This document shows, in pieces, positions 1-64,000 of a DNA stretch of 64,000 bases; positions within the stretch are counted from its first letter, which is position 1, and every line of letters starts with the position of its first letter. Location: NCBI GenBank assembly GCA_033807695.1, contig CM066310.1, forward strand, positions 1,984,001 through 2,048,000. Direction: 5' to 3'. Source of the DNA: Daedaleopsis sinensis. Its lineage: Eukaryota > Basidiomycota > Agaricomycetes > Polyporales > Polyporaceae. The position numbers and the translations under genes were made by a program. The notes under the pieces are model-generated. The model was not told the origin of the DNA. It saw nothing but the letters and a program-made list of their open reading frames with translations, and searched no databases.

Positions 1-897
1 CTGCGCGAGCGCGAGCTCGCGGTACGCGTGGCCACTTGGGTCGACGCGAACAACGCTTCGCTGAACCTGTAAAGCATGATCAACACCGACACGAAAGTAA
101 GGATAAACGAGACGCACCGGTACGAATGGAACGTAGCTAATCATGGTAGCATACTCGGGAGGTGGCCCAGTCAAAGTATGACCAGTAAGCTGAGTCTGCA
201 GGTGTTGATACTCCAAAGCGTCGCTGTCGCTGGGCAGCCTTATCTCAATGAGCGTAAGTGGGCAACGTGGGTCCGCGTCAGGGCCAGTGCGGAACGCGTG
301 CAGCTGGCCCGCGACCCACAACTCAGCGAGCCTCCCGCCCTCGGCCAACGCATAGGTGTCGGGTCCTAGAGGGTGCCATCCGCGGAAGGAACGCGGGACG
401 CGCGACAGCCCGTACACTGGGCAACGCGGGTGCCGATACGTATGGAAGACACGCAAGTACCCGGACCTGGACGACAATCAGCCGTAGCACGGGGCGGCGA
501 CGAGTGACTCACATATCGGAGCCACTGCAGGGAGTGGTGTCGAGGGGCAGATCATTGGCAGTAGGTGGGGCGCTGCACCGTGTGCCGCTACGAATACCCT
601 CACGCTCGCGCTCGTACCCGATTGGAAGAGGGCAGACGCGCACGATGTTGCGTCTCACCAGACCATGAGGACAACCACGGGCGACCTGCACGACCTCGCC
701 TCCTAGCAGCGTACTCGAACTGTGAGCGGGAGGCGCGACCTCGCGCGGACCAGTACACTCGAGAGAGGAAGGCGGCTCAAGATGGGCGCTGCGCGACTCC
801 AGAAACCTCCTGTACACAGCGCGATGTTAGCTGTACACGGTGCCCTAGGAGAAATGATCGATACGTACGGAGTAGAGGAACAGGGATGGATGGACAT
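1..897 (-). CDS. Hypothetical protein, 3' end cut by window edge
   Basis: I do not recognise the family. A spliced model on the minus strand has exons 869-897, 513-809, 118-466 and 1-66, and gives 247 open codons that run off the left edge. All three introns have good donors (GTACGT, GTGAGT, GTGCGT) and acceptors ending in CAG, and the first has a CTAAC branch site. The frame continues across every junction, which chance rarely gives. The N-terminal ~110 residues are rich in Ser, Pro and Arg; the following region (motif RGWHPLGPDTYALAEGG, then GRLAELWVAGQLHAF) looks folded. The start ATG at 897 was chosen because its 29-nt exon splices in frame; an upstream exon cannot be excluded. It lies on the same strand as the hypothetical gene at 2059-2998. 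Confidence 0.55.
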
Positions 898-2058
898 CTT
901 TCCGGCTAGTGCACTGCGAAACAGAAGTGCGGGAGGCAACTGGCCGTACCGACCAGACAAGCCGTCGAGCGACGCACGCCTTTAAAATCGCTGCTCAGGA
1001 CTCTGGCGGAACGCTGCGTGCTCGCGGATAGCCAGTTTGGACATAGAAGTTGCCTACTATCGAGGACCCTGGCGGCGAAGCACGACGTACCGCATACGCT
1101 GTGTGGCTCCCGAATGTGCGGAGCTGCACGGCCCCGCCATGAGGCATTCACCGCGATTCCAGACTGCCCGACGGCGCGACGAGCCAGACGACCCCGTAGA
1201 CATCGCCGAGGTGGGCCCGCACATGCTGCGACGCTACGTTTGCGCGCGCGACCCTCCCCTGCCAAACGCGCTCGCCACAACATCACGACAGGAAGGCATC
1301 GGGCCCGCACGTCGGAAGAGCGGGACTTGGGAGGATGGAGATCGTGGGGGTTGGGTACGTAGTTCGCTGAACCCCCTGTGCCCGAGAAGCCTGGGCTCCA
1401 TTCTCCGATCGACGTACGCTGCCGTCAGTACGTACGTGTGTCCCTTATTGTGCGCTACCGCCCGGCTGGCGCGAGGCCCAACAAAGCCTGACTGCGCGAC
1501 TTGGCCGAATCCGGGACGAACGGCGGAGCGCTGGACTGTGGTTCACAAAACGAGGTCTGACCCGATACTATGGATCGGCGTCAATGTGACCATTGGGGTG
1601 GACGGGTGGTGCCTCCCGGCGGATGTGTGTGCCCACGACAGGCGCGTCGCGGGGTATGTCGCGAAGCGGCGATACCACATTAACGAGATATTGCGGGACG
1701 AGAGGAGTCGTGAGACGGGAGGAGTCGACACAGTGCGGAGTCGGCACAGTGCGGAGACCTTACGTGGCCGGAAGACTGGGATCTATACTGAGTCGTGCAT
1801 ACGCCTAAACAAAACCAGAGGTAATGTCAGCGGTGCGCGACGGGACGAGGGTCTACCTGGCATGAATAACCCACTGTCGCTCCCCTTACCGTACCTTGAG
1901 ATCCCGCCCTACACAATATCGTTGCCTGCATAGCTCTACGTGCAAATCCGATCGATCACCAGGATACGGTACATTGTAGCTCTACACACACTTATCTCGC
2001 GTTCCAACTACGCCTGTCTGCCACGCCGTCTCAACTGCCACTGGACCAACATGCGCCC
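898..2058. other. Intergenic, nothing recognised
   Basis: The longest open frame here (1037-1933, plus) has the Arg-rich, motif-free composition of chance translation in GC-rich DNA, and I see no splice-consistent gene. A short direct duplication of a GTCG-GACACAGTGCGGAG-type string occurs around 1725-1760. Confidence 0.5.
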
Positions 2059-2998
2059 CTAAACGTACTTGCGCGCGACGATGTCGAAAGATGGCCCGGG
2101 GTCGGCGACCGCCGGACGACTGCGCAAGATTGAGAGCGGGGCGGTCCAGAGTAGATAGACGGCCTTAACGTGCAGCTCCCGAACGAGCTGCCCCTCAACT
2201 TCCTGCTGCACTATAATAAACTCGACGTTGACAAGGTCGCCGGGATGTAGGTCGCCTGGGCTGAGTTTCGGGAGCTGCCCGGAGAACTGGAAGCGAGACC
2301 GGGCGTCATAGATTTTGTTGATGACCTGTTCGAACAGTCAATATGACGACAGAGACATCGTTATGCGACTTATGTTCTCGAAACCAACGACGCTCACGAA
2401 CTCGGCTGTTCCCCTGCGCGGATTGTAGCTAGTACTGTGCGACCCGAGTAACTCGTCCAGAGTCTGCCCCTGGACCGCGAACATAGGCCGTACCGCCAAT
2501 CGAAAGAAAGGCTCCTTGAAGTCCTCGCTCTCGCCGTGCGCGACGGTATCGATGAACGCCACGGACCAAAAATATATCTTCCGCTGCCCGAGCGTCATGA
2601 CTTGGTACTTGTCATCCATCTGCCGCCACCCGTGAGCAGGAGGAGGGCTGCTGAGCGCGAACAGCGGCCCGCCCACGCTGTGCATCGCCATGAACTTCTT
2701 CAAGCGACTGTGTGGGCACTGTCGTTAGTGTGCCCCCCTGAGTAAAGAATGCTGGCGCACTTGTAGAACCTGAGGCTGTAAAAGGTACAGACGCTTAGGT
2801 CGGGTAACTTGAAGTCGGCACTGTGGTCCGAGTTAGTTGAATGCCGTGTACAGGTGGTAATGTAGACGTGACATACCTGAAGCAATGCTCTGGCAAGGAA
2901 TCCAAATCGTCCGGCTCCCTAGCTCCCTGTGAAGCTGCCTTAGGAGGCGACGCGCTGGAAGGAGGTGTGTGGGTGTCGTTGAACGGTATCGAGGACAT
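2059..2998 (-). CDS. Hypothetical protein, 252 aa, four exons
   Basis: The family is unnamed to me. Exons are 2877-2998, 2761-2820, 2398-2707 and 2059-2325. The introns carry GTATGT, GTGCGC and GTGAGC donors, CTAAC branch sites in the first two, and CAG acceptors; the joined length is 759 nt. The first ~40 residues are Ser/Pro/Thr-rich and probably disordered. A globular region follows (LSVCTFYSLRFYNRLKKF, then GPLFALSSPPPAHGW). The C-terminal part holds two hydrophobic strands, GDLVNVEFIIVQQ and LHVKAVYLLW. This strand pair resembles the C-terminal end of the 342-aa protein at 40448-41752, so the two may be distant members of one Agaricomycete family. Start ATG at 2998 is the first in the open first exon. 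Confidence 0.6.
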
Positions 2999-3766
2999 GT
3001 GTGGAAGACCAGACTGAATTCCTGGGGCGACGTACTCTGGGGGCCGTTTGCACTGGGCACTTAACTGTTCTGTAGGCTCAGCACTGGGACCTAACTGCTT
3101 CGTGCTTGGTGCGCGATTCGGTCCGTGGACGCGACGATGTACACCGCACTACCCACGACGTCCGCCTTCCGCGCCGCCCATGACCCGCCTGAATGAATCC
3201 TGCGTGTATGCCGAGCGGGCTGGAAGCAGAGTCGAGTCATACCGCCGTCTACGGTCCTTGGAAAGCGGAACTTACTACAACGAGGTTTCGAAACATCTTC
3301 TTCGGAATGTCGTACTGGCTTCTGAAAAATGAAGGCGAACACCGCTGAGAACACCGGCATCTCTAGAAGACAGTGACTTCTAGCCTACTTGCCCGATTGT
3401 CGACGAAGACATGTTGTACCTCATGCTATGTGGACGTACGTGTGATAGAGCGGAGAGGAGAAGATGCTTCGAAGACGAGCCTTCGCAGCGCCGGTGCGGT
3501 GTCGGAACTCGACGCCGGAACAATGGTAGCGCCCTAGTTGACCCCGAGCACCGTGACCCGTGATACCCCGCCCTCGTCCTTTCGCAAAGTGTATCCGCCT
3601 CAACGGCAACAGCTCGAGGCTTCACTGTGTGCTTCGGACTTAGGCTTCATGTGTAGAAGTGCGACCGACGGACTCACTGAGGCCAGCTACTTCTTATTAT
3701 GACACGAGTAGAGTGGTGCAGCTCCGTGGCCTCTCGCCCCCTGCTCCTGCCTCACAACGCACAACC
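2999..3766. other. Upstream of LINE ORF1; element 5' end not located
   Basis: No convincing exon on either strand. The 5' untranslated region of the LINE must lie at least partly here, but I could not find a target duplication or another sign of its 5' end. Confidence 0.4.
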
Positions 3767-6355
3767 ATGCCCAAGCCACCCAGAGGGAGAGCCCAACGAA
3801 AGTCTCGTCCTGGGCGACGCGAACGACAGCGCTCCCCTACGCCCCTCCCCTCCAACCGAAGCGACGCTGCTGCCCCCCTGGATCTCTCGCTGTTCTACCG
3901 CCCCGAACAACCTGTGACGGCAGCGACAGTGTCGGCCGGAGTCGCACCTCCACTGCCGGAGGAGTCGCTCTCGTCACTGCTCCGCCCTGCAACCCCCGTC
4001 ACGACAGTGCCCATGGCAGCTCCTACCACCCCGCTTGACTCCGACCGGGAGGCCGCTCAGACAGTATCCCGCATTGCTGGGACTGCTGAGGTGAGCGCAT
4101 CACGCGCTGCTTGGATTGCTCCACCTGTGCTGAACTCATGCCTACGCACTACCCAGGCATCCCCGCTGACTGCGCTACAGGAATCGCCTGTTGTCCAGCC
4201 TGCGTCTACACGTCGGCGACACCCCAATGTAGTCGACGAGAATACGCCCCCGATGGCGGGTGGAGTCTCGCCAGTCGTGGCCTCACCGTCCTCTCTGCTT
4301 CGGGGCCGACGCGATGTGCAGGATGTCGCCACACGTCCGACGCTGGCCGACATAGCCACCAGTATTACGAACGACTCTGGCCCTGCGCTCGTCCCCGGAC
4401 GCAACGCTGTCTCCCCCCTGCTCCTTGATAACGAACCCGACCACCACCGTTTTACGTTTCCGCCGACTCCGCATGAGGCCGACAGGGCAGAGGAGACGAG
4501 GAAGCGGCCATGGGCTGGAACTCCGGCCCCGGAGGAGCAGCAGCGCCCCACCAGACAGCGTCTCGATATTGTGTATGCTACACCGACCCCACCGCCGATC
4601 ACCACGCCCGCTAATCGTTTATACCCGTGGCTGTCCACTGCACGGGCGCCGGCGGCACTGAGCGGTCGTGACGATATCTTCTCACCCACACCGGTCCCCA
4701 CAGGCGGTTGTCTCCCGGGCTTCTCCTTTCCCCACCTCGGCGGCCTAGGAGGGACACCGACTATCGCTGACCTACCCACGCCTGGATCCCGTACGGCGCC
4801 GGTCGCCCCGTCTAGCCAGCCCTCCCGTCCGCCTCCTCCGGAACCCGTCCTTGCCACAGGACGTGATGACGCGATGGACGTCGACGCGCCACTCGCCGGT
4901 AAAGGCAAATTGCCCGAGGGCCACACTGACGGGAACGACGCCTGTGCTTGCTCAGTGTGCAATCGCGCCGCATTATCGCGAGGCGCCCCGGAGCTCTCCC
5001 GCACTGCGACGGCGCCCCCCCCCTCGATCGCCTTCATGGATGGACCTGCCCGCGGTGCTCGAGCCCGGTCTGAGGGACTGATGATGCCCAACGTCAGCGT
5101 CCACCCAGCCGGCAGCTCCGCGGTCCCAGGCCCTCGATCTGACGCCCTGCAATATACGGCCTTTCACCCACCGTACGCGAGCACGCCGGCCCCCGTGAGT
5201 CACCTGGGTAGTACGCTAGGTCTTGAACCGATCCCGGAGGATGGCCCACGTAGCTTCCCTCTCCCATCAGTTCTTGCCGCGGATCCCGGCGGTGTAGACT
5301 ATCCTCTCGTACAGCCGACGGGAGGTTGGCCGGCCTTACATCGAGATGACCCCGAAGCGGTGATCAGAAACATGGCGGCACCCTGGGTAAACACGATGTG
5401 GAAGACCGAGCCTCTGTCAGCAGTTTTCGTAGAGCCTTTCAATGCCAAGCACTCCACCAGCCTCCGAACCAATCGCCTCACGGCGGCGGCCCTGAAAGGC
5501 GCCATCATCACGATCACCGGTGCCGACGACTTCCAGCTCATTCCCCCCGAGCTTGCGCCGGGTATCAACCCGGCGGACAAACATGCTCCCGTTACCTGGG
5601 CGATACGCGGTCTACCGGCCGACGCCGTCGCAACTCTTGTGGCCGGCAAGGTCTGGTCGCTGCATGCGATCTCCTTTATGGCCTTCCCGCTCGCGTTCAC
5701 GATGCCGACTTGGCTCATGTCGCTCGAAGGTTTTGTGGACGACAACCCCCGGCTGATCAAAGAGACCGTAGCGGCAACTCTGCAGGACCAAGAGATGATG
5801 GATCGGATCACCAACATGGCCGCAAAGCCCGGCCGCCCACGAGTGCAGCAGGAACTCATCGCGCAGCAAGCTCTCGCGTCCCTATCAGTCAGCGTAGTCA
5901 CTCTGGACAACGGCAACATCATCGCGAACGTCTTCATGGACTCGCCGACCGATGACGTCCAGCAGTGGCGAGCCTGGGTCAAGGATCTACGATCCAAACG
6001 CTATGGCATCTACCTTACAGCTTTCGCACGCGCGCGCCCGGTAGTCCTGTGTGCAGGATGCAAAGGCGCCGATCACCCGTCCCACATGTGCCCTTTCTCG
6101 GCCCTTCCCGGGTGGAAGGGCCCTCGCGCCGGGGACGTCGTGCGTGGCGCGCTAGCCGAGCAACGTCCCTCAGGCCCCCCAACGGCTACGACGCACTCGA
6201 CTTCGCGCGAGCCGTCTCCTTTCGAGACGACAGTGCGCAGCTTCGCTCCCCCGACCCATGCTCACTCGCGGCGGGGCGGAAGGGGCGGTGGACTCTACGA
6301 GCAGACGCGCGGGCGAGGGACCCCCGGGCGGGGAAGAGCGAGGGGTTGGGCCTGA
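3767..6355 (+). CDS. LINE ORF1 (Gag-like nucleic-acid-binding protein)
   Basis: This 862-aa protein would bind the element's RNA in the ribonucleoprotein particle. Residues 1-500 are low-complexity, rich in Pro, Ala and Ser. From about residue 520 a globular region starts (WPALHRDDPEAVIRNMAAPW). Near the C-terminus is a CCHC zinc knuckle, CAGCKGADHPSHMC (C-x2-C-x4-H-x4-C), at about residues 763-776. The protein ends in an RGG-like tail (RRGGRGGG, RGRGTPGRGRARG). I chose ATG 3767 because the frame upstream of it has only a GTG at 3659 and the ATG has A at -3. The RG-rich tail matches the ORF1 remnant at 63938-64000. Confidence 0.85.
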   Translation: MPKPPRGRAQRKSRPGRRERQRSPTPLPSNRSDAAAPLDLSLFYRPEQPVTAATVSAGVAPPLPEESLSSLLRPATPVTTVPMAAPTTPLDSDREAAQTVSRIAGTAEVSASRAAWIAPPVLNSCLRTTQASPLTALQESPVVQPASTRRRHPNVVDENTPPMAGGVSPVVASPSSLLRGRRDVQDVATRPTLADIATSITNDSGPALVPGRNAVSPLLLDNEPDHHRFTFPPTPHEADRAEETRKRPWAGTPAPEEQQRPTRQRLDIVYATPTPPPITTPANRLYPWLSTARAPAALSGRDDIFSPTPVPTGGCLPGFSFPHLGGLGGTPTIADLPTPGSRTAPVAPSSQPSRPPPPEPVLATGRDDAMDVDAPLAGKGKLPEGHTDGNDACACSVCNRAALSRGAPELSRTATAPPPSIAFMDGPARGARARSEGLMMPNVSVHPAGSSAVPGPRSDALQYTAFHPPYASTPAPVSHLGSTLGLEPIPEDGPRSFPLPSVLAADPGGVDYPLVQPTGGWPALHRDDPEAVIRNMAAPWVNTMWKTEPLSAVFVEPFNAKHSTSLRTNRLTAAALKGAIITITGADDFQLIPPELAPGINPADKHAPVTWAIRGLPADAVATLVAGKVWSLHAISFMAFPLAFTMPTWLMSLEGFVDDNPRLIKETVAATLQDQEMMDRITNMAAKPGRPRVQQELIAQQALASLSVSVVTLDNGNIIANVFMDSPTDDVQQWRAWVKDLRSKRYGIYLTAFARARPVVLCAGCKGADHPSHMCPFSALPGWKGPRAGDVVRGALAEQRPSGPPTATTHSTSREPSPFETTVRSFAPPTHAHSRRGGRGGGLYEQTRGRGTPGRGRARGWA

Positions 6356-6847
6356 CTGGACGCCTGACCTCCAAAAGCCGCTCCGGCGGTAACCTAAAGA
6401 AGGAGACCCGGTACGGCCGCCGCGCCCTGTACCAAGGTAGAGTTTATCCCAGTGCTCCCTCCTCCATACGACCGTACCTACGTGCCCCTCCATGTGAATC
6501 GATGTCTGAATGTACGAGCTTGTCGGAAATGTGATCTCATTCTGCTACATGGCGTCCGAGCAGCCCGGCCGCCTCTCTATCATACATCCGCGCATGAAAT
6601 ATACTGCCGCTTGCGGTTCAGGGAAGTGTGCGGATGGCGGCGCGTCCTGTTTAGGACCTGGCGGCGCCGTAAACTTGGCGGACGTTGGGGAGGAGGCTGC
6701 GCCCATCCTCTGCTAAGTACGCTGGCCAGCCGCGGGGATCTGCGGCTTGAGTGGGTGTATGGTTGTAAACCCACTGACGTTTCAACTGCGAATACTATAC
6801 ACACGAGAACCACAAACATTACTGTCGGCACGCTAGGATCTGGTCAC

Positions 6848-9800
6848 ATGCGCACCACGGTCAGGAGAGCTCCCTGTGATCCCTGCACCGGTCCGGAGGG
6901 CGATGACTCTGATCGTGGTCACGGAGGTGTAGAGGGCGGCAGCGGCCTGGCTGCCCGCCCGATCGACCCGCACCCTCCCCACTCGGAGGGGGCACGGGCT
7001 AGGAGGAGCAGGCGACGAAAGACGAAGCAGCGTAAGGAGAGGGGGGCGAGACTGACATTCGCGACCCTCAACATGCGTGGATATGGACCCACGACTGGCC
7101 TCACAGCGGATGAGAAATGGCTCCGTGTCAATCAGCTCATCCGCGATAATAAGATCGCTGTACTCGCTCTCCAAGAGACGCACCTTACGCCTGACAGGGT
7201 CGAGAGGCTGCGCGTCTTGTTCGGAGCGTCAATGACTGTGCACAACTCGCCGGATCCAGACTCCCCCACTGCCGCGCGAGGGGTAGCCTTCGTAGTTAAC
7301 AAACGGATAATCACAGCCCCGACTGTAGTGGTAAAAGACGTGGTATCAGGCCGTGCGCTGGCCCTGACGCTGAAATGGGAGTCAGGCAGGGTACTCACGC
7401 TGCTGAACGTGTACGCACCGAACCCGGAGGGGGACAACGCGACATTCTGGCGCGCACTAGATACCGCGTATGTGCGGACAAGGTGCCCTAGCATCGACAT
7501 CCTGCTAGGAGATTTCAATATAGTTGAACAGGCGATCGACCGCCTACCACCGCACGCAGATGCCCATGCGGCAGTGGAAGCGCTACGATCATTCATCAAT
7601 CGACGCGAGCTCGCAGACGGCCTCCGTGAATCCCGGGGGGACGCCCGCATGTTCACATACATGCAGCGTGCCACGGGTAGTCAGTCGAGAATTGACAGAG
7701 TGTATTTGAAGCGTACCTTGTTACCGATGGCGGAGGACTGGACGATACACCCGCCTGGATTCTCGACAGACCACCAACTCCTCTCGTTCACGACCGCAAA
7801 CTATGGGACCCCCTTCACCGGGAAGGGACGTTGGGCTTTCCCCAATGCCCTTCTTAGCGACAGACATTTTCACGCAACTTTGCGGACTCACGTGTTAACG
7901 GCCCAGAGTAAACTGGACAACCTGATCACCCGCACCTCGGAAATGAATCCGCAGTGCATCCTGCGGGACCTTAAGGAAGCGATACGTGCATCTGCGCGAA
8001 TCCGCGCAAAAGAAAGAATACCTCGCATTCGTCGTCACATTACGGACCTCAAGCGTGACTTAGAGGAGGCATGCACGAGGGCCGGAAGTGCAGTCGACGA
8101 ACTGGAGAGCCAACGTGGTATTCAGGACGCTGGCGTCCTGCAGGACAGGATCGCGGAACTGGAAATCAAATGTTTCAGTACGGCACGATATAATGTAGCT
8201 CTTAACTCGCACCTGAAGGGCGAAACCATCTCGAAATACTGGACCCGGCTGAATACGACGCCGAGGCAACCCACGACGATATTTGAGCTTCGCTGCAATG
8301 CCCCGGAACTGACACCTGAGTACACAAGCAATGCGGAAAGAATGGCTGAGGCGGCCCGTGCTCACTACGATCGCGTACAATCGGACCCCTTGCTTGACCG
8401 GGCGAAGCAGGCTGGAGACATAGAAGCGGCTCTACGCTCTGTAGATGCTGCCCTATCTTCGCGTGAGAAAGGAACCCTCGCTCGAAAGCTCAGTCGAGCT
8501 GATGTCATGACGGCCATTGAGGACGCAGCGTGTGGTAAAGCAGCTGGTCTGGACGGTATCCCAGCGGAAGTATGGAAACTCCTCTTACAGTGGCAAAAAG
8601 TAGAGGAAACACGACCGCCTGAGAGGTCTTCTAATACGCTTGATGTAGTCCGAATACTCACTGCTGCCTACAATGACGTTGAACAATATGGGGTAACGGA
8701 CAATTCTTTCACTGAGGGGTGGATATGCCCGCTCTATAAGAAAGGTGATCGTAGAGATATGGCAAATTACCGACCTATTACGATTCTGAATACAGACTAC
8801 AAGATCATGACCAGGGCCCTGGCGAACAAGCTAGTCACGGTGGCCCCCACCCTGATACATAAGGACCAGGCTGGCTTCGTGCCCGGACGGCAAATCTTTG
8901 ACCAGATCCGACTGACTCGGCTACTGTTGGAATACGCGGAAGCTGAGGAAGAAAATGGGATCATTGTAGCCTTAGACCAAGAGAAAGCGTACGATAAAAT
9001 AGACCACAAATACCTGTACAGGTGCTTGCGACATATGAACATCCCGGAAACGTTCATTCGGACCCTTGCGACACTATACGACAGTGCTCACAGCGTGGTC
9101 ATGGTGAATGGGATCGCGAGCAAGCGCTTTCGAGTCACCAGGGGAGTACGGCAAGGTGACCCGCTGTCCTGTCTTATCTTCGACCTGGCCATAGAGCCCC
9201 TCGCAGCAGCCCTACGCCGCTCGTCACTACGCGGTTTCCGAATCCCTGGCGACGTGGAAAGATTAGTAGTCCTACTCTTCGCGGATGACACGACAGTTTT
9301 CCTCACAGAGCAGGACGATTTTGGAACCCTGCAGCTTGAACTTGATAGGTGGTGCGCTGCGTCGAGGGCGAAATTCAATGATAGTAAAACTGAGTTTGTC
9401 CCCGCGGGAACCCCGGAATACAGGAAGTCGGTGGTAGACCGTACGAGCTCGGCTCTGGTCTCGAGGACACTACCACGGAACGCGTCGATCGTTCGCGATG
9501 GAGACTCGATTAGACTGCTCGGTGCCAGAATTGGTAACAGATTCAATGCTGAAGAGGCCTGGAAACCAATTGAGAACACCATCGACCGACACCTTGCGCA
9601 GTGGGAGACTCGACACCCGACCATGGGAGGCAGGAAGCTTGTGGTTGGAATGGAAGTGGGTGGGCGGTCACAGTTCCTCACCAGGGCACAGGGCATGCCG
9701 AAAACAGTCGCTGAACGACTGTCGCGTAAAATTGCAGTTTTCGTATGGAAAGGAGATGAACACCCACTAGTAGCCCGGGAAACCCTGTACATGAAAGTAG

Positions 9801-11908
9801 ACGAGGGAGGCCTCGGTTTAATGGACATCCACTCCCGGAACCTGGCAGTAGAAACAATGTGGATCAAAGGCTACCTTGCTACGGGACCTGACCGCCCGCG
9901 ATGGGCGGTGGTAGCTGACGTTCTACTCGCCAGAGCCGCACTTTCGCGCCACAACAACGTGGACGTTGCAGTCCGCATAAACTGCTTCCTGCAAACTTGG
10001 AAAGTCAGCGAACATGCATCAAAGAAACTGGCCCCCGATCTCCGTCGCATGGTGAGGGCTGCGTCCAGACTGTCGGTGCGCGTTGAGGCCCTCAACCCGC
10101 CCAAAGCCATCAAGCTCGCGATGCCCTTCTGGTACCACCTAGGACAAGGACAGCACAGGACTATCCACAATTCCAGGACGGGAGACTGCCTACGTGACCG
10201 GCACGGTGTAAGAACTGTTCTTGATGGACGCAGGGTTGCCGACCGACTCTCGAGGGGATTAGATAGGACTGGAGATGACGGACGGCACCGTCCCTCCAGC
10301 ATGTGTGAATGCACGGCTTGCCGAGAAGACCGGGAGAGAGGCTGCACTCACCCTCACGCCTGTGCAGTGGCTGCGGAACGAGCACTAGTCCGTCTTCAGC
10401 CAATGTGGGGATCTTTTGACACTACTGTGCGGAATGACGGCCTCTCACTAACTCGTTCCCGACGAGACGCGAACGCTCGAGCAAGGATCACTGGAGGGCG
10501 GGTAATCTTCAACCCCTCCGTGGCCGAAGGTGGCGGATTGGAGTCCATCTACAGACTGCTAGGATCACCGAAGACTAGTACTGATGCCTGTGCAATCCGC
10601 CGAGCAGTAGGCAATTTCCGTATCCCTGGAGAAGCGATAGAAGTCTACACGGACGGATCTGCAGTGCAAGTTGGCTCAACCCAGCAGCGTGCGGGTTCCG
10701 GAATCTGGGTGGCGCCGGGCCACGCAATGAATGGGGGCTTCCGAGTCCCGGGAACGAACCAAACGAACCAGGTAGCTGAAATCCATGCAGTGGCCAGGGC
10801 CGTGTCACTGACACCGCCCTTCGTGGACCTCCACATAGTGTCCGACTCGAAGTATGTAGTTGACGGCATGACGGTGCACCTCGAAAACTGGGAGGATCGT
10901 ATGTGGATCTCCGTGCAGAATGCGACTCACCTGCGGGACCTCGCTGCGCGATTACGCGCGCGCTCGGCTTTGACCACCTTCCGGTGGGTTAAGGGACACA
11001 ATGGCACTGTTGGGAATGAGGAGGCTGATAGGCTGGCGGCGATCGGTGCGGAGCGGGACGTAGCGGCAGCGTTGCCGAATGCAGACACAAGATATCTGAA
11101 GACCGGCTTAAAGCTATCTGTGGCCACGCAGAGACTTGCGTACCGTGCAATCAGATTGCGCGTTGAAGCCTCCCTTCCGGAGAGGCGGGCGACAGCACTG
11201 ATGGTAGGCCGTGTTCTAGCTACATTGCAGGAAGACCTGAACATGAATGTGTCAGCTGCGGAATTATGGAAGTCTGTGCGACGGCCGTCGATGTTTCGCG
11301 AAGTGCGAGATTTCTGGTGGCGGAGCCTCCACGGGGCCCTGCGCGTTGGCAAATTCTGGACGAATTTAGCAGGCTTCGAACACCGTGCCAAGTGCCATTG
11401 GTGCAACGAGGAGGAATCGCTGGAACACATACTGGTGTACTGTACAGCTCCTGGGCAACGCGAGGTGTGGCGCCTTGTTGCTGCGGTCGCGGCGAGTAAG
11501 CACCTACCGGTGCTACCCATCTCCCTAGGTACAGTGCTCGGGGGTCCGATACTATCCTTGCAGCATCGGGACAAAAAGGCCGTCCCGACTGCTGACGCTT
11601 TCTATCGTTCGATAGTCCCGCTGTCTGCCCACTTGATCTGGAAGCTCAGATGTGAGCGTGTAATTGATATGGGAGAAGATAGATGGAGGACGCAAGGATC
11701 GACGGCGATCCATAGCAGATGGTGGTCCGCGGTAGAGCGTCGACACGCCCTTGAGGTGGGTGCGGCGCGCAAAAGTAATAAGCGTCCCAAACGCGAACGA
11801 GTCTATGCAGTCTGGAAGGGTGTCTTCGACATAAAGCCCCCTAGAGGGGACATGGTAACGGGGTTTTTAGTGGGTAGTCCGCGAACGGCGTTTGCTGGAG
11901 TAGGGTAG
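6848..11908 (+). CDS. LINE ORF2: APE endonuclease, reverse transcriptase, RNase H
   Basis: The 1,686-aa protein nicks target DNA and performs target-primed reverse transcription. Endonuclease residues about 68-300 show TLNMRG, LQETHL, NVYAPN, GDFN, SQSRIDRVY and STDHQL. The reverse transcriptase shows GWICPLYKKGD (~623), LDQEKAYD, RQGDPLSCLIFD and the catalytic FADDTT (~811). A Cys/His cluster (CECTACREDRERGCTHPHAC) sits between RT and RNase H. RNase H (~1266-1400) has YTDGSA, AEIHA, SDSKYV, VKGHNG and NEEADRLA, so all catalytic acids are present. A C-terminal finger CHWC-x7-H-x4-C lies at ~1515. The frame is open from a GTG at 6452, but 6848 is the first in-frame ATG. Confidence 0.92.
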   Translation: MRTTVRRAPCDPCTGPEGDDSDRGHGGVEGGSGLAARPIDPHPPHSEGARARRSRRRKTKQRKERGARLTFATLNMRGYGPTTGLTADEKWLRVNQLIRDNKIAVLALQETHLTPDRVERLRVLFGASMTVHNSPDPDSPTAARGVAFVVNKRIITAPTVVVKDVVSGRALALTLKWESGRVLTLLNVYAPNPEGDNATFWRALDTAYVRTRCPSIDILLGDFNIVEQAIDRLPPHADAHAAVEALRSFINRRELADGLRESRGDARMFTYMQRATGSQSRIDRVYLKRTLLPMAEDWTIHPPGFSTDHQLLSFTTANYGTPFTGKGRWAFPNALLSDRHFHATLRTHVLTAQSKLDNLITRTSEMNPQCILRDLKEAIRASARIRAKERIPRIRRHITDLKRDLEEACTRAGSAVDELESQRGIQDAGVLQDRIAELEIKCFSTARYNVALNSHLKGETISKYWTRLNTTPRQPTTIFELRCNAPELTPEYTSNAERMAEAARAHYDRVQSDPLLDRAKQAGDIEAALRSVDAALSSREKGTLARKLSRADVMTAIEDAACGKAAGLDGIPAEVWKLLLQWQKVEETRPPERSSNTLDVVRILTAAYNDVEQYGVTDNSFTEGWICPLYKKGDRRDMANYRPITILNTDYKIMTRALANKLVTVAPTLIHKDQAGFVPGRQIFDQIRLTRLLLEYAEAEEENGIIVALDQEKAYDKIDHKYLYRCLRHMNIPETFIRTLATLYDSAHSVVMVNGIASKRFRVTRGVRQGDPLSCLIFDLAIEPLAAALRRSSLRGFRIPGDVERLVVLLFADDTTVFLTEQDDFGTLQLELDRWCAASRAKFNDSKTEFVPAGTPEYRKSVVDRTSSALVSRTLPRNASIVRDGDSIRLLGARIGNRFNAEEAWKPIENTIDRHLAQWETRHPTMGGRKLVVGMEVGGRSQFLTRAQGMPKTVAERLSRKIAVFVWKGDEHPLVARETLYMKVDEGGLGLMDIHSRNLAVETMWIKGYLATGPDRPRWAVVADVLLARAALSRHNNVDVAVRINCFLQTWKVSEHASKKLAPDLRRMVRAASRLSVRVEALNPPKAIKLAMPFWYHLGQGQHRTIHNSRTGDCLRDRHGVRTVLDGRRVADRLSRGLDRTGDDGRHRPSSMCECTACREDRERGCTHPHACAVAAERALVRLQPMWGSFDTTVRNDGLSLTRSRRDANARARITGGRVIFNPSVAEGGGLESIYRLLGSPKTSTDACAIRRAVGNFRIPGEAIEVYTDGSAVQVGSTQQRAGSGIWVAPGHAMNGGFRVPGTNQTNQVAEIHAVARAVSLTPPFVDLHIVSDSKYVVDGMTVHLENWEDRMWISVQNATHLRDLAARLRARSALTTFRWVKGHNGTVGNEEADRLAAIGAERDVAAALPNADTRYLKTGLKLSVATQRLAYRAIRLRVEASLPERRATALMVGRVLATLQEDLNMNVSAAELWKSVRRPSMFREVRDFWWRSLHGALRVGKFWTNLAGFEHRAKCHWCNEEESLEHILVYCTAPGQREVWRLVAAVAASKHLPVLPISLGTVLGGPILSLQHRDKKAVPTADAFYRSIVPLSAHLIWKLRCERVIDMGEDRWRTQGSTAIHSRWWSAVERRHALEVGAARKSNKRPKRERVYAVWKGVFDIKPPRGDMVTGFLVGSPRTAFAGVG

Positions 11909-12064
11909 CGCCTCTCTAGTGCCGGGGAGTCCCACACTGCCTCCTCGAGGAGGGCGTGCGTAAGGCATTTTTTCCCCGATGGTGACGAAGAACTAACTTC
12001 AACATTGCAGAACCTAGTGAGGAGCGTGTCGCTCTGTCCTAGGGAGCACCATCAAAAAAAAAAA
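11909..12064 (+). repeat. LINE copy 1 3' UTR and poly(A)
   Basis: A 145-bp untranslated stretch is followed by 11 A. It shares blocks, in the same order, with the 3' UTR of the minus-strand copy near 58.3-58.4 kb: GGGAGTCCCACAC, then GCGTGCGTAA-GCATTTT-CCCCG. A short CA-rich tract follows the poly(A) outside the element. Confidence 0.75.
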
Positions 12065-12779
12065 CACTACACACACACCACACGCGCGCCCACATAATGT
12101 CCATCTCTAGGTTCCATTTTCTGGAAGTCTCTGTACTGTACGTCCGGCGCGACCAATCGTACTTGAGGCTCCCACAACTTTTCAGGGAGCGGCGACTTCA
12201 GAAGCGCTGCGAGCCGGCGAGTTCGAGGCCGTCGGACACAGTTTGGCAGTGTCCATCATGTTCTCAGCGCGACGAGCTCTAACCGGCCTGAAATACAGCT
12301 GCCGCACCGGATGTGGTCCTTCCCGAGAGCGAACAAGATATGCAACACCGGGAACATGTGACGATGTTGGACGTTCCCGTTTCGCTTCGGCTCTTATAAC
12401 TTCCGAAACGTTCCTGAAGGCTGAAGGACGGTTCGCCGCATTTCATCATCGCTGCAGCGTGTCTCCAGGCGTAATCGGTCCATGTCCTCTAAGTATAGCC
12501 CGTAAGAGCCCGTGGGCCGTGGGGTCCTGATGATGGGTAGTCCTACACATGTCTCCGACGTCAATAACAAGGGTGCGAGAGGCTCCAATTCGTCTGGGAT
12601 ATGCCATCCAACTGCATATGTAGCTATTCATACATGGATACAATCCTCTGCACGCGACATAGACAACACGACGGTGGATCATGCTTGTGCACTCAGAATC
12701 GGGGCCGTTGGACCTCGTAACTATTGCAGTGAATAGTAAGTAAGTACCGTTAAATGGAATAGCCAATCAAGGGGTGAGC
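12065..12779. other. Intergenic, nothing recognised
   Basis: Begins with a CA-rich tract after the LINE poly(A). It is the 3' flank of the aldo-keto reductase gene. No exon-like frame was found on either strand. Confidence 0.5.
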
Positions 12780-13840
12780 TTACAGTTCCTCGAGGTACTT
12801 GATCTCCTCGGCATTCAAAACTTTTCCAGTGGTGATGCTGTCCGAAAGTCGCTCGACCTGTCCAGGAAGTAAAGCTCAATGAAATCAGGGGAACGATCAC
12901 ACGCAGTTAGAGATATACCTTGTTCACCCCAACGATCGGGCTCGTGACCTTCGATGCCACCCATGAGAGCGCGACCTGGCTCATCGTCCAGGAGTGTTTC
13001 TTAGCTAGCTCCTCAACACGTGATATGATCTGGTTGTCGGAGTCGCGCCTTTTCTTCTCGAATGGGGTTCCACGCGTGGATTTAGTACGGTCAGTCTCTA
13101 CTCCAAGGGGGCGCGCAAGGTGTCCGGTCATGAGGGGCGAGTACGCGATGACTCCGATACCCTTGTACTTGCAGTACGACAGCATCTCTACCTCCTGAAC
13201 AAAATATAGAAGTACTGTACTTAGGAGCTATACACCGAAGAGAAGTGCACCGTACCTCGTTGCGGTAGAGGAGAGAGTACTCAATTTGGATGCTGATGAA
13301 TTGCGTCCAGCCGTTGACCTCGGCGACTCGGTTCATTTCGGCAAGCTGCCACGTTCGAAGGTTGGACGCTCCCAGATAGCGCACCTTTCCGACCTGAACC
13401 AAATCGTGGAGAGCCTTCATCGTCTCTTCGATGGGAGTCATCGAGTCGAAGAAGTGGATTTGAAGCACGTCGATGTACGATGTTCCGAGGCGCTGGAGCG
13501 AGGCCTCCACTTGGTTGAAGAGCGCAGCGCGAGAGAGCCCCCCGTGGTTGACGTAGTCCCGCTTGCCGATAAGGGCGCCCTGAGCGCGCGCAGAGTTCAC
13601 CGAAGGGTCGGGGGAGACGATGAAGTATGCCTTGGTCATGATCACCAGGTTTTCTCTCGGGATGTTGTACTGGTCACCGCATATAGCGTCGCGTCAGCTC
13701 TCGTGCTATGCGGCATACAGAGAGCAGGTGAGCCACCATACCTTGTCGATGAACTTGCGAATGATAGTCTCAGATTCGCCATTAGAGTACATGTTGGCGG
13801 TGTCGATCGTGTTGACTCCAAGGTCCCATGCCGCCTTCAG
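12780..13840 (-). pseudogene. Aldo-keto reductase, 3' part (split by transposon)
   Basis: NAD(P)H-dependent oxidoreductase of the aldo-keto reductase superfamily, of the alcohol/aryl-aldehyde dehydrogenase or potassium-channel-beta-like branch. This piece holds the barrel from strand 1 onward: TIDTANMYSNGESE carries the catalytic Asp and Tyr, VIMTKAYF the Lys, and LQIHFFDS the His. Later motifs are [27 protein letters not shown] and VALSWVASK. At least three introns interrupt it (about 13673-13747, 13203-13257 and 12858-12920). The stop is at 12780. It lacks the N-terminal exons, which lie beyond the transposon at 24888-25203. The frame runs exactly into the target duplication, so the split is the lesion; no other break was seen. 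Confidence 0.9.
13833..13840. repeat. Target-site duplication, left copy (GCCTTCAG)
   Basis: Eight bases identical to 24888-24895. Removing one copy plus the intervening 11 kb restores the aldo-keto reductase frame at a Leu-Lys-Ala-Ala coding stretch, which supports this as the exact insertion site. Confidence 0.85.
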
Positions 13841-14520
13841 CACATGTGGCTGCCACTATTGTATTACAATATCCCACTAACCTGCTGTATATATTATGCT
13901 GGTACTGGTCACCATTGTATTATAAAACATCCTGGCCTGTATATTACAGCCCCTGCCAGGCCTATGGCCTAGGGTTGTAGAAGCCATACTAGCCTTCATT
14001 GTAAAACCCTGGTGGTTGTGGATCCATCCTCTACCACCCTGTATATAGCTGTTCCACAACCTATATATTGTATATCTGACCACAGCCGGTGTTGTAAAAC
14101 CCCGTAGGTTGTGAATCTAGCCTATACAGGCTGTTAATAGGTGTTCTACAATTCAAATGTTGTAGATCGGATACTAGCCTTGGTTGTAAAACCTCGGGGG
14201 TTGTAGATCTGGCCTATACAGCTTGTAAACGGTCGTTCTATAACCCATTTGTTGTGAATCCGATACTAGCTGGAGTTGTAAAACCCCGGAGGTTGTAGAT
14301 CTAGCCCTATACATCCTGTATTTCACCGTTCTACAATATTCTTTTGTGAATCCCATACTAGCCTCGATTGTAATACCTCAATAGCTGTAAATCCAGGTCC
14401 ATAGACCTTGTAATTCGTCGTTATACAATCCATGTATTGTGATTCCATTGCTAGCTCGGGCTGTAAAATCCTCGGGGTTGTGGATCTAGCCTGTACAGGC
14501 TTGTAAATGATCATTCTACC
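13841..14520. repeat. Left terminal inverted repeat (~680 bp)
   Basis: Matches the reverse complement of 24211-24887 nearly throughout. The similarity stops near 14520, where the left arm reads CATATGTG and the right arm diverges. Differences between arms are mostly C/T and G/A. Short open frames inside the arm are mirrored in the opposite arm and are not genes. Confidence 0.88.
14016..14520. repeat. Degenerate 92-93-bp tandem units within left TIR
   Basis: A unit starting TTGTRGATCT or similar begins at 14016, 14109, 14201, 14293, 14385 and 14478, a spacing of 92-93 bp. Each unit also contains a TTGTAAA-type and a GTTCTAYAA-type block. Arrays of this kind near transposon ends commonly serve as transposase binding sites; that role is inferred. 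Confidence 0.75.
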
Positions 14521-15035
14521 ATATGTGTACTTTTACTATGCTTCTACACGCTGCGCATTCACAGGCGCCCAGACTGTATACTCAACGCTCATCAAGTACT
14601 ACTAGACGCGCGGAACATGGTCGTGAAAGTGTGGAGAGGGCGAGCGCTATACTCATAACACTGCCACGTACTCACCGCCAAGGTGACATGCACTCCCCTA
14701 GGTAGCGAGCTGCTTTAAGAAGCAACATAGCATCCCTGGCGCTTGTACGTGAAAGCACATTAGATAAGCGGGCGACCATGCCGGCATCTATCTAGAACAT
14801 GCGGAGTATTAACGAGTGTAGGTCCCATGCAAAGCTACGCGACTGTAACGGAGCAAGGGGGTCGGGGATAAATAAAACATGGGAAGGCAGTTGATTGAAC
14901 GAGTGAGGAGGGACGGAGCACCGGAGCAGGACAGGGGACTGTGACAAACGGAGCAGTGCGAAAGGATAACGAACAGGGGGGGCAAAGCTAACACGCGCCG
15001 GGGTGGGACATCTACCGCTACCGCTACACATGTAC
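14521..15035. other. Transposon-internal non-coding stretch
   Basis: Lies between the left inverted repeat and the stop codon of the 759-aa gene. No gene-like frame was found. It must hold the 3' UTR of that minus-strand gene. Confidence 0.5.
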
Positions 15036-17594
15036 CTACACAGCCGTCCCCATGGAAGCAAGCGTGAGCTCCAGCTTTTTGGCGGCAGGAGCCTCTTCGT
15101 GCTCGGGCTGAGGAGCAGAGCGCTTCTGACCCTGTGTGACGGCGGAGACAGGCTGGAGTGGCGTGGCGACATGCGTGGTGATGACGACAGACGGGCTGGT
15201 GGTGGAAGGCGTCGGTTTCGGAGAAGCAGTCGTGGAGGCGGCAGCAGGGGCGGGAGACGCGGTAATGGCAGCGGGGGCAGGAGCCGTCGTGGCAGGAGCA
15301 GGAGACGCGGTGGCGGCAGCGGTAGCAGGAGTCGTCGTAGCAGGAGCGGGAGACACGGTGGCGGCGGCGGCGGTAGCAGCGGCGGCGGGAGCAGCGGCGG
15401 CGGGAGACGTGGCAGCAGTGGCGGGAGAGGTCACCGTCTCCTTGGCAGACGTGGGGGAGAGAGCACCGTTGGGCGCAGGGGGGACAGTAGAAGATTGGGA
15501 TGACACGCTCACCGGGGTCGCGCCCGCGCTAGCGTCGACAGGTGGATCAAGGGGGACCATCGTGTAGATGGCCCACTTGACGTCCTCGACGGTCTCCCGC
15601 AGCACCTCGACGTCGTCGGCATCGTCCGAGTCGCCGATGGCCTTCATCCACCACGATAGACACATGATGACCATGAATAGGCCGTTGCATCCCCCCCGAC
15701 GGACATCGGACCAACTCTCCTCATCCTCCGGGGCGACCTTGAGTAGCGGCCATGGGTCGTCGGGGTCGCGCCTTTCGCTGGGCTGGATGCGCGCCCACCA
15801 CTTGCGGAACTGGCCGATGAACGCGGCGAGGGACTTGATCTTCGGTGCCTTGTCGTACTTCCGGCCACGCGCGATCCAGTATTTCACCTCTTCAGGGCGA
15901 CACTTGGGTGAGAGCCAGTTCGACTGCGCCTGCGGGTGATATGAGAAGGAGGTAGCGAGGAGAAAAGTGTGGGAGAAACACGTACGGCTCCATCCGGATG
16001 CTCGAGCGCCTTTTCGAACTCGGCCCATGCCGAGACCAGGCCCAACCACCAGCCTTCCTCGCTCACGCTCTCGAGATGCTCCTTCGCGGCAATAACCCAC
16101 GCCGGCGTCCCGAGCTCGTCGCTGGAGTCCCCTTCGTTGCCATCGTCCTTCTTGCCGAGCTCGAGGCTTGCCATAATGTCCTCGGCCTTCTCTCCACCTA
16201 GGACACGCTGAAGGATGATTTTGTTGCGCGCGACGTTGACATGCCGCTGTTCCTCATAAGTAAGCTCGCGCGGGGCCTTGGGAGCGGCGGGAGCAGAACG
16301 AGCGGCGTCCGGAGTGGAAGTGGAAGATGGGGCGGCCTGCTCGTCGTCAGCAGGAGCAGGGGCCTCGGGAGCCTCTGGGGCGGGCGTGTCGGGAGATGGG
16401 GCGTCTGGGACAGCAGGTTCGACTTGAAGCGAGGACATCAGGGCGGCGAACTCGACGTCGTCCATCTCTCCGCTGTGCAAACGCTCCAGAGACTCGGCCA
16501 GGTCCGGACCTGTCACGAGACAGTTAATATATAGACTCTGAGGTAGTGATACGACATGCGAACTCACGATAGCAGCGAGCGATAAACGTGTCCCACTCTT
16601 GCTGAATCGTTGACCACTTCTCGGTCGCCTCGGAAAAGATATTTTGAAGGTCCAGCGTGCGCCCGTTGTGGACCCTACAAACTGTGAGTCAGTAATCACG
16701 ATTACTCATCATTGTAAGTGGAACGTACGTGAGCGAGACCATACGGCCAGTCTCCGGGTTAGGCCCACCCAACAACATGGTGGCCTTCCAGCCCGTCTGT
16801 TCTTCGATAGCCTTGCAGGCTTCGTAAGCGGTACGAGCGAGGCGGTGGATCGACCTAATGATGTCGTGATGAGATGCGAGTGCGCGAAGTAGTCCAAGAG
16901 ATACTCACCGTTGTAAACCACGGACCCGCTCCTGCGCAGTCTCCAAGCCCTCGTCCGTGAGCTCCTTGAGGTCGAAGGCGGCCGGAGACGAGCTCTGAGA
17001 GTGGAGCTGCCGATAAGCCTCAACGGCGGCCTTGACGTCTTCGGGCTCCAACTCGTAGAGCCGCATGGCCTCCGCGATGGCCCAGCCCCACCACTCACGC
17101 GGCTGCTCGTCGACGGGTAACTCCGTCTTGTACTGGCGGTAGTTGTCCTTGAGCATAGGCATGACGCGATTGCTGTACACATGCATGTACGCTTGGTACG
17201 GGGCGAGAGCCTGCGAGCGGCGGCGAGTGAGGTTCAGGACAGCGGTAGTCGCGTTCGCGCGTCCACCAGCGTTCGCCCGAGCCCGGTTTCGGAACCACCA
17301 TTCGACACGCTGCAACGTGAGTCAGCGAGATAGTCAGCGTGAGGAGTGTCGAAAACAAGCACGTACCCTGCGAAGGATGTTAGCGCGGCCAAGCTGGTAG
17401 GCCTCGAAGTTGCCCTTCTCCTCGGCAAGCTCCTGTTCGGTCGGAGGGAGTATGGGCCACTTTGTCAAGAAGGCCTCGGTCGTGGCATTCAGCCAGGCAC
17501 GGGAGGTGCCGTTGGCGCGAGCGTCGATGAACGCCTTCTTGCGGGCGGTCAGCCACGCGCGTTGCTCGTCAGTGGTCCAGGTAGGGCGTGCCAT
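15036..17594 (-). CDS. KDZ-element accessory protein, 759 aa, six exons
   Basis: Function unknown; the family is common in Agaricomycete genomes. Exons are 17367-17594, 16909-17309, 16729-16854, 16568-16674, 15986-16509 and 15036-15929 (2,280 nt). The N-terminus is Trp-rich (TWTTDEQRAWLTARKKAF, AWLNATTEAFLTKWP). About residue 77 is VEWWFRNRARAN, which resembles the recognition helix of a homeodomain (WFxNRR). A middle domain has GWKATMLLGGPNPETGRM followed by VHNGRTLD. Residues ~300-420 are Pro/Ala-rich and acidic, then another Trp-rich domain follows, then an Ala/Pro/Thr tail ending in a basic stretch (GQKRS, AAKKLEL) that may be a nuclear signal. It is transcribed divergently from the 279-aa gene, 298 bp apart. 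DNA binding is inference. Confidence 0.75.
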
Positions 17595-17892
17595 GACAAA
17601 GTTCGCGGGGGATGTTTTTTGGATGACAGAGAATGGGGAGTTCGCTGTCAAACCACCAACTGGAAGGCTTAATATACTGTGGAAAAACAAGATCAGTACA
17701 CGTGCCACAAGACTGCGACTAATCGGGGGTTCATCTACCCGCAAATTCAATCCAATCAACAACTGATCACAATCTCACCCGGTCTCACTGGTATATAACT
17801 TCCTGCGCCCTCCCGCTCTTTGAACCCTTTCCACCGCGCCCCATCCCCCCCAACTGCTCCGTCAACCCTTTCTGCTCCCTCCAACCTCTACC
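17595..17892. promoter_or_regulatory. Divergent promoter between two transposon genes
   Basis: This 298-bp gap separates two head-to-head start codons. A TATA-like GTATATAAC at 17791-17799 lies about 95 bp upstream of the plus-strand ATG and is followed by a pyrimidine-rich leader (CTCCCGCTC, CCATCCCCCCC type), as in many fungal promoters. On the minus side a TTAATATAC-like site lies near 17670. Confidence 0.5.
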
Positions 17893-18788
17893 ATGGCCGT
17901 TCAGAAGACACAGACCTCCGAAGTAAAGGTGGAGGACGCAGCAGGTGAGGCGATCTGTTCATCATCGCTCACTCGATCTCACTCGATCGCCATCGGGACC
18001 CCAGACGTCGAGGCGACTGCGGCCGCCGTGCGTCTCGATCTCCCGGACCTTGCGCGTCTCTCTTTGAGAGGCAACGACCGTGCGGATGCGACCCCAGTCA
18101 ACGGTATACCGGTCCATGTCACAATTCATACGCATGGAGCCCCGACCGTCACGGTCAATGTCTACCATGGGGGTGCCGGACGTGCCGAGCCAGAGACCCC
18201 GCCGAGGGTCCAGGGAGGAGCGGCTACACCGCGCCGCATTCGTTTCCCTCCCCAGAACCTCCCGGCAGCTTCCCCGTCCCGCATCCGACTCACAGGAGCG
18301 CTCCCAGCGGTGCAAGGCCGCGGAGGTCACCATGTTCAGGTAACCCCCGCTCCCGCCGCCACTCCCGTTGTCGTCCCTGCCGACACCGCCGCTCCTGCTG
18401 CCGCCCATCTGTCCCCGCTCTTGGCGGGTCTGGGCATCCCCTCGCGTCCCAACTCGCCGGAGCTCCAGAGCGTGCCGAATAGCCCCGCTTCGGCAGTCGG
18501 TGTGCAGATCGAGGACTGTGAGTCCTCTGACTAACTTCATCGATATCCCGACTGACTTGCTTATGCGTTGCAGACGAGTACATCGCACCGCGGGATGGCA
18601 CTCACACCCGCTGGTACGTCGTCACCGCCGGCAGACGCGTCGGCATCTGGCGCGAGTGGGTCGATATGGCCCACTACGTGACGCGCGTGCCCGGCAACCT
18701 CCACAAGTCCTTTGACTTGCGTGCGGACGCGGAGACCCACTATTACACCAACAAGGCGATGGGACACGTCGAGGTGATCATGCCGTAG
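17893..18788 (+). CDS. Transposon accessory protein with RNase H1 N-terminal-like domain
   Basis: Two exons, 17893-18517 and 18574-18788, give 279 aa. The N-terminal 200 residues are Ala/Pro/Ser-rich and include a short beta-like stretch, VHVTIHTHGAPTVTVNVYHG. The C-terminal exon encodes TRWYVVTAGRRVGIWREW, then HKSFDLRADAETHYY. This matches the hybrid-binding (viroplasmin-like) fold found at the N-terminus of eukaryotic RNase H1: an aromatic-VV-x-x-GR-x-x-G-I strand pair and a SF-x-x-R-x-x-A helix. That fold grips RNA:DNA or double-stranded nucleic acid, so a nucleic-acid-binding role in the element is likely. The intron has a GTGAGT donor, CTAAC and TGCAG. ATG 17893 follows a TATA-like site. 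Confidence 0.72.
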
Positions 18789-19396
18789 TAGTAGAGCTTA
18801 CCTGTGGCCCCTGCAATTGTACTCGTGTCGCCGTAACGAATCCATATGAAGTCGTCGCCCGATTTGGTATGTGTGTGCTAGATAAATTGTGTGAGCTTGA
18901 AGTCCGGGCCACGGTAGGGCCGTAGTGCAAGTGCTGTACCTTCTGTGTGCCGTTACAGGTTGATGCTGGAGGTATGTGCAGTAGTTGAAGGAGGAGGAGA
19001 CTCGGAAGAGAGCCAGGCGTCGGGCGAACATGAACGTTCGTATGGGCGCTCCGCCACAATGACGTCTGTTCCCGGGAGCCGCCCATCTACAGGCCCTCAG
19101 GCGCTGAAGCCTTCTATTCAACACCGTTAGTACAACCACCTCCTGCAACCGTATCATCTCAGGACTTTGAGAGCACGCGATAATAGGTATGTCAATACTA
19201 TACGGAGGTTTGACAGAGAGCGGCAGGATACTTGAAAAATAAGATGCTCTTGCGAGCGTGAACGGCGCTCAAGTTCCAACTTGAGTGCAACCGTGCAGTT
19301 CGAAACACTACTGTCCTCGTCTCCTCCTCCCTCACATCCTTTCATCCCTGACACACTCTAACATCTAACTCACTCTCTACTTCATCTAGCGACATC
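18789..19396. other. Transposon-internal spacer before the transposase gene
   Basis: No coding frame was recognised. The last ~80 bp (from about 19315) are pyrimidine-rich (CTCCTCCTCCCTCAC, ATCTAACTCACTCTC), resembling a fungal promoter or leader for the transposase gene at 19397. Confidence 0.5.
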
Positions 19397-22300
19397 ATGC
19401 CACGAGGTAAACGTCCGGCTTCGTCTTCCGCTGCTGGTGGGCCAGGCAAGAAGCCTAAGGTGTCACGATCAGGCTCGCAGTTCAAGATGCGAGACATTCC
19501 TCAGGCTCTACCTTCCACCTCCTCAGCTGCGCGAGGCTCTACCGTTGAGACTAGCTCGTATCAGATCTACGAGATCCAAGGTGGTCGTCTGGGCATGCGG
19601 GCAGAGGATGGCCAGGTCACGGTTCCTACTCTCGGGGATCCACTATCCAATGCCCAGGCTGGTGGAATGGCATCTGCGAGTAACAGCGCTGCGGCCGACC
19701 CACTCCCCGCGATGTCGCCCGATGTCTCCGCAATTTACGACGAATACCCATCGAACGAGCACCAGCTGGGTCCTCCTCCTCGCAAGAAGAGAACTCGACC
19801 CGAATTGCGTGCCGCGGTCCGTTCCCTTTCACGCGTTCATCTATCTAGACTGTTACTAACAAGCTTTATAGGCAAAAATTCAAGAGTGGCTACCCCTTCG
19901 AGAGGAGTTCCTTGATGAACTCCTCCGATACCACGGCGGTGACTACCTCATGAACTCGGTGGACCTAGCCTGCGCTGCATGTGGTACCAGTCCGGACAGA
20001 TCCCTTCGATGTACGGCCTGCGCTACCCGAAGCATTCATTGCTCGAAGTGCATACTTACGAAACATATGCATCTTCCGCTTCACCTTTTGGAGGTAATGT
20101 CATTACCGATTGCCGCTCTTGTACGCGTTGTGCAACCGCTCACTAACAACCAAATTGCGGCGCAGGAATGGGACGGCAAGAAATGGGAGAAGCGTTCACT
20201 TCGCGACCTCGGCTATGTTCTGCAACTCGGACACGACGGCGGCGTCTGTAACAATCCCGCGCCCAATACTAGGCGCATCGTGATCGGCGACGTCAGCGGC
20301 GTGCATCAGGTCGAAGTACGATTTTGTGAATGCCTCGAGGACGACGATACCTTCGTCCACGAGTGGGTGCAGCTGTTCCGGCACGGCTGGTTCCCGGCGA
20401 CTACCCACCGACCGGCGACAGCGTTCACCTTCCATATGCTCGGCGCCTTTCAGGAGCTCAACCTACAGGGCAAGTTGAACCTGTATGACTATTGGAACGC
20501 GATGGAGCGCTTCACAAACAATTCTGGCACTGGACCGTCTCTAGTAAGTCCTCTAGCCATACCAGTGTTACACGTACTAACAGGGTACTTATTATAGAAC
20601 CGGTATAAACAACTTTCGCATGTCGTGCGGCTCTGGCGCCACCTCACGGCGCTCAAGCGCGGCGCGCGCTGTCACGATCCTTCCGGAGCCACCGGAACTA
20701 GGGAAGGCGAGCTAGCACTGGACTGTCCAGCATGTCCTCATCCGGGTAAGAACTTGCCCGACGGGTGGGAGACCGCAGCTGTTCAGATTCGGTGAGAGCC
20801 TCGCAATGCTAGTGTTCGTCACGCTCGACTTAATCGTTCACAATCCAGATGGATCTACACGCTCTTTTTGATGCTCGACGCGAACTTCCGCGCGAAGCTC
20901 AAGGATCGAGGCTTGGAGGACATCGAGTTGAGCCCCGGCTGGTCTTACTACGTCGAGAACAGCAAGTTCAAGGCGCATGTCAAGTCTATAGGCAGCCAGT
21001 CCGATGTAAGCCTGCTCTTTTTACTCTACTACATGTTGCTATTATTACATACTAATTCCCGCTATAGAAAAACGGGTGCTCGGCCGAGCACAAGGCGATC
21101 CAAAACGCCAATCTCAGACGCCAGGGATACATTGCTTCTGGCGTCGGCGCGGTACTGTGTGCTCGACACGCGATGGTGCGCAAGAACGGTGTCGGAGATT
21201 TCCCTAATGGAGAAAAGTAAGCCGAACTAATTTTGGCCCTCGTATCGGACTCGTTGACTAATGTTTCCGATTGCAGGTTTCTAATCACGGACTACCTGCT
21301 ATTCTCGACGTTGCTGGGCGTCATTCTCATGCTACTGATATCGTACGATATCGCGTGCCAATGGCACAAGAAGCTAGCCGCACGCGCTTCCGAGGAGCTT
21401 CCGCCGCACATCGCCACCGACATCACCACTCGTGAGATCCGCTACGCAATCCCGAAGAAACACATCCGAGTTCATGGCCCCAATCACTCTCGTTTCTCAT
21501 TCAACTACATCCGCTGGGTTGGCCGAACATATGGCGAAGGGATTGAAGCACACTGGGCTCATATGAACCCCGTAGCCCTCAGCGCACGCGAGATGGCCCC
21601 CGGAATGCGCCGAGAACATATGGACGATCATTGGTCCGGGTGGAACTGGCAAAAGATTATCGGATTTGGTAAGCGCTCCCGCCTCCGACGTGCGCGCATC
21701 ATATTGATGATATGTCTTAGCTCCTTATCTACTCAAGCTACTTCGAGAGGCCGACAAGATGTCCGTTAAGCAACGCGACGCGCACACGACGTTCTCCGCG
21801 TCATTCAAACTCGAGGATGTCGAGCGATGGCAGAGCGAGATCACAGCCTGGCAGCAGGATCCTACCAACGGTGACGATCCATACGAGGAACCGCGCACTA
21901 GTGAGTATCTCTCGGCGCTCATGGCCGAGGGTTTAGTTGTTATATCCGAAGCGGGATGAAATAGACTTACCGTGTTTAGGTGCAACCATCAAAACCACGC
22001 GCCTACAGATAGCTGATGAGGAGGCTATGGAGCTCGCGGCTGGTACCTTGCCTCCTCACGACGTCTCTCCGGGCGTTTTCTTGCAGGTTGGGCTTGAGAT
22101 AGAGGAGCAACAGTAGGTGTCAGTATCCTCCTCTCCACCGTCGTGCGTATACAGTACGCTAACAGACTCTTTCGATATCCTAGACGCGCTCTAGTCGCCC
22201 GTCAGGACAGTGTCTCAAAGACTGATGCTAATCTTGCTGAGACCCAGGAGAAGCGGAACACGCTGAACCGCCGTATTGAGACTTGGCAAGCACTGCAAGA

Positions 22301-23682
22301 TCTTCACATGCCAATCGTCGCACAACTCCGACATACTGGCGATCCGGCAGCGCTCGCCGCGATCCTGCGAGCTGCGATGGGCCGACAGACACCCCAACAA
22401 GCCCACCCGCCTGTCAGTGTCACTGCTCACCAGCACCCCTCGTCGACACGCCCTGCCGGTGCACACCCTGCTGGTAAGTGCTGCTACCGCACTGCCTCTT
22501 ACTACTACTACTCACCTACCGCTCTCGATGCATTCAGAAGTTGACGGCGATCCCGTGAATCCAACCTCTTCAATGCCGACGTCCTCGCCACCGGATTCCG
22601 CCGCCCCTGCTCCCGACGGTCCCCCGACTGGTGCCCGCACGGACCCCTCCCGGACCCCTCTCGCCTCTGACACGGTGGCAGGTGCCGCTTCCAGCCCATC
22701 CCAAAATGCGCGGAAGCCCGAACACATCCCCCTCTGGCTTCCGTCTGCTCTCCCAGCCGCTCTCCGCCTGTCTCTGCCTCCCAGCCTCGTCGACAAAGAG
22801 CGCCGCCTCCGCATTGCTCAAGCAGACGATGCTCTCGAAGATATTCGTCGACTTCGTCGGATCTTGGTCGGCATCGCGGACTTCAAGCGCTTCAACGTGT
22901 CAGGGACCGGGCAGAGGAACTCCGGCAAGGTGCGCACGCTCTTTACCAAGTTCGAGGAGAAGGTCGCCCGTGCCGCAAGCCGCTACCGGGCGGCGCGCAT
23001 CGCTCTCGTGAGCGTGGACCCGGACGGCGAGTGGCAGGGACGGTTGAAGGAGTTGGCGGACGCCGACATCCGCGGGCCCAACCGTGACTCCGAGGATCAC
23101 TCGAGTGAGGGGCGATACGAGATATCGTGGATCTGGTTGGTCCCACACGCATCGGGGGAGAGCGTGTCGTTGCCCGAGGGTGTCCAAGCCGAGCTGGATC
23201 CAGACGAGTTCCTCAGCAACGTCAAAGTGGAGTGGGCGCGAAGCCAGGCCAGAGCTGAACGGTGGGAGGAGGAGGTCATTCTCCTCGAGGAGGAGATGCG
23301 TCGTGTGCTCGAGTACTTCGCGTGGAAGGCTCGTTCGTGGCGCGCACAACCCGGTCAGCGGGCGGACGCGGGACAGGAGCTGCAGCAGGGACTCTCGGCA
23401 TACGCTGAGTATCAAGCGTCCGTCTTCGACTGCCTGGCGTCTTGCTGTGCTCAATCCTGGGTGCCCTATCTGCATCAGCGGAGGGCGGAGATGCCGGAAT
23501 GGGCGTCGAAGTATGACATTCCCAGCAACGTTCACAGCGAGACTCGAGGAGGAGTAGCAGCGGCCGCTCTTCCCTCTGAAGCACGCGCGGGGGTCTCTGT
23601 CTCGACTGCTAGGCCCGACGACATGTCGGGAGAGGAAACGGACAGTAGCACGTATGGTAGTGATGGGGACTTTGACCATTGA
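19397..23682 (+). CDS. KDZ transposase, 1,219 aa, 11 exons
   Basis: Transposase of the Kyakuja-Dileera-Zisupton superfamily. Exons: 19397-19816, 19872-20093, 20166-20543, 20598-20791, 20849-21005, 21068-21216, 21277-21668, 21721-21900, 21980-22112, 22184-22473 and 22538-23682 (3,660 nt, open throughout). The N-terminus has basic stretches (GKKPKV, PPRKKRTRP). A Cys cluster before the catalytic core reads CAACGTSPDRSLRCTACATR, then HCSKC. Core motifs are LGAFQELNLQGKLNLYDYW, SYDIACQWHKK (with a candidate catalytic Asp), HGPNHSRFSFNYIRWVGRT, and GEGIEAHWAHMN followed by MRREHMDDHWSGWNWQK (candidate acidic residues). The C-terminal ~380 residues are Ser/Pro-rich and then helical (ELQQGLSAYAEYQASVFDC). 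No break was seen, so it may be active. Confidence 0.9.
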
Positions 23683-24210
23683 TGTATCCTGTCGAGTAGT
23701 AGTACATTAATGTCGAACTTGTGCCTTTCTGCCCGTGGGACCTCGGCGCTTCTTTAGTGAATGAAGCGTTAACATCAGGATGGAGGCTGTATGCCGCAGA
23801 TCGCGTTCAGTATAACCTCGTGTGGCTGTGTTATATTGCCGTACTTGTCGTCCGGCGTTGAGTACGCATCCCCAACGCGCGCTTCGTACTCCTGTTTGAG
23901 CGCGAACGTGTGACTATGACCCATATCACTTGCAAATTCATTCCCGCAATGTAGCAACTTGTTATATGCCTTGTAGATCTCGCACATAGGTCGCATTTAG
24001 TACATATAATGACTCCAAGTAGCTGCTGTCCCAGGTATAGCTATGATACGAGCATATACTACAAGCTCCATAAGACAGGACCACAGCTACTAGGATATTA
24101 CAACACCAAATTTCAACACCTGTGTTGTAGAACAACTATTCACAGGCTAGATCCATCACTCCCAGTGTTCTACAAGCATATCTAGTAGGGGAATCACAAG
24201 ACATGAGTTG
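23683..24210. other. Transposon-internal region between transposase and right TIR
   Basis: No gene. From about 24080 the sequence already shows blocks like those of the TIR units (TTGTAGAAC, ACAGGCTAGATCCA), so further degenerate units extend inward beyond the part shared with the left arm. Confidence 0.55.
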
Positions 24211-24887
24211 TAGAACGATCATTTACAAGCCTGTACAGGCTAGATCCACAACCCCGAGGATTTTACAGCCCGAGCTAGCAATGGAATCACAATACATGGA
24301 TTGTATAACGACGAATTACAAGGTCTATGGACCTGGATTTACAGCTATTGAGGTATTACAATCGAGGCTAGTATGGGATTCACAAAAGAATATTGTAGAA
24401 CGGTGAAATACAGGATGTATAGGGCTAGATCTACAACCTCCGGGGTTTTACAACTCCAGCTAGTATCGGATTCACAACAAATGGGTTATAGAACGACTAA
24501 TTACAAGCTGTATAGGATAGATCTACAACTACTGGGGTATTACAACCAAGGCTAGTACCAGATTTACAACAGTGGAGTTGTAGAACCGCCATTGACAGCC
24601 TGTATAGGCTAGATCTATAACCTACGAAGTTTTACAACGCCGGCTGTGGCCAGATATACAATGTATGGGTTGTGGAACAGCTATATACAGGGTGGTAGAG
24701 GATGGATCCACAACCACCGGGGTTTTACAATGAAGGCTAGTATGGCTTCTACAACCCTAGGCAATAGGCCTGGCAGGGGCTGTAATATACAGGCCAGGTT
24801 GTTTTATTACACAATGGTGACCAGTGCCAGCATAATATATACAGCAGGTTGGTGGGATATTGTAATACAATAGTGGTAACTACAGCT
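24211..24887. repeat. Right terminal inverted repeat (~680 bp)
   Basis: Reverse complement of 13841-14520, with the same 92-93-bp internal units. It ends ...CAATAGTGGTAACTACAGCT at 24887, immediately before the right target duplication. Confidence 0.88.
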
Positions 24888-24895
24888 GCCTTCAG
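24888..24895. repeat. Target-site duplication, right copy (GCCTTCAG)
   Basis: Identical to 13833-13840. It lies inside the fourth coding exon of the aldo-keto reductase gene. Confidence 0.85.
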
Positions 24896-25203
24896 AACAG
24901 GAAGAGCCTGCCACAAGGGTTCGAGCAGTACATCCGAATGTGTCTCTGCTTACATACCTCCTCTTCAGTTATGACCCACGACTGATGTAGTTGAGTCACC
25001 ATTCAGTCGCTTTCCGACATTGTGGGAGAGCGAACACGTACATTCCATTGCTTGTTGCCAAAAGCCATCCCACCGAACTGCGTGAACGAGGACGGTCAGC
25101 TCTCATGCTCATTACTACATATAGAGCCGTCGCTTACAATGGGGACGGAGACACGTAGTCCGGATTTGCCGAGTTGGCGGTATTCTGCGACAGTTTCAGT
25201 CAT
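24888..25203 (-). pseudogene. Aldo-keto reductase, 5' part (split by transposon)
   Basis: Holds the start and first four exons: 25138-25203 (22 codons), 25042-25077, 24958-24981 and the beginning of exon 4 at 24888-24907. The translated motifs EYRQLGKSGLRVS, FGGMAFGNKQW, SWVITEEE and ALPVLKA are the usual aldo-keto reductase N-terminus (RxLGxSGLxVS). Introns are 50-60 bp with GTAAGC, GTACGT and GTATGT donors. The start ATG at 25203 precedes ETVAEYRQLG. Exon 4 is cut at the transposon's right edge and resumes at 13832 without change of phase. Confidence 0.88.
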
Positions 25204-26143
25204 ATCGGCGTCAGGCGAATTTGCAGTGAGTGTTGAAGAAGTAGTTCGATGGCGACGGAGAGAGGAAGGTAAAGCAGGAGCACGGACGAACTTCTTAACG
25301 AGGCTTGATCATCATCTCCTAGGATAGACCTTGCCTTTTCGCTGGCCCGGGGTACTGGCGCCTCTGTCTTTCCCGCCACTCGCAAGACAACAGCTTCTAT
25401 CATTCTATCTGGACCAAGATTCAAAGTCCGACCGTCAGCTGCAAGGCAACCCCTTGAAGGCTTCGGGAAGGTAAGTAAGTTGAACATGATGCGCGCGACT
25501 GAGAAGACATGCGTGTTCGATGGGACGGGTCTCATCAAAATGCAAGGGGTTCTGACTGATTACGAAAGAAGACGAATGGCATCATCTGAACCTACCCTCC
25601 TCCTCTGAAGCTCCGCAACGATGTAACACTAGGCTGCCATATCTATCGTGTCACGGTCCCGTTCTCGTATAATGGTTTTCTGCTGTGAGTGCGCTAGCTC
25701 GCCCGGAGTGCCAGGAGATAACATCCGAAAGTTGACACGCACTTCCACTTCTTCATCTGCTGATTTAGAAGGAGTCGACATGCTCGTTTTGGGCCATATT
25801 TTACCTGTGTCATCAGAATGGCAGTACTCTGCTTCATCCTACATCACCAATACCTGTGAGCAGCCTCAACCTTCCAGGAAGTGATAAATACTGAAGTCGG
25901 CGGAGCTCAGCAACGGCCGCGCCGCGAAGGGCCAGAATACTCGTACATGTAGTTGGTATACAGTTTAGCTATTACGGCACAGTCTGAGTCACGGTGTCAG
26001 ACGAGTCAGGACAAGATATACGCTACTTCACTGCTGAGGGGACCCGTCCCCTTCCCCGACGAACTTTGACGACTTGTTAGACAAAAATGGTTCTTGGATC
26101 TCGACACGAGCCCATTCGCTCAGGAATTCGCTCGAAACCTTGG
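25204..26143. other. Intergenic, nothing recognised
   Basis: Upstream region of the aldo-keto reductase gene and downstream region of the AA9 3' fragment. The short open frames here have no recognisable motif or splice-consistent extension. Confidence 0.5.
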
Positions 26144-26937
26144 CTAGTCGATATTGCGCATGATGCGGCTCGCATGGTGTGGGCGGCGCTCTTCGTGAGA
26201 ATCATACTCGTAGCAACCACCCCAGGTGTCGGTGGATGAGCTCGAGGGTACTGGGGAGGAGGCTGATGGAGATCCGCCGGTAGGTGCCGGTGTGGCAGAA
26301 GAAGTAAACGAAAGTGCGGCTGTAGTATATAGATGTCGGTATGGCAGACGGTGGCTCACTGTTGTTGCCAATCCCCGGAGTCGGAACCGCTCACGAAGGA
26401 CGCGATGGCTGGACCTGGGAAGACGTACGTGAAGCCCAGGATGGACACCTATTGAGCAGAGATTAGTGGTGCGGAGGGGGACGACGAATAGTCGCCTTAC
26501 ACATCTGGAGTGAGGATACCAGCGTCGGGGTCCTGGTACACGCCAGGGAAGCTAACGGTCGCGTTCGGGACGCCGTTGCCGTTGCCGCCAACCCGGACCT
26601 GCGTACACGACGGGTAGAACTCCACGCCTCCCAGAGACAGCGCAATCTGGAGGGCAATAATCTGCAGGGGGCCGGGTCAGCTTGGTTATCCCACTGATAC
26701 ACACCTGCTGACGAAACGATGTGCATAGCGTGATCTAGCTCTTGTCTCGTGGAGGATGCGGGTCGCCTTCTTTTCTGTATTTGTGTTCGCACTGAACCTG
26801 TCGTTCTCGCTCACACAGCATTGGGGGGATCGGCGGGTTGGTTGGTGCTGCTGCCCATAGTGGCCGGGAGTGAGGGCATGGTGTTGGGGCGGGAGGGACA
26901 GCTCGCTGGAAGGCGTCAGGCCTTGGGGGTCTTAGGT
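26144..26937 (-). pseudogene. AA9 lytic polysaccharide monooxygenase, 3' fragment
   Basis: AA9 enzymes are secreted copper enzymes that oxidatively cleave cellulose. The exon at about 26504-26661 reads IIALQIALSLGGVEFYPSC followed by TQVRVGGNGNG. This is the AA9 C-terminal strand with the axial copper-ligand Tyr in FYP. The next exon has FPGPAIASFVSG, the conserved AA9 FPGP segment. A Ser/Thr/Pro linker and a tail ending HHASRIMRN, like basidiomycete AA9 tails, finish at 26144, but in another frame than FPGP, so either an odd intron or a frameshift intervenes. Upstream, LTPGHY near 26850 may be a decayed form of the usual L-x-PGxY. There is no signal peptide or histidine-brace residue here; those belong to the fragment at 53885-54310. 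Confidence 0.75.
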
Positions 26938-26994
26938 ACTAGTAGGACGGCGTAGCCAGACTCGTACAAACCCGTTAGTAAGCTTGACCAAGAT

Positions 26995-27010
26995 TACGAT
27001 TGATGAGTGT
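26995..27010. repeat. 16-bp inverted repeat, left copy
   Basis: TACGATTGATGAGTGT, identical to the reverse complement of 53837-53852. The following bases (TAACG on the left, AAGGG on the right) still resemble each other weakly. Confidence 0.7.
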
Positions 27011-29249
27011 TAACGAAGGAAATCGTTTTTTAACAGCGACGTTCCCCGCCAACCCATGTAACGCGGACTTGACCCCGTGGGAACATATTTCGGACTCCGA
27101 TTACTGGAGGATTAGTATTACATAAGACAAGGTAACAAAGTTTGTTACTGTTTTGACCCTAGCCTAGGGTTAGGGTGGCACATTAGGGTTCCACTAGCGC
27201 CTTTCCGCACAGCCACTGGCGCTTCTTCTCCTCTTACTCGCCCTTCTAGGGTTGCTTATATTAATTACTTACCAGTTATAATCAATATCACATCGACGGT
27301 TCTCCAAGCTTAAGATTTTGATCAAGTTCAGGCGAACACTATCATTACGTTTGTTATATACAATCAGATACTCCGCGGATGGCTAGCACCGTATGATATT
27401 CCCCTACTAGTATGCTTGAATACAGTCCAAGCCTTCGCTATGTCTCGAACTTCATTGTATCTGTAGCTTTAGCGCTCTACTAATCAAAGCAATGTCTAAG
27501 TTCGTCGAAGATTGCCATAACGCTTTGCTCGTCTGCATGCCAGTCTGTACTCGGTATTCTGGCAACGTCCCATGGAAGTTGTAGTCCTTTGGCATCAGGC
27601 TGGGGGTCCTCCTACAAGTCTTGTAAGCGTTGTAAATTGGCAAGGTACTTATGTCAATGAATTACCCGGGCTGGCTGGTGTTCTTGAGAAGCGTCATGGC
27701 TGGCGAGCTGGTCTACTAGATATTCTGACTGCCCATCACTTGTCGCATTGAAACAGCATCGCAGTTCTTGAAAGATTGCCATAACGTTCTCGTCATAACG
27801 CGCAGGCTGCCTGTGCATAGTCGGTGCTATCACCTTCCCTATGGGTGGTGGCGCCTCTGCGACTGGCTCGGAGTCCTTCTACAAGTATGCACTATATGAG
27901 CATTCCAAAGTGGCAGAATACTTGCATTAGTCTCTTACTGTGGCTGGCTTCTGAGATGTCATGTCGTCGATCCCGTGGCAGTCGAGAACTTGTTCGCTCT
28001 ACGCGTATCAGTAAAGCCTTAGTATACTCGCGGGATAGAACTCGCTACTCGAACCTACCTTTGCTCCTTCGAGCATACTACTCGTTCCAGTAATCGTGCG
28101 GTCATGTTCAATCGACGCATCGTGAATTACTTGCATGGTCGCCAGTGTCGCCGCAGCAGCATATTTCTCTTGTTCTCCCACGTCCATTGATATGCAATGT
28201 AGATTGTATGGCTAACGCAGTCTATGTCACATGTTAGTACAATGCTTTAGAGTACTTACACTCTGCATTATTGTCTTCGCGCTGGTCTGTTGTCGTTGCT
28301 CCTCTCAACTTTCCATTCATAATGATAGGTTTTATTCAACTACGTGATGTCTGCGTACATCTATCGGAGCTGTAACGACGTTTTGAGTCACTTACCTTGC
28401 TTGCAATTGATAGCGTCCTTGGAGAAAGGACACTTGTAGCCTGAGTTGCCCAAATTAAATATTGGTCAACAATCATGGCACTAGCGGTTCGCACAGTACT
28501 TACCTTTGAGTAGCAGTATAGCGCACCGTATTGGCACCAGATTTTGTATTGGCTAGGGACTGTGAACAGCCAAAAGCCTGATAGTCGTGGGATGTAGGAC
28601 AGCAACGATGTAGAAGAGGAGGTGGTGGACGTAGTAGAACAAGCTTGGAGGAAGGCCAGGGGAAGCGCCGAGTAGATGCTCGGCAGTTCCCGCCGCGCGG
28701 GAATTTACTAAGCGCTGGCACTGCCACCGGTCCACTAATTCGTGCTGCAGCATCGGTTGACTTCTGTCATCTCCTTCGACCTTCTACTCCCTACTCCTCG
28801 TCCTTCCTCTTCGCCTGCGACATCCTGGCCCTCGCCGTACAAGTGTTTCACACTTTGTAGGCTTACTGGGTAAATCAAAGACGCTCAGGTAAGTGATTTA
28901 ACTCTGATTTGCGCGAGCGACCGCTGTGCATGGTCCCCCTCTATCGTAGCATACGAGACATATAATATATTGTTGTGTTCTTGTCCACATACGTATCAGA
29001 ACAGATCTGTTAAGCAGATTCTAATGCAACTATTACATTGTGATACAATATACGTACAACACGATGAAGCTGCAATGTCTACAGTGGTATGCGGTAGGCG
29101 ATCGATCACGTTACCAGCCCTCAAGAGTACTAGTCTCTATCTGATCTAGACGGTAATGGTGCAATACGGAGAGCGCTTGCTAGTTGATATGGCGCTATCC
29201 TGCTCATATCCTCTCCATTTGCACCTCGCCGCTCACGTTCTAATCAAGG
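27011..29249. other. Element left arm, non-coding, with repeats
   Basis: No gene was recognised over 2.2 kb. A diverged tandem duplication of about 264 bp begins at about 27508 and 27771, both with GAAGATTGCCATAACG-like starts. A TTAGGG-like patch (TAGGGTTAGGG at 27165-27175, TTAGGGTT at 27183) lies near the left end. The last ~400 bp before 29250 would hold the promoter of the next gene. Confidence 0.45.
27508..27960. repeat. Diverged ~264-bp tandem duplication
   Basis: Two successive stretches share AGATTGCCATAACG, then further on GTCCTYCTACAAGT and CTGGCTGG-type blocks at corresponding offsets. The copies are strongly diverged, which suggests an old duplication in non-coding DNA. Confidence 0.45.
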
Positions 29250-30378
29250 ATGTCCAAAGCTGAGGGAACCCCGCTTCCTATGAATTTTGATGGAGTCCAA
29301 GTTCGCATTCGCACTCCGAACGTCCAAGATGTCGCAGCACGCGTCCCGAAAAACGAAGAGACTGAAGCCCAGGTCCCAGCATCGCCGCCAGCTCATCAGG
29401 CTCAGTCTCCCCAGGTATTCAAGCTGCTTCACCGCACGAAGTTCACGACTGATCTCAAACACATGTCTGCAGGCAGTCGATTTGCCCAATGCTCGCTCAC
29501 GCGAAGACGGTATAGTTTCTGCGGCCGAAGCAGTCCCGCTCCGCGCCTCTCCATGCCCGGTATGCAATTGCTATGCTATATGATGTCTCACTCACTCACA
29601 TCTTCATAGCCTCCACCGCCCAGCCTATCCACGCCGGCTACTTTCGATCCACATTGGGCGGACATTGAGCTTTTGCTACCGCGAGGTCTCCGCACATCAA
29701 CACTTCGTAGCGACTATGTTGAAGTCATCCAGAAGATCCGCAGCAAACCGTGCTCTCGCTGTGTGGCTAGGAACATCCCGTGTACTCAAGAACCTACCGG
29801 GAAGTGGACATGGAAGTGCAACGAGTGTATAGTTCATAATCGTGACTTGTGCGATTGGATGCATCGTAAGTTTTCCCAATTGTCTGCCGTACATCTACCC
29901 ACTCTGCTGTCATCCAGAGTCAAAGCAGTTCGGTCTGCTAGCCCAGCCGGATGTAGACCGCTCCGTCAAACGCAAAGAGAACGCACTCAAGAACAAGGCC
30001 AAGAGCAGTACGTCCACTCTGACGTCTCCTCGGCGTGTCCTGCGACGCACCCGCTCGTCCGTTTCCCGCCAAACCAGGGGAACCAGCTCGTCCTCATCGC
30101 AGCCGTCCCTTCTTCGAATGGCGTCCTCAGCCGCTGCAAGCTCATCCTCTCTCCCCGTCCGTCGTCCGTCCTCATCCGTGACCTCACAGTCCGAGCCTTT
30201 GGCTTCTACAATCCGGGATCTCACTGAGCAGGTCGAGGCCACGAGGAGAGAAAGTCGAGACACGCTCAACGCTGTACTGCAGCAGCTTCATCTGCTCAAA
30301 GATACAGTCGCTGGACTTGTTGAGCAGCACGGTTCGTCGAACGTAATCACCGACAAAGGCAAGGGACGTGCTATATAG
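29250..30378 (+). CDS. Cys-rich, coiled-coil hypothetical protein, 322 aa
   Basis: Exons 29250-29414, 29473-29559, 29610-29865 and 29918-30378 total 969 nt. A Cys cluster occupies residues ~120-150: CSRCVARNIPCTQE, then WKCNECIVHNRDLCDW. The spacing CxxC-x6-C ... CxxC-x8-C resembles a zinc cluster of the fungal Zn2Cys6 kind but is not a canonical one. After a Ser/Arg-rich basic region (KRKENALKNKAKSS, RRVLRRTRSSVS) the protein ends in a predicted coiled coil (IRDLTEQVEATRRESRDTL) and KGKGRA. This arrangement is frequent in repeat-associated Agaricomycete proteins; a DNA- or RNA-binding role is inferred. It is the first cargo gene inside the putative 27-kb element. The start has no upstream in-frame alternative with better context. 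Confidence 0.7.
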
Positions 30379-30510
30379 AAATTGTGCCAGTAGTTATTTG
30401 CAGAGTATCACTTGCAGAATACGACTCCGACATCATTCACTTCATGCATACTGGCCGAACTTCTCGCTATGATTGACATTGTGCTAGTAAGAGCAGTGCA
30501 GATATGTTAC

Positions 30511-33264
30511 CTACAGTAAGTACCGGTCTACAGCCGCGATGCTGGTTTCATCAGTTGCACTAGCTAGTTTCGCGCATGGACGGTACTGCCGGAGGACGTT
30601 CTTCCATTTCTTTGCATTCATCGGTAATGTTGTCCCTTCTCGAATAGCTCGCAAACGCCCTTGGAACCAGTCCTCGTTCTTGGGCGTCCAGAAGCCCGTG
30701 TACATCCCGCTCGTTTGCCAGGTGTTGTGTTTTGGCCACCATGATTGGTCTTCGGATTGATTGAACTGCCCTGTAGATGTTATATATTAGGAAAGGTCAA
30801 TTAAGAATGAAGACCTGAACTAAAAAAGCTCACTGGTGTATCTCTTAGTGACCCCGCTGATTATATCCAGCTCCTCCGCAGAGAATGCGTCATCCATATA
30901 GCACACCCTCCCGTCTTGGCAGATCACATCGTGTCGAAAATCCTCATCCGACGGTCCCGAGTCTATCTGTGTCCGCAGCAGGTCTACCATGCCGCCATAC
31001 TCCCGGCTGAACTCCAGCACCAGTCGCCACACAATCCCTCCATACAGCAGCGCTGCACGCGCATGAGCTCCAGAACCGAGAAGATCGACCACACGCCGCC
31101 GGTAGTGACGATAGTCCATGAACGCGTCCGCGTATTCATCCGGCCGGTAGTACGACAACGGCCGTTGACGCGAGGATGCCAGGTACGTCCTACTATCTTC
31201 AGCGATTTGTCCTGCCCGAACAGTGTTGAATGTAGCACCAATCTTCGAGAGCTCCCATGCTGCATCGCACGAGTCTCGAACGGCGTCTGTTCTGCGCAAC
31301 ATGTAGACCAGCACTCTAATCCCCACTAGAAGCTGCCAATCCAGATGATGGGAGTCTGCAGCGTACTTGATCAGGTAGCCTGCTGAGCCGTCTGGGAGGG
31401 TCATCTTCCTAACGCGCAGGACGGTCTTCCAGTAGCTGTTGCGGAAGAGGAAATGGGGGTTATCAGGATGGAGATCCCAGCAGAGTGCTACGCCGGGGGA
31501 AAAGATGCGGCCTTTCAGAATCTCAGAGGCCCATCCTGCATACGAACGTCTAACGTGTGGTGACATGGGGACGGGTTCTGCTCTGGAGAGACCGAAAATG
31601 CTGTAGAAGTCGTCGTTCTGAGCAAGCATGTTGTAGTCGACTGATTGCAGGGGAGGTGACATAGACTCGTCTGGGTGAAGCCCGTACCGCTCTCGAAGAT
31701 ATTCGTCATGCAGGTACTCGGTGGCAAAGGAATAAGTGGGGCTATCGTCAGGCAGAGGTATGGCGTAGAGGAGCTCGTTGTCTGCAGCGAACGCTGCTGC
31801 GGCATCAGGAGATTCGGGCATGAACGGGGGAAGTTCAACCGCGGCAGCCTCGTCTGCTCCAGCTTGCGAGAGAGCGTCCGAACCTTCCTCGCCCGTCCAG
31901 AGGTCCCACTCGTCGAAAGCAGCGTTATAGCGCCGCTCGAGCCGAGAGTACCACACGCCTGGGACTGCCCCACACTGCACTAGACTTCGGTACTCCAAGT
32001 CGGCCCACTCCTCTGGCACATTAGGCTCAGCTTCGCGGGCCGAGATCCAAATGTACACCCGGGAGTAAGGCTTGGGTAGGCGGCGACTCGCTGCATACGC
32101 TTCCCGATCAAGCCGACGACGTCTTTGGGGAGCACCTTCGCGCTTCATCATGCGCTGCTCCAAGGCCGTCATTCGCGCAATGAATGAACTTCGAGGTTCT
32201 CCGGGGAGTTGGAATGGTCCTGCAGGCCTGTGCTTGAGTCGGATACGGTCCTCCAATGCTTGATCATGCGGCCACGGACTTCCTACTCCATTGCAGTAGA
32301 GCTTGTACACGTGAGGTGCTTCGGGGCGGGGTGTAGCGTGCCGTGCCAGGCTAATGTCCCCATCTGAAGGGATCAGATCGCTGATATACGCCTGGTATCT
32401 TGAGGACCACCTCGCCTGGCTGACGACCTCGGGGCCAGGCCACATTATGAATAGCGGGATGTTGGCACGACGTAGGATAGGAGCGTGCTCTGTCCAGCGA
32501 CAAGTCGTAAGATCAATGAATGTCCCCACGCGCGATCCCGGAGTGAAGTCTGCGATTACGGAAGAGCGTAGGGCGTCGATCCAGGAAGAAGGAACTCTGT
32601 TTCCAGCCAACAGGGCTACCCATCTTGGAATATCTGTGGAATCTGCTGCTGTGGACACCGGCAGCCATACGGCGATCGACAACGAGCATCGCGCGGCTAG
32701 AATCATGAATGCATCACGAGCTTTCCGGATGGCAGTCATAGCGGCGCCGGGTGTGACGTGCAGTCGAGCATAGCCGCACTCTGAAGGCAGAACCCAGTGC
32801 GCGAAGGTGTCGATACATTGGGCGGGACGGAAGTTTGCTGCATCTAGGAGAGTAGACCAAACGTGGACGAGTCCTTTCTCCAAGTTCAACCAGGCGGACC
32901 GAGTTGCAGCAGGAAGTCCCCATCCAGCGCTGTAGTGCACCGGGGAGATTACGTCCTGTTCGTAGCCAAGCCGCCCTAGGAGTGGGTCGCCCAAAGGAGG
33001 AGATCGCGGAAGGTACGCTAGCTCTGGAGCGTATACAGAGTACTGAGGCCTGAGGAGGGCGCGAAACGAGAGCTGCTGCACTGCGTCGGATGGAATAGCT
33101 TGGGGAATATCGATTCTGTCTGGCACGTTTGTGACTGTATACACAATTCCATCTCTGTCCGCGAATGTGTACACTTTAGTTTTTTCTCTCCTATTCTATT
33201 TGTCAAGACCCGCGTTCCCTAGAATGGCTTCTCAGGCTTACCCGATCAGCGATGTTGTCGACAT
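30511..33264 (-). CDS. Hypothetical protein, 879 aa, Agaricomycete repeat-associated family
   Basis: Exons 33242-33264, 30834-33190 and 30511-30770 total 2,640 nt. I recognise a widely multiplied Agaricomycete family of unknown function, but no catalytic motif. Visible marks are VYTFADRDG at the N-terminus, YSAGWGLPAATRSAWLNLEK, CGYARLHVTPGAAM, RWVALLAGNRVPSSWIDALR, a middle region KPYSRVYIWISAREAEPNVP, and GGIVWRLVLEFSREYGG before the last intron. The final exon has SWWPKHNTWQTSGMYTGFW and DWFQGRLRAIR, Trp-rich as in family members. The first exon is tiny; the main exon lacks an early ATG (its open frame begins with GTG), so I placed the start at 33264, where a 51-bp intron restores the frame. 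Its start region faces the TET/JBP gene about 2 kb away. Confidence 0.7.
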
Positions 33265-35308
33265 GGCGTGTGGCTCAGAACTCTATCGTCAAAGGCGTGC
33301 AAATTATACGTCGGTCTATGCTACAGCAGGGTATATGGTTGGTTCATACAAATCGCTAGTCAAGTTGTGAACGCTACAGCTTACTGTTCAGATGATGCTA
33401 AAAGGAGAAGCAGCATTAGACGAATAAAGGGAGCGCACAAGAAGTAACGTACCGTCGCTCTTGGTAACAATGCTCCCGACCTTGATAAGGCCAACAACGT
33501 TCCAGCGATGTCAAACTTGATGTAGCTGAAGACACAACAGTTAGTATTGCCATCGCTTCGCATCATAGAGGTCCTCATTGACTTGCGTGCCTCTAGCAAA
33601 TCGGACTTGACGACGTAGCGATGCTACGTATCGTATAGTATTAGCCCAGTTAAATTTATCGTGCCTGAAGCCTTACTCAAGGAACCTACAATTCTTGCGG
33701 CGCGATGTCTGCGGCGTAGGAGATTGTAGTCAAATTTCAATGTCACAAAGAACTTACCGCATCAACAGCGCATATACACCCTCTAGTACGCAGTACAAAT
33801 CTTACTTACCTTGTTCTGCAGCGTATAGCTATTGAAACCAGAGGCCGGCGATCTCTACCAGCTGTGAACAGCGGGTATGAGAGTGGTCGGTCGAAGTAAG
33901 GGCGGTGTAGTCGTTGTGTTGATACTAGAGATGCCCAGAGAGGAGCGGGGCTAGTGGGCAAGCAGATAGAGGGAGGAGGGAAGACGAGATGATGGTGCAG
34001 AACAAGCACTGAGTGGACGAAATAGAACGAAGTCCCACTGGGCTATATCGGGAAGGTGTGCCCCACGGACGAGCGCCGGAAGTGCACTGCCACACTGGAG
34101 GGGGCGCTTGCCCTAAAGTAGTCGGCGCTTGTGATGCATCGCCGGGGAAGAAGCTCGGACCGTCGCTTGTCTTCCTCCCTCATCTTCCTTCCTCGTCTTC
34201 TGCCGTCTCCTCTCTTCTGACCTTCAGATTGTACACAACCTGAAGCGTTGCCGCCTCTCTGTCGACCCCGTCTCGCGCTATCAGCTTTCTCAACTGACGC
34301 TAACTGGAGCCGACTGCTACTGTTCTGAACCTCGTCCGACCGAAATCAAGACCACTCGGGCCCTCCAAATCTTGCTGTCGTTCCAACGCTCCCGGAGCTA
34401 GAGTCGTCCTACAAGGTGTTCCATTCAGCCTCAAGGTAATCGGTAAGTATTCGACATTGTCAATAGTCTGGGCACGATCCGTGCTATCCGTCCTTCTAGA
34501 CGTGTAGTTACCGCGGCAGATCATTGCTTGCATTTTGTACTCGTTACCATAGATGTATAGAACTGACTCTAATAGCATGGTATGCCCCCTAGTGCTACGT
34601 GCTTATCTGCATAGTTAACAACACTTATGACGATGAAGCCGTCCCGGGGCAGTCATTTCGCGAATGGGTGCGTACGAGTGAGCGAAGATTTGCAAGGCCC
34701 GGGGCCTTCTCCAACGTCCTCGTGGCTGGCCAACCTGGCTGCCTTTGCAGAAGGCCCATAGCATCGTAAGAGCTGGGCTCTGTGGTAATCACCTCCGTCT
34801 GGCAATCGCCTCTGTCTGTACGATATCGGCCCAAAACCGTCCCCCTGAGCTATAGGCCTTATCTAGCCCCGCCAAGTCCGATACTTCCGACTGAGGGGTG
34901 CGCTGCTTGCGAGCAGCGCACCCCTCGATCGGAATTGTCGGCTTATCAGACTTGTGATGGCGCCATTGGTCCTGCACGTGCCCGCTCAGCGGAGGGCAAT
35001 GCTTTGGCCCAGGGTCAACCTCGACTGCGTCTCTTTCCCCTCTTACCGACGGTCTTCTCTCGCAGCAGTCTATTCTCTCAACCTTCGTCTGCCAGCATCT
35101 CTCCGCCGCTCCTGCTCTGCTTGAAGTGAGTTCTTTCTTCTGGTTCGCCTCTCCCAAAGCGTCTCCATGGAATCGAGAACCGCTAGCCAGACGTTGTCCA
35201 ACGACGGCTCCTGCGCCTGTACGCTTGCCCCGCCCCTGATCTCTCCCTGCCCCGCTCCCTCTTCCCCTGTTGGTGTTGACTTATCTACACCCAGTTCCTC
35301 CAATCGCC
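33265..35308. other. Divergent intergenic region with a large palindrome
   Basis: Two kilobases between the start codons of the 879-aa gene and the TET/JBP gene. No protein-coding exon was recognised. It contains an 82-bp imperfect palindrome (34873-34954) and several pyrimidine-rich tracts close to the TET start (about 35000-35300), which probably form the promoter or 5' leader. Confidence 0.5.
34873..34954. repeat. 82-bp imperfect palindrome with 15-bp perfect core
   Basis: Opens with CAAGTC and closes with GACTTG. The core GAGGGGTGCGCTGCT (34893-34907) pairs perfectly with 34912-34926 across a TGCG loop; the outer arms pair imperfectly. It lies ~355 bp upstream of the TET/JBP start codon. 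Confidence 0.8.
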
Positions 35309-38300
35309 ATGGCCCAAGCTCCCAAGCCTGCCCCACCGGGCAGGTTCTACGACGATCAGTTTGAAGGTATAGTCATCGTTGTAGCGCGGTATGCAGGATG
35401 CTGACTCCGCAGTCGTAGACGTCCTCCTACCTCGGGGAGCAGAGCGCGTTCATATCCCGAACCGCGACCCTCGCCTTCCTCGCTTCTATCAGCTGAAGTC
35501 GCACCCGCTCATCACGCCGGCAATGAAAGTGAAGCGCATCTTCTTTTATCTTCAAGACACCGACCCGAAGGCGATGGAGAACTACCATAAATTAGTGTCG
35601 GAGATGGAATTCCCGGAAGGTACATCGGAGGGAATGAATCGAGCAGGTCCGTATGCTCATACTGTTAGACGGCGTCTCTTGGCTGATCACATCGTCATAG
35701 GCTTCTTGGATCTTGAACCTGGCGATTATCTCTTCTGTCGCGACATTCGCGGATCTCGTAAGGACACGGATGATGTGTTGCAGATGTGGATCCAGGACGA
35801 GTATGTGATAGGCGTTCCTGCCTAGCAGCATGTATTAATACGCGTGATTTACAGAGATTTCTTCACCTTGGATCAGTACAACGTGTTCAAGGACGCTCGT
35901 GACGCAGCCCTTGGCCCGAGAGACCAGCGTACCGGCGAGAAAGCCCAGAACATGGACGGCAAGTTTGAAGGGGGCGTGCTCTACGAGCGCCACGAACTCG
36001 CAGAGAATGTCAGCAACTCGCCGCGCTGCTTCACCCTAGCGCAATCGTACCAAGTCCAGAACAACGTAGTCGCTCCTTCCAAGACAACGAAGATCCCTCC
36101 CGAGGAGGCTCCGTCGGACCATCTTCTCCTCCGCGAAAAGATGATCAAGGTATGTACGTGCAGTAACGAGATTTTTACTTTACGTCTTATCGGATACATA
36201 TCTAGGCTGCTGCTCCTATTGGGATCGCCGCTCTCGAGGCTGCTCCTGCGCACCTGAGCGACGCGCTGAAGAGACAGGCCGAAGTCACGAACCTCCCGCG
36301 AGTTGGCTGCGATGCAAACTATGCATTCCCGACTATGCAAGCCAACTTTGCTGCGACCCAACCGGCCAGTTCGCAAGCATGTAAGTATTGTTGATTCCCA
36401 ACTCAGCGTCTTGATAGCTTATACGCCTTGCAGTGGGCCGCCTCAAGAAAGATTTCGGCGCGTTCGGCGGGAAGCACATTGACCGCAACGATTGCGAGGG
36501 TGGAATCACGTCCATGATTACGTTCAGTGATCTGGATGTCGACGACAGCCCTGGACGCTTTATCGTTGGGGATCTCGGTGTCGGTGTTGGTATGTAGTAC
36601 CTGTTCTGTCTGTCTGCCGCACATCCAATATAGATTTTCGCTGTAGTTCTCAAACGCTTGGTCGTGATCAATTTCTGTGGGCTTCGCTACCACGGAGGCT
36701 ATCCTCCAACTGCTGCTCCAGGGAAAAAGCCGCAACTCTGGTCATATCGGTTCACGATCGTTTGCTACCCTCCAAGATCCATGCTCGACGGTTCGTCAAT
36801 TCTCAGTCTGGGCGCGCTACCAGGCAAGCGATCGTTCTTCGCCATGCCGCCAGAGTTTGTTGATCCAAAGTGCGTGGCTGAAAAGTATGTAAGATTAGTC
36901 GCTGACATTAAATACTAGATATGACAAGGAACCCATTCACACGAACGTTGCCAATTGGATCCACTCCGGCCTTTACCTCACCACCCCATCCGCATTCCTA
37001 CAGTTCTACTACCGCAGCTTGTGCCAGCTCGCCTACCATTTTGGACGCCAATTTCCGTCAGACCGCGCCAAGCTCAACATCGATTACAAGAAGTTTGCGG
37101 AATCGTTCACGCTCGTCGACAGCGAGAACAACACTCACCATGCCCATTTCTGGGAGTTACACCCCGGCTCGACCGCGAAGTCGAGCGAATTTGGGTGCTC
37201 GCGCGAGGAGGCTGTAAAGCTGTGGGAGGATCACAAGGCCAGCCAGGCGCGTTTCATCCCGTACGTCTTCAACAAGAAACAGACGGGTAAGCAAGGTGGG
37301 CATTTTGATATCTCACCTTCCGCTGCGAAACTCAAATGCGCATTAGTAGGAAAGAAGGCGCCTGTCAAGCGGAAGCGTGCGGTTGAGAACGTCGACAATG
37401 ACGATGAACGTGAGTCATACCAGTAGCTTCCTGACGGCGTCGTCAATCTAATGACCTTATAGCTCCAGTGAAGAAGGGCAAGAAGAAGCATAAGAACTCC
37501 AAGAAGCATCAAAGCGAGCTCCATGGCGGGGCATCAGGTCAGTGGCTAGCCTGTATAGATGTGAGCTGAATCTCTGATATATTATTGCAGGCTCGAAGAA
37601 GCGCAAGCGGCGACCGGTATCGGACGATGACGAGGACGAAGAATGGCAAGCAGACGATGAGGGACAAGACGATGAAGAAGGTGAGGACCTAACAAAGATG
37701 CGAAGGTCTCGAATATAATGTTCATACCTGCAGCTGTCTTCCACACAGAGCGCAGAGAGGCCCCCGATACCGTCGCCTCTCGGAGGACTAGGTTCCATGG
37801 CAATGGCGCCGAAGATCTTCCGCAGAAGGCTCCAGGCCAGCGTCGTGCGACTCGTTCGCAAGATTCGATGCTGGCCCTTGCGGGTAGCACCCTGACTGGT
37901 AAGTACCATATATCTCTAGTACTATGCTGCCGCTCATTGTGCTCGGGTGCACTGATTATCCAGATTCTTTCAACCCGGATCTTTCCCTAACTGGAGAACG
38001 ACTTGAACCCGACGAAGATCTGTTAAACTACCTCGCGGAAAGGGCCTACGGATCTGATTCCGAGGACGCAGACAGATCCGAGGACGCGCATGGTATGTTT
38101 GCTGCGTCCAGTCTGCCTTACGCATGCTTAGGCGCTCCCAGACAATTCCGTTCTTCAGCAAAGTGCAACACCCTCCGAACTACACGTGCAAGCCAGACCG
38201 TCGCGTACATCTCGTTCCTCTGCGCGACAGTCTCAGCACTCACCGGTTCAACCGCGGGATAAAGAGACATCTTCGGAGGCGATTCCGACGGCTTCCAGGT

Positions 38301-40277
38301 CCCGGAGCTCTTCACCGCGTGCGTATAGATTGCCCTCACACTGTATCGACTGGGCAGAACGTTGACTTGAAAGACAATCTAGCCTACAAGAAGGTTCTGG
38401 ACATTTTCGCGTTAGCCAATCTCGAGCAAGAGCTCGCTCGCATCCGCAACATCGCCCGCACCGTTGCGTCATCGGGATCCGGGTCGGTCAACGCAGCGGA
38501 CGCGAATATTGAAGACTTCGTGCATGCGTACTCTGTTGAGCCGTCGGATAGTTGTGCACGAGCCATCAGCCAGATGTGGACCTCTTACAAGCAGTTGAAG
38601 AAGGCCGACGACGTCACAGGCCTCCGTCTCGCCATGCACCGCCGTCGACTGATGCTCTGTAACGCTGCCGGCTGGTATTGGCTTACCAGTTCCTGTGCGG
38701 ATCGTTGCAAGCGTACGCTTCTCGCCTTGGCGGAAGACCCGACTGCGTACCACGAGTCCACTCACTGGCTCGAGAAGCTCTGTCAACAGGTCTACGAAGA
38801 CGTACAGAACAGATCGCTGCGGAACTACAAGCGATCTGACTTTCTCGAAGACGTCAACGGTCCAGACCAAGCGATTTCCCTCCGTCGCGACCAGTATGCG
38901 GGCCAGGACGTATCCGACGCGGTACCTAACATCGTCATCGATGTTGTTCGCCGGTGGCTGCACTACCCCAACAATACGTCCATGTTAGAAGCCTACTTCG
39001 TGATTCACATCATGGAGGCGTTCAATAACTCCGACGTCCTCTTGCTGAACGGGGTCTGGGCCATCTATCGCTCGGTCACGGCCTCGATAATCGGGAAGAA
39101 GGTTCGGGTGGACCTCCTGCGGGTCTCCATGCTGGACGAGTTTCGTGCGGCATTGCGTTCGCAGCCTCTGGCTGCAGATCGGTCTGAAGAATCTGTTACG
39201 ATCAGACAGATCTCAGCAGCGATCGAACGATGCTACCCCGGGGTGCGGCGTTGGACGGAGAGTCTAGTCAACCAGATCGTCCCTGCAGACGATCCGCCGT
39301 TTCTTCCGCTGGCTGCCGAAGAAGACGACTCCGTTCCCTCCAATCTCCCCCTCCCGCTCCCTCTCACACCACAGGAGACCGGACTTCGTCAGCTGGTACA
39401 ATTCGCCCTTCACATGCTCCCGCTAGCTCTTGGCAACAACATCGCTCATCCGACTCCTCTCCAGCAATGTGCAATTGAGTCGCCCGACCACTACCTCCCA
39501 TGGCGCGAACTTGCGACGTCACGTCAACGTGTAACAGGCCCTGGAGGCCCTTTCCATCCATCTCTACGTGATGAGCCCGGCGCATTCCCCAGCTGGGTGA
39601 TATTCCGTGCCCTCTTGTACGACTCCCCCATCCTTCATTCTGCCACTCGCTGCTATTTCCAAACCTATGCGGACTGGGAAGCGTTCTTGCATGCCGAGAA
39701 CTTTGATTCATCATCTGCGACCTCCCGCGCGCGTTTCTTCAACATGCACTGCTACGGCTCAGCTCAAGGGCAGAAGAAGGACGGGCACACGTTTGTGCAA
39801 GAATACTTCGACGCAGAGCCGCGATGGCATGAGCTGCTCAAGTCTGCGGGAGGCTGTGTCCCCTTTCGCAAGTGCTTGTTGTGGATGCTGGGGAAGGAGG
39901 ACGCTGAGCATGGGAATGGGAAGCGCTATCTCAAGGCCATTCCTCACCTCACTCTCCTAGGCCCACTCACCGCTTACCTGTTAACAGCTGACCTTACCTA
40001 TGCGGGCAAAGTAGCCCCTCCGACAAACGAGGAGGTCGGTTGGGTCATCCGTCGCAACAAACTTGGGTCGCTAGCTGGTCTCGTGCTTGCGAACCAGGTA
40101 GAGTCCAAGTCGTCATCCGATGAGGAGGTAATTGAGGCCTTCCAGCGGGTGTACGATTGTCTTGACCAGGCCTTGAAGAACCATTGCGACGATGTGGGTC
40201 TTGACGGCATCGTAGTAGAACATTTGTTGTGTAAGTTCAATAGGACGGCGAAAGTAGCTAGAGATTGTCTCTATTAG
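35309..40277 (+). CDS. TET/JBP family 2-oxoglutarate/Fe(II) dioxygenase, 1,411 aa
   Basis: Fungal TET/JBP enzymes oxidise methylated bases in DNA. Exons: 35309-35366, 35413-35619, 35701-35800, 35855-36149, 36206-36380, 36434-36589, 36647-36869, 36919-37409, 37463-37537, 37591-37680, 37734-37898, 37964-38092, 38142-38318 and 38383-40277 (4,236 nt, open). The catalytic core, about residues 280-400, has GGKHIDRND with the iron-binding H-x-D, GRFIVGDLGVGV, NFCGLRYHGGYPP with the distal His, and WSYRFTIVCYPP with the likely 2-oxoglutarate Arg. Basic patches (KKGKKKHKNSKKH, SKKRKRR) and acidic runs suggest nuclear location. The last exon encodes a ~630-residue helical domain of unknown role (YLKAIPHLTLLGPLTAYLL, LGSLAGLVLANQVES). 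The join at 38318/38383 is the least certain and could instead separate two genes. All catalytic residues are present. Confidence 0.8.
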
Positions 40278-40447
40278 ATACTTGTTTGCTTTTACGTTCC
40301 CAGGCAATGTTATGGAGCTCTTGCATCATATCTGGATTAATGATATGCTAATATTACCATAAGAAACAATGTGTGCAATCTAAGTATAGGGATGCAAGTG
40401 GCTAGTAAGGTAAGGGAGCAACAAACGGACGAGGATAAGTAGGTAGT

Positions 40448-41752
40448 CTAAGAGCTACGCATGGCGACGTCGGCGTGAGAAACATCATCGAGATGAAGGC
40501 GCTTCATTGCAGCGGGAGGTGACTCCTCCCCTTCGCCCTCATCATCATCGCTGGACGCATAACCAACCTTGCGCTTGACCTTCTTCATAGGGGATACCGG
40601 AGCTCTTGCTATCGCCTCAATTGCTGCGATATTGTAGTCCTGGCAGGGGGTGTGTGAGCAGACACAAAGGTCGTTATACAGTGAGTACTTACCACTTCTG
40701 CGGTCCTATGAAGAAGACAAACAGCCCGAAGCTTGGGGATGAAGACGTAGTCGTGACGGGCGACACGGATTGCTTGGAAGCTGACCTGTACTTCAACCAT
40801 ATTGCTCAGGTTGAAGAACTCAGGCTTGTAGCGATCAAACCTAGGGCTGCCAAGGACGACGGGGGCTTGGATTAGGTATGTAAGCATGCGATTGGGCAGG
40901 TTGAGGACTCACCGACAGGTCTCAATGTCGTCCGCTCGGGGCAGGATACGGGTCCAGTACTCCACGTGGTTCTCCATCGTGTGGACCTCGGACCGTAGGA
41001 GAGGACGCAAGATATTGAAAGGATCGACGATATTCTCCAAGCCGTACTCCCTCTCACCTTCAGCATCCTTCGCAGGGGTGAGGATGCGGTTTGAGAACGA
41101 CAAGGTGAGACTCTCTCCCCCATCGCTGCCTGGAGCCCAAGTACGAAGAACGCCGCCACGGCTACCTAGATGCATCTTGAAGGCGTGATACATTGCTCCT
41201 ACGCCTCGGACGCCGGCATGAAACTGCTCGCAAGCCAAGCCTGTCAGGGTTACCGACTGCTTGAGGTCGATGAGGCGGTTGTGGTTACGAGGAAGGCTAT
41301 GCAAGCTGTTGAGCATTTTCAGGCAAGTTAGAGAACTTCATGGACGTACTTGTGTTGACGAATTGGCGGCAAGTTAGCATCTAACAAGTACCCCTGCAAA
41401 TTCAAAACGACCTCCTCAATATCTCCAACCCTCTCCGGCTCGGTGTAGACGAGGATCAACTGACGACCCCCACGTTGCTCTCGAACCTGAGCGAACCTGG
41501 GGAAGTCAATGTCCTACGGCTCGCAATTAGTAAGCACGCTTCAGAGAAGTGCAAGAGCTCTAGAGACTCACCCCGCCTACACTTGCCAGTTCTCGGTATG
41601 CCGGAGCATCATCATGCTTCAACGAGTCCTTCAATTCTCGCTCAAGGAGCATACCTGCTTGCGTAGTGAGTCTTGTGGAAGCAGAGAATTCTGAGATAGA
41701 AGAACTTACGGTACTTCAGAGGATCAGCGCGGAGCTGAGCAAGATACGACAT
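40448..41752 (-). CDS. Hypothetical protein, 342 aa, six exons
   Basis: Exons 41710-41752, 41572-41654, 41350-41513, 40913-41305, 40693-40846 and 40448-40639 total 1,029 nt. The N-terminus MSYLAQLRADPLKYRMLLER is followed by FPRFAQVREQRGGRQLILVY. A central region has GGESLTLSFSNRILTPAKD and VDPFNILRPLLRSEVHTMEN. The C-terminal part holds strands MVEVQVSFQAIRVARHDYVF and LRAVCLLHRTAEV, then a basic motif (KKVKRKVGY) and an acidic stretch (SSDDDEGEGEE). The strand pattern recalls small single-strand-binding folds, but I cannot assign it. The gene is convergent with the TET/JBP gene (170 bp between stop codons). Similar proteins recur in Agaricomycete genomes next to mobile DNA. Confidence 0.65.
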
Positions 41753-42523
41753 GGTGTTAAACAGGAGGCAGAACCTAATGGTCAAGAGAACGGTAGAAGC
41801 AGATGGGATGGGGGGAAAGAGCTGAGTCCTTCAGGCTCTGCAACCTCAGTATATGTGACGGGCGACGCGCCTGCAATTCGGGCGCAGTCAGGCCCGACCG
41901 CGTTGCTTCGGTCAGCATTGCCGTCTGGTCACCGTTTCATGAACGCGTGCTGACCATCTGAGCAGTTACGCGGACCGCTTGGCTCTGACCTTCGGCCAGA
42001 ACGGTTTGGCGTGTGCAGGCCCTGTCAGCTAACCGACGCGCTTGATCGGTTGCCCCATCCTCCCTTGCAGTGTACTCTTTGAGCTCTCTCCTCCTCTGCT
42101 TTGTTAATTCATTTTGAACTCAAACTGTAGGAGCCCATATTCCCTAGACTTTCAGCATTGAATCGAAGAACTTGCACTGCAGTACGATGGAGGAGGATGG
42201 GCCCCGTTGCTGCGTTCCTCATCAGCTCATATCGCGTAGCGGAGTCTGCTCTCTACCGCGCCGTCGCATAATTTGAGGTCTGAACTAACGCGTTGTCCTT
42301 GCCACGCACTCCTGACACCATCGGTTGTCAGCGGTGTTCTGGGTCTTGGCTTTGAGGTATATATACCCTGCCCGAGCACGCCTCTCTCTCAGAGTCCATC
42401 GTTCTTGAGCTCTACCTACCCCGTCCTCACTTATCGCCCACTGCGTCCCTTCTTCTCTCTCGCCCTTCCGACAACCATTGCTCGCTGCACTCCTCGCCTC
42501 TACCTCCATCCTCTACTATCGCC
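41753..42523. promoter_or_regulatory. Divergent promoter region with TATA box
   Basis: Lies between the head-to-head starts of the 342-aa gene and the gene at 42524. A clear TATA box (GGTATATATACC, 42356-42367) sits ~160 bp upstream of the plus-strand ATG and is followed by a long C/T-rich leader, typical of well-expressed fungal genes. Confidence 0.6.
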
Positions 42524-45408
42524 ATGTCTTCCCGTGCTGCTCGTACCCGTACTCCCTCCGGCAAGGCCGCTGCTGCTAAGGCGGCCAAGGCTGCTCCGGC
42601 CAAGGCTAAGGCTACTCCTGCAAAGGCTGCAGCAGCCAAGCCCGTGAAGACTTCTAAGGCTGTCGCTGAGCGGGCTTCCATGTGCGTATATCTTGACGGT
42701 GTGGATGACTGCTGTCATGCTGACCGATGCTCTTCCAGGACCAAGCCTAAGCCTCGTGCCCGTGCTAAAAAGCCCATCACGTATGTCCTATCTTCTCTTT
42801 ATCGCTCACGTATCTCCATGCCTACTTTTCTCTTCTACAGTCCTGAGATTGTTGAGGATGAGGCGGAGGAGGTGGATGAGGACGAGGCCGCTAAGGAGGA
42901 GGAGGATCATGGCGAGGAAGACAATGCTGAGGAACAGACGGGGGTGGACATTACCTCGTAAGTTACATTCTGCTTTCTCGTTTGCTATTTGCCAACACCT
43001 TCCAGTGATGACGACATCAGCTACACCTCTGTCGCCACCAACGAGGATGATGATGAGGACTATGAGGTTGTCCAGCAGGCTCCAGTCAAAGCTCCTGCTC
43101 GCCGCAAGACAGCACCCCGTAAGGCTCCCACTCCTCAGAGCCCTAAGATCCGGTATGTGTTCGTCTTAGTATATTTCAGCCCTTCACTGAGTTAGTGAAA
43201 CAGTCGTTCTCTCAAGGACGGCGAGGTGCCTGTGAGCCAGGAGAGCCCCTCTCCCAAGTACGTCCACATATCTCTGATCCATCATATACTCAATGATCCA
43301 CAGAAAGCCCAAGAACCCCGTGGCCAGAAAGCCTTCGTTCGCAGTAACGTCTGTAAGCACTCCATCCAGGAAGCGTGTCAAGGAGTAAGCTCAGAGTTTG
43401 CTCTTCTTCTACCGTTTGCTAACCTGAATTTTAGAACTTACTCGGACGAGGACTCTGCGGAGGAGTGAGTCCTGCTACAAGCAGCTACTGCTGACAACAT
43501 ATGTACTAAACGTCTGACGTACAGAGCTTCTCCGGTCAAGAAGGTTAGAGAGGAGTAAGTGTAACATCATCTCTTTGAGATTTCTCCGGTCTGATAGGAT
43601 GGTCAGAACTCCTGCCTCAAATGAGGACTCGGACGTTGAGATGGTGGAGTACGTGTCTACTATCTATGCGATTAGCTTCACTTTGTGCTGATATCGCTAT
43701 TTCAGGGCCGCTGTTGTCAAACGCGGCCGTCGCGGTGTTGAGCTCGTTGACAAGAAAGTTCAGACCGCCCCACCTCTTCCCCGCCGCATTGGGGCTACTA
43801 CCAAGGCTGCTCCTGGTGGAACCCCGAGGAAGGCCAAGGGTGCAGTGGCCCCGAAGTGAGACCGGATGATGCATCTATAACTTTCTGCTTCTAACTGCGA
43901 GCTATAGCTCCGCCGACACATTTTTCAATCCCTCTGATATTGACCGTTCCTCTGACACGTAATGCTTCCTCTACTTTACATCACCTTCCCTTCTCATACT
44001 CTTTACGCTTCTCTTAGATATCGCCGCCAGGCGAAGTTGTTTACGGATGCTACGGACGAGTCTGCTGGGGGCAATGTGGCCCATGTTACCGAAGCGTATG
44101 TCACTTTTAATACACTTTACTTGTTCTCAATCTCAAAGTGTGCTTTCTCCAGGATGCAGGAAGTCCATATTCAAGCACCAAATCTCAACGAGGGTATTCT
44201 TGACTTTGAAACCCCTGGAGCGCTTTGCGAGCTTTTGCTGGAGTCATACAAGTCTCTTCCGGTGTTGCAGTGAGCATACTCATCTCAAGCATTAACATTC
44301 TCTTACATCTTTTCATAGGCCCTGCACAATAGACACCGGAAGCAGCATATTGAGTTCTGCTCTGCTTCAGGATCACATCATTGATGGTCCCTACGATGTA
44401 CACCCTCAGTAAGTTTTTAACTCAGCATAATCATTTGCTACCAATTGACCGACATATCTATAGAGCCCTCTTGGACCTTGTCAAGTTCAGCCATGACGGG
44501 AAAGCCGATGACCCATTCGTCATCAACGCCGCCCGTGCTAATCCCACCCTTGCTAGGGCGTATCAGTATCCCAACTGGAGGGGCTTTTGCTTAGCTGCCA
44601 ACGTCAACAGCCCTACCCCTCCTCGCCTTATCTGTGCGACTATCGTTGTCTGCCTTAGATCTCACATCATTCACCCAATGCAGATGGCTACCACTCCCCC
44701 CCGTTTGATGAAGGAGTTCTTGGGGGTCCCACTCCGCGGTGAACTGGAGCGTTCTATCGCATTCTACGGCACTATCTTCGGCCGAGAGGTTCTTGGTGTT
44801 CAGAACTTTGGTGCCGGCATCGGAGAGCACCGTCAGACTGGCCTGGTGTTCCGCACCTATGCTGATGTTCCCAACAAACCCAGCACCGGTATGTTTTTCC
44901 TTATATGCTATTAACTCATGCTTGAACTGATAATATCTGGTACAGGACGATCTCTTGGAGGCATGGGAGCTAGTCCTGCTATGCTTCGCAAGGCCCAAAC
45001 TCCTAAGCGCGCTGATGCTGGGCCAGCACGTTCTCTGCTCGACATGCGAGACAAAACCAGTTGGAGCTACACCGAGAACTGTGCGTCGCTTTTTCACCGA
45101 TATTCTCTCTAAAATCTAACTGCTTCTCAGTCGCTATCTGGGATGCCCGAGAGTACTTCACTCTTGACAAGGATGATGGGCTCCAGTACTTGCATGAGAA
45201 TGTGGCGTCTCTGCCTCGTCTCCAGGAGGATCTAGAGTTTGGTGACCTTGCCATTCTCTATCACAGTGTTAGTACCTACGACCAAGGGCGTCCGGCGGGG
45301 GGGTCTTCCGGCGACAGGCCTCCTGCATACAATGAGGCTGAGACGGTGCTTTCCATGAACTTGTATGGCGCTGCTCTCGTGTCTAAGCACGGTAGCAAGA
45401 GCATCTAG
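42524..45408 (+). CDS. Lys/Ala-rich chromatin-type hypothetical protein, many exons
   Basis: A gene with well over ten short exons. I verified the first junctions: 42524-42681, 42739-42780, 42841-42957, then 43006 onward. The N-terminus is a linker-histone-like Ala/Lys/Pro repeat (GKAAAAKAAKAAPAKAKA, KPKPRARAKKP), followed by acidic stretches (EEVDEDEAAKEEEDHGEED) and more basic, Pro-rich segments (RRKTAPRKAPTPQSPK). The second half is globular: LLDLVKFSHDGKADDPFV, RGFCLAANVNSP, then at the end SWSYTENF, DLAILYHSVSTY and VLSMNLYGAALVS. The closing strands look like those in other repeat-associated Agaricomycete proteins. The composition suggests a nuclear, nucleic-acid-binding protein; the function is not known. 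It is the last cargo gene before the Rep-helicase. Confidence 0.65.
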
Positions 45409-46109
45409 CTGGCTACGTATCGCCTTCTCCCTATTATCATCTTGTACCTTGCTTTCTCGACGACGTCTTCAACAGACATCTTATGGTATTCTGCACTCTC
45501 ACCTTTTTATTTTGCTGCTGAACTTGTGCTCCTCCCCCACATTTGTTGTCCGTCTGTTTCATGAACTTCTTCATCGTTACCGGCATGTTCTGACTCGGTC
45601 ATCTACTAGTATGGACTTCTCTGTCGCTCGCATGTAACACGTCTTCCAACGTGCTTTACCTATACCTGACAAATTGAAGTGTTCCATGCTATACGCTCTA
45701 TTTCAGCGACAACAAACTCAGTACAGAACCTGAATTTTGAGGAGCAGAACGATGTTGCTCTGAGTTTAAGAGAGACACGATCACATGACTTTTGACGCAC
45801 ACAGCATGTTGAAGTTCAATGAGACGCCCACCTCCTTCAACCGAAACTGCCTCGTCACCATCTACTAGACCGATCCTCCTACACAATATGTGTCAGCACT
45901 CAGGAATACCCTTACTGTTCCAGCTGTGGAAGAGCATTGTGATGCTCATGATAAGTATGCTAATCATAGGACACAGTAGAGTGCTTCAAGCACCTCTGTT
46001 CAACTGCCTCCACCTATCAAACTTAGAATTCTACGACCTAGATATATCCTCAGGTATGTCATTCTGGTGACGTGTGGACCAGAGCCTTTGCTAACTCATT
46101 TCTCTAGTC
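45409..46109. other. Leader of the Rep-helicase gene, possible decayed exons
   Basis: No intact gene. A stretch near 45720-45860 translates as NLNFEEQNDVALSLRETRSH with nearby stops, like an N-terminal Helitron segment that has decayed. A consensus intron-like GTATGT...TTTCTCTAG ends just before the ATG at 46110, so an upstream exon may exist. Confidence 0.4.
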
Positions 46110-49100
46110 ATGTCTATGCATTACCTCTGCAACCCTGTGCAGTCTTTATATCATAACTCTTATGGCATGTTGTACAGCCCGGGTTTTGCAGACGCCCGTT
46201 TAACAAGTACTGCGCCCCATGTGGGCAGGGTTTTGGGAGGCACCCTCTTGGCAAGCACTCCCCAAGTTTGTAATTATAATTTGGGTTCATCATTTGAGGA
46301 GACTCTGCAAACAATGCCCACAACGGAATCTTACTTCGGTTATAGCCTTGACAATGCGCTATGCAACAGCAGTCGTTCAATTTTCATTGCAGTGTCTCTA
46401 ATCAAGCATCATATATTGAGCCAGACCGCTTACAAACATGACAATGTTGTGCATAGGGCTAATATTGGCATGCTGAGTAAGCTTACATATAAACAAGGAC
46501 TGCGGCGTAACTTAACCCTGGCAGATCAATTTCCGAGCTGCTTTGGAGGTGAACGACCTAGAGCTCAGGGCAGTAAAGGAGTTGCCAAAAGCTGGTCCTC
46601 TACGCAATTATGCGACTATCCAACGGTTGGCGATATCCTGCCAGATACTACATTCAAGTTTTTGTCCTATAATCCGAAGGATACATTCATATCTACCACC
46701 AGGGCGGTAGGAGTGGATCTTCCCATTTCTCTTTTAACCGCTAAATTGACAAAACCTATATTGACCGACATTGCTTTGAAGCATGGTATTTCTGGGATCA
46801 CAAAACATTACTCAAAAGATGATATAGCACAACTTCTACTCTCTCACCGGTGTTCTGTGTGCCCAGGCTACTTATCTATATTTACGCCTGTCGCATCTCC
46901 TAAAACTACCAAGCAGCGTGTTCAAGAGCATCGGAAACGTATGAAACCTTTGCCTGAAGGAAATGATTTCCCTCCTAAGCCATTAACTCGTAGTCTAGAA
47001 AGTGAAATTATCTCAGACTTTGCGAAAGCTGTGCAAGTTGACAGTTTCTTGGAGAGCGCATGTGCTGTGTGCGGGCTGCTTACACCAAAAAATGAGCTTC
47101 AAATTATGGAGACTGCTGGCCTCAACTTAGACATACTGATACCTAATGGTCCAGTCACTCGTAAAGAGCGACAATCCCAAGATGAAGTCATCTCTGAACT
47201 GCCAGGTCCAGTAACTATCCCGAACTGCAAGGACATTTGTTCCTCCTGTTTAAAGGATATTAATGTTGGGAAACTACCGAGTGATAGCCTAGCTAACGGG
47301 TTGTGGATTGGGGAGATCCCGCCGCAATTGCAGGGTTTGAGTTGGACGGAAAAAATGCTGATATCCAGGGTCAAACACAACATCTGTATTGTCAAAGTTC
47401 ACGTCTCTGGAATGTCCAAAATGAAGGCAAATGTGGTCAGTCACTCTCTTCCAATGCCTAAGATCCACAATGCACTACCTCCTGCAAGAGAAGAGTTAGA
47501 TGATGTTCTGGCATTTATGTATATTGGACCGAACATTCCAACCCACAAAGACTACAAAAGAACTCCTATGCTAGTGCGTCGTAACAAAGTAAAGGAGGCG
47601 CTTGAATGGCTGAAGTTAAATCACTGTGACTATGCTGACCTTGACATATCTTACAATAATTTGAGTGAGTACTCAGAGGAGGAACCACCGGTCATCGTCA
47701 ACTATACTCAAAGTATGGAGTCCAACAAAGATCCTGAATCCACTGCAGTCAATGATACGGAGGAGGATGAAGGTATTGAGCAAGGAGACTGCCCATTCGT
47801 TGTTCATGGATTGACCGGAACTGCTCTGGCGGACCTTGCCGATGTTCGCCCATATGAGATTACTGCACGAGCAGTAGAGCATTTCAAATCAAATGGAAAG
47901 GCTCTCGGCATAGGTCAAGCCAAACAGCCTGAAAGTCTTTATGACAACCCGCAATTATATCCTCAGATGTTTCCATGGCTATTCCCATACGGAATGGGAG
48001 GATTGAACAACATGTGTAGTCACGGAACTAAAGCAGTGTCTGAGGAGCGTCGGAAGCAGCAACTACTGATGTACCATGACAAACGTTTCCAGCTAGAACC
48101 TCTGTTTCCACTTGTCGCTTTGAACCACGAGCAAATCAAGAAGTCCACAAAGGGGGGATATATTCTTGCTGATAAGAGTAAATTCCGTGACATTGCGCAG
48201 CGCATAGTGAATATTGATTTGGCAACACTTAGAGATATAGTAGACCGCTTGAAATCTGGTCCAGTAAAGCCTGAGACTGAATCTGAGAAGGAGTGCTTTA
48301 AGGTACTAAATGACTTGGATCATGTTAATCATCGAGTACAAGGGTCTATAACCAGCAAGAAATATATGCGCAATGAAATATGGTCATTAGTTTCATATCT
48401 CGGAGCACCGTCATGGTTTATTACATTTGCTCCTGCAGATGTTAAGCACCCAGTTGCGCTGTACATGGCAGATACAAATCAAGAATTTGTACCAAAGTTT
48501 AGAGATCAGGATGAACGACTACGTCTCATTGCAAACAATCCTGTGGCTGGAGCTCGATTCTTCAACGTAATGGTTAACTTATTTCTGAAGTATGTCCTAG
48601 GTGAAGGGCTAGATCGACCTGGGCTTTATGGTGATACCTCAGGATATTATGGGACGGTAGAGCAGCAAGGTCGTCTAACGCTCCATCTACATATGCTGGT
48701 TTGGATCAGAAATTCTCTCACGCCTCAAGAAATTCGTGATCGTATTATGGACCCTGAGTCTGATTTCCAACAGAAAATGGTTGAGTATTTAGAGAGTGTA
48801 CATAAAGGAGAGTTTCTTGATGGAGATATGGAGGCAGTTGGTGAGCGACTTGATAAGGCAAAACTGGATAATCCATTCCGTGTTCCAGCCACTGAGAAAT
48901 TGCCTCAAGTACCACCATCAAAGTGCGGGCATGATAATGATCCCAGTTGTGCTCGGTGTAAAGCTTACAATACTTGGTGGGCTGCATACATCAAGGAAGT
49001 AGACGAGATTTTATATACATCTAATGTACACAAATGCACTACAAGGAACCGGAAAGGTCAGTTACCAAAAGGAGGGCAAGGCAGCATGGCTGAGGTGGAT

Positions 49101-52100
49101 AATCGAGGATGTACGGATCCAGTTACTAGGACATGTAAAGCTAGATTCCCTCGAGAGACATTTGTAGACACTGCTGTGGATCCAGAGACTGGAGCTCTAA
49201 TTATGAAGAAGGGTGAGCCGTGGTTGAATACCTTCACTCCATCGGTGTCATATCTACTCCGATGCAATCACGATGTCACTAGTCTTTTATCAGGTACAGC
49301 CATTAAGTCTGTTATTGCATATGTTGCAGATTATATAACTAAGACCCCGCTGAAAACCCACGTCATGTTTCAGTCTATACAGAAAGTGTTTGAGAGAAAC
49401 ACTGAGCTTATTGGGGGCAGTCAAAGTGCTCGAGATAAAGCGAGATCTCTAATCACTAAAATGGTCAATGCCCTCACCGCTGCGTCAGAGATAGGGGGTC
49501 CTATGGCATCTATGTATCTTTTGAAGCATCCTGACCATTACACTAGTCACAAGTTTAGGCCATGCTTCTGGAGAGGATACGTGCTTGAAGTCATGCAAGC
49601 ATGGCAGGATTCAAAAGATATCACGCAGGAGGGTAAATCTACTGTAGTTGTGGATTGTGATCAGGGCGGTCAAGAGGGATCTAATAGAATTGTCGCCCTG
49701 TCACCAGTTATTGATTACATGCACCGGCCAGTTGAGTTAGAGCATATTAGTGTGTATGACTGGGTGCGTAGATATAACAAGAGGCCCATTCCCAAGAGTA
49801 GGCGAAGACTTGTTGCCCACCTTGCTTCAGCACCTCATGTCAATGACGGGGATGACAGTGATGAGTTTGAGAACGATTACTATGTGGATGAGCAGATACC
49901 TGCTAAGGCTGTGGGAGGGAAGGCTGAACATACTGAATATGATGATCCGGAGCTACTTGAGGATAGTGATGGGGACCTGAGCGACAATGATGATTGTGAA
50001 CTAGCTCCAACTTGTAAAGGAGGAGGACATCCTTTAGCCCAGGAAGAGGAGGAGTCTGACGACGAATTACTCTTGACAACAAAGACTGCTCAGAAGTATA
50101 AGGAGACTGAGCTTTGTAATATGGTCAAGAAAAAGAGTAACTCTCAATCCTACTCTAACTTCACAATAAAACATCCTCAAGCACGAACACACGAGGTTTG
50201 TCTTCTTGAAGAACTAGAATCTTATATCCCAAACTTTATTGGAGGCGCATTTCCACGTAAAGATGCGGGGAGTCGTGAGGAGTATTGCATGACAATGCTG
50301 ACTTTATTCAAGCCATGGAGAACCGGAAATGACTTAAGGCCCAATGCTGATACATCTTGGAGTAATGTATTTGAAGGTCATAGCTTTACTGAACGTCAAA
50401 CAGAGCTGATGAAATTCTTCCATATCCGTTATGAATGTAATGATGCCAGAGACGACTTCTCTGCTATGCGTAAGCAGGCAGAGAAAGGGTATCAACACGT
50501 ATATATGAGCAATGACGACCTTGATGAAATAGAGACTCAGCAACACATATTTGATGGCGAGGCCACAAGTGCAGAGCGGGAAGATGCTATAGTCAATGCT
50601 GATGATTGGGATCTAGATTCCAGGGCAGAGATTCTAAGAAAGTCAAGAATGGCTACAGCAGAAAACATTATGAATATCTCAGGATGGATGGATCGTATGC
50701 AAATCAATGATGTGGAGAACCTACCCAAGATATCTAGACGCCTCAAACCTGCTACACCTGCGACAGATTGGAAGACAATGCTCGATAACTTGAGAAAAGA
50801 TATTCTTGAAAGCAGAGCCGCTGAAGCAGGAAAAGCAACCAACAATTCATCTCAGCTACCGGTGAATGAGGAGGTGAACAAAGTCAAACTTGTAGACAAA
50901 CAGTACTTTGTCTCCAAAAGTTTTGAGATCAAGGACCCGCAAGCTAGAGAGTTGATTGATAATATCGTTATTACATTCAGCTTGAACGAGGAGCAAGAGA
51001 GAGCCTTTAGAATTGTAGCAAATCACGCAGTAGAGTCGTGTGGGGAGCACTTAAAAATGTATTTAGGCGGCATGGCTGGCACAGGCAAATCTCAGGTTAT
51101 CAAAGCTTTATCGCACTTTTTTGCAGAGAGACATGAGAGTTATCGTTTTATGTGCCTTGCGCCTACGGGCTCAGCGGCAGCCCTGATAGGTGGCTCTACC
51201 TATCACTCAATGCTCGGTTTCCGTTCAAAAGACTCTGCCGAGTCCATATCTTCTATCCAACAAGTCAGAGAAAGGCTGCGATTTGTCCAATACATATTTA
51301 TTGATGAAGTAAGTATGGTGGACTGCGCTAGCTTGTATAAGATATGTGCAAAGATGTGTGCTGCTATTCAAAATGATGGAGCACCTTTCGGTGGTATCAA
51401 TATGATATTTGCAGGAGACTTTGCCCAGCTTCCTCCCTCCATGAATGGAAAGGCACTGTATGCACATGATGTTGGTCGGGTCATCCACCGTACCCATGAC
51501 CATGCAAAGCAAAAGGCCTCTATAGGCAAAGCTTTGTGGCATCAATTTACTACAGTCGTAATACTTAGACAAAATATGAGACAGCGATCTCAGACGCCAG
51601 AAGATGCAAAGCTCCGTACAGCTTTGGAAAACCTTCGATATCGTGCATGTACGGAAGATGATATCCGGTTGATAGAATCTAGAGTAGCAGGGAGAGGTAA
51701 ACATCAACCTAAAATAAATCAACCAAGATTCCGCAATGTCTCAGTAATTACTTCATGGAATTCTTATCGGGACAAGATCAATGAACTTGGGTGTGCACGG
51801 TTTGCTAGAGAGAATAAATGTGTACTTAAGTCATTCTACTCCATTGATAAACTCACTGCAGAGACTGACCCATCTGAGCTACCAAAGGGTATTCGGGCTA
51901 AACGAGTAAATCCTAAGCGTAAGAACAATATCATTAATGAGAAGCTACAAACATCGTTATGGGGACTAGATCACCACTTATCTGAGCACCATCCTGGAAC
52001 TCTCAACATATGTGTTGGCATGCCAGTTATGATAAAAGTCAATGAGGCTACGGAATGCTGTGTGACTAATGGAGCTGAAGGTGAAGTTATAGGCTGGACA

Positions 52101-53789
52101 TCAAGACCTATTCCTAATTCAGAGGACAAGTTGGCATTAGAAACCCTGTTCATTCGACTTACCGCTGCGCCTACCAAGGTCCAACTACCTGGCCTTCCAG
52201 AAAATGTGATTCCTCTATCTCACTCCAAGCGCAAAGTGAAATGCAAGATGCCCAACGGTAAAATACTTGAGATTGAGAGAGATCAGGTATCAGTCGTTCC
52301 CAACTTTGCCATGACTGACTTTGCATCTCAAGGTCGCACTCGGCCTAATAATGTTTGTGATTTACAGAATTGTAGAACTCACCAGTCTGTATATACCTGT
52401 TTGTCAAGAGGATCAACTCTGGAAGGGACAATCCTTATTCAATCCTTTGATTCATCTAAATTGACAGGGGGAATTGCAGGGAGTCTGCGTCAAGAATTCC
52501 GGGAACTTGAATTACTGGATGAGATAACTCGCCTGCGTTACTTGGGCCAAGTACCTCCTCAAGTGGTAGGAATCACTCGAAATGAACTGATTCATTCATT
52601 CCGCAAGTGGAAGGGAGAAAACTTTATGCCAAAGTCTATGCATAGCGCAATAAAGTGGTCAGACAAAAACCCTTTCCCGGTGAATCCTGTGACCGAGGAC
52701 AGCCCGTGGACAATAGTCAAAACTTCAGGGAAAAATGCAGACACTTCTAAGGAGAAAGGCACAGTCAAGCGCGATATATCTAATTTTATCAGTGCAAAAG
52801 GGACTCAAGCTCTTAGGTCAATTGGGAACTCCTTAGTGAAGAAGACTGACAAACGGAAACGTGACATTGAAGATGAAGAGTTACGCAATACAGCCGCAGT
52901 ACGCAAACGAGCAAAGCCAATCAGAGTCAATGCTCCTCCCTTGGGAAGTTCATTAAAGGGAATACCATGGGATGAGGACAACTGGAGTTGCGCATATGAC
53001 AGTCTTATGACAATACTTTTCTCTGTATACTCTGAATGCCAGGATGCATGGCAAAGTGACGCATCTCCCAGAAGTGATATATTGCTCAAACTTGATGAGG
53101 TGTTCAATAAATGTCTCTCTGATCCTAGTACATCAACACTATCACAAGCTAGAGACCAAGTACGAAATATGCTCGGTTGCGAGGATCATGAGCTTGGACC
53201 TAAAGGCAAGACTACCACAGATCTATATCTACTAGCTCGTAGAATGTTAGCAATAGATGATAATGTACTACTCAAGAGTTACGTGTGCCGCTCATGCGAA
53301 TATAAAGAAGTAGACAAACCATTTTATGACATTCTATGGACATGTTCCAATCAAATGTGGAAGAATCACCCAGACAAACTGGGAACACCAAAGGGGAAAA
53401 CAACGGCCAAGTGGTTAAATGCTCTAAGGACTCAACAAAGAGAACGTCACTGCCCTCAATGTAACCGCCATCTATTAAGATATCTCAAGTACGATGTGGC
53501 TCCTCCATTTATTGCATTTACTCTAAGAGAATTTAAAATGCGAGTTGACAATCAGTTTGTTCTGCAGGAAATTAATCAAATGTATAGGCTGTGTGGAATT
53601 ATATATATTGGCAATAATCACTTTATATCTAGAATTGTTGATAAATCTGGAGGCGTATGGCTACATGATGGAATTGAGCATAAGGAGCATGTACTATATT
53701 ATGACAATATAATTAATTTCCCTTACCAGAAGTTGCAGACTGTTAGTAATGATTATGTCATGGCTTTAGTGTTATATACCAAGCTGTAA
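46110..53789 (+). CDS. Helitron-type Rep/PIF1 helicase with C-terminal peptidase-like domain, 2,559 aa
   Basis: A single uninterrupted frame. It would nick and unwind DNA for rolling-circle transposition. DUF6570-like region at residues ~405-540 (SWTEKMLISRVKHN, ELDDVLAFMYIGP). Helitron-like N domain from ~609 (LYPQMFPWLFPYGMGG). HUH motif as LHLHMLVW at ~856; Rep tyrosines in YVADYITK at ~1070. PIF1-type helicase with Walker A GMAGTGKS at ~1653, Walker B FIDEVSMVD at ~1730, and FAGDFAQLPP. The final ~275 residues start WDEDNWSCAYDSLMTIL (candidate nucleophilic Cys), have a CxxC pair (CPQC) and NNHFISR plus VWLHDG (candidate His and acidic residue), resembling a ubiquitin-specific-type cysteine peptidase. 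The gene is clearly richer in A+T than its neighbours. It ends 64 bp before the right inverted repeat. Confidence 0.88.
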   Translation: MSMHYLCNPVQSLYHNSYGMLYSPGFADARLTSTAPHVGRVLGGTLLASTPQVCNYNLGSSFEETLQTMPTTESYFGYSLDNALCNSSRSIFIAVSLIKHHILSQTAYKHDNVVHRANIGMLSKLTYKQGLRRNLTLADQFPSCFGGERPRAQGSKGVAKSWSSTQLCDYPTVGDILPDTTFKFLSYNPKDTFISTTRAVGVDLPISLLTAKLTKPILTDIALKHGISGITKHYSKDDIAQLLLSHRCSVCPGYLSIFTPVASPKTTKQRVQEHRKRMKPLPEGNDFPPKPLTRSLESEIISDFAKAVQVDSFLESACAVCGLLTPKNELQIMETAGLNLDILIPNGPVTRKERQSQDEVISELPGPVTIPNCKDICSSCLKDINVGKLPSDSLANGLWIGEIPPQLQGLSWTEKMLISRVKHNICIVKVHVSGMSKMKANVVSHSLPMPKIHNALPPAREELDDVLAFMYIGPNIPTHKDYKRTPMLVRRNKVKEALEWLKLNHCDYADLDISYNNLSEYSEEEPPVIVNYTQSMESNKDPESTAVNDTEEDEGIEQGDCPFVVHGLTGTALADLADVRPYEITARAVEHFKSNGKALGIGQAKQPESLYDNPQLYPQMFPWLFPYGMGGLNNMCSHGTKAVSEERRKQQLLMYHDKRFQLEPLFPLVALNHEQIKKSTKGGYILADKSKFRDIAQRIVNIDLATLRDIVDRLKSGPVKPETESEKECFKVLNDLDHVNHRVQGSITSKKYMRNEIWSLVSYLGAPSWFITFAPADVKHPVALYMADTNQEFVPKFRDQDERLRLIANNPVAGARFFNVMVNLFLKYVLGEGLDRPGLYGDTSGYYGTVEQQGRLTLHLHMLVWIRNSLTPQEIRDRIMDPESDFQQKMVEYLESVHKGEFLDGDMEAVGERLDKAKLDNPFRVPATEKLPQVPPSKCGHDNDPSCARCKAYNTWWAAYIKEVDEILYTSNVHKCTTRNRKGQLPKGGQGSMAEVDNRGCTDPVTRTCKARFPRETFVDTAVDPETGALIMKKGEPWLNTFTPSVSYLLRCNHDVTSLLSGTAIKSVIAYVADYITKTPLKTHVMFQSIQKVFERNTELIGGSQSARDKARSLITKMVNALTAASEIGGPMASMYLLKHPDHYTSHKFRPCFWRGYVLEVMQAWQDSKDITQEGKSTVVVDCDQGGQEGSNRIVALSPVIDYMHRPVELEHISVYDWVRRYNKRPIPKSRRRLVAHLASAPHVNDGDDSDEFENDYYVDEQIPAKAVGGKAEHTEYDDPELLEDSDGDLSDNDDCELAPTCKGGGHPLAQEEEESDDELLLTTKTAQKYKETELCNMVKKKSNSQSYSNFTIKHPQARTHEVCLLEELESYIPNFIGGAFPRKDAGSREEYCMTMLTLFKPWRTGNDLRPNADTSWSNVFEGHSFTERQTELMKFFHIRYECNDARDDFSAMRKQAEKGYQHVYMSNDDLDEIETQQHIFDGEATSAEREDAIVNADDWDLDSRAEILRKSRMATAENIMNISGWMDRMQINDVENLPKISRRLKPATPATDWKTMLDNLRKDILESRAAEAGKATNNSSQLPVNEEVNKVKLVDKQYFVSKSFEIKDPQARELIDNIVITFSLNEEQERAFRIVANHAVESCGEHLKMYLGGMAGTGKSQVIKALSHFFAERHESYRFMCLAPTGSAAALIGGSTYHSMLGFRSKDSAESISSIQQVRERLRFVQYIFIDEVSMVDCASLYKICAKMCAAIQNDGAPFGGINMIFAGDFAQLPPSMNGKALYAHDVGRVIHRTHDHAKQKASIGKALWHQFTTVVILRQNMRQRSQTPEDAKLRTALENLRYRACTEDDIRLIESRVAGRGKHQPKINQPRFRNVSVITSWNSYRDKINELGCARFARENKCVLKSFYSIDKLTAETDPSELPKGIRAKRVNPKRKNNIINEKLQTSLWGLDHHLSEHHPGTLNICVGMPVMIKVNEATECCVTNGAEGEVIGWTSRPIPNSEDKLALETLFIRLTAAPTKVQLPGLPENVIPLSHSKRKVKCKMPNGKILEIERDQVSVVPNFAMTDFASQGRTRPNNVCDLQNCRTHQSVYTCLSRGSTLEGTILIQSFDSSKLTGGIAGSLRQEFRELELLDEITRLRYLGQVPPQVVGITRNELIHSFRKWKGENFMPKSMHSAIKWSDKNPFPVNPVTEDSPWTIVKTSGKNADTSKEKGTVKRDISNFISAKGTQALRSIGNSLVKKTDKRKRDIEDEELRNTAAVRKRAKPIRVNAPPLGSSLKGIPWDEDNWSCAYDSLMTILFSVYSECQDAWQSDASPRSDILLKLDEVFNKCLSDPSTSTLSQARDQVRNMLGCEDHELGPKGKTTTDLYLLARRMLAIDDNVLLKSYVCRSCEYKEVDKPFYDILWTCSNQMWKNHPDKLGTPKGKTTAKWLNALRTQQRERHCPQCNRHLLRYLKYDVAPPFIAFTLREFKMRVDNQFVLQEINQMYRLCGIIYIGNNHFISRIVDKSGGVWLHDGIEHKEHVLYYDNIINFPYQKLQTVSNDYVMALVLYTKL

Positions 53790-53836
53790 TATACCAAGGT
53801 CTTACTCTTTATCATGCTTTGAGCTCAACCCCCCTT

Positions 53837-53852
53837 ACACTCATCAATCGTA
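53837..53852. repeat. 16-bp inverted repeat, right copy
   Basis: Reverse complement of 26995-27010, placed 48 bp after the Rep-helicase stop codon and 4 bp before the hairpin. Confidence 0.7.
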
Positions 53853-53856
53853 CTGT

Positions 53857-53868
53857 GCCAGACCTGGC
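53857..53868. other. Terminal hairpin (GCCAG-AC-CTGGC)
   Basis: A perfect five-base stem with a two-base loop, directly outside the right 16-bp repeat. Helitron-class elements end with a short hairpin that marks termination of rolling-circle transfer. The position is right, but a stem this short can also occur by chance. Confidence 0.5.
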
Positions 53869-53884
53869 CGCCTTCCCCACAAGT

Positions 53885-54310
53885 ATCTTGCTGAACCCAA
53901 GCCGAACCATCGGCGCTCTTCTTGCCAACCTCGTCGATCTTGAACCATTGCGCATTCGACGCGTCGAACTGGTCGCACGTCGTGCCCTCGCACGCGGCCA
54001 TGTACGTCAACATGGGCCCGGTGTTGTGCGGCCACTGACCACAGATAACAGCTCTTGATCGAGCCTCTCGATAGGCAAGGACGAGAGCACTCACGTTGCC
54101 AGAAGCCCATGCGAAGGTGACCTGACTGCCTGGGTTTGCAGAGACCACGAGAGCTGCATTCTGTGCGTTCTGGCTGCATAACAGATTCGGGTTAGAGGTT
54201 CACTTGACCGGATCAATGTCGTTGATCAGACAGATGGGCGGGTGTACCTTCCAGAGGGCGTGTTTGATCGACAACCCGTCCGCGAGGTCGATCTGCAGGA
54301 AGAGCGCTGT
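53885..54310 (-). pseudogene. AA9 lytic polysaccharide monooxygenase, 5'/middle fragment
   Basis: The readable part holds NLLCSQNAQNAALVVSANPG and GSQVTFAWASGN. After an intron (GTGAGT...GGTCAG) it continues WPHNTGPMLTYMAACEGTTC, DQFDASNAQWFKIDEVGKK and SAWVQQD. The His in WPHNTGP is the second histidine-brace ligand of AA9. Upstream, INDIDPVK is followed by an in-frame TGA where other AA9 proteins read through to TSNP. The N-terminal catalytic His and signal peptide are not visible. The fragment stops after the QQD motif exactly at the edge of the 27-kb insertion. Its missing C-terminal part matches the fragment at 26144-26937 on the same strand. Non-functional on at least two counts. Confidence 0.82.
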
Positions 54311-54603
54311 CTTACGTGTTTCGCCTATGTGCAGAATTCTATCGCGCGTGTAGGCTGTGTTTCACTGTCACATAATCTCTGCACCGCGCGTAGATGTCGA
54401 AGTTAGCGTCTTTGAGGCCGGTAGTCGTGAAAATCACTTACGATGCTTGTAGCTCTGCATGCATCTAAGTCTGCGGGGTCGCTACCGCGCACGCGATGGC
54501 GACATCCATCTTGCACGCCGACGCCGGCCGATTTGAAGATAGTGACATCCCTACTTTGCCGCACACATCCACGCGCTCTCTGTGCTGTGGGGGGTGAGGT
54601 CGA

Positions 54604-55092
54604 CTAGCTCCCCGAGCTCAAGCGGGTCCGAGGCCATGCATCCAGCAGAGATGAGCTCTCAGGCTTCGGCCTCTGGTCCACCACGACCTGCGCCGTGCGC
54701 TTGACCAGGTCTGTGTCGATTTCGTGCCTAGGCAGGGATCGCCGTGAGACGAGGTCTCCCCAGTCCGAAGCTGCACACACATACACACGGCCGAGGAAGC
54801 ACATTACGCACCGGCAGCGTTCGTCAGCACAGTCAGCAACCTCACATTCACTATCCTGTTCACGAATTCCACCCGCTCATCCACCATAGTCGTCCTCGCC
54901 GGCAGCCCGCGCGCGCACCTCCTGCGCGGTGTGCGCCTCCGGGACCGACACGACCTTCAGCGCTGTTTCCCTCACCAGAGAGGTCATGCGCGGAAGCATA
55001 AACGGCTCCGTGTGTTGCTCCGTGCAGACTGCGGTGCGATACGGCTGGATGGCGAAGACATCCACCATGATGTCGAGACTCAACGAGCTCAT
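54604..55092 (-). CDS. Doubtful hypothetical fragment
   Basis: An ATG at 55092 opens a 71-codon frame with protein-like composition (MSSLSLDIMVDVFAIQPYR, LVRETALKVVSVPEAHTAQE). Downstream, after an apparent intron ending TGTGCAG, a second stretch reads SDWGDLVSRRSLPRHEIDTD and ends at 54604. I could not join the two in one consistent model, and no family is recognised. It may be a decayed gene or two unrelated chance frames. Confidence 0.25.
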
Positions 55093-55780
55093 CTGGGCTG
55101 AAGCGAGAGATTGCCTTGGGGACGTTGAAGGCTGAGATCTGAGACTTAGAGGACGAGGAGAGACATCGCGGGCAGCCCCTGGATAAAGGCATTCGAATTG
55201 ACCTAGGATACTTGGAAGGAGGAGGAGGGAGGAGGCAAAAGTTGCATGGTCACCATCGCCTACTGGGGATCGGCGACCCCCTGGATCTCGCGCATTTCCC
55301 TACACGGCAGTGTTATTAGCACTGGCCACTGGCTCAGTACCGACGGTCGAAGAGGAGCCTCCACTGGTACTGGTGCCAAAAATGCGCAACGACACACGAC
55401 CATAAGACCGAGCCTGGAGGGATTGAGTCCATTCCAGCTCACACACCGTCGGACGTGAATGTGACTCCAGTCTCAGTCTCCGAAACGGTCGACATAGACC
55501 GTACTGCCAATTGAATACAATACTTGGTCGAACCTTAGAGTAAATACATAAGTGGTAGATATAGTACCCAGCCCAATGAAGATGCCTGTGCGATGTGTAG
55601 TGAACCAAGAAACGGCGACCCCGGCACTGCCGCACTATCCCGACTGATGGAAGCCCCTTCCGGCGAGTCATCCATCTTGCTCTGTGCTCCTCGGCACCAA
55701 TATGTCCATTGAACGCCATCTGTCCATCACTCGACTCGTGAGTCTGTTTCCGGCACGAACACTACCAGATGAGACAGTGT
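55093..55780. other. Intergenic, nothing recognised
   Basis: One minus-strand frame (55300-55719) is open but has no motif, and no intron structure extends it. The region is the 3' flank of the DUF6533 gene. Confidence 0.45.
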
Positions 55781-57524
55781 TCATTCGTCCTCGTCTTCTT
55801 CCGCATCCGAGTTTTCGGCGGAGAAAGTCTCCAGGCCAGGAATACTAGTAGTAATTATGTTCGACCCAAGTGGGCCGATGGCCCTGTCAACGAAGCTGGG
55901 TACTTCTTGTGAATCGACAAACATGTGGAGTTCTTGATCCTCTGAGTTCAGCCGAAGGGTGCGTCTGTTCGCCTGCTGTAGATCTAGGATGAACCGGTAA
56001 ACGAGGATGACGGTGAGACTTCGATTTTAGAAGTCATGAGACGAGATAGCAGTGAGTAACAACTGACATCGATTGAGATTTACACCTACGGATTGGAGAA
56101 GTTCGGGAAGTAAGCCCCAGCGGCATCTTGATTGTCGAAGTTCTACAGGTCTCGACTTTCAGCGGTTTCGGAAAAGGCCAAGCATTGAAGGATCACTCAC
56201 ATTGAGCGCAACACACAGTATGTTCATCGCTGTCAACAAGCTAGCAGGTAACACCGTGAGCGGTCGGTAGGCTACTAGTCTTGAGGTGCGATCGCTCACA
56301 AGAAATAGACAGTCCCTGCGAATATGACCACCACGGTGTGAGTGTACAGTATGCTGACAGCGCGACACACACGGAGCATACTTACCGTCCCACATCAAGA
56401 TACCAGCAAAGTTTGTTGGCCTGAGAGTCGACAGTTTCGACACATCGATGTGCCTCTTCTTCAAGGTGCACCATGTAATAAGAACAAGCAAGAGATCTGC
56501 TATAATCAATGGCCCTCGTGAAAGGGCGAGCACTGTGATGGCATCCGAGTCCATGACAGTTGTCAACCTTACTGTGGTCTCGTGATGCAGCAAGGTATGA
56601 GCGACGCACCTCTGATTCCGCGCCACCTTGTGTTAGCTCATATGCAGTGAAATAATAGCTTTGAAGCATACATGATGAATCCTTCATACGTTTGAGAATA
56701 GCTGCATCCATAGATTGGATCAACGTCTAGAGACGTCAGGGCTGGGTTCACGTAAAGCTGATGTCGCCGATAGTCAGTACACCCGGACATGCTTGAAGGA
56801 TATGTGTAACCACGTACAATATATTGACAGAGTGGCATGATAGTCAAGGTTGCAATCAATCCTGAGAGCAGCCAGCTTCTACATAGAGCATGCGCTCTAA
56901 CGGTAGAAAATACTGACACAGTCAGGACGAATGAATGAGTTTAAGCAGACGCGCTGTAGTTTACTCACTGGCAACCGTTAAGTATAAGAGTGCTTGGGTA
57001 ATGATCGTTATAATGTAGAAGGTGTCGCATTCACTGTATTGACTCAAAGTGAGATGCGTTGGTTTAACATTAGTAGAATAAGGAGCGTACACCTATGAAT
57101 CATGATCAGGTATACAACGATGTAGCAGCATGTTTATAGATAGTATAAGGGTAGCTTACCTCGTTTGATCTACTTGGTAGGAATTGCTCCAGTATCAATA
57201 GGAAAGAGAGATATCTGATCGAGAGAAACACCGCAGATGCAACTGTGAATTTAGACCCCCAGAAGTATTTGACTTCATGGTCGAAAGTTATCGCGAAATC
57301 ATAAACGAACAGTGCTGAAAAGGAAAAGGAGGGTTACTCAGAACTTAAGGAGAAGCACCGAAATGAAGCTGTACGCACCCATTACTGAGAAGTTGCAATA
57401 CTTTGTGGCTTGACTATTTGAAAGTAGTAAATTTGTGACTCATGTCGGGCGAAAATTACTAGGTGGCGACTCACATGTCAATAACCTCACTGATAGCATA
57501 AGCTATATCTTCGTCTGAGGACAT
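55781..57524 (-). CDS. DUF6533 family membrane protein
   Basis: A multi-exon gene for a predicted seven-helix membrane protein of the DUF6533 family, abundant in Agaricomycetes and of unknown function. The first exon reads MSSDEDIAYAISEVIDI. After two introns comes the family core, ALFVYDFAITFDHEVKYFW and FTVASAVFLSIRYLSFLLIL. Later exons carry CDTFYIITIITQALLYLTVA, VFSTVRAHALC, LIIADLLLVLITWCTLKKR and LFLVSDRTSRLVAYRPLTVL with ASLLTAMNILCVALNVS. The last exon has RFILDLQQANRRTL and ends acidic (SAENSDAEEDEDE) at 55781. The order of hydrophobic segments and the RFxLDLQxAN motif fit the family. I saw no lesion, but the middle exon joins were not all verified. It looks like a resident host gene. 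Confidence 0.78.
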
Positions 57525-58293
57525 GGTTGGTGCCGGTGAGGTGGATGGTAGAAGATTCTTCGATCCTAGCGGTGGTCGACGCGGAGCTTGGGCTACGAAG
57601 TACCTTATAAGTGGTCGGCGGTCGGCGCCGCATAGCCCTTAGAATAGTGACCGTAGCTACCTGATTCTTCTGTGTGGTGCGACTGCTAGAAATAGAGTCT
57701 TACTCAGCCTATTCCGACACAACGCAAAAGCTGATTAGGTGCCAGTGATGACCTATCCGTCGAAGTGATGATCGTTACTATCGGTGTTACGCAGACAACT
57801 CGACCGAGATGGTTGACCTGAGTGAGACAGCTTGACTGGCTACCGGGAGTCGATGGATTCGGACACTTGCGAATCCATTGATTCTCGCAGAGGCTGCTCA
57901 GACGCGTCAGGGGGAGAGAGCTGATACGTGGAACAGTGTCACGGAGCCCCTTTCAAGAGACTCAAGGGACAGAGAACCTGATTAGCTCAACCGAAGTAAC
58001 GGTGATCCCGCCGAAAGGCTGTCCGATCTATTCTCAGTGTTAGAACTTTCTATATATTCTCGCCATTGCAGACTTACCGATGAAGTAGCGAACCGGCGGG
58101 GTCCAATGAACCCGAGTCTTTGAAGTTGCCATGAATTGCTACCTTCAACACAACATGTCAACACATTATGAGCCTGCTGAGTAGGAGCGGCCGCTTGATG
58201 AGTCCGAATGACCGCCGAGGAAAGCAACACTAACCCTCCGAATTTATTGCGCTTGACGAGTCGGCGATGAACAATTTTCACACCGCATGGAAG
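57525..58293. other. Intergenic, DUF6533 upstream region and LINE 3' flank
   Basis: Nothing recognisable as coding. It holds the promoter side of the DUF6533 gene and the target DNA next to the poly(A) tail of the minus-strand LINE. Confidence 0.5.
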
Positions 58294-58448
58294 TTTTTTT
58301 TTTTTGGCTGTGCTGATCTGCATTCAGGTCGTCACCCTCCTGCAGACTACGCAATGGTCGATAGATGAAGTATCAGCACCGGGGAAAATGCATTACGCAC
58401 GCAGTGTCTAGGCTGCCGTGTGGGACTCCCGGTACGTCAATGCCGGAG
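58294..58448 (-). repeat. LINE copy 2 3' UTR and poly(A)
   Basis: Read on the minus strand it has GGGAGTCCCACAC, GCGTGCGTAATGCATTTT and CCCCGGTGCTGA before the A run, in the same order as in copy 1. The shared blocks may be the signal the reverse transcriptase recognises. Confidence 0.7.
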
Positions 58449-61400
58449 TTACCCGACTCCAGCATTCGTACGGTTCGGACTACCCACTAAAAACCCCCTT
58501 AACATTGCTCTGCTAGGAGCCTGGAGGTCGAGAACTTCCCTCCATGTGTCATTTACCAGGCCTCTTTTCGCCGTCTTAGGTCCCGTAAACCGTTTTGCGA
58601 TGAATATGTCCATTTCTGCCCTACGTTCGACAGCTTTGATCCATCTTGTCAAGATTTCGGCCTCGGAGTGGTACAGCTCCATGACTCCCTCCTTTTGTAT
58701 AACCCTCTCGCATCTGATTCTCCAGATGAGATGGGCAGTCTCCGGTATCATCATTCTATAGAACCTGTCCGTGACTGGTGTCTTCCTGCCCAGTTTGTGT
58801 TCGAAAGTGGCCACAGGGCTTCCGAGGATTGTCCCATAGTTGAGCGGGTAGGGCGGGATCCCCTTTTTGTTCGCCAGTTTACTCACTAGTTGCCATAGGA
58901 GCCTCTGTCCAGGAGCGTCACATTCGACCATGATGTGTTCGAGGGTTTCCGTATCCCCGCAATGGCTACATACCGCCCTGTGCTCGTAGTTCGTCAAGTT
59001 TTCCCAGAACTTGCCAATTCTGAGGGCGTCGTGGCAGGCTTTCCACCAGAAGTCTCTAATTCCTTTTCTCATGTCCTTGTTTCTAATTGACTTCCACAGT
59101 GACTTTTTGTCCACCGTTTGGTTGAGGTCCGCTTCCAGGGACGCTAGGATGTGTTCCGTTGCGACGTATGTTGCACGCCTTTCTTCACTGCGCCCACTAC
59201 TGATCGCTCTGATCCTTCGGTACGCCAGCGATTGTGTCAGCTTCTCGAGCTTGGCACTATCTTTCACAAAAGATACATCCGTCGGGGGGAGCTGCGTTGC
59301 AGCTTCTACGTCCGCCCCTTTTCTTGCCAGCTTGTCCGCCTCCTCATTGCCCTCGACGCCGGTATGTCCTTTAACCCATTCGAAGGTAGTTACTGCTGAT
59401 CTGCAACGTAGCCTTGCTAGGAGGTCTTTCAGTTCATTTGCATTTTTCACTCCCGTCCATCCTATGTCCTCCCAGTCCTGTGCATGTTTCGTCATGCCGT
59501 CTATGACGTATTTGGAGTCAGAGATAATATGGAGGGGTTTCGCTTGCTGCACTCTCGCCGTGAGCGCAGCAACAGCGTGGATTTCAGCGAGTTGATTCGT
59601 TTGCCGCTTCCCAGGAACCCTGAGAGCAGTGTTCCTTGCATCTCCTTCGCCTAACCATACACCGGCACCCGCTTTTTGGTTAGCCGAGCCCTGGTCGACA
59701 GCAGATCCGTCCGTGTAGGCAACTACGATTTGCTCGCCGACCCGCGTGCTTCTCGGCGGGCGTCTCACGGCCTGGAGTGTGTGGCTACCCTCATTTGCAT
59801 AGCTTGGTCCAAATAGCCTGAATATGCTGCGGAGCGGGAGCTTCTCCGACATACCGGGGTCAAAGGTGACTCTTCCCCCTTCCTCCCTTGCCACATTGTT
59901 CAGTTCTACTCGTCTGCCCGTTAGTGTCAAACCGTCGCTCACGTCGTGGTTGCTCAGGCCCCATATCGGATGCAGGGCGTCAAGAGCTCTCCTAGCAGCC
60001 AGGGCACATGCGTTCGGGTGAGTGCATCCGTTTACTGTCCTGTCTCTTTCGCAGTCTGGGCATGTGCATCCTGCGGCCGGCGTGTGCCTCGGGTCTGCGT
60101 CTCGTCTCATATGTTCCAATCTAACTGCAACCTTCTGGGCGTCGAGAGTGGTCCTTACTCCGTGCCTTTTCCTGAGGCATACTCCTGTCTTGGAGTTGTG
60201 TAGTAGTTTCTTGTCCGACTTCCCTATGTGGTACCAAATGGGAAGTGCTTCGCGGAGTTCCTTCTTCGGGTTCGAGAGCTCAACTCTGAGGTTGTATACG
60301 TTGGCGGCCTTGACCATCCTCCTAATGTCTCCCGCTAGTCTCGCTGTGGGATGCGTACTTACATCCCAGTCTTGCAGGAAACAATTCAGTCTCACATTCT
60401 TGTCTACTCTCTTGTCTTTGGATGCTATCGCCCTTGCCATCAGCGCATCAGCCACCGCCGCCCATGCCGGGCGTTCCGGTGTTAGGTCCAGGTATTTCTT
60501 ACACCACATTAGTTCAATGGCATCGTTCCTAGCCTTGATGTCGAGGATCCCCAGTCCTCCATCTTCGATGGGTTCGTACAGCACGTCACGGCTGATTCTC
60601 GGTTTCCTGTCCCCTTTCCATACAAATTCAAAAACAATTGTTGTCAGCTTCTGTTCAATCGTCTTCGGCATTCCATGTGCGACTGTCAGGAACTGCGTCC
60701 TTCCCGCGACCTCGGTCTGAACGATTAACGCTCTCCCCTGCATTGACGGATTCCGCTTTGCCCAGTGGTCAAGGTTTGCTCGTATGGAGTCCACTACATG
60801 CTTCCAGGGTTCGTCTTCCGAGGCTTTATTCCCGAGCCTAGCTCCGAGTGTTCTGATGGTCCTGCCATCGCGTACTAGTTCCGCACTCGGCGGGAGCGTT
60901 TCTGCCAGCTTGCAGGCTCCCGCTCCTGCTACCATGGCGTCACGGTACTGTTCTGTCCCAACCGGTAAGTATTCAGTTTTTGTCTCGTTGAACTTCGCTC
61001 TTGACGCCGTGCACCACCTATCTAGAATCTGTTGGAGGGCGCCAAAGTCATCGTCTTTTGAGAGGTATATAGTTGTATCATCCGCGAACAGGGTAGCTAT
61101 GATCCTTTCGCGCAGTCCCGGGATAGTATACCCGCTTAGTGATGATTCCCTCAGTTCCACGGCAAGGGGTTCGATCGCTAGGTCAAAGAGCAGGCATGAG
61201 ATCGGATCGCCTTGCCTTACTCCTCTCGTGACTTTGAAAGCTCTGCTTGGAATGCCGTTTATCATTACGATGCTTGTCGTGTTATCGTATAGCGCTTTGA
61301 CGGTGTCTATGAAGTTCCTTGGTAGGTTCATTTTCTCCAGTACTCTCCAGAGGTATTCATGATTGATCCTGTCATACGCCTTCTCTTGGTCTAGTGCGAC

Positions 61401-63635
61401 TATCATTCCATTTATTTCCTCTGCTTCCGCGTACTCCAGAATTAGTTTTGAGAGGCGAATATGGTCGTGGATCCTTCTCCCAGGTATGAAGCCAGCTTGG
61501 TCCGGATGTACTAGCGTACCTACCACTCGTGCCAGCTTGTTTGCTAATGCTCTTGTCATCATTTTATAGTCAGTGTTTAGGATGGTTATCGGCCTGTAGT
61601 TCCCCATTTCTCTCGCGTCCCCTTTCTTGAAGATTGGGCAGATCCATCCTTCGGCGAAGCTCGCGTCTCTTACGCCATGAACTTCAACGTCGTTGTACGC
61701 CGCCTGGAGTATCATGACGATGTCTACCTCCTTTTGTTCCTTCCCGTTCTCTCCTTTTCTCGGTTTCTTCGCCCATTTCAGGAGTAATTTCCATAGCTCG
61801 GCAGGGATGCCATCCAGACCAGCTGCCTTGCCAACTGCCGCTTCTTCGACGGCTGTTTCTACTTCGCGTCTCGTGAGTCTCTTCGCCATGTCTCCTTTCT
61901 CTCTTGTTGAGAGCTTGGCTTTTACTTTCATTAGGGTCTCAGATATTGCCTCCGCCTGCTCAATGACATCTCTGTTGGGATCAGCTTGGAGTGAGTCATA
62001 GTGAGCCCTCGCTATCTCGGTCATCAGGTGCGTCGCGTTGACGAAACTTTCTCCCCCGCCATTGTTTCTCCTGTCGCGGAGCTCATATAAGATCGAGCTC
62101 TTCTTTTTCGCGGCATTTATCTTATACCAATATTTAGATATCGTTTCTCCCTTCATCCACGCGTTCGCTGCAACGGCCTTTCTATTCGACGTGAAGCGTC
62201 TCATTTCTAGCTCTGTAATTCTTTCTTGAATCGTAGCTGCTTCCGCCACTTTCCTGTCAGTTTCCAATCTGCTTGTGCAGTTTACTTTCAGCGTCGCGTT
62301 CAGGTCTTTTCGTAGGGCGCTAATTTCCGCTACAATTTTGGGTACCTTCTTCTTTACTCTCGCCTTTGCCGCCTCAATAATTTTGCTTTTCATGCCCGAT
62401 AATACTATCTGCGCGTTCATGGTTTCTGAGCGATTGACTATCCTTTCTAGTTCAGCTTGAGCTTCCAAGCCGATCTCCCTGATTGTCGAGTGGAATATAG
62501 GATCTGTCATCAGTAGGTCAGGGATCGCCCACCTTCCTTTCCCCATGTCTGGCATTCCATAGTTCGCAAGCGAGAAGGTGACAAGCTGGTGGTCTGTCGA
62601 GAAGCCCGCGGGCTTTGTTGACCAGTCCTCTGCCCTCTCCGCCCATTCTCGCTTCATATACGCCCGGTCTATTCTCGATTGGCTGCTGGTGGCTTTTTGA
62701 AGGTACGTAAACTTCAACGTCTTCTTATACCTCATTCTATATCCATCTACTATGTTTAGCTCATTACACAGTGCTGCAAGGGCGTCGACAGCATCCTGCG
62801 CGTCCTTCCTATGTGGGAGCCTATCGATCGATTCCTCGACCATGTTGAAGTCCCCGAGCATGATGTCGGGCTTTAAGGCTCGTTGTTCGCGGGTGATTCT
62901 GGATAGTTCTCTCCAGAATTCCGAATTCTCGTCTTCGCGGTTCGGTGCGTATACGTTGAGTAACGAGAATTTCATCGTTTCTGTCCACCAGAAGCTGACC
63001 GACATCGCTCTGCCTTCTATTAGGTATTTCGTGTCCACTTTTTCCACGTCAATGATTCTTTTGTTGAGGACGAAGGCCACACCTCTCGCGCCCGTCGCAT
63101 TGTCTGGATCCGGGCTGCCTACCACCATCAGCGTTGCACGAAAAAGTGTGTTTAGCATATCTACTCTCTCCTGCGTGAGGTGCGCTTCTTGAATCGCCAG
63201 AATGCCTATTTTGTTGTCTCTAACTAATTGGTTAATGCACAGCCATTTGTCCGTAGCTGTGTTCACGGCGGCATTACCGAAGCCTCTCATGTTTAGCGTT
63301 GCGATTCGAAGTCGCCCGCTATGGATCTTCGCTCTGTAGCCAGTGTCCGCCGCCAATCCATTTTCAGGTTCAGTTATGTCTCCGTCGACGTCAATTACTC
63401 CCTCGTCATCGTCATTCCTCATCTCCGTGACCGTGCCCATGGCCGCATGGTCAGGGCCCGCCGCACCTTCCGTGCTGGTGCCCAGGTCTTCGCCGTCGTT
63501 GTCGGTGCGGGTGTCAGCGACCGCTACCGAGGCACCAGAGCGCATATGTCCGTGTATCGTGTAAGCGTCCGTTATAAGTGTATTTCTCGATGATGTATTA
63601 GATGCAGCTGGATTTGTCAATGGAACTACAGCCAT
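58449..63635 (-). CDS. LINE ORF2: APE endonuclease, reverse transcriptase, RNase H (copy 2)
   Basis: 1,728 aa from ATG 63635, uninterrupted. Endonuclease motifs are TLNMRGFG, IQEAHL, NVYAPN, GDFN, SQSRIDRAY and STDHQL. Reverse transcriptase motifs are GWICPIFKKGD, LDQEKAYDRI, RQGDPISCLLFD and FADDTT at ~848. The linker Cys/His cluster is CTCPDCERDRTVNGCTHPNA. RNase H from ~1304 has YTDGSA, AEIHAV, SDSKYV, VKGHTG and NEEADKLA. The C-terminal finger CSHCGDTETLEHIMVEC is at ~1553, and the end GFLVGSPNRTNAGVG matches copy 1's GFLVGSPRTAFAGVG. All catalytic residues are retained. Confidence 0.92.
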   Translation of the reverse strand: MAVVPLTNPAASNTSSRNTLITDAYTIHGHMRSGASVAVADTRTDNDGEDLGTSTEGAAGPDHAAMGTVTEMRNDDDEGVIDVDGDITEPENGLAADTGYRAKIHSGRLRIATLNMRGFGNAAVNTATDKWLCINQLVRDNKIGILAIQEAHLTQERVDMLNTLFRATLMVVGSPDPDNATGARGVAFVLNKRIIDVEKVDTKYLIEGRAMSVSFWWTETMKFSLLNVYAPNREDENSEFWRELSRITREQRALKPDIMLGDFNMVEESIDRLPHRKDAQDAVDALAALCNELNIVDGYRMRYKKTLKFTYLQKATSSQSRIDRAYMKREWAERAEDWSTKPAGFSTDHQLVTFSLANYGMPDMGKGRWAIPDLLMTDPIFHSTIREIGLEAQAELERIVNRSETMNAQIVLSGMKSKIIEAAKARVKKKVPKIVAEISALRKDLNATLKVNCTSRLETDRKVAEAATIQERITELEMRRFTSNRKAVAANAWMKGETISKYWYKINAAKKKSSILYELRDRRNNGGGESFVNATHLMTEIARAHYDSLQADPNRDVIEQAEAISETLMKVKAKLSTREKGDMAKRLTRREVETAVEEAAVGKAAGLDGIPAELWKLLLKWAKKPRKGENGKEQKEVDIVMILQAAYNDVEVHGVRDASFAEGWICPIFKKGDAREMGNYRPITILNTDYKMMTRALANKLARVVGTLVHPDQAGFIPGRRIHDHIRLSKLILEYAEAEEINGMIVALDQEKAYDRINHEYLWRVLEKMNLPRNFIDTVKALYDNTTSIVMINGIPSRAFKVTRGVRQGDPISCLLFDLAIEPLAVELRESSLSGYTIPGLRERIIATLFADDTTIYLSKDDDFGALQQILDRWCTASRAKFNETKTEYLPVGTEQYRDAMVAGAGACKLAETLPPSAELVRDGRTIRTLGARLGNKASEDEPWKHVVDSIRANLDHWAKRNPSMQGRALIVQTEVAGRTQFLTVAHGMPKTIEQKLTTIVFEFVWKGDRKPRISRDVLYEPIEDGGLGILDIKARNDAIELMWCKKYLDLTPERPAWAAVADALMARAIASKDKRVDKNVRLNCFLQDWDVSTHPTARLAGDIRRMVKAANVYNLRVELSNPKKELREALPIWYHIGKSDKKLLHNSKTGVCLRKRHGVRTTLDAQKVAVRLEHMRRDADPRHTPAAGCTCPDCERDRTVNGCTHPNACALAARRALDALHPIWGLSNHDVSDGLTLTGRRVELNNVAREEGGRVTFDPGMSEKLPLRSIFRLFGPSYANEGSHTLQAVRRPPRSTRVGEQIVVAYTDGSAVDQGSANQKAGAGVWLGEGDARNTALRVPGKRQTNQLAEIHAVAALTARVQQAKPLHIISDSKYVIDGMTKHAQDWEDIGWTGVKNANELKDLLARLRCRSAVTTFEWVKGHTGVEGNEEADKLARKGADVEAATQLPPTDVSFVKDSAKLEKLTQSLAYRRIRAISSGRSEERRATYVATEHILASLEADLNQTVDKKSLWKSIRNKDMRKGIRDFWWKACHDALRIGKFWENLTNYEHRAVCSHCGDTETLEHIMVECDAPGQRLLWQLVSKLANKKGIPPYPLNYGTILGSPVATFEHKLGRKTPVTDRFYRMMIPETAHLIWRIRCERVIQKEGVMELYHSEAEILTRWIKAVERRAEMDIFIAKRFTGPKTAKRGLVNDTWREVLDLQAPSRAMLRGFLVGSPNRTNAGVG

Positions 63636-63937
63636 TCATTCCATTCGAGCTCAGTTACCCACTGAGCAGGGCGACGTGTGGTTTCGCGTGCTTGCGCACA
63701 TCTACTTTCACTTCAGCATTTTGCTCGGCTTTGTCGGCCCTAAATAGGGCAGCCGTTGTTGGCCTTTCACACTTTCCTGTACTCTACGAGCCAGTGTATT
63801 AGGTGCTTCAGGCGTTCATCGTCACAATAGCCATCATTATAAGATTCGTTTTCGACTTCAAGAAACTCCATGCGAGGTTAATATAGTCCGCAAATAGTCC
63901 ATGTCAGGTCACTAGGTCTCCTAGGAGCGTCATCACC

Positions 63938-64000
63938 CTAGGTTCCCCGTCCTCTGCCTCTCTGGTATCCCCTGCCATTGCCTCGCCCTCTTCCGCGCTG
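63938..64000 (-). CDS. LINE ORF1, C-terminal end (copy 2), cut by window edge
   Basis: Twenty codons and a TAG at 63938 read RGRGRGNGRGYQRGRGRGT, an RGG-type tail like that of ORF1 in copy 1 (RGRGTPGRGRARG). The gap to the ORF2 ATG is 302 bp, compared with 492 bp from ORF1 stop to ORF2 ATG in copy 1. The intervening 63636-63937 has no other gene. Confidence 0.7.
   Translation of the reverse strand, partial: QRGRGRGNGRGYQRGRGRGT

Follow-up and report, generated by a model that had tools for sequence, protein, structure and literature searches.

The stretch of Daedaleopsis sinensis DNA analysed here (64,000 nucleotides, hereafter the window) contains two parts of an AA9 gene, both on the minus strand, on either side of a 26,890-bp element. 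The 5′ part (53884-54238; PF03443, E 2.8e-19) forms the right host flank, base 53884 belonging either to host or to element, and its junction with the element is exact against a paralogous AA9 locus of the same contig. The 3′ part (26020-26682), which has no Pfam match of its own, was placed by its 83% alignment beside the 5′ piece in that paralogous locus. Between it and the element lie 311 bp of unexplained sequence (26683-26993), where the paralogue has some 170 bp that include a stretch read by eye as AA9 coding. A search of the species' own genome (51.6 Mb in 24 contigs, designated below by C-numbers) with the flank 26640-26992 returned, apart from the flank, only a 43-base match at the AA9 paralogue, 26683-26992 being single-copy in the genome as searched. 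The initial annotation had proposed an insertion in an AA9 gene; the gene is split, yet the left junction is not that of a demonstrably clean insertion because the 311 bp are unrelated to the ~170 bp of the paralogue.

The element, read on the plus strand, spans 26994-53883 or 26995-53884, the two coordinate pairs arising from one T that is ambiguous between host and element, and its ends are those common to copies on C9 and C10. The interval had initially been drawn as 26938-53884, of which the right end holds (53883 or 53884) and the left end shifts to 26994/26995. The termini read TTACG... on the left and ...CAAG(T) on the right. As first described, the interval is bounded by a perfect 16-bp inverted repeat; this repeat is asymmetric, its left arm (26995-27010, plus strand) being terminal and its right arm (53837-53852, plus strand) subterminal, 32 bp from the end. 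Shuffling of the terminal 300 bp of each side yielded a run of 16 in none of 500 trials (mean 8.1, maximum 15). The 5-bp-stem hairpin reported after the right repeat copy is also there: its arms, GCCAG-AC-CTGGC (53857-53868, plus strand), end 16 bp before the element does and fold as RNA into a short stem topped by a 4-nt loop. The left arm is identical or similar among the other left ends compared, and in a divergent element on C7 both arms are altered together (left ACGATTGATGAGG, right CCTCATCAATCGT); by eye, that element has a hairpin GCCA-GGAA-TGGC followed by the end CCAAGT.

Just inside the right end, where a Rep/PIF1 helicase had been noted, lies a gene (46095-53786, plus strand) whose open reading frame of 2563 aa (46095-53783) matches Helitron_like_N (E 2.9e-32) and PIF1 (E 1.2e-24) in Pfam and also carries a DUF6570 region. 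Two motifs were read in it: LHLHMLVW, the HUH motif of Rep, and YVADYITK, its two-tyrosine motif. Its C-terminal region (WSCAYDSLMTILF, two CxxC pairs, HFISRI...WLHDG) is Cys-protease-like, with motifs that by eye resemble those of ubiquitin-specific proteases (USP); no Pfam or PDB sequence match supported a protease reading. No endonuclease domain was found by Pfam in the whole frame at E<=0.01 or in three pieces of it at E<=10, and no OTU domain by Pfam.

Further genes and candidate genes, designated g1 to g7, lie between the left end and Rep. Two of them, g1 (30823-33195, minus strand) and g4 (38058-40274, plus strand), are open frames of 791 and 739 aa with no Pfam match at E<=0.01. The multi-exon g5 (40448-41752, minus strand; hand-made model) is conserved in the C7 element and has no Pfam match at E<=0.1, and g7 (44354-45405, plus strand; model uncertain) consists of frames also conserved in the C7 element; Pfam matched neither of the two that were scanned. 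Weaker candidates are g2 and g6. Pieces of ORF, a Cys-rich stretch included, make up g2 (29595-30375, plus strand); part of it is conserved in a sister element on C11 (67% DNA identity), and its Pfam match to PF00172 (E 0.44) falls below the cut-off. For its part, g6 (42416-43950, plus strand; model uncertain) is made of weakly conserved frames that are first Lys/Ala-rich and then acidic. Run on the element's open frames one by one, Pfam returned nothing but Rep above cut-off; in the ORFs scanned, which are part of the element's frames, Helitron domains alone reached significance and no KDZ transposase did. Where five cargo genes had initially been counted, at least five are thus conserved (g1, g3, g4, g5 and g7), with g2 and g6 weaker.

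The remaining gene, g3 (35391-37426, plus strand; six exons, 593 aa, hand-made model), is a putative TET-like 2-oxoglutarate/Fe(II) dioxygenase in which the HxD motif and the distal H and R are all present. HxD was read in six of six copies (window, C7, C9, C10, the C11 sister and a Plavaka-associated copy on C8) and the distal H and R in five, the C11 sister being outside that reading; in two alignments of g3 relatives HxD is invariant (8/8 and 9/9 rows). Neither hand-spliced g3 nor any of eight aligned relatives matched Pfam Tet_JBP at E<=10, none of the 22 matches of a genome-wide Tet_JBP (PF12851) search falls in the window, and a PDB sequence search with a profile of g3 relatives returned nothing. 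Fold was approached through a model (mean pLDDT 58) of an Earliella relative that shares 36% identity with g3, an earlier model of another relative (pLDDT 32) having been unusable. With the Earliella model, all eight Foldseek matches at E<=0.001 were CMD1 or CcTet, and in a structure comparison the top 16 rows were TET2, NgTet, CMD1 and CcTet chains.

That g3 might instead belong to a different class of 2-oxoglutarate dioxygenases, such as the AlkB-like ones, and be unconnected to methylcytosine, is suggested by the missing Tet_JBP match, by the low confidence of the model and by AlkB and FTO chains, which likewise match its fold. The best AlkB-like chain nonetheless scores 1.5 to 3.8 Z units below the 16 TET/CMD1-type chains, none of the significant Foldseek matches is of that type, and distant TET/JBP-like proteins barely detectable by sequence searches have been described in Agaricus transposons (PMC12730594, in its account of that genus), so that we hold this alternative to be unlikely, if far from negligible. 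The preferred reading of g3 is that it is TET-like by predicted fold only: of the TET/JBP gene first proposed to be aboard, the nearness of a relative's modelled fold to TET/CMD1 and the HxD motif stand, and membership in Pfam Tet_JBP does not.

The initial annotation would have given up the single-element model had the ends lacked a second copy, which is not the case. A left-end probe found 38 places in the genome, window included; 27 of the other 37 matches start at the terminus (window base 26992-26994), and ten lie off it, five of them outside by no more than some dozen bases and five within the element. The right-end probe found 29 places, six of them AA9 flank only and 23 element part, and 21 of these 23, window included, reach the terminus. 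The copies on C9 and C10 are full-length, with both ends ~28.2 kb apart and flanks unlike those of the window. Joined with one T, the C9 flanks align along their full 300 bases with C8:1392138-1392437 (99%): this stretch is a clean empty site of the C9 copy (GAGAG-T-CGGTG). It lies within a frame open across the whole 3.3 kb examined, a Helitron_like_N match at C8:1390575 adjoins it and the joined flanks are open over 407 codons, so that the C9 copy lies in the Rep gene of another Helitron. For the C10 copy no empty site turned up in the genome, and the Rep of that copy contains stop codons. The sharing of both ends with two full-length copies, together with the empty site, upholds the earlier claim that the interval is one mobile unit.

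Comparison of these copies shows the window element to be a mosaic. The terminal 273 bp are common to it and C9/C10 at 94% identity, and its right 13.6 kb (40272-53884) are 98% identical in C9 and 97% in C10; most of 27.3-40.3 kb differs from C9/C10, the left and middle part of the window element resembling the sister element at C11:1195468. Of the genes, g1 was not found in the C9 or C10 copies, and a region near the left end of C9 with an AMP-binding enzyme-like fragment (PF00501, E 1.6e-5, below Pfam cut-off) is common to C10, the window having other sequence there. Such a structure could be that of a dead recombinant of two elements, no longer mobile. Against this, Rep is open over 2563 codons with a low dN/dS relative to C9 (see below), the g1 and g4 frames and the hand-made g3 model are open and both ends are intact; we judge loss of mobility to be possible but doubtful, and prefer to regard the mosaic as an element that still looks autonomous.

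The genes named above recur in a constant arrangement. Helitron_like_N was found at 72 places in the genome, 71 of them above Pfam cut-off, and g3 and g4 lie upstream of Rep in the same orientation at 19 of these 72 loci. At 16 they are accompanied by g1; at 14 the left end, g1, g3 and g4 follow in the same order and orientation; and at five, window included, the right end is present as well, this last count being a lower bound in that the window's probe was used and right ends diverge as in C7. The counts were made from one hand-typed row per place, merged from the end, Rep and gene searches. Among the other loci with this gene order g1 is only 32-46% identical, and window and C7 element are collinear throughout the g1-Rep interval, g5, g7 and, weakly, g6 included. 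Descriptive dN/dS ratios, obtained by counting changes, were 0.058 for g3 (against the C11 sister element, over 516 codons, one sister stop codon skipped), 0.163 for g1 (against the same sister) and 0.136 for Rep (against C9). For g4 they are less informative: window and C9 give 0.116 with dS saturated (4.2), and C9 and C10 give 0.98 from four changes, too few to use; window-versus-C7 dS was incomputable for Rep, g4 and g1.

The conserved gene order and the low dN/dS of g1, g3 and Rep argue that the extra genes are not recent cargo, as they had been called, but conserved residents of the family. Helitrons do capture gene fragments, according to the parts of the literature consulted (PMC6431247, PMC4289320), and the AMP-binding enzyme fragment of the C9 copy could be one; a small Helitron might thus have swallowed host genes serially, its interior being ordinary captured cargo without a role for the element. 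The same genes in the same order at 14 to 16 of 72 Rep loci, the divergence of g1, the dN/dS of g3 and g1 and the joining of g3 and g4 in Earliella and Lentinus protein models too all count against this reading, which was already disfavoured and which we consider improbable. Least probable of all is that several independent nested insertions in the AA9 gene mimic one element, an idea invited by the left AA9 junction and by the occurrence of insertions into other Helitrons in this genome, since C9 and C10 share the same termini and the same right 13.6 kb in different flanks, both ends surround the same gene order at four Rep loci besides the window and the C9 copy has a clean empty site. We therefore regard a 26.9-kb rolling-circle transposon, autonomous in appearance and with Helitron2-like ends, as the likely identity of the interval, and place it in a family of large multi-gene elements.

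The g3-g4 pair also occurs away from the listed Helitron ends and Reps. Beyond its being a neighbour of g3 in other polypores as well, g4 lies together with g3 at C8:3392.9-3397.9 kb, C4:3880.2-3885.2 kb and C9:429.9-434.9 kb, three places for which neither a Helitron end nor a Rep is listed in the surrounding 30 kb. At C8, a frame for a Plavaka transposase follows downstream (PF18759, E 1e-29). The sequence immediately preceding that frame is present in C4 too, likewise 2379 bp from g4; in C9 it is found ~15 kb away, in two pieces. From these three copies and their shared arrangement we infer that the pair is also carried by Plavaka.

A mechanism can be proposed on these grounds. Rep would nick at the ends marked by the asymmetric inverted repeats and hairpin, peel off and circularise one strand, and insert it beside a T, leaving the target unduplicated. 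By oxidising methylated bases within the element itself, the g3 product may relieve the element's silencing; g4 may be a partner of g3, given that the two genes remain neighbours next to a Plavaka transposase as well. Rep's C-terminal region might act as a ubiquitin-specific-protease-like enzyme that shields Rep from degradation. In the usual description, a Helitron consists of a Rep-helicase gene to which captured fragments are sometimes added. The ~27-kb rolling-circle element described here resembles a small genome in its behaviour, having conserved additional genes, among them a TET-like gene that may help it escape host silencing. Whether these elements form a giant rolling-circle lineage with a stable accessory genome of ~7 genes, in which g3 and g4 are an anti-silencing pair exchanged with Plavaka and element halves are reshuffled between co-resident copies, we take to be an evenly balanced question. 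The D. sinensis genome, with its Helitrons with and without the g3-g4 pair, its closely similar copies and its Plavaka-associated copy of the pair, lends itself to testing the reasons for which DNA-modifying dioxygenases are found on transposons.

With respect to classification, the HUH Rep with its PIF1 helicase, the asymmetric inverted repeats, the 3′ hairpin and the lack of target duplication beyond the ambiguous T place the element, as judged from sequence, among rolling-circle elements of the Helitron superfamily; insertion without target-site duplication is read from one site only, the C9 copy against its C8 empty site. The ends TTACG.../...CAAG(T) are unlike those of Helitron1 (5′-TC...CTRR-3′, between A and T), and the asymmetric terminal inverted repeats with a 3′ hairpin are as in Helitron2. 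Helitron2 is described as inserting between TTTT and T or C (PMC5148889, as far as its account of target sites goes); the empty site here has no such target, nor was TTTT present before the left ends examined. The label Helitron2-like accordingly refers to the ends and not to a Rep tree. Of the earlier Helitron2/Helentron-like assignment, the Helitron2-like ends are retained and a Helentron in the strict sense is not, no endonuclease domain having been found by the Pfam searches and the target at the one site, the C8 empty site, not being TT.

Among known systems, the FoHeli elements of Fusarium, also Helitron2-like, likewise have asymmetric terminal inverted repeats (12-16 bp) and hairpins, with the right arm set back 20-50 bp or so from the end (32 bp here), but the same source gives them a size of about 5-11 kb against 26.9 kb here, 5′ ends TCAG or TGCCT against TTACG and, for FoHeli1/2, a target between TNAT and T, unlike the empty site here (PMC5148889, in its description of these elements). 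The HELPO1 Helitrons of the basidiomycete Pleurotus ostreatus carry extra genes too, four of which (capA, capA2, capB and capC) lack known domains; they are described with one to four "captured" genes and about 7-14 kb (PMC4289320, in the portion consulted), again short of 26.9 kb. Helentrons with OTU or VTD deubiquitinase domains (PMC9741609, in part) make a protease-like region beside a Rep-helicase plausible here too, although here neither endonuclease nor OTU was found by Pfam and the C-terminal motifs look USP-like by eye. In the mainly open-access literature, at the level of titles, we recognised no description of a conserved multi-gene fungal Helitron of such size.

A Helitron vehicle for a TET/JBP gene had been thought unusual, with KDZ elements as the published association, but TET+ Helitrons are already in print: the relevant sections of Kojima 2025 (PMC12730594) report TET+ Helitron1 in rusts and Pezizales, TET+ Helitron2 in Agaricus bisporus, TET+ Plavaka in Agaricales and transfer of TET genes between superfamilies, recall an earlier implied Plavaka-TET association in Trametes versicolor and Fomitopsis and give Kyakuja as the only TET+ vehicle found in Polyporales. 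Those Helitrons, like the window element, have a TET/JBP-like dioxygenase gene aboard; their PE type has HxE where g3 and the relatives examined have HxD, a comparison made by description only, and the sections on them do not describe the large conserved gene set present here (PMC12730594). The Helitron as a TET vehicle is thus already known, and what the D. sinensis element adds is its size, its conserved gene set, an HxD type of dioxygenase invisible to Pfam and the g3-g4 pair.

Two loci of the D. sinensis genome in which both ends of the Helitron2-like family lie 1.4 kb (contig C4:3463791-3465241) and 13.4 kb apart (C2:1589241-1602645) are likely to be deletion derivatives dependent on other copies. 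The left part of the full-length C9 element includes a piece resembling an AMP-binding enzyme gene (sequence L026:7849-8523; PF00501, E 1.6e-5, below cut-off) that is probably captured host DNA. The last 300 codons of the Rep/PIF1 helicase ORF (window 46095-53783) display Cys, zinc-ribbon and His motifs reminiscent of a ubiquitin-specific protease, a likeness without support from Pfam or PDB sequence.

Outside the element, 311 bp unrelated to the AA9 paralogue (window 26683-26993) separate it from the AA9 3' part, and the ORFs at 6398-11905 (+) and 58452-63635 (-), in which endonuclease, reverse transcriptase and RNase H domains occur, resemble those of non-LTR retrotransposons.

Three distant relatives of g1, the 791-aa open frame (31-35% identity; open frames of 732-769 codons), map away from the listed Helitron ends, at C8:2430822, C8:4081458 and C3:3137551. 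Plavaka transposase sequence adjoins the pair formed by the TET-like dioxygenase g3 and neighboring g4 in three copies within the genome (C8:3392866-3401900, C4:3876634-3885168 and C9:413194-434928). The 22 Pfam Tet_JBP matches found elsewhere by whole-genome search are a second TET/JBP gene set, separate from g3.
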